Source: Usitatibacter rugosus (lineage in GTDB: Bacteria > Pseudomonadota > Gammaproteobacteria > Burkholderiales > Usitatibacteraceae). From it: DNA of 64,000 nt. The stretch is from the NCBI RefSeq assembly GCF_013003965.1, contig NZ_CP053069.1:310001-374000 (forward strand). The letters run 5' to 3'. The notes under the pieces are model-generated. The model was given only the letters and a program-made list of their open reading frames with translations, was not told the DNA's origin and did no database searches. A program made the position numbers and the translations under genes. Positions 1-64,000 of the stretch are shown piece by piece (the first letter of the stretch is position 1; the number at the start of each line of letters is the position of its first letter).

Positions 1-81
1 CTCGACCGGCCCTTCCACGGCGCGATGGCCATTCCTTCGGATTCGTACCAGCTGGTCTACGACCAGCTCATGAAGAAATGA
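1..81 (+). CDS. C-terminal end of a DUF4239/bestrophin-like membrane protein (partial)
   Basis: Only the last 26 codons are in the window, ending at TGA 79-81. The peptide has the LDRPFHG motif followed by a short amphipathic tail, which resembles the C-terminus of DUF4239 (bestrophin-like) proteins, where a conserved D-x-P-F-x-G segment follows the last membrane helix. The next small gene starts at ATG 78 and overlaps this stop, so the two are probably translationally coupled. The family call rests on one short motif and is tentative. Confidence 0.5.
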   Translation, partial: LDRPFHGAMAIPSDSYQLVYDQLMKK

Positions 82-251
82 ATCGCCTGAGCGCGACCGC
101 CAAGATTGGCATCGGGATGCTCGTGGTTGCGGCGGTGGTTGCCGTGCCGGTGGTGCTCAATCTTCCGGAAGCATGGCTGGGTGGCGTGATCGTGTTGGCA
201 CTCGCGGCCAATGGCATCGTGCTGATCGTGAACGCGGCGAGGGCTCCATGA
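78..251 (+). CDS. Small two-helix membrane protein, unknown function
   Basis: This 57-residue ORF starts inside the upstream stop (ATGA overlap) and ends in an ATGA overlap with the next gene. It reads MNRLSATAKIGIGMLVV and so on. Two hydrophobic stretches, about residues 9-27 and 33-53, are separated by a short loop containing N-L-P-E, which predicts a hairpin in the inner membrane. No family is recognised. Tight coupling on both sides suggests it is a real gene in a small operon with the DUF4239-like protein. Confidence 0.55.
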   Translation: MNRLSATAKIGIGMLVVAAVVAVPVVLNLPEAWLGGVIVLALAANGIVLIVNAARAP

Positions 252-595
252 CGCTCACGCAGGCCCTCGACAACCTGATCCGCAAGTATCGGGAAGTGCC
301 GTTCTCGAGCTGGGAGGCGCTCTACCCCGGCGTGGGCCAGCTGAGCGACACGGCATCTGGCAACCCCTCGGACGACGACTGGTGGCAGGCGCAGACGGAC
401 GTGCTGGAGATCTCCTCGGCGCAGGACGGGCCCCGGTATGCGCGGGTGCTGATCGTCGTCTATCCGCAGGGCATCCATACGCTCGCCCCCCCGCCCTCCG
501 CGACGCTGAATTTCTACGAGGATGGCCGCGTGGTCGGAACCTTTGCGAACGGCGATCCGTTCGAATTCCTGCAGCTTCGAAGCGGCGCCGTCTAG
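248..595 (+). CDS. Hypothetical protein, about 115 aa
   Basis: The start ATG 248 overlaps the previous stop; a longer in-frame reading from 173 would run through the upstream gene and is less likely. The soluble protein begins MTLTQALDNLIRKYREV and is rich in Trp, Asp and Tyr in its middle (DDDWWQAQTDVLEIS). It ends with a predicted beta-rich region containing LNFYEDGRVVGTF. I do not recognise the family. It could be a small immunity-like or SMI1-like protein, but no diagnostic motif supports that. Confidence 0.6.
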   Translation: MTLTQALDNLIRKYREVPFSSWEALYPGVGQLSDTASGNPSDDDWWQAQTDVLEISSAQDGPRYARVLIVVYPQGIHTLAPPPSATLNFYEDGRVVGTFANGDPFEFLQLRSGAV

Positions 596-611
596 CCTGT
601 ATGATCGCGCG

Positions 612-947
612 ATGAGCCGATTCACCCCGTCGCCCGACAACCTGCGCATCGCCGTCGAGGACGCCTCCGCCGAGGCGTACGCCATCGCCATTGCCCGGGC
701 GCTCGCCAAGGCCGGGGAGCGCAAGGTGTACTTCTCGAGCTTCGTCTCGCTGCAGTATCCCGAGCTGAAGCGCTTCAAGGGCGTGGCCGTCACCTTCCTC
801 TCGTCGGGCCAGACGCCGCCGAACCTGATGCAGTCCTCCCGCATCATCCACAGCAAGGGCCAGCTCGTGGTCGCGAGCCCGCGCTACCTGCGCGAGGACC
901 AGTGGGCGAAGCTGGGCGCGGAAATCGAGAGCGACGTCGGTAAGTAG
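612..947 (+). CDS. Hypothetical protein, about 111 aa
   Basis: The start ATG 612 lies 16 bases after the previous stop. The sequence MSRFTPSPDNLRIAVEDAS leads into an alpha-helical Ala-rich segment (residues 17-37), then a predicted beta/alpha core with VYFSSFVSLQYPELKRFKG. The longer reading from 522 overlaps the upstream gene and is not preferred. No family is recognised and no signal peptide or membrane segment is visible. It is part of a run of same-strand, closely packed genes. Confidence 0.6.
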   Translation: MSRFTPSPDNLRIAVEDASAEAYAIAIARALAKAGERKVYFSSFVSLQYPELKRFKGVAVTFLSSGQTPPNLMQSSRIIHSKGQLVVASPRYLREDQWAKLGAEIESDVGK

Positions 948-950
948 GTC

Positions 951-1523
951 GTGGCCGAGAAGCCGGAGCCGGAAGAGCTGTCGTTCGCCACGCCGGCCGA
1001 GCTTCGCCGCTGGTTCGCGAAACACCACCAACGAAAGCGGGAGCTGATCCTCATCTACCACAAGGTCGGGTGCGGGATCGCGAGCGTCACCTGGCCGGAG
1101 TCCGTGGATGAAGCCCTCTGCCATGGATGGATCGACGGCGTCCGCCGCAACGTGGATGCCGTGCGCTACTCGATCCGCTTCACGCCGCGCCGCGTGGACA
1201 GCAAATGGAGTGCAATCAACCTGAAGCGCATCGAGGCCCTTCGCGAAGCGGGGCGCATGAAGGCCGCGGGCCTGGCCGTGTACGACGCGCGCAAGGACAA
1301 GGCTTCCACCGGGTATACCTACGTTCGGCGCGACGGGCAGCTCTCGGACGAACAGCTCGCGAAGGTGCGGAAGAACAGGAAGGCGTGGGCCTTCTTCGAG
1401 GCGCGAGCGCCGTCGTACAAGCGCCTGATGGCGTACTGGATCACGAGCGCCAAGCAGGAGGAGACGCGCGAGCGGCGCCTGGCGAAGCTCATCGCGGCGT
1501 GCGCGGCCGGGAAAATCCTATAA
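951..1523 (+). CDS. YdeI/OmdA-family protein (bacteriocin-protection-like)
   Basis: This 190-residue protein starts at GTG 951, three bases after the previous stop. It has the features of the YdeI/OmpD-associated family: an N-terminal F-x-T-P-x-E-L-R-x-W-F segment, the core E-A-L-C-H-G-W-I-D-G-V-R, and the R-x-S-x-W-S-x-x-N motif (here VDSKWSAINLKRIEALREAG). The C-terminal helical region (FFEARAPSYKRLMAYWITSAK, about 140-160) matches the OmdA domain, where YWI-x-x-AK is typical. The family has been linked to bacteriocin resistance, but its biochemical role is unknown. Confidence 0.85.
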   Translation: MAEKPEPEELSFATPAELRRWFAKHHQRKRELILIYHKVGCGIASVTWPESVDEALCHGWIDGVRRNVDAVRYSIRFTPRRVDSKWSAINLKRIEALREAGRMKAAGLAVYDARKDKASTGYTYVRRDGQLSDEQLAKVRKNRKAWAFFEARAPSYKRLMAYWITSAKQEETRERRLAKLIAACAAGKIL

Positions 1524-1530
1524 TGGTGGC

Positions 1531-2031
1531 GTGCATTCCCTAGAAACGCAGCGCCTGCGCCTGCGTCCCCTCGTAGCCGACGATGCGCCGTTCATCATCG
1601 AGCTGCTGAACGACCCCGACTGGATCCGATTCATCGGCGACCGCAAGGTGCGCACGCTCGAGGACGCTCGCGGCTACATCGACCGCACGTGCGCCATGTA
1701 CGAGCGGCACGGCGTGGGCTCGCTGCTGGCGGAGGTGAAGCGCACCGGTGAATCGGCGGGCATCAGCGGGTTGATCCGCCGCGAGGGCCTGGAGGACGCG
1801 GACATCGGGTTCGCGTTCCTGCCGCGCTTTCGCGGCCGCGGCTATGCGTACGAAGCCGCGGCCGCGTGCATCGATCACGGACGCCGTGAGCTGGGCTTCA
1901 CGCGCATCGTCGCCATCAACTCGCGCGACAACGAGCATTCCGCGAAGCTCCTCGAGAAGCTGGGCCTGCGCTTCGAGAAGATCGTCACCATGCCTGGCGA
2001 TCCGGAAGAGCTCCGCCTGTACGCCACGTGA
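1531..2031 (+). CDS. GNAT N-acetyltransferase (RimJ/RimL-like)
   Basis: This 166-residue protein starts at GTG 1531; the nearby ATG 1524 is in another frame and stops at once. The RimJ/RimL layout is clear: an N-terminal ETQRLRLRPLVADDA strand, a central beta sheet, and the acetyl-CoA-binding motif A around residues 95-110 (R-F-R-G-R-G-Y-A-Y-E-A). It continues with I-D-H-G-R-R-E-L-G-F and the N-x-x-S-x-K-L-L-E-K-L-G-F/L motif. It probably acetylates an amino group on a protein or small molecule. The substrate is not predictable. Its stop overlaps the start of the MFS gene. Confidence 0.9.
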   Translation: MHSLETQRLRLRPLVADDAPFIIELLNDPDWIRFIGDRKVRTLEDARGYIDRTCAMYERHGVGSLLAEVKRTGESAGISGLIRREGLEDADIGFAFLPRFRGRGYAYEAAAACIDHGRRELGFTRIVAINSRDNEHSAKLLEKLGLRFEKIVTMPGDPEELRLYAT

Positions 2032-3239
2032 GCGCCGCGAGCGCCGAGGGCTTTTCCCCAAGCTTTCGCCATTTCGTCGTGGCGCGCCTCTTCGGGGGCG
2101 CCGCGCAGCAGATGATGCTGGTGGCGCTCGGCTGGCAGATCTACGCACTGACGGCGAGCGCATGGGACCTGGGCCTCGTGGGCCTCATGCAGTTCGTGCC
2201 CGCGTTCCTGCTCACCCTTCCCGCCGGGCACCTCGTGGACCGTGTCGATCGCCGCAAGGTCATGGGCGCGGCGATGCTCGTCCAGTTTGCCGTCTCGTTC
2301 GTGCTGGCATGGGCGAGCGTCGGCGGCTGGGTGAGCCGCGACCTCATCCTCGGGCTCAGCATCGCGATCGGTGTGTCGCGCGCGCTGCAGATGCCGTCGC
2401 AACAGGCGCTCATGCCCTCGCTCGTGCCGCTGGGTCAACTCGCGCGTGGCACGGCGGTCGCGTCGGGGGCCGCGAAGTTCGCGGTGATCGGGGGTCCTGC
2501 GCTGGGGGGCTTCATCTACGTGGCCGGTGCGGAGGTGGTGTACGGCGTTGCGGCGGCGTTCCTGCTTGCGGCCACCGTGTTCGTGGGCATGATCCATCGC
2601 CCCGATATGCAGATGTCGCGCGAGCCCGTGTCGATCCGCTCGCTGCTCGCGGGCTTCACCTTCCTGTGGCAGCACAAGGTGGTGCTCGGCGCGATCTCGC
2701 TCGACCTCTTCGCGGTGCTGCTGGGCAGCGTGACCGCGCTCATGCCGATGTTCGCGAAGGACGTGCTGGATACGGGGCCGTGGGGTCTCGGCCTGCTGCG
2801 CTCGTCGCCGGCGATCGGCGCGCTGGTGGTGGCGATCTGGCTCGCGCGCAACCCCCTGGATGGCCGCGTGGGAAAGAAGATGTTCATTGCCGTCGCGATC
2901 TACGGCGTGACCATGCTGGTGTTCGGCTACTCGACGACGTTCTGGCTCTCGATGCTGGCGCTCGTGATCAGCGGCGGAGCCGACATGGTGAGCGTGGTGA
3001 TCCGCCTGACGCTGGTGCAGATCGAGACGCCGGATGACATGCGCGGGCGGGTGAGCGCGGTGAACTCGACCTTCATCGGGGCCAGCAACGAGCTCGGCGA
3101 TTTCCGCGCGGGCGCGACGGCCGAATGGCTGGGCGCCGTGGGCTCGGTCCTCGTGGGCGGGATCGGCACGCTGCTCGTGGCGGCGCTGTGGGTGAAAATC
3201 TTTCCGACGCTTGCGAGCCGCGACCAATTGATGCCCTGA
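2028..3239 (+). CDS. MFS transporter, MFS_3/EntS-like exporter
   Basis: This 403-residue inner-membrane protein starts at GTG 2028 and overlaps the acetyltransferase stop (GTGA). About ten to twelve hydrophobic helices are visible. The cytoplasmic loop between helices 2 and 3 carries the MFS signature-like G-H-L-V-D-R-V-D-R-R-K. The half after residue 210 holds a second transport unit with DMRGRVSAVNSTFIGASNELGDFRAG, typical of the enterobactin-exporter-type subfamily. Export of a small hydrophobic compound or siderophore is the usual role. No substrate can be assigned here. Confidence 0.85.
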   Translation: MSAASAEGFSPSFRHFVVARLFGGAAQQMMLVALGWQIYALTASAWDLGLVGLMQFVPAFLLTLPAGHLVDRVDRRKVMGAAMLVQFAVSFVLAWASVGGWVSRDLILGLSIAIGVSRALQMPSQQALMPSLVPLGQLARGTAVASGAAKFAVIGGPALGGFIYVAGAEVVYGVAAAFLLAATVFVGMIHRPDMQMSREPVSIRSLLAGFTFLWQHKVVLGAISLDLFAVLLGSVTALMPMFAKDVLDTGPWGLGLLRSSPAIGALVVAIWLARNPLDGRVGKKMFIAVAIYGVTMLVFGYSTTFWLSMLALVISGGADMVSVVIRLTLVQIETPDDMRGRVSAVNSTFIGASNELGDFRAGATAEWLGAVGSVLVGGIGTLLVAALWVKIFPTLASRDQLMP

Positions 3240-3290
3240 AGTAGGAAGGCGCCGATACCGTTCGGTTCGGGGGAGTGACATCGTCGTCGG

Positions 3291-4625
3291 ATGATGACCC
3301 GGACTACGCTTTCCCTTCTTGTCGCTGTCGCCCTCGCGGGCTCGCTTGCTGTCGTCGGGGGTTGCGGATCGGCGGCGCGCCTTCCCGAATCCGCGAGCCA
3401 GGGACCGAATCCCGAGCTGCCTCCGCCCGACAAATCGCTCGTGCCCACGGTGCATGTCGCCGAGGCGAAGGGTTGGCCCGCGGGCGTGCAGCCGCGCGCG
3501 GCGAGCGGATTGCGCGTGACGGCCTTCGCGACGGGCTTGCAGCATCCGCGCTGGGTGTACGTGCTGCCCAACGGCGATGTGCTCGTAGCAGAGGGTTCGG
3601 CGCCCGAGCGGCCGGAGGAGGGCAAGGGCCTCAAGGCGAAGGCGATGGGCTTCTTCATGAAGAAGGCGGGCTCGGCCGTGCCGAGCGCCAACCGCATCAC
3701 GCTGTTGCGGGACGTCGATGGCGATGGCGTCGCGGAAACGCGCACCGTGCTGCTCGAGGGGCTGAACTCTCCCTTCGGCATCGCGCTCGTCGGCAACGAT
3801 CTCTACGTGGCGAACACCGATTCGATCGTGCGCTTCCCGTACCAAGCCGGCGATACGCGCATTTCTTCGACGGGCTCGCGGGTGACGGATCTTCCGGGCG
3901 GGCCCCGCAACCACCACTGGACCAAGAACGTGATCGCCAATGCCGATGGCTCGAAGCTCTATGCGACCGTCGGTTCCAACAGCAACGTCGCCGAGCACGG
4001 CATGGCGGAAGAAGAGGGCCGCGCCGCGATCTGGGAGGTCGACACGAAGACCGGCGCCAAGCGCCTCTTTGCGACGGGCCTGCGCAATCCGAATGGCATG
4101 GCGTGGGAATCGCGCACCGGCAAGCTGTGGACCGTCGTGAACGAGCGCGACGAGCTCGGCAGCGATCTAGTGCCCGACTACCTCACCTCGGTGAGCGACG
4201 GCGCCTTCTATGGCTGGCCGTACAGCTACTACGGCGCGAACGTGGACGATCGCGTGCAGCCTCCGCGCCCGGACCTCGTGGCGAAAGCGGTGAAGTCCGA
4301 CTACGCGCTCGGCAATCACGTGGCGCCGCTGGGGCTTGCACTCACGGATGGCAGCGGCATCTCGCCTGCCTTCGCCAACGGTGCCTTCGTGGGCCAGCAC
4401 GGCTCGTGGAACCGCAAGCCCCGAAGCGGCTACAACGTGGTCTTCATTCCCTTCCGCGACGGACGACCCACAGGCGAGAAGCCTGTCGAGGTGCTTGGCG
4501 GTTTCGTGAGCAGCGCCGATGAGGCCTACGGCCGGCCGGTGGGTGTCGCGATCGACAAGCGTGGCGGGCTGCTCGTCGCCGACGACGTCGGGAATGCCGT
4601 GTGGCGTGTCGTCTCGGGGCGCTGA
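3291..4625 (+). CDS. PQQ-type sugar (sorbosone) dehydrogenase-like lipoprotein
   Basis: This 444-residue protein starts at ATG 3291 (a second ATG at 3294 is possible). The N-terminus is a lipoprotein signal with lipobox V-V-G-G-C, so it is predicted to be membrane-anchored in the periplasm. The rest is a six-bladed beta-propeller of the soluble glucose/sorbosone dehydrogenase type. Evidence includes HPRWVYVLPNGDVLVAEG, D-x-D-G-D-G-V-A-E-T, NHHWTKNVIANADGSKLY, the L-R-N-P-N-G-M-A-W motif and the QHGSWNRK motif. The family oxidises sugars or aldehydes with PQQ. No PQQ biosynthesis gene is in the window. Confidence 0.88.
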   Translation: MMTRTTLSLLVAVALAGSLAVVGGCGSAARLPESASQGPNPELPPPDKSLVPTVHVAEAKGWPAGVQPRAASGLRVTAFATGLQHPRWVYVLPNGDVLVAEGSAPERPEEGKGLKAKAMGFFMKKAGSAVPSANRITLLRDVDGDGVAETRTVLLEGLNSPFGIALVGNDLYVANTDSIVRFPYQAGDTRISSTGSRVTDLPGGPRNHHWTKNVIANADGSKLYATVGSNSNVAEHGMAEEEGRAAIWEVDTKTGAKRLFATGLRNPNGMAWESRTGKLWTVVNERDELGSDLVPDYLTSVSDGAFYGWPYSYYGANVDDRVQPPRPDLVAKAVKSDYALGNHVAPLGLALTDGSGISPAFANGAFVGQHGSWNRKPRSGYNVVFIPFRDGRPTGEKPVEVLGGFVSSADEAYGRPVGVAIDKRGGLLVADDVGNAVWRVVSGR

Positions 4626-4668
4626 TCCTTCCGTCGAAGTCGCCGAGCCTGTTGCTCCTTTCGTCAGA

Positions 4669-4713
4669 ATGCAGCTTCATGCGCTTAAGTGACTTAAGTG
4701 CATGAAGCTGCAT
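4669..4713. repeat. 45-base near-perfect palindrome (REP-like or bidirectional terminator)
   Basis: The left arm is 4669-4690 and the right arm 4692-4713, with a single central base at 4691. All 22 arm positions pair except one, which is a G/T (G-U) pair. The innermost part contains CTTAAG on both sides. The element sits between two convergent genes (the sugar dehydrogenase on plus and the ABC ATPase on minus). It lacks a clear T-tract on either side, so a stabilising or REP-like role is as likely as termination. Confidence 0.75.
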
Positions 4714-4768
4714 GTCGTGGACGATAGTCTCTGCCCTCAGCCGGGGCGGGCCATGCAAATCGGCGATC

Positions 4769-5572
4769 CTATGCTCGACCGAGCCGGGGAACGCAAACAC
4801 GGCGACGAATCGTAGCGCCGGTTTCCCCTTGGGCAATTCCCACTTCCGCGACGACGACGTCGATTCCGTAGAGAGCCGAGAGCGTCTCGCCGGTCAGCAC
4901 CGAGTCTGCCGGCCCGAGGGCGAGAGGCTGGCCACCGCGCAGCAGCAGCGCACGATCGGCGACCTGGAGTGCGTGATCGGGATCGTGCGTGCATAGCAGG
5001 ACCGCGATGCCCGCGGCCTTGAGGCGCGCGATCTCCGAGAGCACGCGCGACTGGTTGCCGAAGTCGAGATTGGCGGTCGGCTCGTCCATGACGATCGAGC
5101 GCGCTTCGGTCGCAAGCGCGCGCGCGATGAGCGCGAGCTGGCGTTCGCCGCCACTCACGGCGCTCACGGGGCGATCGGCGAGGCCGGAGATGCCCATGCG
5201 ATCGAGGGCCGCGCGCGCGAGATCCCGGTCGCGCTTGCCGGGGCGGGCGAAGGTACCGAGGTGCGCGGTGCGGCCCATCTCCACCATCTCCGCGAGCGAA
5301 AAATCGAAGTAGCTGGCCGACGCCTGCGGCACGTACGCGACCTCGCGAGCGATCTGCGCTCGTGAGAGCGAGTGCAGGTCCTGGCCGCCCGCGGTTACGC
5401 GACCCGAGAGCGCCGGCAGCAATCCCAGCAGCGTGCGGAAGAGTGTCGTCTTGCCCGCACCGTTCGGCCCCAGCACGCACAGGACCTCGCCCGCTTCGAG
5501 CGTGAGGTCGAGCCCACGGCCGATCGCGCGCTCGCCATATCCATAGTCGAGGGCTTGGGCGGCGAGGCTCAT
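4769..5572 (-). CDS. ABC transporter ATP-binding protein, FecE/BtuD/FhuC type
   Basis: This 267-residue cytoplasmic ATPase starts at ATG 5572 with GGAAG just upstream; a longer reading overlaps the permease gene. The Walker A is GPNGAGKTT, the signature VSGGERQ, the Walker B IVMDEPT with N-L-D-F-G-N-Q, and the switch His is in L-L-C-T-H-D-P-D-H. The short Q-loop segment VAYVPQASASYFDFS is typical of importers of siderophores, heme, cobalamin and class III molybdate. It is the last gene of the minus-strand run and works with the permease at 5598-6620. Confidence 0.93.
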   Translation of the reverse strand: MSLAAQALDYGYGERAIGRGLDLTLEAGEVLCVLGPNGAGKTTLFRTLLGLLPALSGRVTAGGQDLHSLSRAQIAREVAYVPQASASYFDFSLAEMVEMGRTAHLGTFARPGKRDRDLARAALDRMGISGLADRPVSAVSGGERQLALIARALATEARSIVMDEPTANLDFGNQSRVLSEIARLKAAGIAVLLCTHDPDHALQVADRALLLRGGQPLALGPADSVLTGETLSALYGIDVVVAEVGIAQGETGATIRRRVCVPRLGRA

Positions 5573-5597
5573 CGCGCTTCCGGGAGAGGGTCGGAGC

Positions 5598-6620
5598 TCA
5601 TCGGGCTTTCCGGAACGTCGCCGCCAGCAAGACAATGAAGACCGGTGTCCCGACCAGCGCGGTGATCACGCCCGGCGGCAGCTCGGTGCGCGCGATGGTG
5701 CGGCACAACGTATCGACGAGCAGCATGAAGGCAGCGCCCAGGATCGCGGACACGGGGAGCACGCGCGCGAACTCCGCGCCCACGAGAAGCCGCGCCGCAT
5801 GCGGCACCACGAGGCCTACCCAACCGATCACGCCGGCGATCGCCACGCCCGCCGAGGTCACGAGTGTCGCCGCGATGATGATCACGAGCCGCAGCTTGCC
5901 GACATCCACGCCGAGGGCGCGCGCCTCGTCGTCGGGCAGCGAAAGCAGGTTGATCCGCCAGCGCATCAACACGAGCGGCACGAACCCGATCGCGATCAGC
6001 GGCAGTGCGTAGACGAGGTCCTTGGGCAGCACGCCGGAGAAGCTGCCGAGGAGCCAGAAGGTGATCGCGGGTAGCTGGTTGTACGGATCGGCCACGTACT
6101 TCGCGAATGCGATGCCGGCTCCGAAGAGCGAGCCCACCACGACGCCGGTCAACACCAGGGTAAGCACGCGGTCGTGGCCGCGCACCCAGGCGCCGATGGA
6201 GAGCACGAGGCCGACGGCGACCAAGCCGCCCGCGAACGACAGGCCCTGGATCGCGGCGATCGGCAGGGACAGGAGAATGCCGGTCACCGCGCCGAGCGCG
6301 CAGCCTCCCGAGACGCCGAGGATGTCGGGCGAGACGAGCGGGTTGCGGAACATGTTCTGGTAGGACGCGCCCGCCGCCGCGAGTGCCGCGCCGACGGCCA
6401 GCGCCGCAATGACACGCGGGCCGCGCACCTGGAGCACGACGGCACGCATATTATCGGCAACGCCCGCGTCGCCTCCGGTGATCGCGGCCCAGAGCACGCG
6501 CGCCACGTCGCCCGGTGGAACGGGGAAGCTGCCGACTCCCATGCTGATCGCGACGACCGCGACGAGCACGATCGCGGATCCCGCGAGCCACGCCGGAAAG
6601 CGAGCACGCGAGACGATCAT
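5598..6620 (-). CDS. ABC transporter permease, FecCD/BtuC family
   Basis: This 340-residue integral membrane protein starts at ATG 6620. Eight to ten hydrophobic helices are visible. FecCD signatures include the PLVSPDILGVSGGCALGAV segment (about residues 96-114), the L-L-G-S-F-S-G loop, and GVIGWVGLVVPHAARLLVG near residue 270, which forms the coupling region with the ATPase. The family forms homodimers that import ferric siderophores, heme, corrinoids or, in the MolBC group, molybdate. It lies between the ATPase and the periplasmic binding protein genes. Confidence 0.93.
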   Translation of the reverse strand: MIVSRARFPAWLAGSAIVLVAVVAISMGVGSFPVPPGDVARVLWAAITGGDAGVADNMRAVVLQVRGPRVIAALAVGAALAAAGASYQNMFRNPLVSPDILGVSGGCALGAVTGILLSLPIAAIQGLSFAGGLVAVGLVLSIGAWVRGHDRVLTLVLTGVVVGSLFGAGIAFAKYVADPYNQLPAITFWLLGSFSGVLPKDLVYALPLIAIGFVPLVLMRWRINLLSLPDDEARALGVDVGKLRLVIIIAATLVTSAGVAIAGVIGWVGLVVPHAARLLVGAEFARVLPVSAILGAAFMLLVDTLCRTIARTELPPGVITALVGTPVFIVLLAATFRKAR

Positions 6621-6665
6621 CGCGGAGGGAGGATCATCGGGACGGCGACCTTCGCGACGCCACGA

Positions 6666-7688
6666 TCATCGCGGCGAGACGCCGGCCTCGCCGAGCAGCG
6701 TGTCGAGTTGCTTCGCCGTCGGCTCCTGGTGATAGAAGAGCTTGTAGAAGGTCGCGACTTCCTTCCGGAGATCGTGCTTGAACTGCTCCGGATAGAGGAT
6801 CTCGGAGAGCCACAGCAGGCCGACCAGCCGGTTCGCGCCCGGCGGATAGTCGAACCATCCGAACGGCAGGTGCGGCGAGAGGTACACGCGCTTCTTGCGC
6901 ACGGCCGTCACGCTGCTCCACACCGGCAGCGTCCACACGTCACGATAGAAATTCGGGTCGTTGGTGACCATCACCGCGGGATCCCAGAGCACGACCTGCT
7001 CCAGTCCCACGTTCGTGAGGCCGCCCGTCGTTCCGGCCGCGACGTTCTTCGCGCCGAGGAACTCGATCATCTCCACGTTGATCGATCCCTTGAGCCCCGT
7101 GGTGAGGCCCTGCGGACCGCGCGCGTAGTAGACCTCGGGGCGCTTGTCGGCGGGCACGGCGTCGATCTTCGACTTGAGCCGCGTGAATAGAGCTCGCGCG
7201 TAGTCCGCGAGCTCCTTGCCGCGCGCCTCGGTGCCCAGCGCGGTGGCGAGCTTCTCGATCTGCTGGGGCGTCGTCTCGAGGCGGCCGTCGAGCAGGATGT
7301 ACGGGATGCCGGTCTGCTGCTGCACGCGGTCGGCGAGCGAGGCGAAGGTCGCGTTGGTCGAACCCATGTCGACGATGAGGTCGGGCTTCGCCTGCAGGAT
7401 CACCTCCACGTTCGCGGTGTTGCCCCGCCCCGTGAGCCGGCCCAGCTCGGGGAGCTTGGCGTACTTCTCCGGTACCCACGCCGTCTCGTCGGGGCGGAAG
7501 GCCCGCGTCCAGCCGACGAGCGTGTCGGGCGCGAGCGCGAAGACGAGCACGGAGGCGGGCGGACCGGCCGCGTAGACGCGCGTCACTTTGTCGGGGAGCG
7601 CCACCTTGCGGCCGGCGTCGTCGACGAAGTCGCGAGCGGCGAGGGTGGGAAGGGCTGCGAAAAGGAGGGCTGCGAGGATGGCGCGCAT
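6666..7688 (-). CDS. Periplasmic substrate-binding protein of metal-chelate ABC importer (HemV-2/MolA-like cluster)
   Basis: This 341-residue protein starts at ATG 7688 with signal peptide MRAILAALLFAALPTLAA; the longer reading upstream runs through a dispersed repeat and is rejected. It has the class III binding-protein form: an N-terminal lobe with D-D-A-G-R-K-V-A-L-P and V-I-L-Q-A-K-P-D-L-I-V-D, a long linking helix, and a C-terminal lobe ending with the helical region after PVWSSVTAVRKKRVYL. The family binds ferric siderophores, heme, cobalamin or molybdate. The TonB-receptor upstream on the same strand suggests a chelate that enters through the outer membrane. Confidence 0.88.
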   Translation of the reverse strand: MRAILAALLFAALPTLAARDFVDDAGRKVALPDKVTRVYAAGPPASVLVFALAPDTLVGWTRAFRPDETAWVPEKYAKLPELGRLTGRGNTANVEVILQAKPDLIVDMGSTNATFASLADRVQQQTGIPYILLDGRLETTPQQIEKLATALGTEARGKELADYARALFTRLKSKIDAVPADKRPEVYYARGPQGLTTGLKGSINVEMIEFLGAKNVAAGTTGGLTNVGLEQVVLWDPAVMVTNDPNFYRDVWTLPVWSSVTAVRKKRVYLSPHLPFGWFDYPPGANRLVGLLWLSEILYPEQFKHDLRKEVATFYKLFYHQEPTAKQLDTLLGEAGVSPR

Positions 7689-7693
7689 TGTGG

Positions 7694-7713
7694 ATTCCCA
7701 CTTTCGTGGGAAT
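7694..7713. repeat. 20-base inverted repeat ATTCCC-N8-GGGAAT (dispersed repeat copy 1)
   Basis: The sequence is ATTCCC, eight bases, GGGAAT, followed by GACG. It lies in the short gap between the histidine kinase stop and the binding-protein start. The same core recurs at 22279-22298 and 30444-30463 and in a degenerate form at 41468-41512. This form (ATTCCC-N8-GGGAAT) resembles the dRS3-type repeats known from Neisseria and similar elements common in betaproteobacteria. Confidence 0.8.
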
Positions 7714-7729
7714 GACGAGTGTGGCGCGA

Positions 7730-9550
7730 CTATAGCGCGGCTTCGGTGGCCTCGAGGATCGCGCGGATGCTGTCCACTTCGACCGGCTTGGTGAGGTGGT
7801 GGTCGATGCCCGCTTCGCGCGCGCGCTGCCGGTCCTTGTCCTGGCCCCAACCGGTGACCGCGGTGAGCACCATCGCTCGCCCACCGGGCAGCCTGCGAAG
7901 CCCGTGCGCGAGGTCGTAGCCGTTCATGCCGGGCATGCCGATATCCAGGAACACGTACTGCGGCTTGAACTCCTCCGCCGCGCGCAGGCCCTCGGCGCCG
8001 CTCTCGGCCACGCGCACCTCATGCCCCAGCGCACGCAGGAGCGCTGCAAGGCTGGTGGAGAAGTCGATGTTGTCGTCCACGAGGAGCACGCGCCGCGCCT
8101 CGGAGGCGTGGCCGGCCTTTTCGGGAGCGGAAGGCGCGCGCGGTTGCGCGGGAGCGGACGCGGCCATCGGCAGCCGAACGGAGAATTCGCTCCCGTGGCC
8201 CAGGCCCGCGCTCTTCGCGAGGAGGGCCCCGCCGTGCAGCTCCACGAGGCGGCGCGCGAGCGTGAGGCCGACGCCGAGGCCCGCATTCGGGCGATCGAGC
8301 GAACGGTCGGCCTGCGCGAACATCTCGAACACGTACGGCAGCACGGCGGGATCGATGCCGATGCCGTCGTCCTTCACCGTGACCACGACCTCGTTGCCCT
8401 CGATGCCGCAGCCAAGCCGGATGTTGCCTCCGGACGGCGTGTACTTGGCCGCGTTGTTGAGGAGGTTCGCGAACACCTGGGCGAGGCGCGTTGCGTCGCC
8501 TTCCACATACGCGGGCTCGCCGGACAGGTCGAGGTGCAAGTGGTGTCCCTGCGCCTCGATCAGCGGCGCCACGGTCTCGACGGCGTTGCGCACGATCGAG
8601 GCCACCTCCACGCGCTGCATGCGCACGCCGAGCTTGCCGGTGGTGATACGCGAGACGTCGAGCAGGTCGTCGACCAGCCGCACCATCTGGCGCAGCTGCC
8701 GCTCCATGATCTCGCGCGCGCGCAGCCGCGTGGCCTCGTCGTTGGACATCTTGAGGATCTGCAGCGCGTTGGTCACCGGGGCGAGCGGGTTGCGCAGCTC
8801 GTGGGCGAGGGTCGCGAGGAATTCGTCCTTGCGGCGATCGGCCTCTTCGAGCGCTTTCTCGCGCCGGCCCACCTCCTGGAGCATGGCGTTGAACGCGTCC
8901 ACGAGGTCGCCGATCTCGTCGTCGGTCTTCTTCACCGCCTTCAGCGAATAGTCGCGGCGCTCGACCACGTCGCGCGCGACGCTGGCCACCTCCAGGAGGG
9001 GCCGCATGAGCGTGCCCTGCAGCCACGACGAGATGAGCAGCGCCACCCCGAAGGCCAGGGCCATGACGATGGCGACGATCACGAGGTAGTCGGACAACCG
9101 CTCGTCGACACGGTAGCGGGCGCTCAGGAAGACGATGCCGATCGACTCCCCCTTCTCGCGAATGGGGTGGAAGAGCAGCAGCCGGTCGCCGTCGATGCGC
9201 CAGCCGGCCTTTTCCGGGAAGGCGGGGATGCTCGATTCCTTGCCCTGGCTGAACGAGGCGAAGAGCCGGCCGTTGATCTGGTAGATCGCCGCGGCGAGGA
9301 TCTGCGGGCGCGCCTTCAGCTGCGCGAGGTCTTCCTGGGCGCTCTTCGGATCGTTGAACGCGAGTGCCGGGGCGCTCGCGCGGGCGAGGATCTCGGCCTG
9401 CGTCGAGAGGTTGTCCACCGCGGTCTGCCGGTAGCTGCGCAGGTCGTAGGCGATGAGCGATGCCGCGGCCACGAACAGCGCCATCGTCGTGGTGGCGAGC
9501 ACCACGAGCATGAGCTTGCGACGGACGGAACGTGCGATGACGTTCACCAC
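7730..9550 (-). CDS. Membrane hybrid sensor histidine kinase with receiver domain
   Basis: This 606-residue protein starts at GTG 9550. TM1 is about residues 12-34 and TM2 about 155-175, flanking a periplasmic sensor of about 115 residues (CHASE8-like). A HAMP segment follows (about 178-230), then a HisKA with phospho-acceptor His250 in LATLAHELRNPL. The HATPase has N boxes NLLNNAAKY and G boxes DDGIGID and GLGVGL. A C-terminal receiver follows with LLVDDN and Asp536 in VFLDIGMPG, and Lys in LTKPVE. It has no adjacent output gene, and it follows the YfiR-like gene with almost no gap. Confidence 0.93.
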   Translation of the reverse strand: MVNVIARSVRRKLMLVVLATTTMALFVAAASLIAYDLRSYRQTAVDNLSTQAEILARASAPALAFNDPKSAQEDLAQLKARPQILAAAIYQINGRLFASFSQGKESSIPAFPEKAGWRIDGDRLLLFHPIREKGESIGIVFLSARYRVDERLSDYLVIVAIVMALAFGVALLISSWLQGTLMRPLLEVASVARDVVERRDYSLKAVKKTDDEIGDLVDAFNAMLQEVGRREKALEEADRRKDEFLATLAHELRNPLAPVTNALQILKMSNDEATRLRAREIMERQLRQMVRLVDDLLDVSRITTGKLGVRMQRVEVASIVRNAVETVAPLIEAQGHHLHLDLSGEPAYVEGDATRLAQVFANLLNNAAKYTPSGGNIRLGCGIEGNEVVVTVKDDGIGIDPAVLPYVFEMFAQADRSLDRPNAGLGVGLTLARRLVELHGGALLAKSAGLGHGSEFSVRLPMAASAPAQPRAPSAPEKAGHASEARRVLLVDDNIDFSTSLAALLRALGHEVRVAESGAEGLRAAEEFKPQYVFLDIGMPGMNGYDLAHGLRRLPGGRAMVLTAVTGWGQDKDRQRAREAGIDHHLTKPVEVDSIRAILEATEAAL

Positions 9551-9551
9551 G

Positions 9552-10094
9552 TCAGGGCCTCGTGTTGTGGACCTGCTGCGCGACGGCGAGCAGGCGCGAG
9601 GAGAGGCGGAGCTTGCTCTTCTCCGCGGGCTCGAGCGAGATCTCGAAGCGCACGCGACCGTCGGCGGAGGTGACGAAGTTGATGACGCTCCCGAGGCGCA
9701 GCGCCCCTTCCCACTCCGTCACCGTGAGCACGCCCTGCTGCTGCGCGGCACGGATCAGCTCGGGCGCCCGGGCCCGCTCGCGCGCGCCGATGAAGAGCAT
9801 GTGCAGGCCCGCGAAGCTCGAGGTGTCGAACACCCGGCGCACGACGACGGGACGCCCGCCCTTGCGCGTCTGCGAGATGAGGCTGAGCTCCGAGAAGACG
9901 TCGTTGCCGCCGATCACCCCGACCAGCACCGGCTCGTCGGGACGCTCGAGCGCCGGCGCGGGCCATTCGACGAAGCCGGGAAACTTGTAGAGGAACGCCG
10001 CCTTCACGCTCTCCTCAGTGACGGACGGGTCCTGTCCCCACGCGGGGGCCAGAACCAGCGCGGCACCGAAGGCGAGGAGGGCGCGGCGGATCAC
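9552..10094 (-). CDS. YfiR/DUF4154-family periplasmic protein
   Basis: This 180-residue protein starts at GTG 10094, overlapping the receptor stop (GTGA). An N-terminal signal peptide (ALLAFGAALVLAPAWG) precedes the DUF4154 core: V-K-A-A-F-L-Y-K-F-P-G-F-V-E-W-P, then VGVIGGNDVF, H-M-L-F-I-G, and the C-terminal GSVINFVTSADGRVRFEIS. YfiR in Pseudomonas is a periplasmic repressor of the diguanylate cyclase YfiN. Here the next gene is a histidine kinase instead, so YfiR may pass a periplasmic signal to that kinase (inference). Confidence 0.88.
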   Translation of the reverse strand: MIRRALLAFGAALVLAPAWGQDPSVTEESVKAAFLYKFPGFVEWPAPALERPDEPVLVGVIGGNDVFSELSLISQTRKGGRPVVVRRVFDTSSFAGLHMLFIGARERARAPELIRAAQQQGVLTVTEWEGALRLGSVINFVTSADGRVRFEISLEPAEKSKLRLSSRLLAVAQQVHNTRP

Positions 10095-11989
10095 GGGCGC
10101 CACGTCGCCTTGAAGAAGGCCATGCGCTGGAACGCGGCGCGATTGGGTGAGGCGCCCCACTCGACGTGCTTGTCGTCGAAGAGGTTCTGCACCACGAGCG
10201 AGAGCTCGAGCGACGGCATCACCTTCCAGCCCACGCGAAGGTCGACCGCGGTGTACGACGGCACGACGGGCGCGGGCAGCGCCGCGTAGTAGCGCACGAA
10301 CGCATCGGCCTCGAGCTTCGGCGTGATGGCCCATGACGCGCGCAGCTTCACCCAATGGTCCGGATCGTTGCCGAGGGAACCGCGCCCACCGAGGTCGACC
10401 TGGCCGGACTTCACGTTGACCTTCACGTCCTGCGCGACGAAGCCGCCCGAGAGCGAGAACGCCGGCACCACCTGCCAGCGTCCCCACGCTTCGAGGCCGG
10501 TGGACGTTCCTTCCAGCGCATTCTGGAACGTGGGCTGGGAGCTGGCGTTAAGGCCGATGCTGCGAAGCTGGTCGTAGTCGTGGCGAAATGCCGTGAGCGA
10601 GTACGACCACGAATCGGACGGGCGGGCGCGGAAGCCCAGCTCGTAGATCGTGGCGACCTCGGAATCGAAATCGGATCCGCCGGCGAGCGCATACGGCGGC
10701 GTGGCCGGGATGTAGAGATCGCGGTCGATGCGAGACGGGGCCCGCACCGCCCGCGATACGGCGCCCCACACGAAGCGTTCCTGGCCCAGCCGCCAGCCTA
10801 CGCGCGCGGTCGGCAGGAACTCGTTGCCCGTGTAGCTGTTGCGCTCGAGCTTGGCGCCGAGCGTGAGGTCGATGTCTTCGGTGATGCCGATGGTGTCCTG
10901 CGCGAAGATGTTCGCCCAGCGCAGCGTGATGTCCGGCGGCAGGAAGGCCTGCGGCGGGAAGTTCTCGATGTTGTCGCGCGACTCGCGGTAGCCGCCACCC
11001 CACACCACGTTGTGCCGCGCGATGTGGAAGCCGTGCTGCAGCTCGATGTCGTAGGTGTCGAGCGCCTCGCGGAACGAGTTGGGATGGAAGCGCGTCGTGC
11101 GGTCGTAGTAGGCCTGGATGTTCACGTTGCCGTGGCCGCCCAGGTCGTGCACCCAGCGGCCCAGGAGGTTCGCGCCCGAGAGCTCGCGCGACGGTCCCGT
11201 CTGGTCCACCGAGCCGTCGTAGGCATCGCCCTGGATCGTGAAGCCGTTCGCGTGCGTGCCCCAGTCGGCGCGGAAGCCGGCCTGCATCGTCTGCGACGAA
11301 TCGCGGATGTCGACGCCGTCCTCGCGCTCGGAGTTCTTGCGGTCCGTGGACTTCGCGTAGATCCGGTAGTGGCCGCCGAGGAGCTCGCCGCCGAAGCGCG
11401 CCGCCCCGCTTGTCTCCCGATTGCCCGTGCCGATCCACGCAAGCGCGCCCTGCGTGTCGCGCGCGCTCTTCGTGATCACGTTGATGACGCCGTTCACGGC
11501 GTTGGCGCCCCAGAGCGTGCCGCCGGGGCCGCTAATGACTTCGATGCGCTCGACGTCCTCCAGCAGCACGTCCTGCGCTTCCCAGAACACGCCCGAGAAG
11601 AGCGGCGTGTAGACGGTGCGCCCGTCGATCATCACCAGCATCTTGTTGGCGAGCACGTTGTTGAAGCCGCGCGCGCTGATGGCGTACTGCACGGCGTCGG
11701 CGCGCGCCACGTCGAGGTTGGGCGCGAGGCGCAGCGCCTCGGGAATGGTGGTGGCGCCCGAGGCGCGGATCTCCTGCCCGGTGATGACGTAGATCGAGGC
11801 CGCGGCCTGCGAGAGCTTTTCCTCGCGCCGGGAGACCGACGTGACGACGACGTTGGAGAGCTGCTCGAGGCTCAGGTCGGCGAGGTCGGAACGGGCGACC
11901 TGCAGGAGGGCTGCGGAGGCCGGGGCGCTGGCGAGAATGCCGGCCACCGTGGCCGCCAGGCATGCGGCTCTGCTCGGGATGGGCCGCAT
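10091..11989 (-). CDS. TonB-dependent outer-membrane receptor
   Basis: This 632-residue protein starts at ATG 11989 with a signal peptide ending near ASAPASA. The N-terminal segment DLADLSLEQLSNVVVTSVSRREE is typical of the subgroup of receptors encoded next to YfiR-like proteins. The plug follows (SIYVITGQEIRASG, then IEVISGPGGTLWGANAVNGVINV). The remainder is a 22-strand barrel with a C-terminal strand ending in aromatic/basic residues (FFKATWRP). It probably takes up a chelate or signals its presence. The FecCD-type importer three genes downstream on the same strand is a natural partner. Confidence 0.92.
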   Translation of the reverse strand: MRPIPSRAACLAATVAGILASAPASAALLQVARSDLADLSLEQLSNVVVTSVSRREEKLSQAAASIYVITGQEIRASGATTIPEALRLAPNLDVARADAVQYAISARGFNNVLANKMLVMIDGRTVYTPLFSGVFWEAQDVLLEDVERIEVISGPGGTLWGANAVNGVINVITKSARDTQGALAWIGTGNRETSGAARFGGELLGGHYRIYAKSTDRKNSEREDGVDIRDSSQTMQAGFRADWGTHANGFTIQGDAYDGSVDQTGPSRELSGANLLGRWVHDLGGHGNVNIQAYYDRTTRFHPNSFREALDTYDIELQHGFHIARHNVVWGGGYRESRDNIENFPPQAFLPPDITLRWANIFAQDTIGITEDIDLTLGAKLERNSYTGNEFLPTARVGWRLGQERFVWGAVSRAVRAPSRIDRDLYIPATPPYALAGGSDFDSEVATIYELGFRARPSDSWSYSLTAFRHDYDQLRSIGLNASSQPTFQNALEGTSTGLEAWGRWQVVPAFSLSGGFVAQDVKVNVKSGQVDLGGRGSLGNDPDHWVKLRASWAITPKLEADAFVRYYAALPAPVVPSYTAVDLRVGWKVMPSLELSLVVQNLFDDKHVEWGASPNRAAFQRMAFFKATWRP

Positions 11990-12026
11990 TTGTCCGGGCT
12001 CCTCGAAAACAGCGTGGGGGAACCCG

Positions 12027-12032
12027 ATTATA
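12027..12032 (-). promoter_or_regulatory. Candidate -10 box for the TonB-receptor operon
   Basis: Reading the minus strand, TATAAT lies 38 bases upstream of the receptor start codon. No convincing -35 at 16-18 bases is seen. The stretch just upstream is the GC-rich hairpin at 12033-12052. The call is based on the match to the -10 consensus only. Confidence 0.35.
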
Positions 12033-12052
12033 GGGAGCGCCGAAGCGCCCCC
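12033..12052 (-). terminator. GC hairpin with TTCG loop downstream of the transglutaminase-like gene
   Basis: On the minus strand an eight-base-pair stem (one G-U pair) encloses a TTCG tetraloop, 22 bases after the stop of the gene at 12075-13163. No T-tract follows; the next bases are TATAAT. It may end the upstream transcript weakly, or shape the leader of the receptor operon. Confidence 0.35.
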
Positions 12053-12074
12053 TTGTCGGAATTGTCCTACAGTG

Positions 12075-13163
12075 TCAGGTGATCTCGCGCGCGGTGAGCT
12101 TGTACGTGAAATCGTCCGGCGCGTAGGGGTTCACGCGCTTGCCGCCGGTCTCCGCCTGCGGGTACATGAGGAACGCGAGCTTCTCGCCCGAAGACCCCGG
12201 GAGCTTCACGTCGTGGGCGTCGTTGTACGCGAGCCAGTTCATCTCCCATGCGCCGAAGAGGTTCTTGCGCACCTCGGGGACGACTGGGTCCTGCAGCGTG
12301 GTGGGCTGCGGCTTTTCCTCGAGCACGACCTTGCGGACATCGGCCGGATCGACCGGGATCCAGCCGCGGCCGTTCACGAACACTTCCGCGCGGCAGTGCT
12401 GGGCTCGCGTCACGTTCTCGGTGCCGGCGCCGAGGCTGCGGTAGCCGAACTGGCTCTTGGCCACGCGCAGGCCGTAGACGTCGCGCGCGGGAAGACCTAC
12501 GGAGCGCGCCATCGCGACGTAGAGCGCATTCAGGTCCGCGCATTTGCCGCCAAGGTTGCCCGTCTCGAGCATGACCTTCACGTCGCCGCGGCCGCAGCCG
12601 ATCGTCTTCGGATCGCGGAAGGTGTTGTCGACGATCCAGTCGTAGAGCGCCTTGGCCTTGTCCATCTCGGTCTTGGCGCCCTTGGTCGCTTCGAGTGCGG
12701 TCTTGCGCACGATGCCGTCGGTGGGCATGTAGTCGGTGGCGGCGAGGTAGTAGGCGCGCTCTTCGGCATCGAGCTTCGCGCCGGTGGCGGCGGCCACGTT
12801 CAGCTTGCGATTGCGCGTGGCCACTCGGCTGGTGACCTCGACCCACGGCTTCGGCTCGTCCGAGCCCCACTCGGCGCGCAGCATCTTCGCGCCCGAGTTG
12901 CCGTCGGTCACGACCATCGCACGCACGGCGTTGGTCTTCCACTCGTTGCCCTGGGCGTCCTGGTAGTCGGATTCGACGGACGGCAGCGGGATCCACACCG
13001 TCGTCACGCCGGCGGACTTGATCTCGACGCGCGAGGTGAGCTCGAAGGTGCGCCAGTTGTTGACCTGCGGGTCGAACGGAAGCTGCTGGGCGACGGCCCA
13101 GCGCGGGATGCTTGCGAGGGCAGGTGCGGCGAGCGCGGCTTGGAGCAGGGTGCGTCTTTTCAT
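12075..13163 (-). CDS. Secreted transglutaminase-like (cysteine protease fold) protein
   Basis: This 362-residue protein starts at ATG 13163. The N-terminus MKRRTLLQAALAAPALAS resembles a Tat signal, although the twin-arginine motif is minimal. The transglutaminase core is complete: Cys208 in GGKCADLNALYVAMARSVGLPAR, His256 in AQHCRAEVFVNG and Asp272 in WIPVDPADV. An N-terminal beta domain (residues 30-130) precedes it. Bacterial members act as proteases, peptidases or amidases in the periplasm. It heads a minus-strand series with the TonB receptor, but a functional link is not shown. Confidence 0.88.
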   Translation of the reverse strand: MKRRTLLQAALAAPALASIPRWAVAQQLPFDPQVNNWRTFELTSRVEIKSAGVTTVWIPLPSVESDYQDAQGNEWKTNAVRAMVVTDGNSGAKMLRAEWGSDEPKPWVEVTSRVATRNRKLNVAAATGAKLDAEERAYYLAATDYMPTDGIVRKTALEATKGAKTEMDKAKALYDWIVDNTFRDPKTIGCGRGDVKVMLETGNLGGKCADLNALYVAMARSVGLPARDVYGLRVAKSQFGYRSLGAGTENVTRAQHCRAEVFVNGRGWIPVDPADVRKVVLEEKPQPTTLQDPVVPEVRKNLFGAWEMNWLAYNDAHDVKLPGSSGEKLAFLMYPQAETGGKRVNPYAPDDFTYKLTAREIT

Positions 13164-13197
13164 GGGTTCTCCCGGGATTGTCGGCGCAACGCGCCAG

Positions 13198-14286
13198 TCA
13201 CTCGACGGCTTCGGCCAGCAGGGCGGCGAAGACGTCCGATGTTTGCAGCACGCGGCCCGGGTCCGGCGCTTCGTAGCCGGGCAGCGATGCGATGAGGGCG
13301 GCGAAGTCGGGGCCGCGCAGCGTCTCGAGCAACGCGGCGATGGCGGGCGAGCCGACGTGCTCCGTGCGGCAGGCGAGCATGTAGCGCTCGCGGCAGTACG
13401 GAACGAAGCCGAGCCGGTATTGCGCGGCGGCGGCCTGCACGCCGAAGCCGACGTCGGCCTGCTTGCCGGCGATCAGCGCGGCGACGGCCGCGTGCGTCGT
13501 CTCTTCGATGTCGTAGCCGCGGATGCGCGCTCGGTCGATCGCCTCGCGCGAGATCAGGAATTCCAGCAGGGCGCGCGTGCCCGAGCCGCGCTGGCGATTC
13601 ACGAACCGCACGCCGGCGCGCGCGATGTCGCCGATGTCGCGGATCTCCTTCGGATTGCCCGACTGCACGATGAAGCCCTGCATGCGCGTGGCGAAGGAAA
13701 TCAGCATGTGCTCGCCCGGGGGAAGGCACTCGGCATAGCGGCGCGCCATGAGCGCACCCATCGGCCCCTCGGGAAAATGGAAGCCCGCGAGGTCGCATTC
13801 GTGGCGCCGAAGCGAGGCGAGGGCGTCGAAGCTGCCGCGGTACTGGATGTCGACGGAGATGCCGCGCCCGTCGAGCAGCCCGCGCAGCCCGCCGATCGCG
13901 AAATCGTGGCTGGCCTGCACCGCGAGGCCCACGGTCGAATCGCGAAGGGATTTGTTCAGGGTGCTCGCGAATTCCGAGGCGAGGCCTTCCAGCTCGGGCG
14001 CCAGGCGCTCGCGGGCCCGCAAGCCTGCCCACAGCAAGTCGGACCCCAGTTGCGACAGCTGCGTGCCCCGTCCCTTCTCCATCACCACCAGCGAGGTGCC
14101 GAAAAACCCCTGCCACTGTTCGATAAGGTTCCATGCATGGCGGTACGAAATCGCGGCATGCTCCGCGGCCTTCGTGAGCTTGCCCGTGCGCTCGATTCCC
14201 TCCAGCAACGCTATGAGGACGAAGTCGAATTCGCGGGACTCCTCGCCGCGAAACGTCCAGACGGGACGGATGTCGATACGGATCAT
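13198..14286 (-). CDS. ModE-type HTH / PBP-like fusion regulator (copy 1), divergent from fdnG
   Basis: This 362-residue protein starts at ATG 14286; a longer reading adds a run not seen in its paralog. Residues 1-110 are a winged helix of the ModE/LysR kind: GKLTKAAEHAAISYRHAWNL followed by GTSLVVMEKGRGTQLSQLG. Residues 120-340 form a PBP-like domain (PF12727 type) with D-I-Q-Y-R-G-S and GVRFVNRQRGSGTR. Its paralog at 31163-32299 shares these motifs and is also divergent from a formate dehydrogenase operon. A small-molecule ligand such as molybdate, tungstate or formate is likely, but none is proven. Site A (14324-14343) lies between this gene and fdnG. Confidence 0.88.
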   Translation of the reverse strand: MIRIDIRPVWTFRGEESREFDFVLIALLEGIERTGKLTKAAEHAAISYRHAWNLIEQWQGFFGTSLVVMEKGRGTQLSQLGSDLLWAGLRARERLAPELEGLASEFASTLNKSLRDSTVGLAVQASHDFAIGGLRGLLDGRGISVDIQYRGSFDALASLRRHECDLAGFHFPEGPMGALMARRYAECLPPGEHMLISFATRMQGFIVQSGNPKEIRDIGDIARAGVRFVNRQRGSGTRALLEFLISREAIDRARIRGYDIEETTHAAVAALIAGKQADVGFGVQAAAAQYRLGFVPYCRERYMLACRTEHVGSPAIAALLETLRGPDFAALIASLPGYEAPDPGRVLQTSDVFAALLAEAVE

Positions 14287-14323
14287 GGCGGGGATTATCG
14301 CAGGGTTGCGACCCGCAAGGCGC

Positions 14324-14343
14324 CTATGCAAATTCGTTCATAT
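14324..14343. promoter_or_regulatory. Candidate operator site A, CTATG-N10-CATAT
   Basis: CTATG, ten bases, CATAT; the inner four bases on each side (TATG and CATA) are inverted repeats. The site lies 38 bases upstream of the regulator start and 76 bases upstream of fdnG. The same spaced element recurs upstream of selA, tupB and fdsG. It is a candidate binding site for the ModE-HTH/PBP regulators. Confidence 0.6.
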
Positions 14344-14418
14344 AGGTCGTGGCGTCCGGGAGGCATACATTGGTTGCACAACTCGAACCCGACGCAGGCA
14401 CGAGGAGGCGCCTTTAAG

Positions 14419-17400
14419 ATGGACATGAACCGGAGGCAGTTTTTCAAGGCATGCACCACGGGGTTGGCAGGTTCCAGCCTCGCAATGCTGGGGTACTCGC
14501 CCCAGGCCGTGCTCGCCGAAACGCGAAGCTTCAAGCTCGCGAAAACAACGGAAACGCGCAACACCTGCCCATACTGCTCGGTAGGCTGCGGCGTCCTCAT
14601 GTACAGCCTGGGTGACAAGGCGAAGAACGTCGCCGCCGAGATCATCCATATCGAAGGCGACCCGGACCACCCGGTGAACCGCGGGACGCTGTGTCCCAAG
14701 GGAGCGGGCCTGCTCGACTTCGTGCATAGCGAGAACCGCCTCAAGTACCCGGAATACCGCGCGCCCGGCTCGGACGAGTGGAAGCGCATCTCCTGGGACG
14801 ACGCGCTGGACCGCATCGCCAAGCTGATGAAGGCGGACCGCGACGCGAACTTCGTCACGCAGACGCCCGACGGCAAGACCGTCAATCGATGGCTGACCAC
14901 GGGGATGCTCGCCGCATCGGCGTCCTCGAACGAAGCCGGCTACATCACCCACAAGGTCATCCGGACCCTCGGCACCCTCGTCTTCGACAACCAGGCACGC
15001 GTTTGACACGGCCCCACGGTGGCGAGTCTCGCCCCGACGTTCGGCCGCGGTGCAATGACGAATCACTGGGTCGACATCAAGAATGCCGATGTCGTGCTCA
15101 TCATGGGTGGCAACGCCGCTGAAGCGCACCCGTGCGGCTTCAAGTGGGTGACGGAAGCCAAGGCGCATAACAAGGCGCGCCTGGTGGTGGTGGACCCACG
15201 CTTCACGCGCTCGGCCGCGATGGCCGACTACTACGCGCCCATCCGCGTCGGGACCGACATCGCGTTCCTGGGCGGGGTGATCAACTACCTCATCGGCAAC
15301 AACAAGCTGCAGATGGAGTACGTGAAGCAGTACACCAACGCTCCGTTCCTGCTCACCGACCAGTACAAGTTCTCCGAGGGCATCTTCTCCGGCTACAACG
15401 AGGCGAAGCGCTCGTACGACCCCTCGTCGTGGGGCTACCAGAAGGACAAGGACGGCTTCGCCAGGGTCGACGAGACGCTGCAGGACCCGCTCTGCGTCTT
15501 CCAGGTGATGAAGGCGCACTACTCGCGCTACACGCCCGAGCTGGTGTCGAAGATCTGCGGCACGCCGAAGGACGCGTTCCTCAAGGTCTGCGAGTACATC
15601 GCCACCTCCGCCGGGCCCGATCGCGCCATGACGGTGATGTACGCGCTCGGCTGGACGCAGCACTCGCAGGGGTCGCAGATGATCCGCACGGCGGCGATCA
15701 TGCAGCTGCTGCTGGGCAACATCGGCATCCCCGGCGGCGGCATGAACGCGCTGCGCGGCCACAGCAACATCCAGGGCCTCACCGACCTGGGCCTGCTCAC
15801 CAACTCGCTGCCGGGCTACCTCACGCTACCGCGCGAGGCGGAGCAGGACTACGACAAGTACCTCGAGACGCGGACGTTGAAGCCCCTGCGCCCGAACCAG
15901 ATGTCCTACTGGTCGAACTATCCCAAGTTCCACGTGAGCCTGATGAAGGCGTGGTACGGGAACGCGGCCACCAAGGAGAACAACTGGGCGTACAACTTCC
16001 TGCCCAAGCTCGACAAGAACTACGACGTGCTGCAGGCGTTCGAGCTGATGGGCCAGGGCAAGATCAACGGCTACATCTGCCAGGGCTTCAACCCGCTCGC
16101 GTCGTTCCCGCACAAGGCCAAGATCAACGCGGGGCTCGCAAAGCTGAAGTTCCTGATCGTGATCGACCCGCTCGCCACGGAGACCGCGGACTTCTGGAAG
16201 AACTACGGCGTCTACAACGACGTGAAGACGGCCGAGATCAAGACCGAGGTGTTCCGGCTGCCATCGACATGCTTTGCGGAAGAGGACGGCTCGCTCACCA
16301 ACTCCGGGCGCTGGCTGCAATGGCACTGGAAGGGCGCGAATCCGCCGGGTGAGGCGCGCACCGACGTCGACATCATGGCGGAGCTCTTCCAGCGCATCAA
16401 AGCGCTGTACGTGAAGGACGGAGGCGCGTACCCGGATCCGATCCTCGCGCTCACCTGGCCGTACCGCATCGCGCGCTCGCCGTCGGCCGAAGAGCTGGCG
16501 ATGGAATACAACGGCAAGGCGATCACCGACGTGCTCGCGCCGCCGAATCCGAAGGACCCGAAAGCTCCGCAGGCGGTGCTCGCGCAAGCGGGCCAGCAGC
16601 TCGCGGGCTTTGGCCTGCTTCGCGACGACGGCAGCACGGCGGCGGGCTGCTGGATCTACACCGGCTGCTGGACGCAGGCCGGCAACCAGATGGCACGGCG
16701 CGACAACGCCGATCCGTTCGGCATCGGCCAGACGTTGAACTGGGCGTGGTCGTGGCCGGCGAACCGCCGCATCCTGTACAACCGCGCGTCCTCGGACCAG
16801 AGCGGCAAGCCCTGGAATGCCAAGCGCAAGCTCGTGTTCTGGAACGGCAAGGCGTGGGGCGGCTCGGACGTTCCCGACATGCGCCCTGATGCCGCGCCCG
16901 ACGAGCACGTGCAGCCGTTCATCATGACGGCCGAGGGTGTCGCACGGCTCTTCGCTCCGACGGGCATGGCGGAAGGTCCGCTGCCCGAGCATTACGAGCC
17001 GTTCGAGTCGCCGATGACGGTGAACCTGATGTCGCCCAACAACCCGAAGGCGTTCGCGAATCCCGCGGCGCGCGTGTTCAAGGGCGACATGGAGGCGTTC
17101 GGCAAGCCCAAGGACTTCCCGTACGCGGCGACGACCTATCGCTTGACCGAGCATTTCCACTACTGGACCAAGCATGTCGAGTCCAACGCGATCACGCAGC
17201 CGCAGCAGTTCGTCGAGATCGGCGAGGACCTCGCGAAGGAAAAGGGGATCGCGCACGGCGACAAGGTGAAGGTGCGCTCCAACCGCGGCGAGATCATCAC
17301 GGTTTGCGTGGTAACCAAGCGGATCAAGGCCCTCGACTGCAACGGGACCAAGGTCCATACGGTCGGCATTCCCAACCACTGGGGCTTCAAGGGCGTGGCG

Positions 17401-17502
17401 AAGATGGGTTACCTCGCCAACGTGCTGACGCCCTTCGTGGGGGACGCCAATACGCAGACGCCGGAATACAAGGCGTTCACCGTGAACATCGAGAAAGCGT
17501 AG
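14419..17502 (+). CDS. fdnG: Formate dehydrogenase-N alpha subunit, selenocysteine-containing, UGA read through at 15004-15006
   Basis: This 1027-residue catalytic subunit starts at ATG 14419 after AGGAGG (14403-14408). NRRQFFK is a Tat motif, so it is exported folded to the periplasm. The 4Fe-4S ligands are Cys50, Cys53, Cys57 and Cys92 (CPYCSVGC and TLCPKG). Codon 196 is TGA, in frame within [23 protein letters not shown], and is the selenocysteine ligand of the Mo/W bis-PGD centre, as in E. coli FdnG Sec196. The reading frame continues with no other stop to 17502. It passes electrons to FdnH and FdnI. The locus encodes SelA, SelB and tRNA-Sec nearby, so readthrough is expected to be functional. 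Confidence 0.97.
15004..15043 (+). promoter_or_regulatory. Bacterial SECIS element after the fdnG UGA
   Basis: The UGA codon is followed by CACGGCCCCACGG, then a hairpin with GGCG (15021-15024) paired to CGCC (15030-15033) around an AGUCU loop. The loop matches the G-U-C-U apical loop recognised by SelB in E. coli fdnG/fdhF. The placement a few bases downstream of UGA is as expected. I did not compute the fold. Confidence 0.85.
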
Positions 17503-17509
17503 GCGCCCA

Positions 17510-18430
17510 ATGTCCTCACTTCAATCGCTGGACCTGAAGCAACGCTCGGCCACGACCTCCATGCCACCCTCCATCCGGGCGACGCCGGAGGTCGCGAAGC
17601 TGATCGACATCTCGAAGTGCATCGGCTGCAAGGCCTGCCAGGTGGCGTGCGGCGAATGGAACGACATTCGCGACAAGGTCGGCACCAACGTGGGCGTGTA
17701 CGACAACCCCGCGGACCTCTCGCCCGACTCGTGGACGGTGATGCGCTTCACCGAGCGCGAGGAAGCCGGCAAGCTCGAGTGGCTGATCCGCAAGGACGGG
17801 TGCATGCATTGCGCCGACCCGGGCTGCCTCAAGGCTTGCCCATCGCCGGGTGCCATCGTGCAGTACTCGAACGGCATCGTCGATTTCATCGAGGAGCACT
17901 GTATCGGCTGCGGCTATTGCGTCACCGGCTGCCCGTTCGACGTGCCGCGCATCTCGAAGGAAGACAACAAGGCGTACAAGTGCACGCTCTGTTCGGATCG
18001 CGTGTCGGTCGGCCTCGAGCCCGCCTGCGTGAAGACGTGCCCGACGGGCGCCATCATGTTCGGCACCAAGGAGGACATGAAGGAGCAGGCGGCCGAGCGT
18101 CTCGTGGATCTCAAGGAGCGCGGCTACCAGAACGCGGGCCTCTACGATCCGCAGGGCGTGGGCGGCACGCACGTGATGTACGTGCTGCAGCACGCGAACA
18201 ACCCCGAGCTCTATGCGGGGCTGCCGGCGAATCCCACGATCAGCCCGATGGTGTCGCTGTGGAAAGGCGTGGCCAAGCCGATATCGCTGCTGGCAATGGG
18301 CGCCGTGGCGCTCTTCGGCTTCTTCCACTACGTGAGGACGGGCCCCAACGACGCCGATGGAGACACGGTTCCCGCGGAGAATCCGCCGCCCGATGCCGTT
18401 CCGCCCAAACGGGAGCGCGACCATGCATGA
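17510..18430 (+). CDS. fdnH: Formate dehydrogenase-N iron-sulfur (beta) subunit
   Basis: This 306-residue protein starts at ATG 17510, seven bases after fdnG. It carries four 4Fe-4S motifs: [11 protein letters not shown] (near 38), [13 protein letters not shown] (near 99), [11 protein letters not shown] (near 132) and the CTLCSDRV...CVKTC set (near 157). A single hydrophobic segment near residues 250-270 ([16 protein letters not shown]) anchors it to the membrane, facing the periplasm. It carries electrons from FdnG to the heme b subunit. Its stop overlaps the fdnI start by eight bases. Confidence 0.97.
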
Positions 18431-19064
18431 GCCCATCGAGACGACCGAGCGTATCGAGCGCTACGGGAAGAACGAGCGCACCAACCACTGGTTGGTGGCG
18501 ATCTGCTTCGTGCTCGCGGCGCTCTCCGGCCTCGCGTTGCTGCATCCGGCGATGTTCTGGCTCACGGGCCTCTTCGGCGGCGGGCCGTGGACGAGGATCC
18601 TCCACCCGTTCATCGGCCTCGCGATGGCGCTGGGGTTCCTGTTCCTCGCGCTGCACTTCGCCGGCGAGAACCACGTGAACGAGTCGGACAAGCAGTGGAT
18701 GCGGCAATGGCGCGACGTCGTGGACAACCGCGAGGATCGCCTGCCCGAAGTCGGCCGCTACAACGCCGGGCAGAAGGTCCTGTTCTGGGCGCTCGTGATC
18801 CTGATGCTGATCCTCGTCGTCACGGGCTTCATGTTCTGGCGCCCGTGGTTCGCGCACCTGCTGCCGATCTGGGCCGTGCGGGGAGCGACGCTGCTGCATT
18901 CCATCGCGGCGGTGCTGCTCATCATCTGCATCATCGTCCACGTCTATGCGGCGATCTGGGTGAAGGGCTCGATGCGCGCCATGATGCAGGGCTGGGTGAG
19001 CGGACGCTGGGCCCGCCGGCACCACGCGGCGTGGTACCGCCAGGTCACGAAGGATCGCTCCTAG
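18423..19064 (+). CDS. fdnI: Formate dehydrogenase-N cytochrome b556 (gamma) subunit
   Basis: This 213-residue membrane protein starts at ATG 18423, inside the fdnH end. Four hydrophobic helices are visible, near residues 20-43, 55-75, 115-140 and 150-175. The family motif R-T-N-H-W-L is near residue 20, and His in helices 2 and 4 (LHFAGENH and the [21 protein letters not shown] segment) are candidate heme ligands. It takes electrons to the quinone pool at the cytoplasmic side of the membrane. Confidence 0.95.
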
Positions 19065-19073
19065 CGGCGCTCG

Positions 19074-20057
19074 ATGTCGACGGTCCACAAGCTCCTCACG
19101 CCCGAGGAAATCGCCTCCAAGGGTGGCGCGAAGATTCCGTTCCTCCACCTGCCGGAGCGTGCGGATGCATTCGCGAGCCGTGCTCGCCGCCTGCGCTCGC
19201 TGGCACCGGGCCACGCGCTCGAGGGTTACCTCGAGTTCATGGCGCTCGTCGCCGACCAGCAGCAGGTGCGGCTGGACAACATGCCGCCGGTCGCGATCCC
19301 GCGGCCCGAGGCGCTCGATCGCAGCCACGAGCACGGCATGCCGCCGATCGACTTCTCCACGCACGCGCGGGACGTCGGCTGGTGCGATTCGCTTCGCCGC
19401 ATGCTGCGCGCGATCGCCGCGGAGACGGAGGGCACCACGCACGATGTCGTGGCGCGCCTCGAGAACAGTCCGGACGCGCTGTACGAGGCCCAGGCGAGCA
19501 AGCTGCTCGCGGGCATCACGTTCGGCCTCGACATCGCCACGGCTCCCTTGATCGGCGCCGGCCTGCAGGTCTACTTCACGCACCTCGCGCTGGCCCTGGG
19601 CCAGGACGCCATTCGCCCGATCGAGGTGCCCAGCGTGTGCCCGTGCTGCGGCAGCCGCCCCACGGCAAGCATCGCGCGTGTCGGTTCCGAGGCGATTGGC
19701 TTCCGCTTCCTCCACTGCTCGCTCTGCAGCACCGAGTGGCACATGGTTCGGGTGAAGTGCACGCACTGCGAGAGCACCAAGGGAATCTCGTATCTGTCGC
19801 TCGACGACGGAAAGTCCGAAGCCCGCAAGAGCCCCGTGCTCGCCGAGACCTGCGACGAGTGCAACCACTACCTCAAGATCTGCCACATGGACCGCGACCT
19901 CCACGTGGACCCGTGTGCCGACGATCTCGCCACGCTGGCCCTCGATCTCCTCGTCACCGAGGACGGCCGCGAGCCGTGGGGCGTGAACTACATGCTGGTC
20001 CACGGCGATCCCGACGCGCCCCCGTCCCAACCCCTCCTCGAGAAAGAGCTCCGATGA
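19074..20057 (+). CDS. fdhE: Formate dehydrogenase accessory protein FdhE
   Basis: This 327-residue cytoplasmic protein starts at ATG 19074. It has the FdhE layout: an N-terminal helical domain with P-F-L-H-L-P and a C-terminal zinc-like domain with four CxxC-type sites: CPCCGSRP, HCSLCSTEW, VKCTHCE and CDECNHYLKICHMD. FdhE assists maturation and Tat export of the respiratory formate dehydrogenase catalytic subunit. It overlaps the next gene by ATGA. Confidence 0.95.
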   Translation: MSTVHKLLTPEEIASKGGAKIPFLHLPERADAFASRARRLRSLAPGHALEGYLEFMALVADQQQVRLDNMPPVAIPRPEALDRSHEHGMPPIDFSTHARDVGWCDSLRRMLRAIAAETEGTTHDVVARLENSPDALYEAQASKLLAGITFGLDIATAPLIGAGLQVYFTHLALALGQDAIRPIEVPSVCPCCGSRPTASIARVGSEAIGFRFLHCSLCSTEWHMVRVKCTHCESTKGISYLSLDDGKSEARKSPVLAETCDECNHYLKICHMDRDLHVDPCADDLATLALDLLVTEDGREPWGVNYMLVHGDPDAPPSQPLLEKELR

Positions 20058-20362
20058 AATCCGCGCTGCTTCCCGCCGCCTTCTGCCTCGCGTTGCTCGC
20101 CGGCTGCGGCGACAAGTCCGCGACGACCTCCACGCCCACCGGTGCCGTGCCGAGCAGCAGCCCGCCGGCGGGCGCGCCTCCCGCGGTGACCGCGCCGCCG
20201 ACGAACACGAGCTCCACGCCCGCGCCGACGACCGGAAGCCAGGCACCCAACGCCGCCGCCGAATCGAAGTCGCCGCCCACCACGACGCCGGGCAACACGA
20301 AGCAGGTGCAGGAATCTGCTGCGCACGGAGCGACGCAGACGACCGAGGAAAAGAAGAAGTAG
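20054..20362 (+). CDS. Small Pro/Thr/Ser-rich lipoprotein
   Basis: This 102-residue protein starts at ATG 20054 in an ATGA overlap with fdhE. The signal has lipobox L-L-A-G-C at about residues 15-19. The mature part is low-complexity, Thr-, Pro-, Ser- and Ala-rich, ending in a Glu/Lys tail, and looks unfolded. It lies inside the formate dehydrogenase operon between fdhE and the GcvH-like gene, so it may be co-expressed. No function is assigned. Confidence 0.75.
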   Translation: MKSALLPAAFCLALLAGCGDKSATTSTPTGAVPSSSPPAGAPPAVTAPPTNTSSTPAPTTGSQAPNAAAESKSPPTTTPGNTKQVQESAAHGATQTTEEKKK

Positions 20363-20369
20363 GCGCATC

Positions 20370-20825
20370 GTGGCGACGGTGCGGGGCTTCGATTTCCCCG
20401 CCGAACTCCGGTACCTGCTCGAGCAGGACACGTGGGCGCGCCTCGAGCCCGGCGGCCTCGTGACAGTCGGCCTCACCTCGCTCGGCGGGCACATCTCCGG
20501 CGACTTCATCGACTTCACGCCCAAGGCCGTCGGCACGCGGATCGAGCGCGACCGCTCGCTGGGCGCGCTGGAGATGTCGAAGGTGATCCGCTCGGCGCGC
20601 TCTCCCGTGGCCGGCGAAGTCGCCGAAGTCAACGCGGCCGTGCGCGAAAACCCCGGGCTCATCAACGCGGATCCTTACGGCGAAGGCTGGCTGGTGCGGT
20701 TGCGTCCCGAGGACTGGGATCGGGATGCCGCATTGCTCGTCGCGGCCGATGGGCTCGGCCCGGCGGTGCTGGCTTACATGGAGCTGTTGTCCGAGTCCTT
20801 CGGAGTCGACGTGCCTCCGGCTTGA
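20370..20825 (+). CDS. GcvH-like lipoyl-domain protein in the formate dehydrogenase operon
   Basis: This 151-residue protein starts at GTG 20370. It aligns with glycine cleavage H proteins: F-P-A-E-L-R-Y (residues 9-15), LGGHISGDFIDFTPKAVGT, then ALEMSKVIRSARSPVAGEVAEVN with candidate lipoyl Lys71, then the conserved NPGLINADPYGEGWLVRL. No gcvT, gcvP or lipoate ligase is nearby. H-like proteins also serve as lipoate carriers in other systems, such as sHdr sulfur oxidation, so a non-glycine role tied to formate or one-carbon flow is possible (inference). Confidence 0.85.
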   Translation: MATVRGFDFPAELRYLLEQDTWARLEPGGLVTVGLTSLGGHISGDFIDFTPKAVGTRIERDRSLGALEMSKVIRSARSPVAGEVAEVNAAVRENPGLINADPYGEGWLVRLRPEDWDRDAALLVAADGLGPAVLAYMELLSESFGVDVPPA

Positions 20826-20829
20826 GGCG

Positions 20830-20849
20830 ATATGCACACCCGCTCATAT
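20830..20849. promoter_or_regulatory. Candidate operator site B, ATATG-N10-CATAT
   Basis: ATATG, ten bases, CATAT, a perfect five-base inverted repeat, lying 38 bases upstream of selA. The spacing is identical to sites A, C and D. Its presence implies that selA-selB-selC has its own regulated promoter inside the larger cluster. Confidence 0.65.
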
Positions 20850-20886
20850 GGCCGTGGGTTCCGGTTGCTCCTAGAGTCGCTGATCC

Positions 20887-22314
20887 ATGACTTCCGTCGC
20901 GCGTGACGCGCCGTTCGCCAGCCTGCCCTCGGTCGACAAGGTGCTGGGCGAAGCGACAACCCTGTCCCTCATCGAGCGCCACGGCCGGACGTGCGTGGTG
21001 ACCGCCGTGCGCGACTGGCTGGCGGAAAAGCGTGCGGACATTGCAGCGGGGCGCCCGGCCGCGATCGACGAGGCCACGATGGCGAGCGAGCTCGCGCATC
21101 GTGTCGCGCGCCAAGTCGCGCCGCGCCTTCGCCGCGTCATCAACCTCACGGGCACCGTGTTGCACACGAACCTCGGCCGCGCGCTGATGCCCACTGAAGC
21201 AGTGCGCGCCGTTGCCGAGGTGATGGAGAGCTTCGGCAACCTCGAGTACGACATCGAGTCCGGCGGACGCGGCGATCGCGACGACCTGATCGTGCCGATC
21301 CTCGCGGAGCTGACGGGCTGCGAGTCCGCGACCATCGTGAACAACAATGCCGCGGCGGTGCTCCTCGCGTTGAACACGCTCTCGCGCGGCAAGGAGGCCG
21401 TTGTTTCCCGCGGCGAGCAGATCGAGATCGGCGGCGCCTTCCGCTTGCCGGACATCATGGCGCGCGCGGGCTGCAAGCTGCGCGAGGTCGGCACGACCAA
21501 CCGCACGCACCTCAAGGACTACGCCGAGGCGATCGGCCCGAAGACCGGGCTGGTGCTCAAGGTCCACAAGAGCAATTACGCGGTCACCGGCTTCACCGCG
21601 GAGGTGGAAGAGGCCGAACTGGGCGCGCTGTGCCGTGAACGCGGCGTGCCGTTCCTCGTGGACCTCGGCAGCGGCGCGCTCGTGGACCTCTCGCGTTGGG
21701 GACTGCCGAAGGAGCCCACCCCGCGTGAGACGCTCGCGCACGGCGCCTCCGTCGTGACCTTCAGCGGCGACAAGCTGCTGGGCGGCCCCCAGGCGGGCAT
21801 CGTCGTCGGCGACAAGGACCTCGTCGCGAAGATCAAGAAGAACCCGCTCAAGCGCGCGCTGCGCGTGAACAAGATGACGCTCGCGGCGCTGGAAGCCGTG
21901 CTCGGTCTCTATCGCGATCCCGATCGGCTTCGCGAGAAGCTCACGACGCTGCGACTGCTCTCGCGCGACACGGCCGAGATCCGTGCGCTGGCGCAGCGGC
22001 TGAAGCCCGTGTTCGAACGTGCGTTGGGCGAGGGCGTGTCGGTGAGCGTCGAGGAGTGCGCGAGCCAGATCGGCAGCGGCGCGCAGCCCGTGGAGCGCCT
22101 GGCGAGTGCGGCGATCGTGCTGCGCCGCTCGGGCCCGAAAGGAATGTCGCCGACGAAGCTCGAACGCACGCTGCGCGCACTGCCCGTGCCCGTGATCGGC
22201 CGCATCGCCGACGATGCGCTGCGGCTGGATCTTCGCTGCCTCGAGAACGAAGCGGAGCTGTGCTCACTGCTCGACGTCATTCCCGTGAAGACGGGAATCC
22301 AGCCGGGACGATAG
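20887..22314 (+). CDS. selA: L-seryl-tRNA(Sec) selenium transferase
   Basis: This 475-residue PLP enzyme starts at ATG 20887. It converts Ser-tRNA-Sec to Sec-tRNA-Sec with selenophosphate. The order matches E. coli SelA: N-terminal domain with [25 protein letters not shown], the [11 protein letters not shown] segment, and [13 protein letters not shown] with PLP Lys296. The last ten residues ([10 protein letters not shown] region) come from a dispersed ATTCCC-N8-GGGAAT repeat at 22279-22298, so the native C-terminus seems replaced or extended by the repeat. selB follows two bases after the stop. Confidence 0.97.
22279..22298. repeat. Dispersed repeat copy 2 inside the selA 3' end
   Basis: ATTCCC-N8-GGGAAT, the same core as the copies at 7694 and 30444. 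Here it is coding, making the V-I-P-V-K-T-G-I-Q part of SelA's C-terminus, and it lies 19 bases before selB starts. Confidence 0.8.
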
Positions 22315-22316
22315 CC

Positions 22317-24224
22317 ATGATCGTCGGCACGGCGGGCCACATCGACCACGGCAAGACCTCGCTCGTGAAGGCGTTGACGGGCGTGGACACGGATCGCCTC
22401 AAGGAAGAAAAGGCGCGCGGCATCTCGATCGAGCTGGGCTATGCCTACAAGCCGTTGCCCGGTGGTGCAATCCTCGGCTTCGTCGATGTGCCCGGACACG
22501 AGAAGTTCGTCGATCACATGGTGGCGGGTGCGACGGGCATCGACTTCGTGTTGCTGGTCATCGCGGCCGACGACGGCCCCATGCCGCAGACCCTCGAGCA
22601 TCTCGACATCGTGTCGCTGCTGGGCGTGCGCACGGGCGCGGTCGCCATGACGAAGGTGGATCGCGTGGATGCCACGCGCCGCGCCGAATGCGAACGCGAG
22701 ATCCGCGCGCTGCTTTCCGGAGGACCGCTCGCGGATGCACCGATCTTCGGAGTCTCGAGCGTGACGCGCGAAGGACTCGATGCGCTGCAGGCTCACCTCC
22801 AGGAAGCCGCCGCGGCGCAAGACGCCCGGCGCCCCGGCGCGGGCTTTCGGTTGGCCGTGGACCGATGCTTCACGCTCGACGGCATCGGGACCGTCGTGAC
22901 GGGGACGGTTTTTTCGGGCGCGGTGACCGTGGGCGATGAGGTCATCGTGTCGCCTTCGGGGGAGCGCACGCGCGTTCGCAGCCTGCATGCCCAGAACCGC
23001 ACGGCCACCGTGGGCCATGCGGGCCAGCGCTGCGCCCTCGCGCTGGGGGGCATCGCGAAGGAGGCGATTGCGAGAGGCGACTGGATCGTGGCGCCGCCGT
23101 TGCACCTGCCGACGGCGCGCATCGACGTGCGCCTGAGGCTTTCCGCGCGCGAGGCGAAGGCCTTCCGGCACTGGACCGCCGTTCACCTGCATCTCGGTGC
23201 CGCGCACGCGCTGGCGCGCGTAGCGCTGCTCGAAGGCGAATCGCTGGCGCCGGGGTCGGAGGCGCTCGCGCAGCTCGTCGTCGGGCAACCGATCGGCGCA
23301 TGGGCCGGCGATGCGTTCATCGTCCGCGATGCTTCGGGTGCCCGCACGCTCGGAGGCGGCGTTGTCGTCGACCCCGTCGGCCGCGAGCGTCATCGCCGGG
23401 CGCCGGAGCGCCTCGACACGCTGCGCAGGCTCGAAGCGCCCACGCCCGCCGCGCGCTTGCACGCGTTGCTGGAGGCGAGCGACACCGGTATCGATCTCGA
23501 TCAATTCCGTGCGACGCAGAACGTCGCGGGCAGCGAGCTCGAGCTCGGCCGAGACGTGATTCGCATCGAATCGGGAGGGCGCGACATCGCGATCGGCGCG
23601 GCTCCCTGGCAGAGGTTGCGGGACACGTTCGTCGAACGGCTCGCGCGCTCGCACGAGGAGCGGCCCGAGGAGCTCGGCCCGGACCTGGGCCGCGTGCGGC
23701 GCATGGCGTTCCCGCGTCATCGTTCCGCGGTGGTCGATGCGCTCGCCGCCTCGTTGCTCGAGGAGGGACGCGTCGCGCGCAGCGGCCCGTGGTGGCATCT
23801 CCCCACGCATTCGATCCGGCTCACCGAGCGCGAGGAGCAGCTCGCCCGCGCGATCCTGCCGCGGCTCGATGCCGAGGGCGTCGATCCGACATGGGTGCGC
23901 GATCACGCGAAGGCCGTCGGCGCTCCCGAGCACGAGGTTCGCGCGCTGATGCGGCGGCTGGGACGGCGCGGCGACGTCTTCGCGGTCGTGAAGGATCTCT
24001 ATTTCTCGCGCTCCGCCGTCGAGCGGCTTGCACTGGCAGCGAAGGCACTCGACGACGAGTCCGGTGCCGTGCGTGCGGCCGAGTTCCGCGACCGCATCGG
24101 CATCGGTCGCAAGCGCGCCATCCAGATCCTCGAGTTCTTCGACCGCGTGGGCTTCACGCGCCGCGCCCACGACGAGCACCGCGTGCGCGGCGACAGCCTG
24201 CTGCGGCTGGGGGAGAGTCCCTAG
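22317..24224 (+). CDS. selB: Selenocysteine-specific elongation factor
   Basis: This 635-residue GTPase starts at ATG 22317, just after the selA stop. The G domain has [10 protein letters not shown] (residues 7-16), DVPGH, and the TKVD motif. Domains II and III follow (about 175-330). The C-terminal half (about 380-635) contains repeated winged-helix-like stretches ([44 protein letters not shown]) that bind SECIS hairpins. It delivers Sec-tRNA-Sec to UGA codons such as the one at 15004. It is coupled with selA, with tRNA-Sec 15 bases downstream. Confidence 0.97.
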
Positions 24225-24238
24225 CGGCGCCAACAAAC

Positions 24239-24334
24239 GGAAGGGATCCGCTCCCGGTGGGGCGGCCGGCCTTCAAAGCCGGTGGGGGACGCCAGGCGTT
24301 CCCGGGTGGGTTCGACTCCCATTCCCTTCCGCCA
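24239..24334 (+). tRNA. selC: tRNA-Sec (anticodon TCA)
   Basis: The 96-base sequence folds as selC. An eight-base acceptor stem (GGAAGGGA with TCCCTTCC), discriminator G and encoded CCA (24332-24334) are seen. The anticodon loop is CTTCAAA with TCA at 24273-24275 and a six-pair stem. A long extra arm follows, and a T-arm with GGTTCGACTCC. The eight-pair acceptor and anticodon UCA distinguish it from tRNA-Ser and tRNA-Trp. It ends the selAB run, so the three Sec-decoding genes are adjacent. Confidence 0.97.
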
Positions 24335-24354
24335 GCCTCTTCCGAACGGCGTGG

Positions 24355-24729
24355 CTAGAACACCAGCGTGCGCCAGGCGGGATCGATCGCGCGTTCCGCG
24401 AAAGCGGCCGCGCCCGCCGTGCCGGAGAAGCCTTCGACCATCGCTTCGTTTCCCTGCAAGCGCGCGGACTTCGCCGTGGTGCACGCGAGGAATCGCACGC
24501 CGGCCTGCGCGGCCTGCCGCATGAAGTGGTCGAGCGTCTCGCCCCGGCCGCAATCGAGCCGCTCGCCTTCGCCCGCGACCAGCAGCCGTACGCATTCGCC
24601 CGCGAAGTGCATCTCCACCTCCGCGTCGAGCGCGGCCGCCGCGGCGGCATAGACGAACGGTGCGGCGAGCAGCGCGGGACGATCCGGCGTCGCGGACCAG
24701 ACGAGGATCGCCAGGCGAACGCGGCTCAT
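24355..24729 (-). CDS. DsrE/DrsE_2-family small protein
   Basis: This 124-residue protein starts at ATG 24729. It begins RVRLAILVWSATPDRPALL and continues with a predicted Rossmann-like beta/alpha unit: A-P-F-V-Y-A-A-A-A-A-A-L-D-A-E-V-E-M-H-F, then LLDCGRGETLDHF and a Cys-containing segment VRFLACTT. This pattern is typical of DsrE-like proteins that carry or relay sulfur or selenium as persulfide. Its place after the ModA-like gene suggests a role in sulfur or selenium handling, but this is only suggestive. Confidence 0.65.
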   Translation of the reverse strand: MSRVRLAILVWSATPDRPALLAAPFVYAAAAAALDAEVEMHFAGECVRLLVAGEGERLDCGRGETLDHFMRQAAQAGVRFLACTTAKSARLQGNEAMVEGFSGTAGAAAFAERAIDPAWRTLVF

Positions 24730-24767
24730 GTCACGGAGCGGAGGGACCCGGCAGTCACGGAGCGGAG
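24730..24767. repeat. Short direct repeat (14 bases, spaced 24)
   Basis: GTCACGGAGCGGAG occurs at 24730-24743 and 24754-24767. It covers the start region of the DsrE-like gene and the end of the ModA-like gene. It is a small local duplication that doubles the stop codon region, with no obvious further role. Confidence 0.5.
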
Positions 24768-25546
24768 AAACCGTGCGAGGCGAGGACTGATTGTCCCGCC
24801 GGTGAAAGAATGAACGCGGCGAAGCGCTCGCCGCTCGGCGAGACTCCGTTCATCACCGCGAGGCCGTACTCCGCCCCGACCGCGAGCGTCTCCGGAAGTG
24901 CGACGATTTCGAGCGTGGGCTCCTCGCGCTTCGCGAGCGCTGCGCCGGTGCAATACGTGAGGAAGATATCGACCGAGCCGTTGGCGACCAGCACGCCGTA
25001 CGCGCTGCGATCCTTAGGCGGCGGCGGTGAGGTCGGACCTCCCACGAGCTGCAGCGCCTTCTTCGAGAGCGACTCGAACGCGCCGGGCTTGAGCTTCTCC
25101 GCGCGCTCGAACACCTGCCACGCGTAGTCGCCCGACGGATCGGCCTTCGGCGTCGAGGTGGCCAGCTTCACGCCGGGCGAGAGCATCTTCTCGAGGAGGT
25201 TGTCCGTCGTCGCTCCGACCTTCGGAGATACGAGCGCACAGAGCTTGTTGCGGGCGAAGGCTCGAACGAGCTGCGCCTTGCCCGCATCGACGAGCGCCTT
25301 CGGATGCTCCATGTTCGCGGAGGCGAAGAGGTCCGCCGCTTCACCCTTCGCGAGGCGATCGCGCAGGATCCCCGACGGGCCGAACTCGAACATCACGTCG
25401 CTGCCGCCTGCGATGCGGAAGACAGTAGCCACCTCGGTGAGCGCGGCCTTCAGGCTTCCGGCCGCGTAGACCTTTGGTGCCGTGGACTGCGCCATGGCGG
25501 GCAGGGCGATCGCGAGGGCGAGGATGCGAAGCGCGAGCCTGATCAC
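24755..25546 (-). CDS. ModA-like oxyanion substrate-binding protein, second SBP in the tup operon
   Basis: This 263-residue protein starts at GTG 25546, overlapping the tupA stop (GTGA). A signal peptide (RILALAIALPAMAQS) is followed by AAGSLKAALTEVATVF, the ModA-like first motif, then E-F-G-P-S-G-I-L, LFASANMEHPKAL and a C-terminal lobe with AFILSPAGQSVLASHGF. It resembles SBP_bac_11 molybdate-binding proteins. It has no dedicated permease; the nearest ones are TupB and ModB. A second binding protein in one importer operon implies alternative ligands or a sensor role (inference). Confidence 0.82.
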   Translation of the reverse strand: MIRLALRILALAIALPAMAQSTAPKVYAAGSLKAALTEVATVFRIAGGSDVMFEFGPSGILRDRLAKGEAADLFASANMEHPKALVDAGKAQLVRAFARNKLCALVSPKVGATTDNLLEKMLSPGVKLATSTPKADPSGDYAWQVFERAEKLKPGAFESLSKKALQLVGGPTSPPPPKDRSAYGVLVANGSVDIFLTYCTGAALAKREEPTLEIVALPETLAVGAEYGLAVMNGVSPSGERFAAFILSPAGQSVLASHGFSAP

Positions 25547-26370
25547 GGCTTGTAGTTGGGGAAGAAGAGCTGCTCGCCGTCGATCTTGTACGCGGCGATC
25601 GCCGACTGGCCCGCGGGCGAGATCACCCAGTCGATGAACTTCTGGCCCATGTCCTTCTTCACGTGCGCGTGCTTCGCCGGATTCACGAGCATCACGCCGT
25701 ACTGGTTGAAGAGCTTCACGTCGCCCTCGACCAGGATCACGAGGTCTCCGCGGTTCTTGAACGAGAGCCACGTGCCGCGGTCGGTGAGCGCGTAGGCGTT
25801 GAGGCCCGAGGCGGTGTTGAGCGTGGGGCCCATGCCCGAGCCGGTTTCGCGATACCACGGGCCCTTCGGCGGATCGATGCCGGCGGCCTTCCAGTAGCGG
25901 AGCTCGGCGGCGTGCGTGCCGCTCTTGTCGGCGCGCGAGGCGAACGGCGCCTGGGCGGCGGCGATCTTCTTCAGCGCGGCCTCCACGTCCTTGCCCTTCA
26001 CGCCGGCGGGATCCGCCTTCGGGCCCACGATGATGAAGTCGTTGTACATCACCTCGAAGCGCTTCACGCCGAAGCCCTCGGCGAGGAATTTCTCCTCGGC
26101 CACCTTGTCGTGGACGAAGACCACGTCCGCATCGCCCTTGCGGCCCATGTCGAGTGCCTGGCCAGTTCCGACGGCGACCACGCGCACGTCGAAGCCGAGC
26201 GCCTTCTTCGCTTCCGGCAGCAGGTGCTTGAAGAGGCCCGACTGCTCCGTGGAGGTCGTCGAGGCAACGGTGATGAAGTCCTGCGCCTGCGCGGAGAGCG
26301 CGAAGAGCAGCGCCGCGGCGAACGAAGCCGCGAGCCGGGAGGGGCTCAGGCGGGAGAGGAAACGGACCAT
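25543..26370 (-). CDS. tupA: Tungstate ABC transporter substrate-binding protein
   Basis: This 275-residue periplasmic protein starts at ATG 26370, overlapping the tupC end by 25 bases. A signal peptide precedes the TupA motif VASTTSTEQSGLF with T-T-S-T at 38-41 and the D-V-V-F-V-H-D stretch. The T-T-T-S motif is a mark of tungstate binding proteins in contrast to ModA's A-A-A-S-L. It delivers tungstate (WO4) to the TupB-TupC pair, supplying metal for the formate dehydrogenases next to it. Confidence 0.93.
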   Translation of the reverse strand: MVRFLSRLSPSRLAASFAAALLFALSAQAQDFITVASTTSTEQSGLFKHLLPEAKKALGFDVRVVAVGTGQALDMGRKGDADVVFVHDKVAEEKFLAEGFGVKRFEVMYNDFIIVGPKADPAGVKGKDVEAALKKIAAAQAPFASRADKSGTHAAELRYWKAAGIDPPKGPWYRETGSGMGPTLNTASGLNAYALTDRGTWLSFKNRGDLVILVEGDVKLFNQYGVMLVNPAKHAHVKKDMGQKFIDWVISPAGQSAIAAYKIDGEQLFFPNYKP

Positions 26371-27077
26371 GGCAATTCTCCTTCGAGGAATGCGGCCGCT
26401 TCCGGCGACCGCGGGTTGTTGAAGAACGTCGTGGCCGCGGCGCGTTCGACCAGCCGGCCGCGGTGGAGGAAGAGGATCTCGCCCGCGACGCGCTTCGCGA
26501 AGCCGAGGTTGTGCGTGGTGAAGACGAGCGCGGTACCGCCGCGGCCGATCTCGCTCATGGTGCGTTCGACCTCGGCGCTGGCGGAAGGATCGAGGCTGGC
26601 CGTGGGCTCATCGAGGAACAGCACGCGCGGTTCGAGGGCCGCGGCTCGAGCGAGGGCGAGCCGTTGCTGCTCGCCGCCGGAGAGTACGCGCGCCTGACGG
26701 TCGGCGAGGTGGGCCAGGCCCACGCGTTCAAGCGCGGCACGGGCGCGGATGTTGCGTTCCGATCCGTCCACGCCGTTCACGGCGAGTGCATATTCGACGT
26801 TCGCGATCGCCGAGCGCCGCAGCAGCACCGGCCGCTGGAAGACCATCGCCTGCGCGGACGGCCTTGCCGTCGACCCGGCCCATGTCACCGCGCCCGAGGT
26901 CGGCGCGATGAGGCCATGGAGGACGCGAAGCAGCACGCTCTTGCCGGCGCCGTTTGCTCCGAGGATCACGGCGGGAGCGGTGCCGTCGAGCGTGAAGCTC
27001 ACGTCGTCCACCGCCGTGTGCCCGTCGAACCGGACGGTGATCGCGCGAGCCTCGAGCGGGAGCATCGCGTCAGCCAT
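26346..27077 (-). CDS. tupC: Tungstate ABC transporter ATP-binding protein
   Basis: This 243-residue ATPase starts at ATG 27077 and overlaps the tupB end by eight bases. The Walker A is GANGAGKS (residues 40-47), the signature [10 protein letters not shown], the Walker B VLFLDEPTASLDPS and the switch His is in F-T-T-H-N-L. The short form without TOBE domains fits TupC rather than ModC. It powers tungstate import by TupB. Confidence 0.93.
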   Translation of the reverse strand: MADAMLPLEARAITVRFDGHTAVDDVSFTLDGTAPAVILGANGAGKSVLLRVLHGLIAPTSGAVTWAGSTARPSAQAMVFQRPVLLRRSAIANVEYALAVNGVDGSERNIRARAALERVGLAHLADRQARVLSGGEQQRLALARAAALEPRVLFLDEPTASLDPSASAEVERTMSEIGRGGTALVFTTHNLGFAKRVAGEILFLHRGRLVERAAATTFFNNPRSPEAAAFLEGELPWSVSSPA

Positions 27078-27774
27078 ATCGCTTGGCGCTCCATTCGCGG
27101 ATCGCGTAGGCGATGGCGTTCAACCCGAGCACGATCAGGAGCAGCACGATGCCCAGGCCGAGCGCGAGGGGAAGGTCGCCCTTGCTCGTCTCCAGCGCGA
27201 TCGCGGTCGTCATCACGCGCGTGACGCCGTCGATGTTGCCGCCGACGATCATCACGGCTCCGACCTCGCTCGCCGCGCGCCCGAAGCCGAGCAGCACGAC
27301 GGTGAACAGCCCGTAGCGAAGGTCCCAGAGCATCGTGGGAATGGCGCGCAGCGGCGTCACGCCGAGCGAGCGGAGCTGTTCCTCGTACTCGCGCCATCCG
27401 TCCTCGACGAATTGGCGCGCGAGTGCGGCCACGATCGGCAGCACGAGCAGCGCCTGCGCGATCACGATGGCCTTCGGAGTGAAGAGGATGCCGAGCGAGC
27501 CGAACGGGCCGGCTCGCGAGAGCAGGAGGTAGACCACGAGGCCCACCACCACGGAGGGCAGGGCGAGCAGCGCATTGAGAATCACGATCGCGGCACGGCG
27601 GCCGGGGAAACGCTCGACGGCGACCAGGGCGCCCAGGGGCAATCCGAACAGGCAGGCGAGCGCGGCGGCAGCGAGGCTCACCTCCAGCGAGAGGATCACC
27701 ACTTGCCACAACGAGGAATCACCACCGGTGATGAGGCGAAGCGCGAGGCCGAGGCTCGCGCCGAGGTCGTTCAT
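27070..27774 (-). CDS. tupB: Tungstate ABC transporter permease
   Basis: This 234-residue membrane protein starts at ATG 27774; the longer reading from 27801 is less likely because site C lies upstream. Five to six hydrophobic helices are seen. The EAA-like coupling loop E-V-G-A-V-M-I-V-G-G-N and the LGFGRAASE segment match TupB/ModB. It is the first gene of the tup operon, 36 bases after candidate operator site C. Confidence 0.93.
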   Translation of the reverse strand: MNDLGASLGLALRLITGGDSSLWQVVILSLEVSLAAAALACLFGLPLGALVAVERFPGRRAAIVILNALLALPSVVVGLVVYLLLSRAGPFGSLGILFTPKAIVIAQALLVLPIVAALARQFVEDGWREYEEQLRSLGVTPLRAIPTMLWDLRYGLFTVVLLGFGRAASEVGAVMIVGGNIDGVTRVMTTAIALETSKGDLPLALGLGIVLLLIVLGLNAIAYAIREWSAKRYG

Positions 27775-27809
27775 GTCCGCGATTCTGCCCAAGACCCGCA
27801 CCCGGACAG

Positions 27810-27829
27810 ATATGAACTCGTGTTCCTAT
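27810..27829. promoter_or_regulatory. Candidate operator site C, ATATG-N10-CCTAT
   Basis: On the plus strand ATATG, ten bases, CCTAT, one mismatch from the CATAT half of sites B and D. It lies 36 bases upstream of tupB (minus strand) and 18 bases beyond the modC end. This ties tungstate transport to the same proposed regulon. Confidence 0.5.
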
Positions 27830-27847
27830 GGTGCCGCGAAGGGCTAT

Positions 27848-28936
27848 TCAGGCGAAACCGACGCTGCGCCGGTCGATGGAGACGGCCTTCACCATCGCGA
27901 AGACGGCCAAGCCCGGTGCGAGGCCCAACTCCTGCACGGCCTTGCGCGTGACGCGGGCAGTGAGCGTCTCGCGGCCGATGCGCAGCTGCACGTCGACAAT
28001 CGCTCCGAACTCGTCACCGATGGTCTCCACGACGGCGGGGAGGATGTTCTGCACGCTCACGCCTTCCGGCCGCCGAAGCGCGATCGAAACGTCGCGGGCG
28101 CGGATGCGGGCGCGTACCGGCTCTCCCGGCAGCGCATCGAGGTTGGGGACGATGAGCTGGCCGCCGTCGAAGACGAGCGTCGTGAGGCCATACGACTCGT
28201 CGAGGCTCGCGACACGCGACTCGATGACCGAGCCCGCTTCGAAGCGCCCGAGGTGCGGCGAGAGATCCTTCCGCCCGAGCACTTCCGCGGCCGGCCCGCT
28301 CGTGACGACGCGGCCCTCGGACATCACGACGAGGTGGTCCGCGAGGCGGGTGACTTCCTCGAGCGCGTGGCTCACGTAGACGATCGGGAGGCGCAGCTCG
28401 TCGCGCAACAGCTCGACGTACGCGAGGATCTCGGCCTTGCGCGGCGCATCGAGCGACGCAAGGGGTTCATCCATCAGCAGCACGTGCGGGCTCGCAAGCA
28501 GCGCGCGGCCGATCGCGACGCGCTGCTTCTCGCCGCCGGAGAGCGTGTTGGGCCGCCGCTCCTGCAACGCCTCGAGCCCGAGCAGTGCCGTGACGCGCGC
28601 GCGATCGACGAACCGCTCCGTGACGAGCGTGAGGCGCTCGCCGTAGTCCAGGTTCGCGCGCACCGAGAGGTGCGGGAACAACAGGCCTTCCTGGAACACG
28701 TAACCCACGCGGCGCGACTCGGGTGCGAGGTCGATGCCCCGCTGCGAATCGAAGAGCACGCGGCCCGCGACGCAGATGCGACCGCGCGCGGGCTTCACCA
28801 GTCCCGCGATCGCATTCACGAGCGTGCTCTTGCCCGAGCCCGAGCGTCCGAACAGTGCGACGATCGGTGCGTCGGCCGCGAACGCCGCTTCGAGGTGGAA
28901 ATCCTCGCGATCGATGGCGACGTCGACTTCAACCAT
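27848..28936 (-). CDS. modC: Molybdate ABC transporter ATP-binding protein with TOBE domain
   Basis: This 362-residue protein starts at ATG 28936; the longer reading from 28951 overlaps modB. The Walker A is GRSGSGKST (about residues 31-39), the signature LSGGEKQR, the Walker B VLLMDEPLASLD and the switch H is in VSHALEE. The C-terminal quarter (about 290-362) is a TOBE-like domain (IRARDVSIALRRPEGVSVQNILPAVV), which binds molybdate and regulates the importer. It overlaps the modB stop by eight bases. Confidence 0.94.
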   Translation of the reverse strand: MVEVDVAIDREDFHLEAAFAADAPIVALFGRSGSGKSTLVNAIAGLVKPARGRICVAGRVLFDSQRGIDLAPESRRVGYVFQEGLLFPHLSVRANLDYGERLTLVTERFVDRARVTALLGLEALQERRPNTLSGGEKQRVAIGRALLASPHVLLMDEPLASLDAPRKAEILAYVELLRDELRLPIVYVSHALEEVTRLADHLVVMSEGRVVTSGPAAEVLGRKDLSPHLGRFEAGSVIESRVASLDESYGLTTLVFDGGQLIVPNLDALPGEPVRARIRARDVSIALRRPEGVSVQNILPAVVETIGDEFGAIVDVQLRIGRETLTARVTRKAVQELGLAPGLAVFAMVKAVSIDRRSVGFA

Positions 28937-29615
28937 GCGCGGACTTTCCACGGCTGCGGCGAACCAGCCATTCGCTGGCGGCGAGCGCGGCGAGCGAGAG
29001 GATCACCGAGAGGACGGAGAGCTTGAGCGCCTGCGCATCGGCACCAGGCACCTGCGTGTACGTGTAGATCGCGAGCGGCAGGGTCTGCGTCTCGCCGGGA
29101 ATGTTGGAGACGAACGTGATCGTCGCGCCGAATTCCCCGAGACAGCGCGCGAAGCCGAGGAGCGCACCGGTGGCGAGACCGGGAACCGAGAGCGGCAGCG
29201 TGATCGTGAAGAACACGCGCCACGGCCCGGCGCCCAGCGTGCGCGCGGCGCGCTCGAGGCGCGGGTCGATCGATTCGAATGCGAGGCGCAGCGCCCGCAC
29301 GAGGAGCGGGAAGCCCATGATCGCCGCGGCGAGTGCGGCGCCCGTCCACTTGAACGCGAACACGATGCCGAGAGGCTCGAGGAGGCCGCCGATGGGCCCG
29401 TTGCGCCCGAAGAGCACGAGCAGCGCAAAGCCCACGACCACCGGCGGCAGCACCAGTGGGAGATGCACGAAGGCATCGAAGAGCGTCTTGCCCGGGAAGT
29501 CGTAACGCGCGAGGACGTAGGCGACGGCGATGCCGAGCGGCAGGCTACCCGCGACGCCCCAGAAGGCGACCTGCAGCGAGAGCGCGACGACGCGCCATTC
29601 GTCGGCGCTCAGCAA
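28929..29615 (-). CDS. modB: Molybdate ABC transporter permease
   Basis: This 228-residue membrane protein starts at TTG 29615, four bases after the modA stop. Five hydrophobic helices are visible. The coupling loop LGFARCLGEFGATITF carries the E-A-A-like G-E-F-G-A motif seen in ModB. It overlaps modC by eight bases and forms the channel for molybdate. Confidence 0.93.
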   Translation of the reverse strand: MLSADEWRVVALSLQVAFWGVAGSLPLGIAVAYVLARYDFPGKTLFDAFVHLPLVLPPVVVGFALLVLFGRNGPIGGLLEPLGIVFAFKWTGAALAAAIMGFPLLVRALRLAFESIDPRLERAARTLGAGPWRVFFTITLPLSVPGLATGALLGFARCLGEFGATITFVSNIPGETQTLPLAIYTYTQVPGADAQALKLSVLSVILSLAALAASEWLVRRSRGKSAHG

Positions 29616-29618
29616 GGC

Positions 29619-30374
29619 CTAGTTGCGCAGGAAGCCGTAGCGCTCCCAGGTGGCGCGCGCCTCGGGGGCCGCGAGCCACCTGGCGAATTCCTGCGCCGCG
29701 CCTGCCTTCGCTGTCTTCAGCATCACGAGAGGATAGACGATCGGCGGATGCGTGCCCGCGGGGAAGGTGTCGACGATGCGCACGCCCTTGTCCGCCATCG
29801 CGTCGGTGCGATAGACGATGCCGAAGGGCGCCTCGCCGCGCGAGACGAGGGCGAGCGCCGAGCGCACGTTCTCGGCGGCCGCCACCTTCGGCGCCACGGA
29901 GTCCCATACGCCGAGCGCCGTGAGCGACGCCTTGCCGTACTTGCCGGCGGGCACCGCGTCGGGGTTGGCCATCGCGATCCGGCCGTTGCCGATCGCCATG
30001 GCGAGGCCGAAGCCCGGCGCGATCTTGAGCGGGGTGGTGGAGGCGGCGGGCGCGATGAGGACGAGCTCGTTGCGCAGCAGGTCCACGCGCGAGCCCGGCA
30101 CGGTGAGCTGCTTCTGCTCGACGTAGTCGATCCAGTCGGTGTCCGCCGAGATGAAGAGCGCCGCGGGCGCTCCGGCCTCGATCTGCTTCGCGAGCGCGTT
30201 GCTGCCCGCGTACGAGATCGCGGCCTTGTGGCCTTTCGCGGCCTCGAAGGCCTTGGCCTGGGCATCGAGCGCTTCCTTGAGGCTCGCGGCGGCGAAGACG
30301 GTGAAGTCTTCGGCCCAAGCGGCGGGCAGGAGGAAGGAGAGGGTGAGGGCGAGAAGGATTCGGGCGGTCTTCAT
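29619..30374 (-). CDS. modA: Molybdate ABC transporter substrate-binding protein
   Basis: This 251-residue protein starts at ATG 30374 and has a clear signal peptide (ILLALTLSFLLPAAWA). The ModA first motif FAAASLKEALDA (about 27-38), G-S-N-A-L-A-K-Q, and ALFISADTDWIDY are all present, as is the C-terminal APEARATWERYGF. It captures molybdate and delivers it to ModB. A ModE-type operator lies directly upstream of its start codon. Confidence 0.95.
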   Translation of the reverse strand: MKTARILLALTLSFLLPAAWAEDFTVFAAASLKEALDAQAKAFEAAKGHKAAISYAGSNALAKQIEAGAPAALFISADTDWIDYVEQKQLTVPGSRVDLLRNELVLIAPAASTTPLKIAPGFGLAMAIGNGRIAMANPDAVPAGKYGKASLTALGVWDSVAPKVAAAENVRSALALVSRGEAPFGIVYRTDAMADKGVRIVDTFPAGTHPPIVYPLVMLKTAKAGAAQEFARWLAAPEARATWERYGFLRN

Positions 30375-30377
30375 GTC

Positions 30378-30401
30378 CGTAATATACAGCGAGATATAAC
30401 G
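30378..30401 (-). promoter_or_regulatory. ModE-type operator upstream of modA
   Basis: Read on the minus strand the site begins CGTTATAT and ends TATATTACG, similar to the E. coli ModE operator (CGTTATAT ... ATAACG type). It lies 4 to 27 bases upstream of the modA start, so bound ModE would block transcription or translation start. The modE gene is just upstream. The match is good but not perfect. Confidence 0.75.
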
Positions 30402-30415
30402 ACCTCCAAGACGTC

Positions 30416-30467
30416 GCCCCCGCGAAGGCGGGGGCCCAGCTGGATTCCCGCCTTCGCGGGAATGACG
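30416..30467. repeat. Compound dispersed repeat: GCCCCC hairpin plus ATTCCC-N8-GGGAAT copy 3
   Basis: Between modE and modA, a hairpin with GCCCCC/GGGGGC arms (30416-30435) is followed by an ATTCCC-N8-GGGAAT core (30444-30463) and GACGG. This is a common betaproteobacterial repeat pair. It lies between the two genes and could terminate or stabilise the modE transcript. Confidence 0.8.
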
Positions 30468-30468
30468 G

Positions 30469-30816
30469 CTACTTCAGGAGGTCGGCGAAGCGCTCGAGCT
30501 CGGGATCGAGGGCGCGGTCGACGGCGCGGCCCATGGCGGCGAAGCGTTCGAGGACCTGGCGGCCGAAGTCGGTGACCACGGCGCCACCACCGCCCGAGCC
30601 GCCGGTCGCCGATGCGACGACGGGCTCGCGGAAGCAGCGGTTCATCGTGTCCACGAGCAGCCAGGCGCGGCGGTAGGACATGCCGAGCCGCTTGGCGGAA
30701 GCGGAGATGGAGCCGGTGGTGGAGATGGCCTGCAGCAGCTCCGCCTTGCCGGGGCCGATCGCGATCTCGGCCCCGTACATCACGCGCAGCTTGGTAGGGC
30801 CGCGCGCGTGGCGCAT
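30469..30816 (-). CDS. modE: ModE-like single-domain transcriptional regulator (HTH only)
   Basis: This 115-residue protein starts at ATG 30816, which overlaps the grxD stop by one base. It has the ModE winged helix: I-S-T-T-G-S-I-S-A-S-A-K-R-L-G-M-S-Y-R-R-A-W-L-L-V-D-T-M-N-R-C-F, then VVTDFGRQVLERF. It lacks the C-terminal TOBE molybdate-binding domain of E. coli ModE, so molybdate response may need a partner such as ModC. It likely represses modABC through the site at 30378-30401. Confidence 0.88.
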   Translation of the reverse strand: MRHARGPTKLRVMYGAEIAIGPGKAELLQAISTTGSISASAKRLGMSYRRAWLLVDTMNRCFREPVVASATGGSGGGGAVVTDFGRQVLERFAAMGRAVDRALDPELERFADLLK

Positions 30817-31133
30817 TACTTCTGGGTGCCGGTGAGGAGCGTCTGCAGCTCGCCGCTCTGGTACATCTCTTTCATGATGTCGGAGCCGCCGACGAACTCG
30901 CCGTTCACGTAGAGCTGCGGGATGGTCGGCCAGTTGGCGAATTCCTTGATGCCCTGGCGGATCTCCGGGTCTTGCAGCACGTCGACCGTGAAGATTTCCT
31001 GCGCGCCCGAGGCTTTGAGCAGCTGCACGGCGTTGGCCGAGAAGCCGCACTGCGGGAACTGGGGCGAGCCCTTCATGTAGAGCACGACGGGGTGGCCGGT
31101 GACCTGCGATTTGATGGTGTCCTGGACGCTCAT
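30816..31133 (-). CDS. grxD: Monothiol glutaredoxin (Grx4/GrxD type)
   Basis: This 105-residue cytoplasmic protein starts at ATG 31133 with AGGAG close upstream. The monothiol active site C-G-F-S has Cys29, followed by W-P-T-I-P-Q-L-Y and GGSDIM motifs of the GrxD family. GrxD proteins carry 2Fe-2S clusters and help iron-sulfur assembly. Its stop overlaps the modE start by one base, which may link iron-sulfur supply to the metal-cofactor module. Confidence 0.95.
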   Translation of the reverse strand: MSVQDTIKSQVTGHPVVLYMKGSPQFPQCGFSANAVQLLKASGAQEIFTVDVLQDPEIRQGIKEFANWPTIPQLYVNGEFVGGSDIMKEMYQSGELQTLLTGTQK

Positions 31134-31162
31134 GGCTTCAATCTCCTTGGCTAACCGATATT

Positions 31163-32299
31163 TTAGCGCCGACCCGGCAATTCAAGGGCCTGCGCCATGG
31201 GGATGACGACGCCGGGGTCGTCGAGCGTGTAGCCCGGCTCCCCGCCGACCGCTTCCCGGAAGGCATCCCCTCCCAGCAGCGAGACCATCTCGCGCCCGGC
31301 GGGCAAATCCAGCGTGCGCTTGTCGCAGGCGAGCATGTAACGCTCGACCACCAGCGGAATGAAGTCGAGCTTGAAGTGGCGCGCGGCCGGCTCGACGGCC
31401 ATGCCTACGTCGGCGATGTGGCTCGCCACGAAGGCGGCCACGGCGGCGTGAGTGAACTCCCCGGTTTCCGCATAGCCCGGAATGTGGCGCGGGTCGATAC
31501 GCGCCGCGGCCAGCATCCCGTCCAGCAGCACGCGCGTGCCGGAACCGCGTTGACGGTTCACGAAGCGTATGCCCGGCTTCGCAAGGTCGGCGACGCCACG
31601 GATGCCCAGCGGGTTGCCCTTGGCAACCACGAGACCCTGCGTGCGCTTCACGAGCTTGATGACCACTTGCTGCCGCGGCTTCACTACCGGCTCGTAGTGG
31701 GCGCGCAGCACGGCCGCCAGCTCACCTTCGGGCATGTGGAAGCCCGCGAACTCGCAGGCGCCGCGGCCGAGCGAGCGGAGCGCCTCGACGCTGCCCATGT
31801 ACTGCAGGTCCACGTCGGCGTGGCCGTGCTCGCGCATCACGCGCGGGATCTTCTCCACCGCGTAGCCATGGCTCGCGTGGATGCGCAGCAGCTCCTGCGC
31901 CGGCTTCAAATGCCGATTGATCTCGAGGTTCAGCTCCGAGGCGATGTTCTCGAGGAGCGGGAAAAGGCTCGCATCGCTGCGCTGCTCCGCCCACAGCAGC
32001 TTTTCACCCAGCGGTGCCAGCGACGCTCCCTTGCCGCGCGCCATGATCACCAGCGGGCTGCCGAAGAACTCCGACCACTTCGCGAGCAGGTCCCAGGCAT
32101 GGCGATAGGAAAGGCCGATCCGCTTGGTGGCGAGCGTGAGCTTGCCGGTTTCGTGGATGGCGCCCAGGAGATCGAACAGGCGCGGGTCCACGCGCTCGCC
32201 GGCGGTGGTGGTGAAAGTCCACGAGGGACGGATGACGATCTTGTCCAAGTGGCAAAAAATCTCATATTGCGGTCTCCGTGTCCATACCCTAGTTTCCAT
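31163..32299 (-). CDS. ModE-type HTH / PBP-like fusion regulator (copy 2), divergent from fdsG
   Basis: The ATG start is at 32299 (378 aa), but homology with the copy at 13198-14286 begins around residue 18, so a TTG start at 32248 (361 aa) is equally plausible. The winged helix GKLTLATKRIGLSYRHAWDL and the GSPLVIMARGKGASLAPLG segment are followed by a PBP-like domain with D-L-Q-Y-M-G-S and G-I-R-F-V-N-R-Q-R-G-S-G-T-R. It is divergently placed to the fds operon. In Cupriavidus a regulator called FdsR is linked to fdsGBACD, but I cannot confirm that this is the same gene family. Confidence 0.88.
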   Translation of the reverse strand: METRVWTRRPQYEIFCHLDKIVIRPSWTFTTTAGERVDPRLFDLLGAIHETGKLTLATKRIGLSYRHAWDLLAKWSEFFGSPLVIMARGKGASLAPLGEKLLWAEQRSDASLFPLLENIASELNLEINRHLKPAQELLRIHASHGYAVEKIPRVMREHGHADVDLQYMGSVEALRSLGRGACEFAGFHMPEGELAAVLRAHYEPVVKPRQQVVIKLVKRTQGLVVAKGNPLGIRGVADLAKPGIRFVNRQRGSGTRVLLDGMLAAARIDPRHIPGYAETGEFTHAAVAAFVASHIADVGMAVEPAARHFKLDFIPLVVERYMLACDKRTLDLPAGREMVSLLGGDAFREAVGGEPGYTLDDPGVVIPMAQALELPGRR

Positions 32300-32325
32300 A
32301 GGGAAACGTGCTGAATAAGCGTCGC

Positions 32326-32345
32326 ATATGCGACTTTTCGCATAT
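32326..32345. promoter_or_regulatory. Candidate operator site D, ATATG-N10-CATAT
   Basis: ATATG, ten bases, CATAT; each half is part of a CATATG hexamer, so the site has six-base symmetry. It lies 26 bases upstream of the fdsG start and 27 bases beyond the regulator ATG at 32299. It is the strongest match of the four proposed sites. Confidence 0.65.
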
Positions 32346-32370
32346 GACGTCGAATTCCGAGGAGCCGCCC

Positions 32371-32841
32371 ATGGGCGCGATGAACGAGAGCCAGGTCGTG
32401 GTGAACCAAGCCATCGCCGACCTCCAGCGGGAGGAAGGGGCGCTGCTGCCGATCCTCCACGAAGTGCAGGATCGGCTGGGCTACGTGCCGAAGGATTCCG
32501 TGCCCGTGATCGCCAAGGCGTTGAGCCTCTCGCGGGCCGAGGTGCATGGCGTCGTCACCTTCTATCACCACTTCCGCCAGCAGCCCGCCGGGCGCCGCGT
32601 CGTGCAGGTGTGCCGCGCCGAGGCGTGCCAGGCCGTCGGGGCCGATGCGCTGGTCGAGCATGCAAAGCAATCGCTCGGCGTCGATTTCCACGGCACCACC
32701 GAAGATGGCGCCGTGACGCTCGAGGCCGTGTTCTGCCTGGGCAACTGTGCCTGCGGCCCGTCGATCATGATCGGCGACGACCTGCACGGGCGCGTGACGC
32801 CGGAGCGCTTCGATGCGCTCGTGAAGGCGGCGCGAAAATGA
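32371..32841 (+). CDS. fdsG: NAD-linked formate dehydrogenase gamma subunit (NuoE-like, 2Fe-2S)
   Basis: This 156-residue protein is placed at ATG 32371 because GAGGAG lies six bases upstream; alternatives at 32308 and 32344 would lie on or before operator D. It has the NuoE fold: [23 protein letters not shown] and the 2Fe-2S ligands C-R-A-E-A-C (near 85-90) and C-L-G-N-C (near 126-130). It passes electrons within the soluble FDH complex. Its stop overlaps the fdsB start (ATGA). Confidence 0.95.
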
Positions 32842-34376
32842 GCGTCACCGTCTTCGTCCCGCGCGACTCGAGCGCCATCTCGCTCGGCGCCGACACGGTC
32901 GCGCGCGAGATCGCGTCGCAGGCCATCCGCAACGGCTGCGCCGTCCGCCTCGTTCGCAACGGCTCGCGCGGGCTCGCGTGGCTGGAGCCGATGGTCGAGG
33001 TGCAGACCCCGGAAGGACGGATCGCCTACGGCCCGGTGACGCCCGCCGATGTCGCGAGCCTCTTCGACGCGGAGTTCCTGCACGGAGCGCCGCATCGCCT
33101 GCGCCTGGGCAAGCCCGAGGACCACCCGTACCTCGCGAAGCAGGAGCGGCTCACCTTCGCGCGCGTGGGCGTGATCGACCCGCTCTCGATCGACGACTAC
33201 CGGGCCTATGGAGGCTTCGTCGGCCTCGAGAAAGCGATCCATCGCGGCGGCGCGGAGATCGTGAAGGCGGTGACGGACTCGGGCCTGCGGGGCCGGGGCG
33301 GCGCTGCGTTCCCCGCCGGCATCAAGTGGAACACGGTGCTGAACACGCCGGCCGACCTGAAGTACATCGTCTGCAACGCCGACGAGGGCGACTCGGGCAC
33401 GTTCTCCGACCGCATGCTGATGGAAGGCGATCCCTTCATGCTCATCGAGGGCATGGCGATCGCCGCGCACGCGGTGGGCGCGCGCAAGGGCTACATCTAC
33501 GTGCGCTCCGAGTACCCGTATGCCGAGGCCACATTGCGGGAGGCGATCCGCATCGCCACCGCCGCCGGGTTCCTCGACCACTTCGAGCTCGGCGTGCGCC
33601 GCGGTGCCGGCGCCTACATCTGTGGTGAAGAGACCGCACTCCTGGAGAGCCTCGAAGGCAAGCGCGGCATCGTGCGCTTCAAGCCGCCGGTGCCCGCGAT
33701 CGTGGGGCTCTTCGGCAAGCCCACCGTCGTGAACAACGTGATCACGTTCGCGGCGATCCCGACGATCCTGGCCGAGGGCGCCGAGTACTACAAGAACTAC
33801 GGCATGGGCCGCTCGCGCGGCACGCTGCCCTTCCAGCTCGCGGGCAACATCAAGCACGGAGGTCTCGTCGAGAAAGCCTTCGGCGTGACGCTGCGCGAGC
33901 TGCTCTACGACTACGGCGGCGGCTCGCGTTCGGGTCGGCCCATCCGCGCGGTGCAGGTCGGCGGCCCCCTCGGCGCCTACCTGCCCGAATCGCAGTTCGA
34001 CACGCCGCTCGACTACGAGTCGTTCGCGGCCATCGGAGCCATGGTCGGCCACGGCGGCATCGTCGCCTTCGACGACACGGTCGACATGGCGAAGATGGCG
34101 CGCTACGCGATGGAGTTCTGCGCCATCGAGTCGTGCGGCAAGTGCACGCCGTGCCGCATCGGTTCCACCCGCGGCGTCGAGGTGATCGACAAGATCATCG
34201 CCGGCCGAGACGCCGAAGGCGGCCCCCAAGTAAACGACCGCGAGAAGAACCTCGCGCTGCTCCGCGATCTCAACGAGACGATGCTCGCCGGTTCCCTCTG
34301 CGCCATGGGCGGCATGACGCCGTTCCCCGTGATGAGCGCCCTCAAGCATTTCGAGAAGGATTTCACCCATGCCTAG
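32838..34376 (+). CDS. fdsB: NAD-linked formate dehydrogenase beta subunit (NuoF-like, FMN/4Fe-4S)
   Basis: This 512-residue flavoprotein starts at ATG 32838 in an ATGA overlap with fdsG. The NuoF motifs are present: [18 protein letters not shown] (NAD/FMN region), the FMN site [30 protein letters not shown], and the 4Fe-4S cysteines [10 protein letters not shown]. The N-terminus also has an added thioredoxin-like extension (residues 1-110). It reduces NAD with electrons from FdsA. Confidence 0.95.
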
Positions 34377-37230
34377 CCTCGCACCCACCGATTACGGCAC
34401 GCCGGCCAGCAAGAGCGAGAAGCTCGTCACGCTCGAGATCGACGGCCAGGAAGTCTCCGTTCCCGTCGGCACCTCGATCATGCGTGCCGCCATGGACGCG
34501 GGCGTGAAAGTACCCAAGCTCTGTGCCACCGACAGCCTCGAGCCCTTCGGCTCCTGCCGCCTGTGCCTGGTGGAGATCGAAGGCCGCCGCGGCATGCCCG
34601 CGTCGTGCACCACGCCGTGCGAGCCCGGCATGAAGGTGAAGACGCAGACGAAGAAGCTCGCCGACGTCCGGCGCGGCGTGATGGAGCTCTACATCTCCGA
34701 CCATCCGCTCGATTGCCTCACCTGCAGCGCCAACGGCAACTGCGAGCTGCAGGACATGGCCGGTACGGTGGGCCTGCGCGAAGTGCGCTACGGCTTCGAA
34801 GGCCGGAACCATCTCCAGGAAGGCAAGGACGAGTCGAACCCGTACTTCACGTTCGACGCCTCGAAATGCATCGTTTGCTCGCGCTGCGTGCGCGCGTGCG
34901 AGGAAACGCAAGGCACGTTCGCGCTCACCATCGACGGCCGCGGCTTTGCTTCGTTCGTCTCCGCCGGCCAGGACGACGGCTTCCTCAACAGCGAGTGCGT
35001 CTCGTGCGGCGCCTGCGTGCAGGCCTGCCCGACCGCCACGCTGATGGAAAAGACCGTCATCGAGAAGGGACAAGCGGAACACTCGGTCATCACGACGTGC
35101 GCCTACTGCGGCGTCGGCTGCTCCTTCCGCGCGGAGATGAAGGGCACGGAAGTCGTCCGCATGGTCCCGCACAAGGACGGCAAGGCGAACCATGGCCACT
35201 CGTGCGTGAAGGGCCGCTTCGCCTGGGGCTACGCGACGCACAAGGACCGCGTCACCAAGCCGATGATCCGCGCGAAGATCACCGACCCCTGGCAGGAAGT
35301 CTCGTGGGAAGTCGCGGTCAACCATGCGGCGTCCGAGTTCAAGCGCATCCAGGCCAAGTACGGGCGCGATTCGGTGGGCGGCATCACGTCGTCGCGCTGC
35401 ACGAACGAGGAGACCTACCTCGTGCAGAAGCTGGTGCGCGCCGCGTTCGGCAACAACAACGTGGATACCTGCGCCCGCGTGTGCCACTCGCCCACGGGTT
35501 TCGGCCTCGGGCAGACGCTGGGCACCTCCGCCGGCACGCAGGAGTTCGATTCGGTGGACTTCGCCGACGTGATCATGGTGATCGGCGCGAATCCGGCGGC
35601 CGCCCACCCGGTCTTCGCCTCGCGCATGAAGAAGCGCCTGCGCGAGGGCGCGAAGCTGATCGTCGTCGATCCCCGCACCACCGAGATGGTCGACGGCGCG
35701 CACTACAAGGCCGACTACCATCTGAAGCTGAAGCCCGGCACGAACGTCGCGATCATCAACGCACTCGCGCACACGATCATCGCCGAGGGCCTCGCGAAGG
35801 TCGACTACGTCTCCGAGCGTTGCGACATGGCGGAGTTCGCCAAGTGGGAAGCCTTCATCCTGGAACCGAAGAACTCGCCCGAGGCGATGGAAGAGGTCAC
35901 CGGCGTTCCCGCGGCTGAGATGCGTGCGGCCGCACGCCTGTACGCCAACGGCGGCAACGGCGCGATCTACTACGGCCTGGGCGTGACCGAGCACAGCCAG
36001 GGCTCGACGATGGTGATGGGTATCGCGAACCTTGCGATGCTCACCGGCAACATCGGGCGCGAGGGCGTGGGTGTGAACCCGCTGCGCGGCCAGAACAACG
36101 TGCAAGGCTCGTGCGACATGGGCTCGTTCCCGCACGAGTTCCCGGGCTACCGCCATGTGTCGAACACCACCGTGCGCGAGCTGTTCGAGGACGCGTGGGG
36201 CGTGCCGCTGCAGAGCGAGCCGGGCCTTCGCATCCCGAACATGTTCGAGAGCGCGATCGAGGGGACCTACAAGGGCATGTACGTGCAGGGCGAGGACATC
36301 GCCCAGTCCGATCCGAATACGCAGCACGTCACCGCCGCGCTCGAGGCGATGGAGTGCCTCGTGGTGCACGACATCTTCATGAACGAGACGGGGCGCTTCG
36401 CGCACGTCTTCCTGCCGGGCGCGTCGTTCCTCGAGAAGGACGGCACGTTCACGAATGCCGAACGCCGCATCTCGCGCGTCCGCAAGGCGATGCCGCCGCT
36501 CGCGGGGCTGGCCGACTGGGAAGCGACGATGGCGCTGTCCAATGCGCTCGGCTACAAGATGGACTACAAGCATCCGTCGGAGATCATGGACGAGATCGCG
36601 CGCCTCACGCCGACGTTCAAGGGCGTGAGCTACGACCGCATCGACGAGCTGGGCAGCATCCAGTGGCCCTGCAACGACGCGGCGCCCGACGGCACGCCCA
36701 CCATGCACATCGACACGTTCGTGCGCGGCAAGGGGCGCTTCATCGTGACGGAGTACATCCCGACCGACGAGAAGGTGAACTCGCGCTACCCGCTCATCCT
36801 CACCACGGGCCGGATCCTCTCGCAGTACAACGTGGGCGCGCAGACCCGTCGCACGCACAACAACACGTGGCACGACGAGGACCGCATCGAGGTCCACCCG
36901 CACGACGCGGAAGAGCGCGGCATCAAGGAAGGCGACTGGGTCGGCATCGCCAGCCGCTCGGGCGAGACGGTGCAGCGCGCCGTGATCACCGACCGCGTGC
37001 AGCCGGGCGTCGTTTACACGACGTTCCACTTCCCCGAGTCGGGCGCCAACGTGATCACCACCGACAACTCCGACTGGGCCACCAACTGTCCCGAGTACAA
37101 GGTGACGGCGGTGCAGGTCCTGCCGGTCACGCAACCCTCCGAGTGGCAGAAGCGCTTCCACCAGTTCCGCGAGCAGCAGGAGCAGCTCGTGGAGCGGCGC
37201 ATCCGCGACAAGGAAAAGGCGAAGGTGTGA
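34369..37230 (+). CDS. fdsA: NAD-linked formate dehydrogenase alpha subunit (Mo/W bis-PGD, cysteine form)
   Basis: This 953-residue catalytic subunit starts at ATG 34369 and overlaps fdsB. Domains in order: an N-terminal 2Fe-2S domain (C52-C-x10-C-x2-C, then C80), a His-Cys 4Fe-4S segment (DHPLDCLTCSANGNC), two 4Fe-4S motifs (CIVCSRCVRAC and CVSCGACVQAC), a further 4Fe-4S CAYCGVGC, and the bis-PGD domain. The metal ligand is Cys372 (NVDTCARVCHSPTG), not selenocysteine, in contrast to FdnG. It catalyses formate oxidation to CO2 (reversible in this family). Confidence 0.96.
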   Translation: MPSLAPTDYGTPASKSEKLVTLEIDGQEVSVPVGTSIMRAAMDAGVKVPKLCATDSLEPFGSCRLCLVEIEGRRGMPASCTTPCEPGMKVKTQTKKLADVRRGVMELYISDHPLDCLTCSANGNCELQDMAGTVGLREVRYGFEGRNHLQEGKDESNPYFTFDASKCIVCSRCVRACEETQGTFALTIDGRGFASFVSAGQDDGFLNSECVSCGACVQACPTATLMEKTVIEKGQAEHSVITTCAYCGVGCSFRAEMKGTEVVRMVPHKDGKANHGHSCVKGRFAWGYATHKDRVTKPMIRAKITDPWQEVSWEVAVNHAASEFKRIQAKYGRDSVGGITSSRCTNEETYLVQKLVRAAFGNNNVDTCARVCHSPTGFGLGQTLGTSAGTQEFDSVDFADVIMVIGANPAAAHPVFASRMKKRLREGAKLIVVDPRTTEMVDGAHYKADYHLKLKPGTNVAIINALAHTIIAEGLAKVDYVSERCDMAEFAKWEAFILEPKNSPEAMEEVTGVPAAEMRAAARLYANGGNGAIYYGLGVTEHSQGSTMVMGIANLAMLTGNIGREGVGVNPLRGQNNVQGSCDMGSFPHEFPGYRHVSNTTVRELFEDAWGVPLQSEPGLRIPNMFESAIEGTYKGMYVQGEDIAQSDPNTQHVTAALEAMECLVVHDIFMNETGRFAHVFLPGASFLEKDGTFTNAERRISRVRKAMPPLAGLADWEATMALSNALGYKMDYKHPSEIMDEIARLTPTFKGVSYDRIDELGSIQWPCNDAAPDGTPTMHIDTFVRGKGRFIVTEYIPTDEKVNSRYPLILTTGRILSQYNVGAQTRRTHNNTWHDEDRIEVHPHDAEERGIKEGDWVGIASRSGETVQRAVITDRVQPGVVYTTFHFPESGANVITTDNSDWATNCPEYKVTAVQVLPVTQPSEWQKRFHQFREQQEQLVERRIRDKEKAKV

Positions 37231-37234
37231 GGCC

Positions 37235-38059
37235 ATGATCGTCGAAGAGATGGTTTCGGCGCTGCCGCTGGAGTCCGTGAATTGCGCCGGCGTCCGCTGG
37301 AGCGAGGGCGAATCCACCGACGTGTCCGAGGACATCGCGGCTGAAGTGCCCGTTGCCCTCGTCTACAACGGCATCTCGCACGTCGTGATGCTCGCCACAC
37401 CCCTCGACCTCGAGGCGTTCGGCGTGGGCTTCTCGCTCTCCGAGGGCATCGTCGCCTCGGCCTCCGAGGTGCATGACGTCGAAGCGGTCGCCGTGGACGG
37501 GGGCATCGAAGTGCGCATGACGATCGCCTCGGAGCGCTTCGTCGCGTTGAAGGAACGCCGGCGCAACCTCGCCGGACGCACGGGCTGCGGCCTCTGCGGC
37601 ACGGAAAGCCTGCAGCACGCGATCCGCGATCTCTCGCAGGTGCCCGAAGGTCCGCGCGTCGCACCCGCCGCGCTGCACCGCGCCTTCGCCGGGCTGCCCG
37701 CGCACCAGCATCTCTTCAAGCGCACGGGCGCGGTCCACGCCGCGGGATGGTCGCGGCCCGATGGAGCGCTCGAGCTCGCCTGCGAGGACGTCGGCCGCCA
37801 CAACGCCCTCGACAAGCTGATCGGCTCGATGGCGATGGAAGGCCACGCTTTCGATGCGGGCTTCGCCGTCATCACGAGCCGCGCCAGCAGCGAGATGGTG
37901 CAGAAAGCCGCGACCGTCGGCATCCGCATCCTCGCCGCGATCTCCGCGCCCACCGAGCTCGCTATCCGCCTCGCCGAGCAATCCAACCTCACGCTCGTGG
38001 GCTTCGCGCGCAACGCCCGCCATGTCGCCTACGCGCACGGAAAGCGCCTCGTCCCATGA
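37235..38059 (+). CDS. fdhD: Sulfurtransferase FdhD for formate dehydrogenase activation
   Basis: This 274-residue cytoplasmic protein starts at ATG 37235, four bases after fdsA. FdhD transfers sulfur from IscS to the bis-PGD cofactor. The two catalytic cysteines are Cys118 and Cys121 in TGCGLCG. The C-terminal segment has CEDVGRHNALDKLIG and TSRASSEMVQKA, both highly conserved. It is inserted between fdsA and fdsD, and overlaps fdsD by ATGA. Confidence 0.96.
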   Translation: MIVEEMVSALPLESVNCAGVRWSEGESTDVSEDIAAEVPVALVYNGISHVVMLATPLDLEAFGVGFSLSEGIVASASEVHDVEAVAVDGGIEVRMTIASERFVALKERRRNLAGRTGCGLCGTESLQHAIRDLSQVPEGPRVAPAALHRAFAGLPAHQHLFKRTGAVHAAGWSRPDGALELACEDVGRHNALDKLIGSMAMEGHAFDAGFAVITSRASSEMVQKAATVGIRILAAISAPTELAIRLAEQSNLTLVGFARNARHVAYAHGKRLVP

Positions 38060-38286
38060 GCCACGCCGGACAGCCGAACTACGACAGCCTGGTGAAGATG
38101 GCCAACCAGATCTCGCAGTTCTTCGAATCGCAGGAGCCCGGCCAGGCACCGGCGGGCATCGCCGAGCACATCAAGAAGTTCTGGGATCCGCGCATGCGCC
38201 GCGCGATCGGCGAGTACGTGCGCAGCGGCGGCGATGGATTGCGGCCGGACGCGGCGCGGGCCGTGAAGCTGCTCGAGGCTCGTTAG
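38056..38286 (+). CDS. fdsD: NAD-linked formate dehydrogenase delta subunit
   Basis: This 76-residue protein starts at ATG 38056 in an ATGA overlap with fdhD. It begins with a short unstructured segment and then LVKMANQISQFFESQ and H-I-K-K-F-W-D-P-R-M-R, conserved in FdsD. It stabilises the FdsGBAD complex and links to cofactor maturation in Cupriavidus (known of the family). Its stop (38284-38286) overlaps the prmC stop on the other strand. Confidence 0.92.
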   Translation: MSHAGQPNYDSLVKMANQISQFFESQEPGQAPAGIAEHIKKFWDPRMRRAIGEYVRSGGDGLRPDAARAVKLLEAR

Positions 38287-39104
38287 GCCGGGAGCCGGCC
38301 CACGGCGACGCGCGGAATGCCCGCGAGATCGCGAATGCTCTCGCGCGATTCGAATCCGGCTTCCTCGAGGAGCTTGGCGACGGCCTCGGCCTGGTCGTAT
38401 CCGTGCTCCAGCAGCAGCCATCCTCCCGGCACGAGGTAGTCGCGCGCGGCGACCACGATCGCGCGAACGGAACCCAGTCCGTCTTCGCTGCCGTCGGTAA
38501 GCGCGCCCTCCGGCTCGAAGCGAAGGTCGCCCTGGCCCAGGTGCGGGTCCTTTGCGGCGACGTACGGTGGATTCGAGACGATCACGTCGAAGCGGCGTCC
38601 GGCCACGGGCGCGAACCAGCTTCCTTCGAGCCATTCGATGCGGCCCGGCGCGAGAGTCTCGCCGTTCGACCGCGCGACCTGCAGCGTCTGCGAATCCTTC
38701 TCCACCGCCGTCACGCGCGCTTCGGGACGTTCGCACGCGAGCGTGACCGCGATCGCACCGCTGCCGGTTCCGAGGTCGAGCACGCTGCACGCGCCTGCCA
38801 TGCGCTTCAGTGCCGCCTCGACCAGCGTCTCCGTATCGGGCCGCGGGATGAGCACGTGGCCGTCGACGGCGAAGTCGCGGCCGTAGAACTCGCGCCGGCC
38901 CACGAGGTAGGCGACCGGGTGGCCCATCAGGCGCTGCGCGACCAGCATGTCGATGCGCGCGTCCTGGGTCTCGGTGAGGATGTGGAACGGATTGGTCGCT
39001 AGGAAGGCGCGGTCCACGCCGAGCACTTCGCAGACGAGCACGCGGGCGTCCACCTTGCCGATCGAGTCCTCCGCTTCCTGGAGCGAGGCGTGGATGGTGC
39101 GCAT
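38283..39104 (-). CDS. prmC: Peptide chain release factor N5-glutamine methyltransferase
   Basis: This 273-residue methyltransferase starts at ATG 39104 and overlaps the prfA stop (TGATG). SAM binding is by VLDLGTGSGAIAVTLA, and the catalytic N-P-P-Y is in VSNPPYVAA. It methylates the GGQ glutamine of PrfA, encoded just upstream. It ends at 38283, convergent with and overlapping the fdsD stop. Confidence 0.96.
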   Translation of the reverse strand: MRTIHASLQEAEDSIGKVDARVLVCEVLGVDRAFLATNPFHILTETQDARIDMLVAQRLMGHPVAYLVGRREFYGRDFAVDGHVLIPRPDTETLVEAALKRMAGACSVLDLGTGSGAIAVTLACERPEARVTAVEKDSQTLQVARSNGETLAPGRIEWLEGSWFAPVAGRRFDVIVSNPPYVAAKDPHLGQGDLRFEPEGALTDGSEDGLGSVRAIVVAARDYLVPGGWLLLEHGYDQAEAVAKLLEEAGFESRESIRDLAGIPRVAVGRLPA

Positions 39105-40186
39105 CAGGCCGCGTCGGAGAGGCTCGCGAGCTGGTCGGCCTGGTGCTCGGCGGCGAGCGCGTCCAGCAGGTCGCCCATGTCGCCGTCCATGATCTTCTCG
39201 ATCTGGTGCAGCGTGAGGTTGATGCGGTGGTCGGTCACGCGGCCCTGCGGGAAGTTGTACGTGCGGATGCGGTCGGAGCGGTCGCCGGTGCCGATGAGCG
39301 ACTTGCGCTCCGACGCTTCCTTCGCGTGCTGCTCGCGCTCCTGCTTGTCCTTGATGCGCGCCGAGAGGATTCGCCAGGCCTGCTCCTTGTTCTTGTGCTG
39401 GCTGCGGCCGTCCTGGCACTCGACCACGATGCCCGTGGGCAGGTGCGTGAGGCGCACCGCCGAATCGGTCTTGTTCACGTGCTGGCCGCCGGCACCGCTC
39501 GCGCGATAGGTGTCCACGCGCACGTCGGCCGGGTTCACGACGATCTCGCCGGTGTCGTCGGCCTCGGGCATCACGGCGACCGTGGCGGCCGAGGTGTGGA
39601 TGCGGCCCTGCGTCTCGGTGGCGGGAACGCGCTGCACGCGGTGGCCGCCCGACTCGAACTTGAGGCGCGAGTACGCTCCGCGGCCGACGATGCGCACGAT
39701 GACTTCCTTGAAGCCGCCCGCGTCACCGTCGCTCGCGCTCATGACCTCGACCTGCCAGCGGTTGCGCTCGGCGTAGCGCGAGTACATGCGGAAGAGGTCG
39801 CCCGCGAAGAGCGCGCTCTCGTCGCCTCCGGTGCCGGCGCGGATCTCGATGAACAGGTTCTTCTCGTCGTTGGGATCGCGTGGCAGCAGCATCGCCTGGA
39901 GCTCCGCTTCGAGCTGCTCCACGCGCGCCTTGCCGGACTTCACTTCTTCGTCGGCGAATTCCCGCATCGAGGGATCGCGCGCCATTTCCTCGGCGGCGGC
40001 GACGTCGCCCTCGGCCTTGCGGTACTCGCCGAAGGACTGCACCACCGGCTCGATCTCGGCGCGCTCCTGCGAGAGCTTGCGGTAGTTCTCGAGGTCGTTG
40101 GTGACGTCGGGGTCGGCGAGGCGCGCGTCGATCTCCTTCAGGCGCGTGTCGAGCGCGGCGAGCTTCGTGGCGATGGAGGGCTTCAT
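39104..40186 (-). CDS. prfA: Peptide chain release factor 1
   Basis: This 360-residue protein starts at ATG 40186. It terminates translation at UAA and UAG. The catalytic GGQ motif is in [15 protein letters not shown], and the P-A-T (codon recognition) motif is in [16 protein letters not shown]1 does not read UGA, so it does not compete at the Sec codon; RF2 would. It overlaps both hemA and prmC. Confidence 0.97.
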
Positions 40187-41445
40187 CGCTTGTCCTCGCC
40201 CTCGGCGTCGGGGAACAGCACGTCGATCGCGCGTTGCAGCTGGGCGCGGTCGTCGTCCCCGGCGCGGGCGAGCGCCTGAGTGGGGTGGTGCAGGAATTTG
40301 TTGGCGAGGCCCTGGGCGAGCGACTCGAGCACGGCGTTCACGTCCTCGCCGCGGGCGAGGCGCGCCTTGGCCTTCGCGAGCTCGGTGCTGCGGTACTGCT
40401 CGGCCTTGCTGCGAAGCTGCACGATCACCGGCACCGCGGCGCGCGTGGCCTGCCACGCGCGGAACGCTCCGACCTGGGAGGCGATGATCGTCTCCGCCTC
40501 GGTGGCCGCGGCTTTGCGCTGCTCGGTGCCTTCCTGGACGATCTTCCCGAGATCGTCGATCGAATAGAGGAAGAGGTCCTCGAGCTCCGCGGCCTCGGGC
40601 TCGATGTCGCGCGGCACGGCGAAGTCCACGGCGAACATCGGCCGGTGGCGGCGCGCCTTCAGGGCCTGCTTGAAATGGGCCTTGTGCAGGATCGGCTCCG
40701 GCGACGCGGTTCCGGTCACGACGATGTCGAAGGTGGAGAGCAGGGCGGGCACGTCCGCGAGCGCGATCGCCTCGCCCGCGAATCGCTCGGCGAATGCTTC
40801 GCCGCGCTCGAGCGTGCGGTTGGCCACGACGATCGCCGCCGGGCGCTGGGCGGCGAAGTACGTCGCGGCGAGCTCGACCATCTCGCCCACGCCCACCAGC
40901 AGCACGCGCCTCTGCGAGAGGTCGCCGAACAGGTTCTGCGAGAGCTTGAGCGCGGCCGAGGCCATGGAGATCGATTGGGCGCCGACGGACGTCTCGGTGC
41001 GCACGCGCTTGGCCACGGCGAAGGTCTGCTGGAAGAGCTTGTGCAGCAGCGAGCCCAGGGTGCCGGCGGCTTCCGCCGTGCGGACCGCCTCCTTCACCTG
41101 GCCCAGGATCTGCGGCTCGCCCAGGACCATCGAGTCCAGCCCCGAGGCGACGCGGAAGGCATGGCGCACGGCATCGTCGCCGGCGTGGAGGTAGAGGAGG
41201 GATTCGAGGGAGGTTCCGGCGCGCTGCGCTTCGGCCAATAGCCACGCCCGGACCGCCGCGCCGTCCGCCGCGTCGCAGTAGACCTCGGTGCGGTTGCAGG
41301 TCGAAACCAGCACCACCTCGGCCACACCCGCCTGGGCCGCCAGCTCCGCCAGCACGGCCGCATGCCGCTCGGCGGGGAACGCGATCTTCTCGCGGACCTC
41401 GAGGGGGGCCGTGTGGTGGTTGATGCCGAGGACGTGGAGAGGCAT
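40183..41445 (-). CDS. hemA: Glutamyl-tRNA reductase
   Basis: This 420-residue enzyme starts at ATG 41445; a longer reading is unlikely. It reduces glutamyl-tRNA(Glu) to glutamate-1-semialdehyde in heme synthesis. The N-terminus has [12 protein letters not shown] and the catalytic Cys in S-T-C-N-R-T-E-V-Y. The NADPH domain follows ([16 protein letters not shown]) with a C-terminal dimerisation helix. It is in an operon with prfA and prmC, the usual betaproteobacterial order. Confidence 0.97.
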
Positions 41446-41467
41446 TCGGATTGCGGGGCCGACTAGG

Positions 41468-41512
41468 TTCCCGCCCCCCGATCGAGTCACTCGGGGGCAA
41501 GCTGCTCGGGAA
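41468..41512. repeat. Nested inverted repeat, degenerate relative of the ATTCCC repeats
   Basis: Outer arms TTCCCG (41468-41473) and CGGGAA (41507-41512) surround an inner hairpin CCCCCGA (41475-41481) and TCGGGGG (41491-41497), followed by TGACGGG. The end matches the other dispersed copies. It lies in the 214-base hemA-gpx gap. Confidence 0.6.
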
Positions 41513-41543
41513 TGACGGGGGGCGGCTCGTGTAAGTACCTGAA

Positions 41544-41549
41544 ATTATA
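41544..41549 (-). promoter_or_regulatory. Candidate -10 box for hemA
   Basis: On the minus strand TATAAT lies about 100 bases upstream of the hemA start. No good -35 was found at the right spacing. The remaining gap 41446-41659 holds the repeat above and no gene. Confidence 0.3.
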
Positions 41550-41659
41550 GCCTGTCCCTGTCCGGCGGCAGCAGGGTCCGGTGCCGGAATGCGAGGCCAC
41601 ATCGGAACGGCCCCGGGCGTCCGTATCATAGGGATTCGACCCTTCCCCCAGGCCGCCCC

Positions 41660-42199
41660 ATGAACCTCCGCCTCCTCGCTGCTTCCCTGCTCCTGGCCCC
41701 CGGCCTCGCCGCCGCCGCCTGCCCGACGCTCCTCGACCAGAAGCTGAGCACCCTCCAGGGCAAGGCCGACGACCTCTGCCGCTACGAGGGCAAGGTCGTC
41801 CTGGTCGTGAACACGGCGAGCTATTGCGGCTTCACGCCCCAATACGAGGGACTGGAGAAACTCTACGAGAAGTACCAGGGCCAGGGGCTCGTGGTGCTCG
41901 GCTTCCCCTCGAACGACTTCGGCAAGCAGGAGCCCGGCACCAACGCCGAGGTGGCGGACTTCTGCGAGCGCACCTACAAGGTCCGATTCCCCATGTACGA
42001 GAAGACCGTGGTGACCGGAACCGAGGCCACGCCCCTCTACAAGGGCCTCGCGGCGAAGACCGGCGAGGCCCCGAAATGGAATTTCCACAAGTACGTGCTG
42101 AACCGGAAGGGCGAGCCCGTGGGCAGCTTCAATTCCCGCGTGAAGCCCGACGATCCCAAGCTGGTCGAGACCGTGGAAAACGCCCTCGCCGGACGCTGA
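41660..42199 (+). CDS. Secreted glutathione peroxidase (cysteine form)
   Basis: This 179-residue protein starts at ATG 41660 with a signal peptide ([16 protein letters not shown]). It has the peroxidase core: Cys56 in [15 protein letters not shown], Gln in [12 protein letters not shown], and Trp/Asn in APKWNFHKY. It is a cysteine, not selenocysteine, enzyme. It reduces peroxides, probably in the periplasm using thioredoxin-like reductants. It has no apparent operon partner. Confidence 0.92.
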
Positions 42200-42262
42200 C
42201 CGGGCGTTCTTTACAACTCGCTCCAGCAAGGCGCATCATATCCTTGATTTAACAGGATTCTT

Positions 42263-43969
42263 ATGGCCGCAGCGCCTTCCCATTTCAATGCCCTCGGGCG
42301 CGCCCTCGTGCAACAGGGCAAGCTCGTACAGGCCGACGCCAACGCCATCCAGGCGGAAGCGACGAAGGCGGGTATTTCCTTCATCCAGCAGCTGATCGGA
42401 TCGAAGAAGCTCTCGGCGAAGGAAGTCTCGATGTTCGCCGCCAACACCTTCGGCTATCCGCTGCTCGACCTGAACGCGGTCGACGGCGACCAGCTCCCCA
42501 CCAGCCTCATCGACGCGAAGATCGTCGGCAACCACCGCGTTGTGGCCCTCGGCAAGCGCGGCAACCGCCTGTTCGTCGCGATGAGCGACCCGTCGAACGA
42601 GCAGGTGATGCAGGAGGTGAAGTTCTCGACCGGCATGACGATGGAGCCCATCGTCGTCGAGGACGACAAGCTCAACATCTTCGTGAAGAAGATCACCGAG
42701 GGCGGCGGCAAGGCCCTCGAGAAGATGGTCGAGGACGTCGACCTGCAGCTGCCCGACGAGGGCGAGCTCGAGGCCGAGACCGCCGCTTCCGTCGAGGACA
42801 TCGACGACGCCCCGGTGGTGAAGTACGTGCAGAAGGTGCTGCTCGACGCCATCAACGCCGGCGCCTCCGACATCCACTTCGAGCCCTACGAGAAGTTCTA
42901 CCGCATCCGCTACCGCCAGGACGGCGTGCTCTACGACGTGGCGCAGCCGCCGCTCGCGATCAAGGAGAAGATCGCCTCGCGCATCAAGGTCGTCTCCAAG
43001 CTCGACATCTCCGAGAAGCGCGTCCCGCAGGACGGGCGCATGAAGCTCACGCTCTCCAAGACGCGCGCCATCGACTTCCGCGTCTCGACGCTGCCGACGC
43101 TCTTCGGCGAGAAGATTTGCATGCGGATCCTCGATCCCTCGAGCGCCACGCTCGGGATCGACGCCCTGGGCTACGACCCGGACCAGAAAGAGAACCTGAT
43201 GACCGCCATCCAGCGCCCCTACGGGATGGTGCTGGTGACGGGGCCGACGGGCTCGGGCAAGACGGTGTCGCTCTACACGTGCCTGAACATCCTGAACAAG
43301 CCGGGCATCAATATCTCGACCGCGGAGGACCCGGCGGAGATCAACCTGCCCGGCGTGAACCAGGTCAACATCAACGACAAGGCGGGGATGACGTTCCCGG
43401 CGGCGCTGAAGGCCTTCCTGCGCCAGGACCCGGACATCATCATGGTGGGCGAGATCCGCGACATCGAGACCGGCGAGATCTCGATCAAGGCCGCGCAGAC
43501 CGGCCACATGGTGCTCTCCACGCTGCACACCAACGACGCGCCGCAGACGCTCACGCGATTGATGAACATGGGCATCGCTCCGTTCAACATCGCGTCGTCC
43601 GTGATCATGGTCACGGCCCAGCGCCTCGCGCGGAAGCTCTGCGTGTGCAAGCGCCCGATCGACATCCCGGAGGAAGCGCTCAAGCGCGCGGGTTTCACCG
43701 AAGAAGACCTCGACGGAACCTGGCAGCCCTTCGCGCCCGCCGGATGCGACGTATGCAAGAATACCGGCTACAAGGGGCGCGTCGGCATCTACCAGGTCAT
43801 GCCCATCTCCGAGGAGATGGAACGCATCATCATGAAGAACGGCACGGCGATCGACCTTGCCGACCAGTCCCGCCGCGAAGGCATCAAGGACCTGCGGCAA
43901 TCGGGGCTCATCAAGGTGAAGAAGGGACTCACTTCCCTCGAGGAAGTCGAAGGCGTCACCAACGAGTAA
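42263..43969 (+). CDS. pilB: Type IV pilus assembly ATPase PilB
   Basis: This 568-residue cytoplasmic ATPase starts at ATG 42263. The N-terminal MshEN domain (AAPSHFNALGRALVQQG) precedes the ATPase core: GPTGSGKTVSLY (Walker A), the Asp box EDPAEINLPGVNQVNIN, GEIRDIETGEI (Walker B) and H-T-N-D-A-P-Q-T (His box). Zinc-type cysteines C-V-C and CDVCKNTGYKGR are near the C-terminus. It extends pili, working with PilC downstream. Confidence 0.97.
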   Translation: MAAAPSHFNALGRALVQQGKLVQADANAIQAEATKAGISFIQQLIGSKKLSAKEVSMFAANTFGYPLLDLNAVDGDQLPTSLIDAKIVGNHRVVALGKRGNRLFVAMSDPSNEQVMQEVKFSTGMTMEPIVVEDDKLNIFVKKITEGGGKALEKMVEDVDLQLPDEGELEAETAASVEDIDDAPVVKYVQKVLLDAINAGASDIHFEPYEKFYRIRYRQDGVLYDVAQPPLAIKEKIASRIKVVSKLDISEKRVPQDGRMKLTLSKTRAIDFRVSTLPTLFGEKICMRILDPSSATLGIDALGYDPDQKENLMTAIQRPYGMVLVTGPTGSGKTVSLYTCLNILNKPGINISTAEDPAEINLPGVNQVNINDKAGMTFPAALKAFLRQDPDIIMVGEIRDIETGEISIKAAQTGHMVLSTLHTNDAPQTLTRLMNMGIAPFNIASSVIMVTAQRLARKLCVCKRPIDIPEEALKRAGFTEEDLDGTWQPFAPAGCDVCKNTGYKGRVGIYQVMPISEEMERIIMKNGTAIDLADQSRREGIKDLRQSGLIKVKKGLTSLEEVEGVTNE

Positions 43970-43987
43970 CGAGCAGGGAGAGCCAAC

Positions 43988-45214
43988 ATGGCAGCGGTCG
44001 CGAAGAAAGACACCAAGGACGTCAAGCTCTACAACTATTCCTGGACCGGGAAGGACAAGACCGGGAAAGTGATCAAGGGCGAGGTGCGCGCGGGCGGCGA
44101 GCACGTGGTGCTGGCCACGCTGCGCAGGCAGGGCCTGCAGCAGATCTCCGTCAAGAAGGTCTCGACGCGCGGCGGCAAGAAGATCACCGAGAAGGACATC
44201 ACCATCTTCACGCGCCAGCTGGCGGTGATGATGAAAGCCGGCGTCCCGCTGCTGCAGTCGTTCGACATCGTGGGCAAGGGCCACGCGAACCCGTCCGTGG
44301 GCAAGCTGCTGCTCGACATCAAGACCGAGGTCGAGACCGGCTCCTCCCTGGGCCAGGCTTTCCGCAAGTACCCGCAGCACTTCGACGCGCTCTTCTGCAA
44401 CCTGGTCGCCGCGGGCGAGCAGGCCGGTATTCTCGACGCGCTGCTCGATCGCCTCGCGACCTACAAGGAAAAGATCCTCGCCATCAAGTCGAAGATCAAG
44501 GGCGCGCTCTTCTACCCGATCGCGGTGATCGCCATCGGCATCATCATCGTCACGGTGATCATGATTTTCGTGATCCCGGTGTTCAAGGACCTCTTCAAGA
44601 GCTTCGGCGCGGACCTGCCGGCGCCCACGCAGATCGTGCTGAACATGTCGGAGTTCTTCGTCGCCTACTGGTGGATCATGCTCGGGATCGGCGTGGGCAC
44701 CTTCTTCGCGGTCTCGTACACGTACAAGCGAAGCACCGCGATGCAGCGCAGCTTCGACCGCCTGCTGCTTCGCCTGCCGGTGTTCGGCGACGTGATCCGC
44801 AAGGCTTCGATCGCGCGCTGGTGCCGCACGCTCTCGACGATGTTCGCCGCCGGCGTGCCGCTGGTGGAATCGCTCGACTCGGTGGCGGGCGCCGCGGGCA
44901 ACTACGTCTACTACGAGGCGACCAAGCGGATCCAGAACGAGGTCTCCACGGGTACCAGCCTCACCGTGGCCATGCAGAACGCGAACGTGTTCCCGAGCAT
45001 GGTGATGCAGATGACGGCGATCGGCGAGGAATCGGGCGCGCTCGACTCGATGCTCTCCAAGGTCGCGGACTTCTTCGAGCAGGAGGTCGACGACTCGGTC
45101 GACGCCCTCGCCTCCCTGATGGAGCCGGCGATCATGGTGATCCTGGGCGGCCTCATCGGCGGCCTCGTGGTGGCCATGTACCTGCCGATCTTCAAGCTGG
45201 GCGGCGCCGTCTGA
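43988..45214 (+). CDS. pilC: Type IV pilus inner-membrane platform protein PilC
   Basis: This 408-residue protein starts at ATG 43988, 18 bases after pilB. Two GspF/T2SSF domains are seen, the first containing F-T-R-Q-L-A-V-M-M-K-A-G-V-P-L and the second W-C-R-T-L-S-T-M-F-A-A-G-V-P-L. Three hydrophobic membrane segments include the very apolar one near residues 175-200. It anchors the pilus motor in the inner membrane. Confidence 0.97.
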   Translation: MAAVAKKDTKDVKLYNYSWTGKDKTGKVIKGEVRAGGEHVVLATLRRQGLQQISVKKVSTRGGKKITEKDITIFTRQLAVMMKAGVPLLQSFDIVGKGHANPSVGKLLLDIKTEVETGSSLGQAFRKYPQHFDALFCNLVAAGEQAGILDALLDRLATYKEKILAIKSKIKGALFYPIAVIAIGIIIVTVIMIFVIPVFKDLFKSFGADLPAPTQIVLNMSEFFVAYWWIMLGIGVGTFFAVSYTYKRSTAMQRSFDRLLLRLPVFGDVIRKASIARWCRTLSTMFAAGVPLVESLDSVAGAAGNYVYYEATKRIQNEVSTGTSLTVAMQNANVFPSMVMQMTAIGEESGALDSMLSKVADFFEQEVDDSVDALASLMEPAIMVILGGLIGGLVVAMYLPIFKLGGAV

Positions 45215-45232
45215 CGAGCCGCATGCCACCCC

Positions 45233-45264
45233 AAAGGCGCGGAATCGCTTCCGCGCCTTTTTCT
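45233..45264 (+). terminator. Rho-independent terminator after pilC
   Basis: A perfect 12-pair stem (45233-45244 with 45249-45260) closes a four-base loop, and a T-rich run TTCTTTT follows. It separates pilBC from pilD, so pilD and the genes after it probably need their own promoter. Confidence 0.88.
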
Positions 45265-45288
45265 TTTCCCCTTCCCTAGGCCGCGCCC

Positions 45289-46248
45289 GTGCTCGACGCC
45301 CTCCAGACTTCCCCCGCATGGCTGATCGGCGTATGCACGCTGCTGGGGCTGTGCGTGGGGTCGTTCCTGAACGTCGTGATCTACCGCCTGCCGCTGATGC
45401 TGCAGCGCGAGTGGGTTTCGGAGGCTCGCGAGATCGTGGCCGAGCTGGGCGAGGGCGTGTCGCGGCGCTTCCGCATCCGGCCGCCCGCCAAGGCGGCCAA
45501 GGCTTCGAGGGCGGGCCCGTGGAAGGCGAAGCGCTGGGCCGAAGGACGGGAAGGGGAGGCGCGCCTGAGCCTCATGTTCCCTCCTTCGCGCTGCCCGTCG
45601 TGCGGCAGCGGCATCACCGCGCTGCAGAACGTCCCGGTGGTGAGCTGGATCGTCCTGCGGGGCAAGTGCGCGAACTGCCGCGCGCCGATCAGCGCGCGCT
45701 ATCCCATCGTCGAGCTCGCCGCCGGTTTGCTGGGAGGATTCCTCGCGTGGCGCTACGGCTACTCGCTCGCGCTCGCCGGAGCTCTGGTGTTCGCGTGGGC
45801 GCTGCTCGCGCTGTCCCTCATCGATTTCGACACGCAGTACTTGCCGGACGTCATCACGCTTCCGCTGCTCTGGCTGGGTCTCCTGGTGAACCTCGACTCC
45901 ACCTTCGCCACCCCGCGCGCGGCCTTGCTGGGCGCGGTCGGGGGCTACCTCGTGCTGTGGTCGGTGTACTGGGCCTTCAAGCTGATCGCCAAGAAGGAAG
46001 GCATGGGCTATGGCGACTTCAAGCTGCTCGCCGCGATCGGCGCGTGGGTCGGCTGGCAGGTGCTGCCCTTCGTGATCCTCGTCTCCGCGGGCCTGGGATC
46101 GGTCATCGGAATCGCGGCCGTCGTGTTGAAGGGCAACTCGACCGATGCCCGCATGCCCTTCGGCCCGTATCTCGCGCTGGGCGGCATCCTCGCCCTGGTC
46201 TGGGGCCGCGTGGTCACCGTCTACTGGCTGGGCTACTGGCCGTCGTGA
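45289..46248 (+). CDS. pilD: Prepilin peptidase/N-methyltransferase PilD
   Basis: This 319-residue inner-membrane aspartic protease starts at GTG 45289. The zinc-binding methyltransferase region has CPSCGSGI and GKCANCRAP. The two catalytic aspartates are in S-L-I-D-F-D-T-Q-Y-L-P-D and G-Y-G-D-F-K. Residues 40-95 carry a basic, Ala-rich insertion (RRFRIRPPAKAAKASRAGP) that makes it longer than most PilD. It processes prepilins. Its stop overlaps the coaE start. Confidence 0.95.
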   Translation: MLDALQTSPAWLIGVCTLLGLCVGSFLNVVIYRLPLMLQREWVSEAREIVAELGEGVSRRFRIRPPAKAAKASRAGPWKAKRWAEGREGEARLSLMFPPSRCPSCGSGITALQNVPVVSWIVLRGKCANCRAPISARYPIVELAAGLLGGFLAWRYGYSLALAGALVFAWALLALSLIDFDTQYLPDVITLPLLWLGLLVNLDSTFATPRAALLGAVGGYLVLWSVYWAFKLIAKKEGMGYGDFKLLAAIGAWVGWQVLPFVILVSAGLGSVIGIAAVVLKGNSTDARMPFGPYLALGGILALVWGRVVTVYWLGYWPS

Positions 46249-46850
46249 AGCTGTCCGTCGGCCTCACCGGGGGCATCGGGTCGGGCAAGTCCACGGTCGC
46301 GGAGCGCTTCGAGCGGCTCGGGGCGTCGCTGGTCGATGCCGACGAGATCTCGCGGGCGCTTACTGCGCCGGGCGGCGCGGCAATGCCGGCGCTGCGAGCG
46401 GCTTTCGGAAGGGGTCTTGTCGCGGCCGACGGCGCCCTGGACCGCCGGGCCATGCGCGAGCTCGCGTTCACCGATCCCGGAGCGCGCGCGCGGCTCGAAG
46501 CCATCCTCCATCCGCTGGTCCGCGCGGAATCGGATCGCGCGCGGGCCGGCGCAGGAGGACACTACGTGATGATGATCGTCCCCCTGCTCTTCGAAACCGG
46601 CGGCCAGGCGCGCGTGGACCGCACGCTCGTGGTCGATGCACCCGAGGAAACACAGGTCGAACGCGTCGTGCGCCGCTCGGCCCTCGCGCCGGAAGAGGTC
46701 CGGCAGGTGATGGCGGCCCAGTGGCCGCGCTGGCGCCGGCTGCAGGCGGCCGACGACGTGGTCTTCAACGGCGGGAGCGAGGGCGAGCTCGATGCCCAGT
46801 GCGAGCGATTGCACGCCCGATACGCCGAACTGGCACGAGAGAGAGCGTGA
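46245..46850 (+). CDS. coaE: Dephospho-CoA kinase
   Basis: This 201-residue kinase starts at GTG 46245 in a GTGA overlap with pilD. The P-loop is GLTGGIGSGKSTV, the D-x-D motif VDADEISR, and the LID region V-V-R-R-S. It makes the last step of coenzyme A synthesis. The coaD gene, for the previous step, is also in the window but in a different operon (60423-60923). Confidence 0.95.
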   Translation: MKLSVGLTGGIGSGKSTVAERFERLGASLVDADEISRALTAPGGAAMPALRAAFGRGLVAADGALDRRAMRELAFTDPGARARLEAILHPLVRAESDRARAGAGGHYVMMIVPLLFETGGQARVDRTLVVDAPEETQVERVVRRSALAPEEVRQVMAAQWPRWRRLQAADDVVFNGGSEGELDAQCERLHARYAELARERA

Positions 46851-46854
46851 TGCA

Positions 46855-46884
46855 TTGTCAACAGCGGCGCGCATGGGACACAAT
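46855..46884 (+). promoter_or_regulatory. Possible promoter before zapD
   Basis: TTGTCA (46855-46860), 18 bases, CACAAT (46879-46884), 55 bases upstream of the zapD start. The -35 is a good match and the -10 is weak. It may also be only part of the coaE-zapD gap. Confidence 0.3.
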
Positions 46885-46938
46885 GCGGCCACCTTCCCAC
46901 GACGGGGACCGTACAGGACGGTCTTCGGCGAGCCCCTG

Positions 46939-47694
46939 GTGATCATCTACGAATATCCCCTCAACGAGCGCGTCCGCACGCTGCTCCGGCTGGAGGATCT
47001 CTACGCCCGGGTCGATCACTTCCTCGGGCTCGACGACCCGAACGACCACCACGCCGCGCTCACCGGCATCTTCGAGATCCTCGAGGTGGCGAGCCGCGCG
47101 GACCTGAAGAGCGACCTCCTGCAGGAGCTGGACCGCCAGCGCACCTTCCTCGACGCGCTTCGCAGCAACCCCGCGATCAGCGAGGACAAGCTGAACCAGG
47201 TGCTGGGCGACATCGAGACCGCCTTCTCCAACCTCCACGCGCTCTCGGGAAAGACCGGGCAGAGCCTGCGCGAGAACGAGTGGCTGATGGCGATCAAGCA
47301 GCGCGCCGGCATCCCCGGCGGCACCAGCGAGTTCGACCTGCCCTCGTACCACTACTGGCTGCAGCAGCCGCCCGAGGCGCGCCGCGGCCACCTCGCCGAG
47401 TGGATGAAGCCCATCAAGCCGGTCCACGCGGCGCTGTCGATCGTGCTGCGCGTGCTGCGGGAGAGCGGGCGCACCGTCTCGCTGATGGCCTACCAGGGCG
47501 TGTTCCAGCAGACGCCCGCCGACAAGCCGGCGCAGATGCTGCGCCTGGTTTTGGCCAACGACATCCCGTGCGTGCCCGAGATCAGCGCCAACAAGTACGC
47601 GCTCAACATCCGCTTCCTGCTGCCCGAGGTGGTGCAGAAGTCGCGCGTCTACGACCGCGACGTCGCCTTCGACCTCATCTTCTGCAACCTGTGA
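46939..47694 (+). CDS. zapD: Cell division protein ZapD
   Basis: This 251-residue cytoplasmic protein starts at GTG 46939 (VIIYEYPLNERVRTLLRLEDL); the longer reading from 46792 runs through coaE. It matches the ZapD/YacF family: helical N-terminal half with E-Y-P-L-N-E-R-x-R, and beta-rich C-terminal half with A-L-N-I-R-F and DVAFDLIFCNL. It crosslinks FtsZ filaments at the division ring. yacG follows in a GTGA overlap. Confidence 0.95.
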   Translation: MIIYEYPLNERVRTLLRLEDLYARVDHFLGLDDPNDHHAALTGIFEILEVASRADLKSDLLQELDRQRTFLDALRSNPAISEDKLNQVLGDIETAFSNLHALSGKTGQSLRENEWLMAIKQRAGIPGGTSEFDLPSYHYWLQQPPEARRGHLAEWMKPIKPVHAALSIVLRVLRESGRTVSLMAYQGVFQQTPADKPAQMLRLVLANDIPCVPEISANKYALNIRFLLPEVVQKSRVYDRDVAFDLIFCNL

Positions 47695-47885
47695 CCACCG
47701 TCGCCTGCCCGACCTGCGGAGAGCCGTCCGCCTTCACCCCGGAGAACCGCTGGCGGCCGTTTTGCTCGGAACGTTGCCGCCTGGTCGACCTCGGAGCCTG
47801 GGCCACGGAGTCCTACCGCATCCCCGCCAAGCCGGACGAAAACGAGGACGAGGGCCCCTCCGGGGATTCGCGCGAGCCCGGTTGA
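47691..47885 (+). CDS. yacG: DNA gyrase inhibitor YacG (zinc finger)
   Basis: This 64-residue protein starts at GTG 47691, overlapping the zapD stop. The four zinc ligands are in CPTCG and CSERCRLVDLGAW. It binds GyrB and inhibits gyrase. The C-terminus is acidic and rich in Asp and Glu. Confidence 0.94.
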   Translation: MTTVACPTCGEPSAFTPENRWRPFCSERCRLVDLGAWATESYRIPAKPDENEDEGPSGDSREPG

Positions 47886-47896
47886 AGGCGTCTTTT

Positions 47897-47925
47897 TTGC
47901 GAACGCCCCCGGGGTCGGCTAAAAT
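47897..47925 (+). promoter_or_regulatory. Promoter for the cytochrome oxidase operon
   Basis: TTGCGA (47897-47902), exactly 17 bases, TAAAAT (47920-47925), 30 bases upstream of the DUF2244 gene start. The spacing and both boxes fit a sigma-70 promoter. It would drive DUF2244 and the cox genes after it. Confidence 0.55.
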
Positions 47926-47954
47926 GATGCGGTTTTCCGGCAGGGTCTTCCCTC

Positions 47955-48422
47955 TTGGATACCGCGGGTTCCCCACCCTTCGTGCATCTCTCGGTTCCCA
48001 ACCGCTCGTTGGGCCCGCGGGGCCGGCGTGGGTGCCTCGCGGCGATCGGTGGGACGACGCTGGCGGTGGCGCTGGGGGCGACGCTCCTGGGCGCATGGCC
48101 GGTGATGCCCTTCGCGGGGCTCGAGGTCCTGCTCCTGTGGATCGCATTCCGTTCCATCCAGCGCCACGACGGGGATTACGAGCGCCTCGAGATCGGCGCC
48201 GCGGGCGAAGTGAGGCTCGAGGCGCGCGACGCGAGGTGCGAGACGAGGTTCGTGGCGCAGCGCCCCTGGGCGCGCGTGGTGATGAAGGAACGCGGGCGCC
48301 GCTGCACCTTGGGGCTCGCGTATGCAGGAAGGACAGTGCCGCTGGGGCGGATGCTGTCCGACGACGGAAGACGGGAACTGGCCACGCAGCTGCGGGGTTG
48401 GCTCCGGGTCGCCGCCGAATAA
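47955..48422 (+). CDS. DUF2244 membrane protein
   Basis: This 155-residue protein starts at TTG 47955. It has the DUF2244 pattern: V-H-L-S-V-P-N-R-S-L, then two hydrophobic helices near residues 28-60 (IGGTTLAVALGATLLGAWPVM), then R-H-D-G-D-Y-E-R-L-E-I and a soluble beta-rich domain. The family commonly accompanies cytochrome oxidase genes; its biochemical role is unknown. Confidence 0.88.
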   Translation: MDTAGSPPFVHLSVPNRSLGPRGRRGCLAAIGGTTLAVALGATLLGAWPVMPFAGLEVLLLWIAFRSIQRHDGDYERLEIGAAGEVRLEARDARCETRFVAQRPWARVVMKERGRRCTLGLAYAGRTVPLGRMLSDDGRRELATQLRGWLRVAAE

Positions 48423-48446
48423 GGGATAACTAAAAAGGTCTTGGCC

Positions 48447-49610
48447 ATGCCTGTGAAATTCAACCGAGCCGTTGCCGCCGCCGCCGCTTTTCTTTCCGCG
48501 CCGGTGCTCGCCGACTACCACGTCGACATCCTGCCGCCGGCAACACCGATCGCGCAGCAGATCTACGACCTGCACTTCGGCATCCTCTGGGTGTGCGTCG
48601 GCATCTTCGTCGTGGTGTTCGGCGCGATGTTCTGGTCGGTGTTCGCGCACCGCAAGAGCCGCGGGGCCAAGGCCGCGCAGTTCCACGAGAACACCACCAT
48701 CGAGATCATCTGGACGGTCGTGCCGTTCGTGATCCTGATCGGCATGGCCTACCCGGCCACCAAGACCGTCCTCGACATGAAGGACGGCTCGAACCCCGAC
48801 ATGAGCATCAAGGTCACCGCCTACCAGTGGAAGTGGGAGTACGACTACCTCCAGGACGGCGTGCGTTTCTACTCGAGCCTGAAGACCCCGCGCGACCAGA
48901 TCGAGGAGCACCACGGCAAGGGTGCCCCGAAGAACCCGAACTACCTGCTCGAGGTCGACCGCGAAATGGTCGTGCCCGTGGGCAAGAAAGTCCGCGTGCT
49001 CATCACCTCCAACGACGTGATCCACGGCTGGTACGTGCCGCAGCTGGGCGTGAACCAGTACGGCATCCCCGGCTTCGTGAAGGACGCGTGGTTCAAGATC
49101 GACAAGCCCGGCACGTACCTCGGCCAGTGCTCGCAGATCTGCGGCAAGGAGCACGGCTTCATGCCGATCGTCGTGAAGGCGGTCAACGCCGACGACTACA
49201 AGAAATGGGTCGCCGACACCAAGGCCAAGATGCCGCCCCCGCCCGCCGCCGAGCCGGCCGCGCAGGTCGCCGCCGCGGCCCCGGCCGAGGACCCGAACAA
49301 GAAGTGGACCGTCGACGAGCTGAAGGCCAACGGCCAGAAGGTCTACGCGGCCAACTGCCAGGCCTGCCACGGCGCCGAGGGCAAGGGCACGCCGCCCGCG
49401 TTCCCGCCGCTCGCCGGCAGCAAGGTCGCCAACGGCGCGAAGGGCGCGCAGATCGACCTCGAGCTGAAGGGCAAGCCCGGCACGGCGATGGCGTCGTTCG
49501 CGTCGCTCTCGGACAGCGACCTGGCGTCGGTCATCACGCATACACGCACCAGCTGGGGCAACAAGGGCGGCGAAGTGATGCCGGCCGAAGTCAAAGCGGC
49601 CCGCAAGTAA
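48447..49610 (+). CDS. coxB: Cytochrome c oxidase subunit II with fused cytochrome c domain
   Basis: This 387-residue protein starts at ATG 48447; a TTG at 48441 is possible. A signal sequence, two membrane helices (FGILWVCVGIFVVVFGAMFW and TIEIIWTVVPFVILI) and the CuA domain follow. CuA ligands include Cys228 and Cys232 in CSQICGKEHGFM. A C-terminal class I cytochrome c is added, with heme motif Cys304-x-x-Cys307-His308 (CQACH) and a Met axial ligand candidate. The caa3-type fusion lets it take electrons from soluble carriers. Confidence 0.96.
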   Translation: MPVKFNRAVAAAAAFLSAPVLADYHVDILPPATPIAQQIYDLHFGILWVCVGIFVVVFGAMFWSVFAHRKSRGAKAAQFHENTTIEIIWTVVPFVILIGMAYPATKTVLDMKDGSNPDMSIKVTAYQWKWEYDYLQDGVRFYSSLKTPRDQIEEHHGKGAPKNPNYLLEVDREMVVPVGKKVRVLITSNDVIHGWYVPQLGVNQYGIPGFVKDAWFKIDKPGTYLGQCSQICGKEHGFMPIVVKAVNADDYKKWVADTKAKMPPPPAAEPAAQVAAAAPAEDPNKKWTVDELKANGQKVYAANCQACHGAEGKGTPPAFPPLAGSKVANGAKGAQIDLELKGKPGTAMASFASLSDSDLASVITHTRTSWGNKGGEVMPAEVKAARK

Positions 49611-49645
49611 GCCGGCCCCCAACGAACAAAGAGACGGAGAGCACC

Positions 49646-51256
49646 ATGAGCACTGCCACCCACGCTCACGACACACACGCCCACGGCGACGACCACGCGC
49701 ACGACCACCACGGTCCGCCCGCGGGCTTCACGCGCTGGATGTACACGACGAACCACAAGGACATCGGCACGATGTACCTCTGGTTCTCGTTCACGATGTT
49801 CCTGCTGGGCGGGACGATGGCGCTGCTGATCCGCGCCGAGCTCTTCCAGCCGGGGCTGCAGCTGGTCGAGCCGCAGTTCTTCAACTCGCTCACCACGGTG
49901 CACGGCCTGGTGATGGTGTTCGGCGCGATCATGCCGGCCTTCGTGGGCTTCGCGAACTGGCTGATCCCCATGCAGGTGGGCGCGGCCGACATGGCGTTCC
50001 CGCGCATGAACAACTGGAGCTTCTGGCTGCTGATCCCGGCCGCCCTCCTGCTCGTGGGCTCGTTCTTCGTGCCGGGCGGCGCCGCCGCCTCGGGCTGGAC
50101 GCTCTATCCGCCGCTCATCATCCAGCAGGGCATCTCGATCGACATGACGATCCTCGCCGTCCACATCCTGGGCGCCTCGTCGATCATGGGCTCGATCAAC
50201 ATCATCACGACCATCCTCAACATGCGCGCCCCCGGGATGACGCTGATGAAGATGCCGCTGTTCGTGTGGACGTGGCTCATCACCGCCTACCTGCTGATCG
50301 CCGTGATGCCGGTGCTCGCGGGCGCGGTCACGATGCTGCTGACCGACCGCCACTTCGGCACGTCGTTCTTCAACGCGGCCGGCGGCGGCGACCCGACGAT
50401 GTTCCTGCACATCTTCTGGTTCTTCGGCCACCCCGAGGTCTACATCATGATCCTGCCCGCGTTCGGGATCGTGTCGCAGATCATCCCGGCCTTTGCGCGC
50501 AAGCCCCTCTTCGGCTACGCGTCGATGGTCTATGCCACCTCGTCGATCGCCATCCTGTCGTTCATCGTGTGGGGCCACCACATGTTCACGGTCGGCATGC
50601 CGGCCGCGGGCAACCTGTTCTTCATGTACGCGACGATGCTGATCGCCGTGCCCACGGGCGTGAAGATCTTCAACTGGATCTCCACCATGTGGAAGGGCTC
50701 GATGACCTTCGAGACCCCGATGCTCTTCGCGGTGGGCTTCCTGTGCCTCTTCACGATCGGCGGCTTCTCGGGCCTGGTGCTCGCGATCACGCCGGTGGAC
50801 ATCACGCTGCACAACACCTACTACGTCGTGGCGCACTTCCACTACGTGCTGGTGTCGGGCGCGCTGTTCTCCATCATGGCGGGCATCTACTTCTGGCTGC
50901 CGAAGTGGACCGGCCACATGTACAACGAGACCCTGGGCAAGACGCACTTCTGGCTCTCGATGATCGGCTTCAACGTCGCGTTCTTCCCGCAGCACTTCCT
51001 GGGCCTCGCGGGCATGCCCCGGCGCATCCCGGACTACGCGCTGCAGTTCACCGAGTGGAACCAGATCTCGACCGTCGGCGCCTTCATCTTCGGCTTCTCG
51101 CAGATCCTGTTCCTCTACATCGTGGTCGACACGATCCGCAGCACGCACCGCAAGGCCGCGGACAAGCAGTGGGAAGGCGCGGATTCGCTCGAGTGGACGC
51201 ACCTGCCGACCCCGCTGCCGTACCACACGTTCGAAGTGCAGCCGGTCGTCAAGTAA
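49646..51256 (+). CDS. ctaD: Cytochrome c oxidase subunit I
   Basis: This 536-residue integral membrane protein starts at ATG 49646. A His-rich N-terminus (HAHDTHAHGDDHAHDHH) precedes 12 helices. Heme a, heme a3 and CuB ligands are visible: H in T-V-H-G-L-V-M-V-F, F-W-F-F-G-H-P-E-V-Y (CuB H and cross-linked Y), H-H in GHHMFTVG, and HNTYYVVAHFHYVL. It reduces oxygen to water and pumps protons. The His tail may bind copper (inference). Confidence 0.97.
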   Translation: MSTATHAHDTHAHGDDHAHDHHGPPAGFTRWMYTTNHKDIGTMYLWFSFTMFLLGGTMALLIRAELFQPGLQLVEPQFFNSLTTVHGLVMVFGAIMPAFVGFANWLIPMQVGAADMAFPRMNNWSFWLLIPAALLLVGSFFVPGGAAASGWTLYPPLIIQQGISIDMTILAVHILGASSIMGSINIITTILNMRAPGMTLMKMPLFVWTWLITAYLLIAVMPVLAGAVTMLLTDRHFGTSFFNAAGGGDPTMFLHIFWFFGHPEVYIMILPAFGIVSQIIPAFARKPLFGYASMVYATSSIAILSFIVWGHHMFTVGMPAAGNLFFMYATMLIAVPTGVKIFNWISTMWKGSMTFETPMLFAVGFLCLFTIGGFSGLVLAITPVDITLHNTYYVVAHFHYVLVSGALFSIMAGIYFWLPKWTGHMYNETLGKTHFWLSMIGFNVAFFPQHFLGLAGMPRRIPDYALQFTEWNQISTVGAFIFGFSQILFLYIVVDTIRSTHRKAADKQWEGADSLEWTHLPTPLPYHTFEVQPVVK

Positions 51257-51275
51257 GCCGATCGCGGACCCGACC

Positions 51276-51398
51276 ATGGCCGAATCGCACAAGCCCACGC
51301 CGCAGCAGCGCCGCAATGCGCTGCTGACCGCGGGCGTGCTCGCGGCGCTCGTGCTCGGGATCTACGGGGTGTTCATGCTCAAGGTGTTCAGCGCATGA
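51276..51398 (+). CDS. Small cytochrome oxidase assembly-associated membrane protein
   Basis: This 40-residue ORF starts at ATG 51276 and overlaps ctaG (ATGA). It reads MAESHKPTPQQRRNALLT and continues with one hydrophobic helix of about 20 residues. A protein like this is commonly found between ctaD and ctaG in betaproteobacteria as a small assembly factor. Confidence 0.8.
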   Translation: MAESHKPTPQQRRNALLTAGVLAALVLGIYGVFMLKVFSA

Positions 51399-51922
51399 CG
51401 CCGGACGTCGCCCTCCAGAACCGCCAGCTGATGGGCAAGCTCGTCGTGATCGCGGTGGCGATGCTCGGCTTCGGCTTCGCGATGGTGCCGATGTACCGGC
51501 AGATCTGCGACGCGCTGGGCATCACCCAGACGCGCGTGGTCGCCTCCGGCAACACGCAGGTCGACGCCTCGCGCGACGTGACGGTGGAGCTCCTCGCCTC
51601 GAACGCGGGGCTGCCCTGGAAGTTCGATTCGCTGGAGCGTTCCGTGAAGCTGCACCCGGGCGAGCTGGTGACGGTGCGCTACCGCGTGCAGAACACGCTG
51701 GGGCGCGACATCACGGCCCACGCGGTGATGAACACGGCGCCTGCGGTGGCCGCGAGATACCTGCTGAAGCAGGAGTGCTTCTGCTTCACCAACCAGACCG
51801 TCGCGGCGGGAGAGACGCGCGAGATGCCGGTGGTGTTCCGGGTGAGCCCGGATGCGCCGAAGGACCTGGACGTGATCTCGCTGTCGTACACGTTCTTCGA
51901 GGTGAAGGCCTCGGGGGCGTAG
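51395..51922 (+). CDS. ctaG: Cytochrome oxidase copper chaperone CtaG/Cox11
   Basis: This 175-residue protein starts at ATG 51395. One N-terminal helix (VVIAVAMLGFGFAMVPMYRQIC) precedes a periplasmic Ig-like domain with the copper motif C-F-C-F (Cys128 and Cys130). It inserts copper in the CuB site of subunit I. Confidence 0.95.
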   Translation: MTPDVALQNRQLMGKLVVIAVAMLGFGFAMVPMYRQICDALGITQTRVVASGNTQVDASRDVTVELLASNAGLPWKFDSLERSVKLHPGELVTVRYRVQNTLGRDITAHAVMNTAPAVAARYLLKQECFCFTNQTVAAGETREMPVVFRVSPDAPKDLDVISLSYTFFEVKASGA

Positions 51923-51926
51923 TGCC

Positions 51927-52100
51927 ATGAAGGACGCCTTCAAGGCGGTCTTCTGGAGTTTCTTCGGGGTGCGCCGCAAGGCGGACTACGAGTCGGATGC
52001 GAAGCACCTCAAGCCGCAGGCGGTGATCGCGGCAGGCGTGATCTGCGCCGTGGGCTTCGTGCTCGTGTTGTTCGGAATCGTGAAGCTGGTGACAAGATAA
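51927..52100 (+). CDS. DUF2970 small membrane protein
   Basis: This 57-residue ORF starts at ATG 51927. It has the DUF2970 form: a basic amphipathic N-terminus (FKAVFWSFFGVRRKADYES) and one hydrophobic helix (about residues 32-53). It lies between ctaG and ctaE, its usual position. Its function is not established. Confidence 0.82.
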   Translation: MKDAFKAVFWSFFGVRRKADYESDAKHLKPQAVIAAGVICAVGFVLVLFGIVKLVTR

Positions 52101-52114
52101 AAGGGAGCAATACC

Positions 52115-52966
52115 GTGAGCAACGCACAACCTGGCGGCTACTACTTCGCACCTCCGTCGCACTGGCCGATCGTCGGCTCGATCGCGCTCTTCTTCATGGC
52201 GATCGGCGGCGTCCTGCTGATGAACAGCTACGGCGTGGGCTGGATCCCCTTCGGGATCGGGTTCGCCACGCTGGTCTACATGCTCTTCGGCTGGTTCGGC
52301 ACCGTCATCCGCGAGAGCGAGGGCGGCCTGTTCAACAAGCAGGTGGACGGATCCTTCCGCTGGGCGATGAGCTGGTTCATCTTCTCGGAAGTGATGTTCT
52401 TCGCGGCCTTCTTCGGCGCCCTGTTCTACGCTCGCGTCTACTCGCTCCCCTGGCTGGGCGACATCGACAACAAGCTGCTGTGGCCCGACTTCGCGACGCA
52501 CTGGCCGTCTTCCGGCCCGTACCGCCCGCCGGAGTTCTCGGCGATGCACGCCTGGGGCATTCCCGCCATCAACACGCTGCTGCTGCTCACCTCGGGCGTC
52601 ACGGTGACCTGGGCCCACTGGGCGCTCAAGAAGGGCGACCGCCAGAACCTGATCTTCGGCCTGTCGCTCACGGTCATGCTGGGCCTGCTGTTCCTGTCGC
52701 TGCAGATCTACGAGTACATGCACGCGTACTCGGAGCTGAACCTCAAGCTCACGACGGGCATCTTCGGCTCGACGTTCTTCATGCTGACGGGCTTCCACGG
52801 GTTCCACGTCACGCTCGGCGTCACGATGCTGATCGTGATCCTCTTCCGCTGCGTGGCCGGGCACTTCAAGCCCGAGCACCACTTCGGCTTCGAGGCCGTG
52901 AGCTGGTACTGGCACTTCGTCGACGTGGTGTGGCTGCTGCTCTTCGTCTTCGTCTACTGGGTTTAA
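52115..52966 (+). CDS. ctaE: Cytochrome c oxidase subunit III
   Basis: This 283-residue membrane protein starts at GTG 52115. Seven helices are visible. Subunit III motifs include RWAMSWFIFSEVMFFAAFFGALF (conserved Glu) and FHGFHVTLG near residue 228, and the final WYWHFVDVVWLLLF. It stabilises proton pumping of subunit I. It ends the plus-strand cox run before a long inverted repeat. Confidence 0.97.
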   Translation: MSNAQPGGYYFAPPSHWPIVGSIALFFMAIGGVLLMNSYGVGWIPFGIGFATLVYMLFGWFGTVIRESEGGLFNKQVDGSFRWAMSWFIFSEVMFFAAFFGALFYARVYSLPWLGDIDNKLLWPDFATHWPSSGPYRPPEFSAMHAWGIPAINTLLLLTSGVTVTWAHWALKKGDRQNLIFGLSLTVMLGLLFLSLQIYEYMHAYSELNLKLTTGIFGSTFFMLTGFHGFHVTLGVTMLIVILFRCVAGHFKPEHHFGFEAVSWYWHFVDVVWLLLFVFVYWV

Positions 52967-52977
52967 GAATCACGGCG

Positions 52978-53077
52978 AAAGGCGTCCTCCGCAGATAAAC
53001 GCGGATAAACGCAGATAAGACCTTAAGGCCGGGTTTCCATCTGCGTTTATCCGCGTTTATCTGCGGAGGACGCCTTT
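52978..53077. repeat. Long inverted repeat IR-1, 39-base perfect arms
   Basis: The left arm 52978-53016 and right arm 53039-53077 are perfect inverted copies, with a 22-base loop. The arms are built of short units (GCAGATAAACGC and GATAAACGC-like). It lies between two convergent genes and ends in TTTT on the plus strand, so it may also end transcription. Its architecture is similar to IR-2 at 56159-56313, though the unit sequence differs. Confidence 0.92.
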
Positions 53078-53081
53078 TGCT

Positions 53082-53285
53082 TTAGGGGTTTCCCGGAGTG
53101 CCGGGCAAGAGGCCGAAGTAGTACGAGACGATCAGCAGGACGAACACCAGGACCGAGAGCACGATGCGAACGGTGAGGGCCTTCACGGCCCGGTCCGACT
53201 GGCCCTTGTCCTTGTAGATGAAGAAGAGCCCCGAGAACAGGCTCACGATGACGGCGAAGAGCAGGATGACGATGACGATTTTCAT
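53082..53285 (-). CDS. DUF2909 twin-helix membrane protein
   Basis: This 67-residue protein starts at ATG 53285. Two hydrophobic helices (IVIVILLFAVIVSLFSGLFFI and IVLSVLVFVLLIVSYYFGLL) flank a basic loop with KDKGQSDRAVKAL. This is the DUF2909 pattern, common beside surf1 in betaproteobacteria. Its function is unknown. Confidence 0.88.
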   Translation of the reverse strand: MKIVIVILLFAVIVSLFSGLFFIYKDKGQSDRAVKALTVRIVLSVLVFVLLIVSYYFGLLPGTPGNP

Positions 53286-53321
53286 GGACCCATTTTACGC
53301 CGCCCTCCGGGGCCTGCCGCG

Positions 53322-54026
53322 GTGAGGATCGGAGCGTTCCATTTCACGCCCCGCCTCGTTCCCACGGTGGCGGCCGTGGCGATGATCGCGCTGCTGGTCT
53401 CGCTCGGGCGCTGGCAGGTCGCGCGCGCCGGGGAGAAGCAGGCGCGCCAGGCGCTGCTCGAGGCGCGGATGCAGGAACCTGTGCTCCGACTGTCGGCTCC
53501 GATCGCCGATGCCGCGCCGGTGGTCTACCGCCACGTCGCGGCCGAAGGCCGCTACGTGCCCGAGGGCCAGGTCTTCATCGACAACCGGCTGCACCTCGGC
53601 CGCGCCGGGTTCCACGTCATGACGCCGCTGCGCCTCGCCTCGGGCGCCACCGTGCTCGTGAATCGCGGCTGGATCGCGCGCGATGCGCAGTATCCGAAAC
53701 CGCCGGCGGTCGCGGTCCCCGAGGGCAGGGTCACGGTCGCGGGCCTCGCTGCGACGCCCCCCGCGCGCTACCTCGAGCTCTCGACGCAAACCGTGTCGGG
53801 CAACGTGTGGCAGAACCTCTCGTTCGCGCGCTATCGCGAGCACGTGCGAATCGACGTCATGCCCTTCGAGATCCTCGTCGCGCCGCCCGCGCCCGGGCTC
53901 GCGGCCGTCGAGGAGCAACCCGATGCCGGGGTCGCCAAGCACCAGGAATATGCGCTCACGTGGTTCTCGCTCGCGGTGACCGTGCTCGTGCTCTGGATCG
54001 TCGTGAACACGAAGCGCATCGCATGA
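53322..54026 (+). CDS. SURF1 family cytochrome oxidase biogenesis protein
   Basis: This 234-residue protein starts at GTG 53322. Two membrane helices, at the N-terminus ([22 protein letters not shown]) and C-terminus ([17 protein letters not shown]), flank a periplasmic domain with D-N-R, V-N-R-G-W-I and [23 protein letters not shown]1 helps heme a insertion in subunit I. Its stop overlaps the next gene. Confidence 0.94.
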
Positions 54027-54580
54027 AGATGAGCCCGCGCGCGAAGCTGCTGGCGCTCTTCGGCCTCTTCGCGGCGCCCATCGTGGCCTCGCTGGTGACC
54101 TACCAGCTCTACACGCCGACCGAGACGTCCAACTACGGCGAGCTCCTGCCCGTCCGTCCGGCACCCGGGCAGGTGTTCGGGAACGCGTCGGGGCCGGCAT
54201 TCCGTTTCGCGGACCTCTCCGGCAAGTGGGTGCTCGTCGCGTCGGACTCCGGCGCATGTGCCCAGGCTTGCGTCGGCAAGCTGACCACGATGAGGCAGGT
54301 GCGCCTGGCACTCGGCCGCAACGCGAGCCGGGTCGAGCGCGTCTTCGTGGTGGACGACACGCAGCCGCCCCGCGAAGGCGTGGGCAGCGAATTCCCCGGG
54401 ATGGAGATCGTGCTCACGCCCAGGGACACGACCCTGCCCGCCGCGCCGGCCAACGACCGCGCGCATATCTACCTCCTCGATCCCCGCGGCAACGTGATGA
54501 TGCGGTTCCCCGCGGCAGCCGACCCGAAGCGCATGCTCCGGGACTTGAACCGGCTGCTGAGGGCGTCCCAAATGGGATAA
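54023..54580 (+). CDS. SCO1-like membrane-anchored thioredoxin-fold protein
   Basis: This 185-residue protein starts at ATG 54023 in an ATGA overlap with surf1. One N-terminal helix ([21 protein letters not shown]) is followed by a thioredoxin-like domain with the C-x-x-x-C motif C-A-Q-A-C and a region F-V-V-D-D-T-Q. This is typical of the second, divergent SCO-like protein found before ctaB. It may handle copper or thiol redox in oxidase assembly. Confidence 0.85.
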
Positions 54581-54627
54581 AATTCAAGGGCTTGATCGGG
54601 CGCCCTCCGTGCCCGCCCCGCGCAACC

Positions 54628-55527
54628 ATGCTCCAGCAGACAACCACTCCCACCGAAGGCATCGGCACCCAGTTCTGGCGGCTCACGAAGCCCCGTGTCG
54701 TGTCGCTCATCGTGTTCACCGCGGTGATCGGCATGCTGCTGGCCGCGCCCGTGCTGCCGCCGCTGGACCTGGTCGCCTACGCCACCGTGGGCATCGCGCT
54801 CGTCGCGGGCGCCGCCGCGGCGTTCAACTGTCTCGTGGAGCAGCGCATCGACGCGGTGATGGCCCGCACGCGCGCGCGACCGACGGTGATGGGCACCATC
54901 ACCCAGACGCAGATCCTCGTGATGTCCGGCGGCGTCGGGGGCCTGGGGCTCGCGATCCTCTGGCACGCCGTGAACCCCCTCACCATGTGGCTCACCCTCG
55001 CCACGTTCGTGGGCTACGCGATCATCTACACGGTGATCCTCAAGCCGGCGACGCCGCAGAACATCGTGATCGGCGGCGCCTCGGGCGCTATGCCGCCGGT
55101 GCTCGGCTGGGCTGCGATCACCGGGGACATCACGTTCCAGCCGCTGCTGCTCTTCCTCATCATCTTCGCGTGGACGCCGCCGCACTTCTGGGCCCTGGCG
55201 CTCTACCGCCGCAAGGAATACGAGCGCGCCGGCCTGCCAATGCTGCCGGTCACGCACGGCGAGGCGTTCACGCGCCTGCACCTGCTCTTCTACACGTTCA
55301 TCCTCATCGCGACGACGCTGCTGCCCTTCGCCACGGCCATGGCCGGCGTCTTCTACGTCGGCTGCGCGCTGGTGCTGGACGCCGTGTTCCTCGCGTATGC
55401 GATCGCGCTGTGGCGCCGCTACAGCGACGCGCTCGCCAAGCAGACGTTCGCGTACTCGATCTTCTACCTCGCGATGCTCTTCGCGGCGCTGATGATCGAC
55501 CACTACCTGCCGCTCCTGGGCGCGTGA
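54628..55527 (+). CDS. ctaB: Protoheme IX farnesyltransferase (heme O synthase)
   Basis: This 299-residue prenyltransferase starts at ATG 54628. Eight to nine helices are seen. The motifs [15 protein letters not shown] and [14 protein letters not shown] are characteristic. It makes heme O. The heme A synthase gene ctaA, usually near here, is not present. The sco gene follows in a GTGA overlap. Confidence 0.95.
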
Positions 55528-56123
55528 CGCGCCGCCGCTGGATCTCCGCAGCCCTGGCCCTCGGGGCCGCCTTCGCCTCCGGCTGCGACAAGCTCGGCCC
55601 GTCGCGCAGCCCCTTCTTCGGCGTGGACGTGACCGGCGCCAAGATGGGCGGCGAGCTGCGGCTGAAGGATTCCACCGGCAAGGACCGGGCGCTCGCCGAC
55701 TTCCGCGGCAAGGTCGTGGCACTCTTCTTTGGCTACACGCACTGCCCCGACGTGTGCCCCACCACGCTCGCCGACATGGCGAAGGCGATGAAGCTCCTGG
55801 AGTCCGACGCCCGGCGCGTGCAGGTGCTGTTCGTCACTGTCGATCCCAAGCGCGACACGCCGGAGCTGCTCGGGCAGTACGTTCCCGCGTTCGACCCTTC
55901 GTTCCTCGGCCTGTGGGGCGATGCGGGCGCCACGACGAAGGCGACGAAGGACTTCAACATCTATTTCCAGGAGCGCGCCGGCAAGGATGCGGGCAGCTAT
56001 ACGGTGGACCACACCGCGCAATCGTTCGTGATCGACAAGGAAGGGCGGCTTCGGCTGGTATGGCCCTACGGGATCGAGCCGGCGCAGATGGCGGGCGACC
56101 TCAAGGTCCTGCTGAACTCCTAG
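55524..56123 (+). CDS. SCO1/SenC copper-binding lipoprotein
   Basis: This 199-residue protein starts at GTG 55524, overlapping ctaB. A lipoprotein signal (lipobox A-S-G-C) is followed by the thioredoxin fold with [14 protein letters not shown] and [10 protein letters not shown], the three copper-binding groups (two Cys and one His). It delivers copper to the CuA site of subunit II. Confidence 0.96.
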
Positions 56124-56158
56124 CGTTTCTTGGCTCTCGCTGGCGCGAAGTCAAAAGC

Positions 56159-56313
56159 TGAACCACGGAGGACACGGAGGCACGGAGGGCCACGGAGAAA
56201 AACTTCTGGGCAAGTCAATTGCGGGCGATCTCGATCCACTGCCGACCGCATCACTCGCGATCATTCAAGTATTCCTCCGTGGCCCTCCGTGCCTCCGTGT
56301 CCTCCGTGGTTCA
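56159..56313. repeat. Long inverted repeat IR-2, 39-base perfect arms
   Basis: The left arm 56159-56197 and right arm 56275-56313 are perfect inverted copies, with 77 bases between. The arms contain four CACGGAG units. This is the second 39-base-arm inverted repeat in the cluster, at the convergent junction of sco (plus) and rpoH (minus). No ORF or transposase is in the spacer. Confidence 0.93.
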
Positions 56314-56336
56314 AGATTTGACGTTGCCGTAAAAAG

Positions 56337-56366
56337 AAAAGGGCGCCCGAAGGCGCCCCTTTTTTC
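56337..56366. terminator. Bidirectional terminator between sco and rpoH
   Basis: GGGCGCC (56341-56347), a CGAA loop, GGCGCCC (56352-56358) form a strong stem. The plus strand continues with TTTTTT and the minus strand with TTTTCTTTTT. It serves rpoH for certain and can also end the sco transcript. Confidence 0.85.
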
Positions 56367-56381
56367 TTGCCAGTCTCTTCG

Positions 56382-57233
56382 TTAACGAAGATCGGCCATC
56401 GCGACCTTCATCTTCTGCAGCGCCTTCGCCTCGATCTGGCGGATGCGCTCGGCCGAGACGCCGAACTCGTCGGCGAGCTCGTGCAGCGTCTTGGGGTCGG
56501 ACTCGTTCAGCCACCGCGCGCGGATGATGCGCTGGCTGCGCGCGTCCAGGCCCTCGATCGCGGACTTGAGGCCGTCGGCCTCGAGCGTCTCGCCCCGCGT
56601 GCGTTCCAGGTGCTCCGCCGGACCTTCGCCCGGCTCGCGCAGGTACGCGATGGGCGCGAAGGATTCCTCGCCGTCGTCGACCTGCGGCTCGAGGGCGATG
56701 TCCTGGCCCTGGAGGCGCTGCTCCATCTCGATGACGTCGCTTTCCTTCACGTTCAGCGTCTGGGCGACCTGGGCCACCTCGGTGGGCGTGAGCGCGGCCG
56801 AGGACTTCTTCATGCTGCGCAGGTTGAAGAAGAGCTTGCGCTGCGCCTTGGTGGTGGCGACCTTCACCAGCCTCCAGTTGCGCAGGATGTATTCGTGGAT
56901 CTCGGCCTTGATCCAGTGGATCGCGAAGGACGCGAGGCGCACGCCGCGTTCCGGATCGAAGCGCTTCACGGCCTTCATCAGGCCGATGTTGCCTTCCTGC
57001 ACGAGGTCGCCCTGCGGCAGGCCGTAGCCCATGTAGTTGCGGGCCACCGACACCACGAGGCGAAGGTGCGATAGGACGAGGTCATGCGCGGCGGCGACGT
57101 CACCGGACGCCTTCAATTTGCGTCCCAGCTCCGTCTCGCGCTCGGCCGTGAGCATCGGGATGGCGTTCACCGCCTGGACGTACGACTCCGGGCTGGAAAC
57201 GGCGGGCAGGGTGCGAAGGGTCATCGTGCTCAT
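56382..57233 (-). CDS. rpoH: RNA polymerase sigma-32 (heat shock sigma factor)
   Basis: This 283-residue protein starts at ATG 57233 with AGGAGG upstream. Region 2 (LRLVVSVARNYMGYGLPQGDLVQEGNIGLMKAV) and region 4 (TLHELADEFGVSAERIRQIEAKAL) are clear, and the RpoH box Q-R-K-L-F-F-N-L-R is present. It directs heat-shock gene transcription. A CIRCE operator lies directly upstream, so HrcA is expected to control it as well. Confidence 0.97.
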   Translation of the reverse strand: MSTMTLRTLPAVSSPESYVQAVNAIPMLTAERETELGRKLKASGDVAAAHDLVLSHLRLVVSVARNYMGYGLPQGDLVQEGNIGLMKAVKRFDPERGVRLASFAIHWIKAEIHEYILRNWRLVKVATTKAQRKLFFNLRSMKKSSAALTPTEVAQVAQTLNVKESDVIEMEQRLQGQDIALEPQVDDGEESFAPIAYLREPGEGPAEHLERTRGETLEADGLKSAIEGLDARSQRIIRARWLNESDPKTLHELADEFGVSAERIRQIEAKALQKMKVAMADLR

Positions 57234-57258
57234 GTGGCTTGGGCCTCCTGGGGAGATT

Positions 57259-57285
57259 TTAGCACTCGGGAGATTTGAGTGCTAA
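57259..57285. promoter_or_regulatory. CIRCE (HrcA) operator upstream of rpoH
   Basis: TTAGCACTC-N9-GAGTGCTAA, a perfect consensus CIRCE. It lies 26 bases upstream of the rpoH start, and covers the likely -35/-10 region (TTAGCA ... TAAAAT on the minus strand). HrcA binding would repress rpoH transcription at normal temperature. Confidence 0.95.
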
Positions 57286-57304
57286 TTCGGTAAATCGTTC
57301 CCCG

Positions 57305-58212
57305 CTACCGCCCCTTGGCGAACTGCCGGAGCTCCCGGCCCACCGAGACCCAGGCGCCGATCCAGCCGAGCAGGGCGGCCCCCAGCCCAATGGCGATGAG
57401 CCCGGCCCAGTCTATGAAAACCACCTTGAATTCAGTGGTATAGGTGCTAGTAAGGGCTCGCAACTCGTACTGGAGCCAGGCCGAGACGGTCGCCGCCAGC
57501 GCCACCGCGGCCAGGCCGGCCAGGAGGCCCTGGAAGATCCCGTGGTAGAGGAACGGGCGGCGGACGTCCGCGGCGGTCGCCCCCACGAGCTGGCTCACCT
57601 CGATCTCCTCGCGCCGTGTCAGGACCTGGAGGCGGATCAGGTGGCCGACGATGAAGACCACGGCCAGGGCGAGGAACAGGCCCACGGCGGCGAGCGCCCG
57701 GTCGCCGAACCGGACCCAGCGGCCGAGCCGCTCGGACCATTCGAAGTCGGCGACGACCTGGTCGACCTTGGGGAGCTTCTGCCATTCGCCCCGCAAAGCT
57801 TCGATGCGCGCGGGCTCGGTGGTGCGCACGCGGACCGTGAAGGCATGGGGCAGGGGATTGCGCTCCAGGCTCGCGAGCAGCTCGGCCAGGTGCGTCGTGG
57901 ACTTGAGCTCCTGCAGGGCCGCCTCGCGCGAGACGAAGCGCACCGAAGCCGCGTCCGCATGCGAGCGCAGCCGGGGCTCGAGCTTCTTCGCCTCGTCTTC
58001 CGTGGCGTCGAGGGCGAGATAGACGTTCACGTGCGGATCGGTGTCGAGCCCGGCCGCGGCGCTGGAGACGCCCTTCAGCACGACGGCCGCGAGCATCGGC
58101 AGGGCCAGCGCGATCGCGATCACCAGGACCGCGGAGAGCGTGGCGAAGGGTTGCGCGGCGATGCGCCCGAGCGCGGCGGCCGCGGCCTGGCCGTGCAGCG
58201 TGAGCCACGTCC

Positions 58213-58216
<4 letters not shown>
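57305..58216 (-). CDS. ftsX: Cell division ABC transporter subunit FtsX
   Basis: This 303-residue membrane protein starts at ATG 58216, overlapping the ftsE stop. Four helices are visible: one near residue 25-48, then a periplasmic domain, then three in the C-terminal half. The motifs E-I-E-V-S-Q-L-V-G-A-T and RPFLYHGIFQG are typical. With FtsE it controls peptidoglycan hydrolases at the division site. Confidence 0.95.
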
Positions 58217-63131
<4,915 letters not shown>

Positions 63132-63135
<4 letters not shown>

Positions 63136-63947
63136 CGCTGGCAGCCCGCGCAATAGAACGTGGAGCGCTGGCCCTGGCGCAGCGCCTTGATCGGCCGCGA
63201 GCAGCGCCGGCAGGGCTGGCCCTCGCGATCGTAGACCGACGTCACGTTCTGGAACTGCCCCGGCTCGCCGGTCGCAGAGACGTAGTCGCGAAGGGTCGAG
63301 CCCCCCGCATCGAGCGCGCGGGAAAGCGTGTCGCGGATGGCCTGGGCGAGCACGTTCCACCGCTCGAGCGAGATGCGGCCCACGGGCCGGGTCGGATGGA
63401 TGCCCGCACGGAACAGCGCCTCGCTCGCATAGATGTTGCCCACGCCGGTGACCACGCTCGCGTTCATGATGAAGTGCTTCACCGCCACGCGCCGGCCGCG
63501 CGCGAGGGCATGCAGGTGCGCTCCGGTGAAGGCGGGATCGAAGGGCTCGACGCCGAGGCCGCGCAGCAAGGCGTGCTTCTCGGCCTCGCCGCCGATCCAC
63601 AGCATGGCTCCGAAGCGCCGCGGGTCGTTCAGGCGCAGCGACTCGTGGCTGTCCAGCCGCACGTCCACGTGGTCGTGCAGCTTCGCGGGCCGGTCCTCGG
63701 GGACCATCGTGAGGCGGCCGGACATGCCGAGGTGGACCAGCAGGTGGCCCTTCGGGAAATCGAACAGGAGGTACTTCCCGCGGCGGCGGATGGCGACCAC
63801 TTCAGCGCCGCGCAAGCGGCGTGCGAGGTCGCGCGGCACGGGCCAGCGAAGGCGCGCGTCGCGAACGACCACGTCCTGGATGGTCCGCCCGACCATGCGG
63901 GGCACGAGGCCGCGGCGGGTCGTCTCGACTTCGGGAAGTTCCGGCAT
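63132..63947 (-). CDS. mutM: Formamidopyrimidine-DNA glycosylase
   Basis: This 271-residue repair enzyme starts at ATG 63947, giving the mature N-terminus PELPEVE with catalytic Pro2/Glu3. The HhH-type motif follows, K-H-F-I-M-N-x-x-V-V-x-G-V-G-N-I-Y, and a C-terminal zinc finger with C-R-R-C and CAGCQR. It removes 8-oxoguanine. The gap 63948-64000 beyond holds no recognisable gene. Confidence 0.97.
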
Positions 63948-64000
63948 TTGCAGCGGATTATAAGGGCAGGCCTGCAACGCCTCGCGCCCTTTCCGGTCGT

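Follow-up and report, generated by a model that had tools for sequence, protein, structure and literature searches.

The window, by which we mean the whole 64-kb stretch of DNA analysed, contains a cluster of formate dehydrogenase, selenocysteine, tungstate-uptake and mod genes, together with two genes for regulators with a helix-turn-helix and a PBP_like domain (HTH-PBP_like), regA and regD (Table 1). The names proposed in the first-pass annotation hold for fdnG (in-frame UGA plus SECIS), SelA, the TupB-like permease and FdsBA. Assignments were made by Pfam for selA, fdsB and fdsA, by NCBIfam for modC, modA and the ModE-type HTH protein, by ARAGORN and Rfam for tRNA-Sec, from position and homologues for selB and modB, and from position and homologues in relatives for fdsG, fdsC and fdsD.

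Table 1 Features of the cluster (window coordinates).
Feature	Position	Strand	Remarks
regA	13198..14286	-	HTH-PBP_like regulator; ASHD pocket motif (tup-linked type)
Site A	14324..14343		Dyad, 1 mismatch; between regA and fdnG
fdnGHI-fdhE	14419..20057	+	fdnG with in-frame UGA and SECIS
SECIS of fdnG	15001..15059
UGA selenocysteine codon of fdnG	15004..15006		Codon 196
Site B	20830..20849		Exact dyad; before selA
selA, selB, tRNA-Sec	20887..24334	+	tRNA-Sec at 24239-24334
tupA, tupC, tupB	25543..27801	-	TupA and TupB models matched below curated cut-offs
Site C	27810..27829		Dyad, 1 mismatch; before tupBCA (minus strand)
modC, modB, modA, ModE-type HTH protein	27848..31050	-	ModE-type HTH protein at 30469-31050
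regD	31163..32299	-	HTH-PBP_like regulator; ASHG pocket motif (fds-linked type)
Possible degenerate second site	32248..32267		3 mismatches; 78 bp from site D; weak on its own
Site D	32326..32345		Exact dyad; between regD and fdsG
fdsGBACD	32371..38286	+

All four dyad sequences reported by the first-pass annotation were verified at their coordinates in the window. They are its only four matches to ATATG-N10-CATAT at up to one mismatch, against a shuffle mean of 0.10 and a maximum of 1 (0/100 shuffles reached four), which bears out the earlier expectation that such an element rarely recurs by chance. The spacing is likewise fixed as claimed, with four matches at a spacer of 10 and two at the remaining spacers between 0 and 19 taken together (up to one mismatch). 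Allowing two mismatches returned the same four sites and no others in the window, at a shuffle mean of 2.00; 12 of the 100 shuffles then reached four, which leaves the looser pattern without significance on its own. Across the whole genome (4,563,145 bp, one contig), the dyad occurs at eight places with up to one mismatch, against four for the reversed pattern, and the only two exact copies and four of these eight places fall inside this 18-kb stretch. The reversed pattern is an imperfect control: the dyad count exceeds the reversed count in many other genomes, and one in which no regulator was matched (G006) has 41 dyad matches at scattered places against 7 reversed. The control therefore understates the background, and raw genome counts in relatives are uninformative.

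Measured from the site edge, the start codons lie 75 bp (fdnG), 37 bp (selA), 8 bp (annotated GTG of tupB) and 25 bp (fdsG) away, and those of the divergent regulators 37 bp (regA) and 26 bp (regD). Counted from the GTG at 27801, tupB thus falls outside the range of 26–76 bases given previously; because alignments with most of its homologues begin near residue 10, the true start codon may be located further into the gene. A promoter and terminator scan of the gap holding site D found neither.

The two regulators are 42% identical and fall in different parts of the regulator tree (8 of 104 regulators, with an early stop, were left out of the tree and the residue counts); in a congener, regA stands directly behind tupA. 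Their recognition helices are identical (SYRHAW), and they therefore probably read the same operator. Pfam places a PBP_like domain (PF12727) at residues 154–342 of regD and likewise in regA, a ModE-type HTH domain is present, and no TOBE domain was found by Pfam in either protein. This C-terminal part separates them from ModE, whose own C-terminal domain is a molbindin, the molybdate-binding TOBE. A structure model (mean pLDDT 74.8; 54–65 over part of the linker), compared using Foldseek and VIA-align, matches the LysR-type plan of HTH, linker helix and two-lobed domain, and LysR-type regulators (BenM, CbnR, OxyR) head the Foldseek list. Pfam scores for HTH_1 (20.7 and 23 bits against 26.6) and, in regD, for LysR_substrate (21.9 against 28) lie below the cut-offs. 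The earlier 'ModE-HTH' label is therefore apt for the DNA-binding domain and not for the whole protein, which resembles a LysR-type regulator. Their probable operator, an evenly centred palindrome, differs from the T-N11-A box of LysR-type operators. For the ligand-binding part, the scores of the oxyanion-binding proteins TupA and ModA are roughly matched by those of phosphate-binding and LysR effector domains; the regulators differ from TupA and ModA in having a DNA-binding domain. Pocket residue 145 is G in 41/41 fds-linked rows and in regD, and D in 27/27 tup-linked rows and in regA, with one exception when counted by the genes of the locus (regD of the congener G003 has G, although its locus contains tup but lacks fds). 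The tree needs only two changes at this position and an independent-pairs test found one pair; residue 145 as a ligand determinant is therefore treated only as a lead.

Among genomes sampled in the order, 90 of 300 carry this regulator family, and the dyad marks its promoters in 32 of 53 genera. Within 400 bp upstream of 101 regulator homologues (three of the 104 were dropped for want of 400 bp, and a further one, lacking flank, does not enter the column counts), the dyad is found exactly in 32, with up to one mismatch in 57 and with up to two in 75. In the same regions, at up to one mismatch, other letter orderings of the half-site reach at most 3 and other spacers at most 15. The fuller consensus is ATATGC-N8-GCATAT, a 20-bp palindrome. 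No site was found within 400 bp at up to one mismatch for 44 of the 101, or at up to two for 26; three named homologues (L009–L011) and the regA genes of the congeners G003 and G004 have no dyad upstream. At fds promoters (30 of the best fdsB places, taken from a ranking whose lower entries include NuoF-like matches), the dyad is present in 19/25 regulator-bearing genomes, counting as a miss one oversized slice without a site (L293), and in 0/5 without the regulator. At tup promoters (the best 30 tupB places of 82 genomes), the figures are 13/20 in regulator-bearing genomes and 2/10 in genomes first scored as regulator-negative; both of these two (G128 and G233) have a diverged regulator next door, at 35–37% identity. 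Among the other eight, one locus (L241) matches the PBP part only, and the match at another (L252) is short, weak (E 6e-4) and located at the end of the locus. None of the 13 promoters without a recognisable regulator thus carries the dyad (0/5 fds, 0/8 tup; a small sample). In the fetched loci of at least 60% GC, excluding the window, 71 kb of target promoters hold 31 exact and 46 one-mismatch sites, and the remaining 1.19 Mb hold 0 and 4, so the earlier refuting condition, many copies inside coding regions, does not hold. Records from Halomonas, Diaphorobacter and Aquabacterium also have the dyad at the regulator, a tupA-like gene or FDH genes. Since the dyad stands beside one regulator family in so many relatives, it is very probably the binding site of that regulator, that is, the operator of the HTH-PBP_like family including regA and regD; the earlier proposal that it serves these two regulators is strongly supported by the genus distribution and by its absence from promoters without a regulator. 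No description of this operator turned up in a search of the open-access literature, with subscription papers outside its range.

The four sites differ in age. Site C is kept in three relatives (G003 and G005 with one mismatch, G004 with two) and site D is exact upstream of regD in G003. Sites A and B lie within an 11.2-kb selenoprotein-FDH block that, by synteny, the congeners G003 and G004 lack at this place. Absence from close relatives, named earlier as a refuting condition, therefore applies to A and B, which are also missing from the corresponding promoters of more distant relatives, and not to C and D. No dyad was found within 600 bp of selA at 69 informative other loci, of which 32 have the regulator at E 1e-40 and 37 do not (71 of 87 selA places in 86 genomes were examined, and 69 of the 70 others, all but L230, have at least 300 bp upstream). 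At other fdnG loci, 0/12 have a dyad within 450 bp at up to one mismatch and 3/12 have a two-mismatch match. Ancestral control of selenocysteine genes by the dyad is rejected on these counts. Because C and D recur in congeners and A and B sit in a block absent there, it appears that a selenocysteine island gained an operator that is otherwise conserved at formate and tungsten genes. The same lack of counterparts at other selA and fdnG loci would fit A and B being functionless chance or relic copies, with C and D the only operators. We consider this improbable: B is exact, both sites fall in promoter gaps, chance predicts 0.10 such sites in a 64-kb sequence, other selA loci yield no exact and only one one-mismatch copy in 619 kb, and an FDH operon of Diaphorobacter also has an exact site.

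Other readings concern the protein that binds. A ModE-type protein is encoded in the same cluster and its HTH is related (SYRRAW against SYRHAW), so the dyad might be a molybdate box; this is very unlikely, as the dyad follows the HTH-PBP regulator gene itself, tup promoters without that regulator also lack the dyad, and no modE homologue was found nearby in most of the fetched loci that bear the site. Control could also be split, with regD acting at D only and regA at A, B and C with no cross-regulation. The divergence of the paralogues, their places in separate parts of the tree and their difference at residue 145 speak for such a division, and the identical recognition helix and the use of the same dyad by fds- and tup-linked members speak against it; on balance we find it rather unlikely.

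The best explanation of the whole, which we regard as likely from sequence, conservation, co-occurrence and synteny, is that the palindrome is the operator of a one-component family, with C and D inherited and A and B newly in the circuit. Binding, dimers, ligands, the direction of control and joint action of the paralogues we infer from these. The family would combine a ModE/LysR-type helix-turn-helix, a linker helix and a TupA/ModA-like ligand-binding domain, and its operator would precede the regulator's own gene, usually in a gap shared with divergent fdsGBACD or tupBCA. One palindrome would take one dimer, and the closeness of the sites to start codons fits repression that is relieved, or turned to activation, by a ligand, for which formate, tungstate or molybdate are candidates. 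Here the two paralogues, regD adjoining fds and regA with a tup-linked pocket motif, may both act on all four sites and so coordinate four functions. The selenoprotein-FDH island between tupA and regA would, through A and B, make fdn, sel and the displaced regA part of the circuit. Conceivably, though with somewhat less than even confidence, the paralogues read one operator with different ligands, regD (ASHG) as a formate-type and regA (ASHD) as a tungstate/molybdate-type sensor; the selenocysteine machinery, Sec-FDH, NAD-FDH and tungstate uptake would then need both substrate and metal, the island having joined by an operator at both its promoters.

Tungstate uptake would also be under the control of TunR, a regulator that responds to tungstate in sulfate reducers. 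In Cupriavidus necator (Ralstonia eutropha), the fds operon is regulated by FdsR, which, like regD, is paired with fdsGBACD; regD and fdsG are divergent and flank the probable operator, and the likeness is one of gene pairing. The C. necator FdsR promoter system responds to formate with a Km of 130 uM, according to the accessible part of its description, in which no link to tungstate uptake or selenocysteine genes is seen, unlike the dyad set here. The dyad offers a directly testable operator for a common, little-studied regulator family that would tie formate oxidation to tungsten supply, both relevant to formate and CO2 conversion. The cluster also provides a clear case of a selenoprotein island that seems to have been connected to an existing circuit, with substrate or metal apparently controlling the synthesis of selenocysteine.

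Many relatives have a second palindrome 75–80 bp from the first, with a clear mode at this distance, which suggests that two dimers may bridge the divergent promoters. Helical phasing of the paired sites was rejected, as a period of 10–10.5 bp is unsupported once values of 74–81 are removed. The spacing of the degenerate match at 32248..32267 from site D resembles that of these pairs. Homologues of regD align from about residue 17–18, so translation may actually begin at a TTG near 32248.

The window carries the palindrome ATATG-N10-CATAT (dyad) at all four places proposed in the first-pass annotation, and these are its sole copies at ≤1 mismatch, with 4 in 64 kb against a shuffle mean of 0.10 and none of 100 shuffles reaching 4. 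Allowing ≤2 mismatches leaves the window at 4 but raises the shuffled average to 2.00, and the strength of the signal therefore rests on match quality. A spacer of 10 gave 4 matches, compared with 2 for the remaining spacers from 0 to 19 summed. Genome-wide, the dyad occurs in 8 places (4 for the reversed control); four of the 8, including the only two exact matches, fall within the 18-kb stretch spanned by sites A to D. The two flanking HTH-PBP_like regulators, regA and regD, are 42% identical; codon 196 of fdnG is UGA and is accompanied by a SECIS, and the window also encodes a tRNA-Sec.

Dyads and genes of the formate, selenium and tungsten region
Feature	Window position	Strand	Setting
Site A	14324-14343		gap regA / fdnG
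Site B	20830-20849		upstream of selA
Site C	27810-27829		upstream of tupB
Site D	32326-32345		gap regD / fdsG
regA	13198-14286	-	
regD	31163-32299	-	
ModE-type HTH gene, modA, modB, modC, tupB, tupC, tupA		-	
fdnGHI, fdhE, selA, selB, selC, fdsGBACD		+	
gcvH-like gene (PF01597)	20370-20825	+	separates fdhE from selA
Small DsrE/DsrF-like gene	24355-24729		after tRNA-Sec
Selenoprotein-FDH block (fdnGHI, fdhE, gcvH-like, selA, selB, tRNA-Sec)	14309-25546		absent here in congeners G003 and G004

Homologues of regD were found in 90 of 300 genomes sampled from the order. Within 400 bp upstream of 101 regulator homologues, the dyad was exact in 32, present at ≤1 mismatch in 57 and at ≤2 in 75, with 26 lacking it in that interval even at ≤2 mismatches; counted per genus, it was present in 32/53. 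At ≤1 mismatch, 29 other orderings of the half-site letters reached at most 3/101 homologues and other spacers at most 15/101. Pooled sites prefer C beside the half-site G, giving ATATGC-N8-GCATAT. Among loci with ≥60% GC, target promoters (71 kb) contained 31 exact and 46 one-mismatch dyads, compared with 0 and 4 in the remaining 1.19 Mb.

The dyad also follows the presence of the regulator. It occurs in 19/25 fdsG promoters from genomes with the regulator (other spacers, 0–5 of 25) and in 0/5 from genomes without it. For tupB, the values were 13/20 with the regulator and 2/10 initially scored without; a diverged regulator adjoins tupB at both exceptional loci, and with these removed the latter value is 0/8. 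Halomonas sp. PA16-9, from another class, has fds, the regulator and two dyads 77 bp apart. In genus g12, two loci (L085, L087) carry a tandem pair of regulator copies adjoining fds, with up to four dyads (≤1 mismatch) within one gap.

In a tree of 96 regulators, of which 41 are divergent to fds and 27 to tup, both linkages were strongly clustered (fds, 9 changes vs 31.1 shuffled; tup, 6 vs 23.6). Residue 145, at the beginning of the ligand domain's first helix, is G in regD and 41/41 fds-linked rows and D in regA and 27/27 tup-linked rows; a single exception appears if rows are instead classified by which genes their locus contains. The SYRHAW recognition helix, by contrast, is common to regA and regD. 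Together these patterns suggest two branches sensing different ligands through one operator, but as tree support for the residue 145 pattern amounts to two changes only, it is no more than a lead to a ligand determinant. Control would be ligand-responsive and largely repressive, at palindromes near start codons, and the regulators would also autoregulate. FdsR of C. necator, a possible orthologue of regD, gives a formate-inducible promoter (PMC7057948); a 1999 paper on FdsR has 'Dual control' in its title. Searches of the open-access literature yielded no description of the dyad operator.

The proposal of a single regulon coordinating the formate, selenium and tungsten operons through both regulators fared unevenly in close relatives: C and D recur in congeners, but A and B lie in the block that G003 and G004 lack here. 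Site C persists at one mismatch in G003 as well as in G005 and at two in G004; G003 also retains regD with an exact dyad and lacks both fdn-sel and fds at this place. Site A begins 15 bp within the block; the dyad is absent from the selA promoters of 69 other informative selA loci and the fdnG promoters of 12 other fdnG loci. Given this retention and these missing counterparts, C and D are inherited, and A and B appear to have arrived with or after the fdn-sel island. In G004, window segments 4857-14308 and 25547-30401 adjoin with 17 bp between them, without the 11.2-kb fdn-sel segment, and the regD-fds block (31170-38280) is likewise absent with its flanks joined. Because regA lies directly behind tupA in G004, insertion here is favoured over loss in G003 and G004, although two genomes cannot prove it. 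No fdnG match was found in any of five congeners (three of them 80–87% complete), and across the order as sampled the closest selA relatives reach just 62% identity.

The G003 regD is an orphan, adjoining prmC-prfA-hemA-like genes. In relatives with the full operon, fdhE adjoins selA without an intervening gcvH-like gene, and DsrE/DsrF-like homologues lie 3' of selB in some relatives. Dyads also occur near other FDH-like genes, exact at locus L318 (11663-11682) and with one mismatch at L158 (15452), L160 (3449) and L149 (13125), so that the regulon may include further FDH types. In Diaphorobacter sp. HDW4B, a dyad with one mismatch precedes a tupA-like gene, and a second, exact copy lies upstream of another FDH operon; Aquabacterium olei has an exact dyad in the gap between a regulator and a divergent FdhF/YdeP-type gene.
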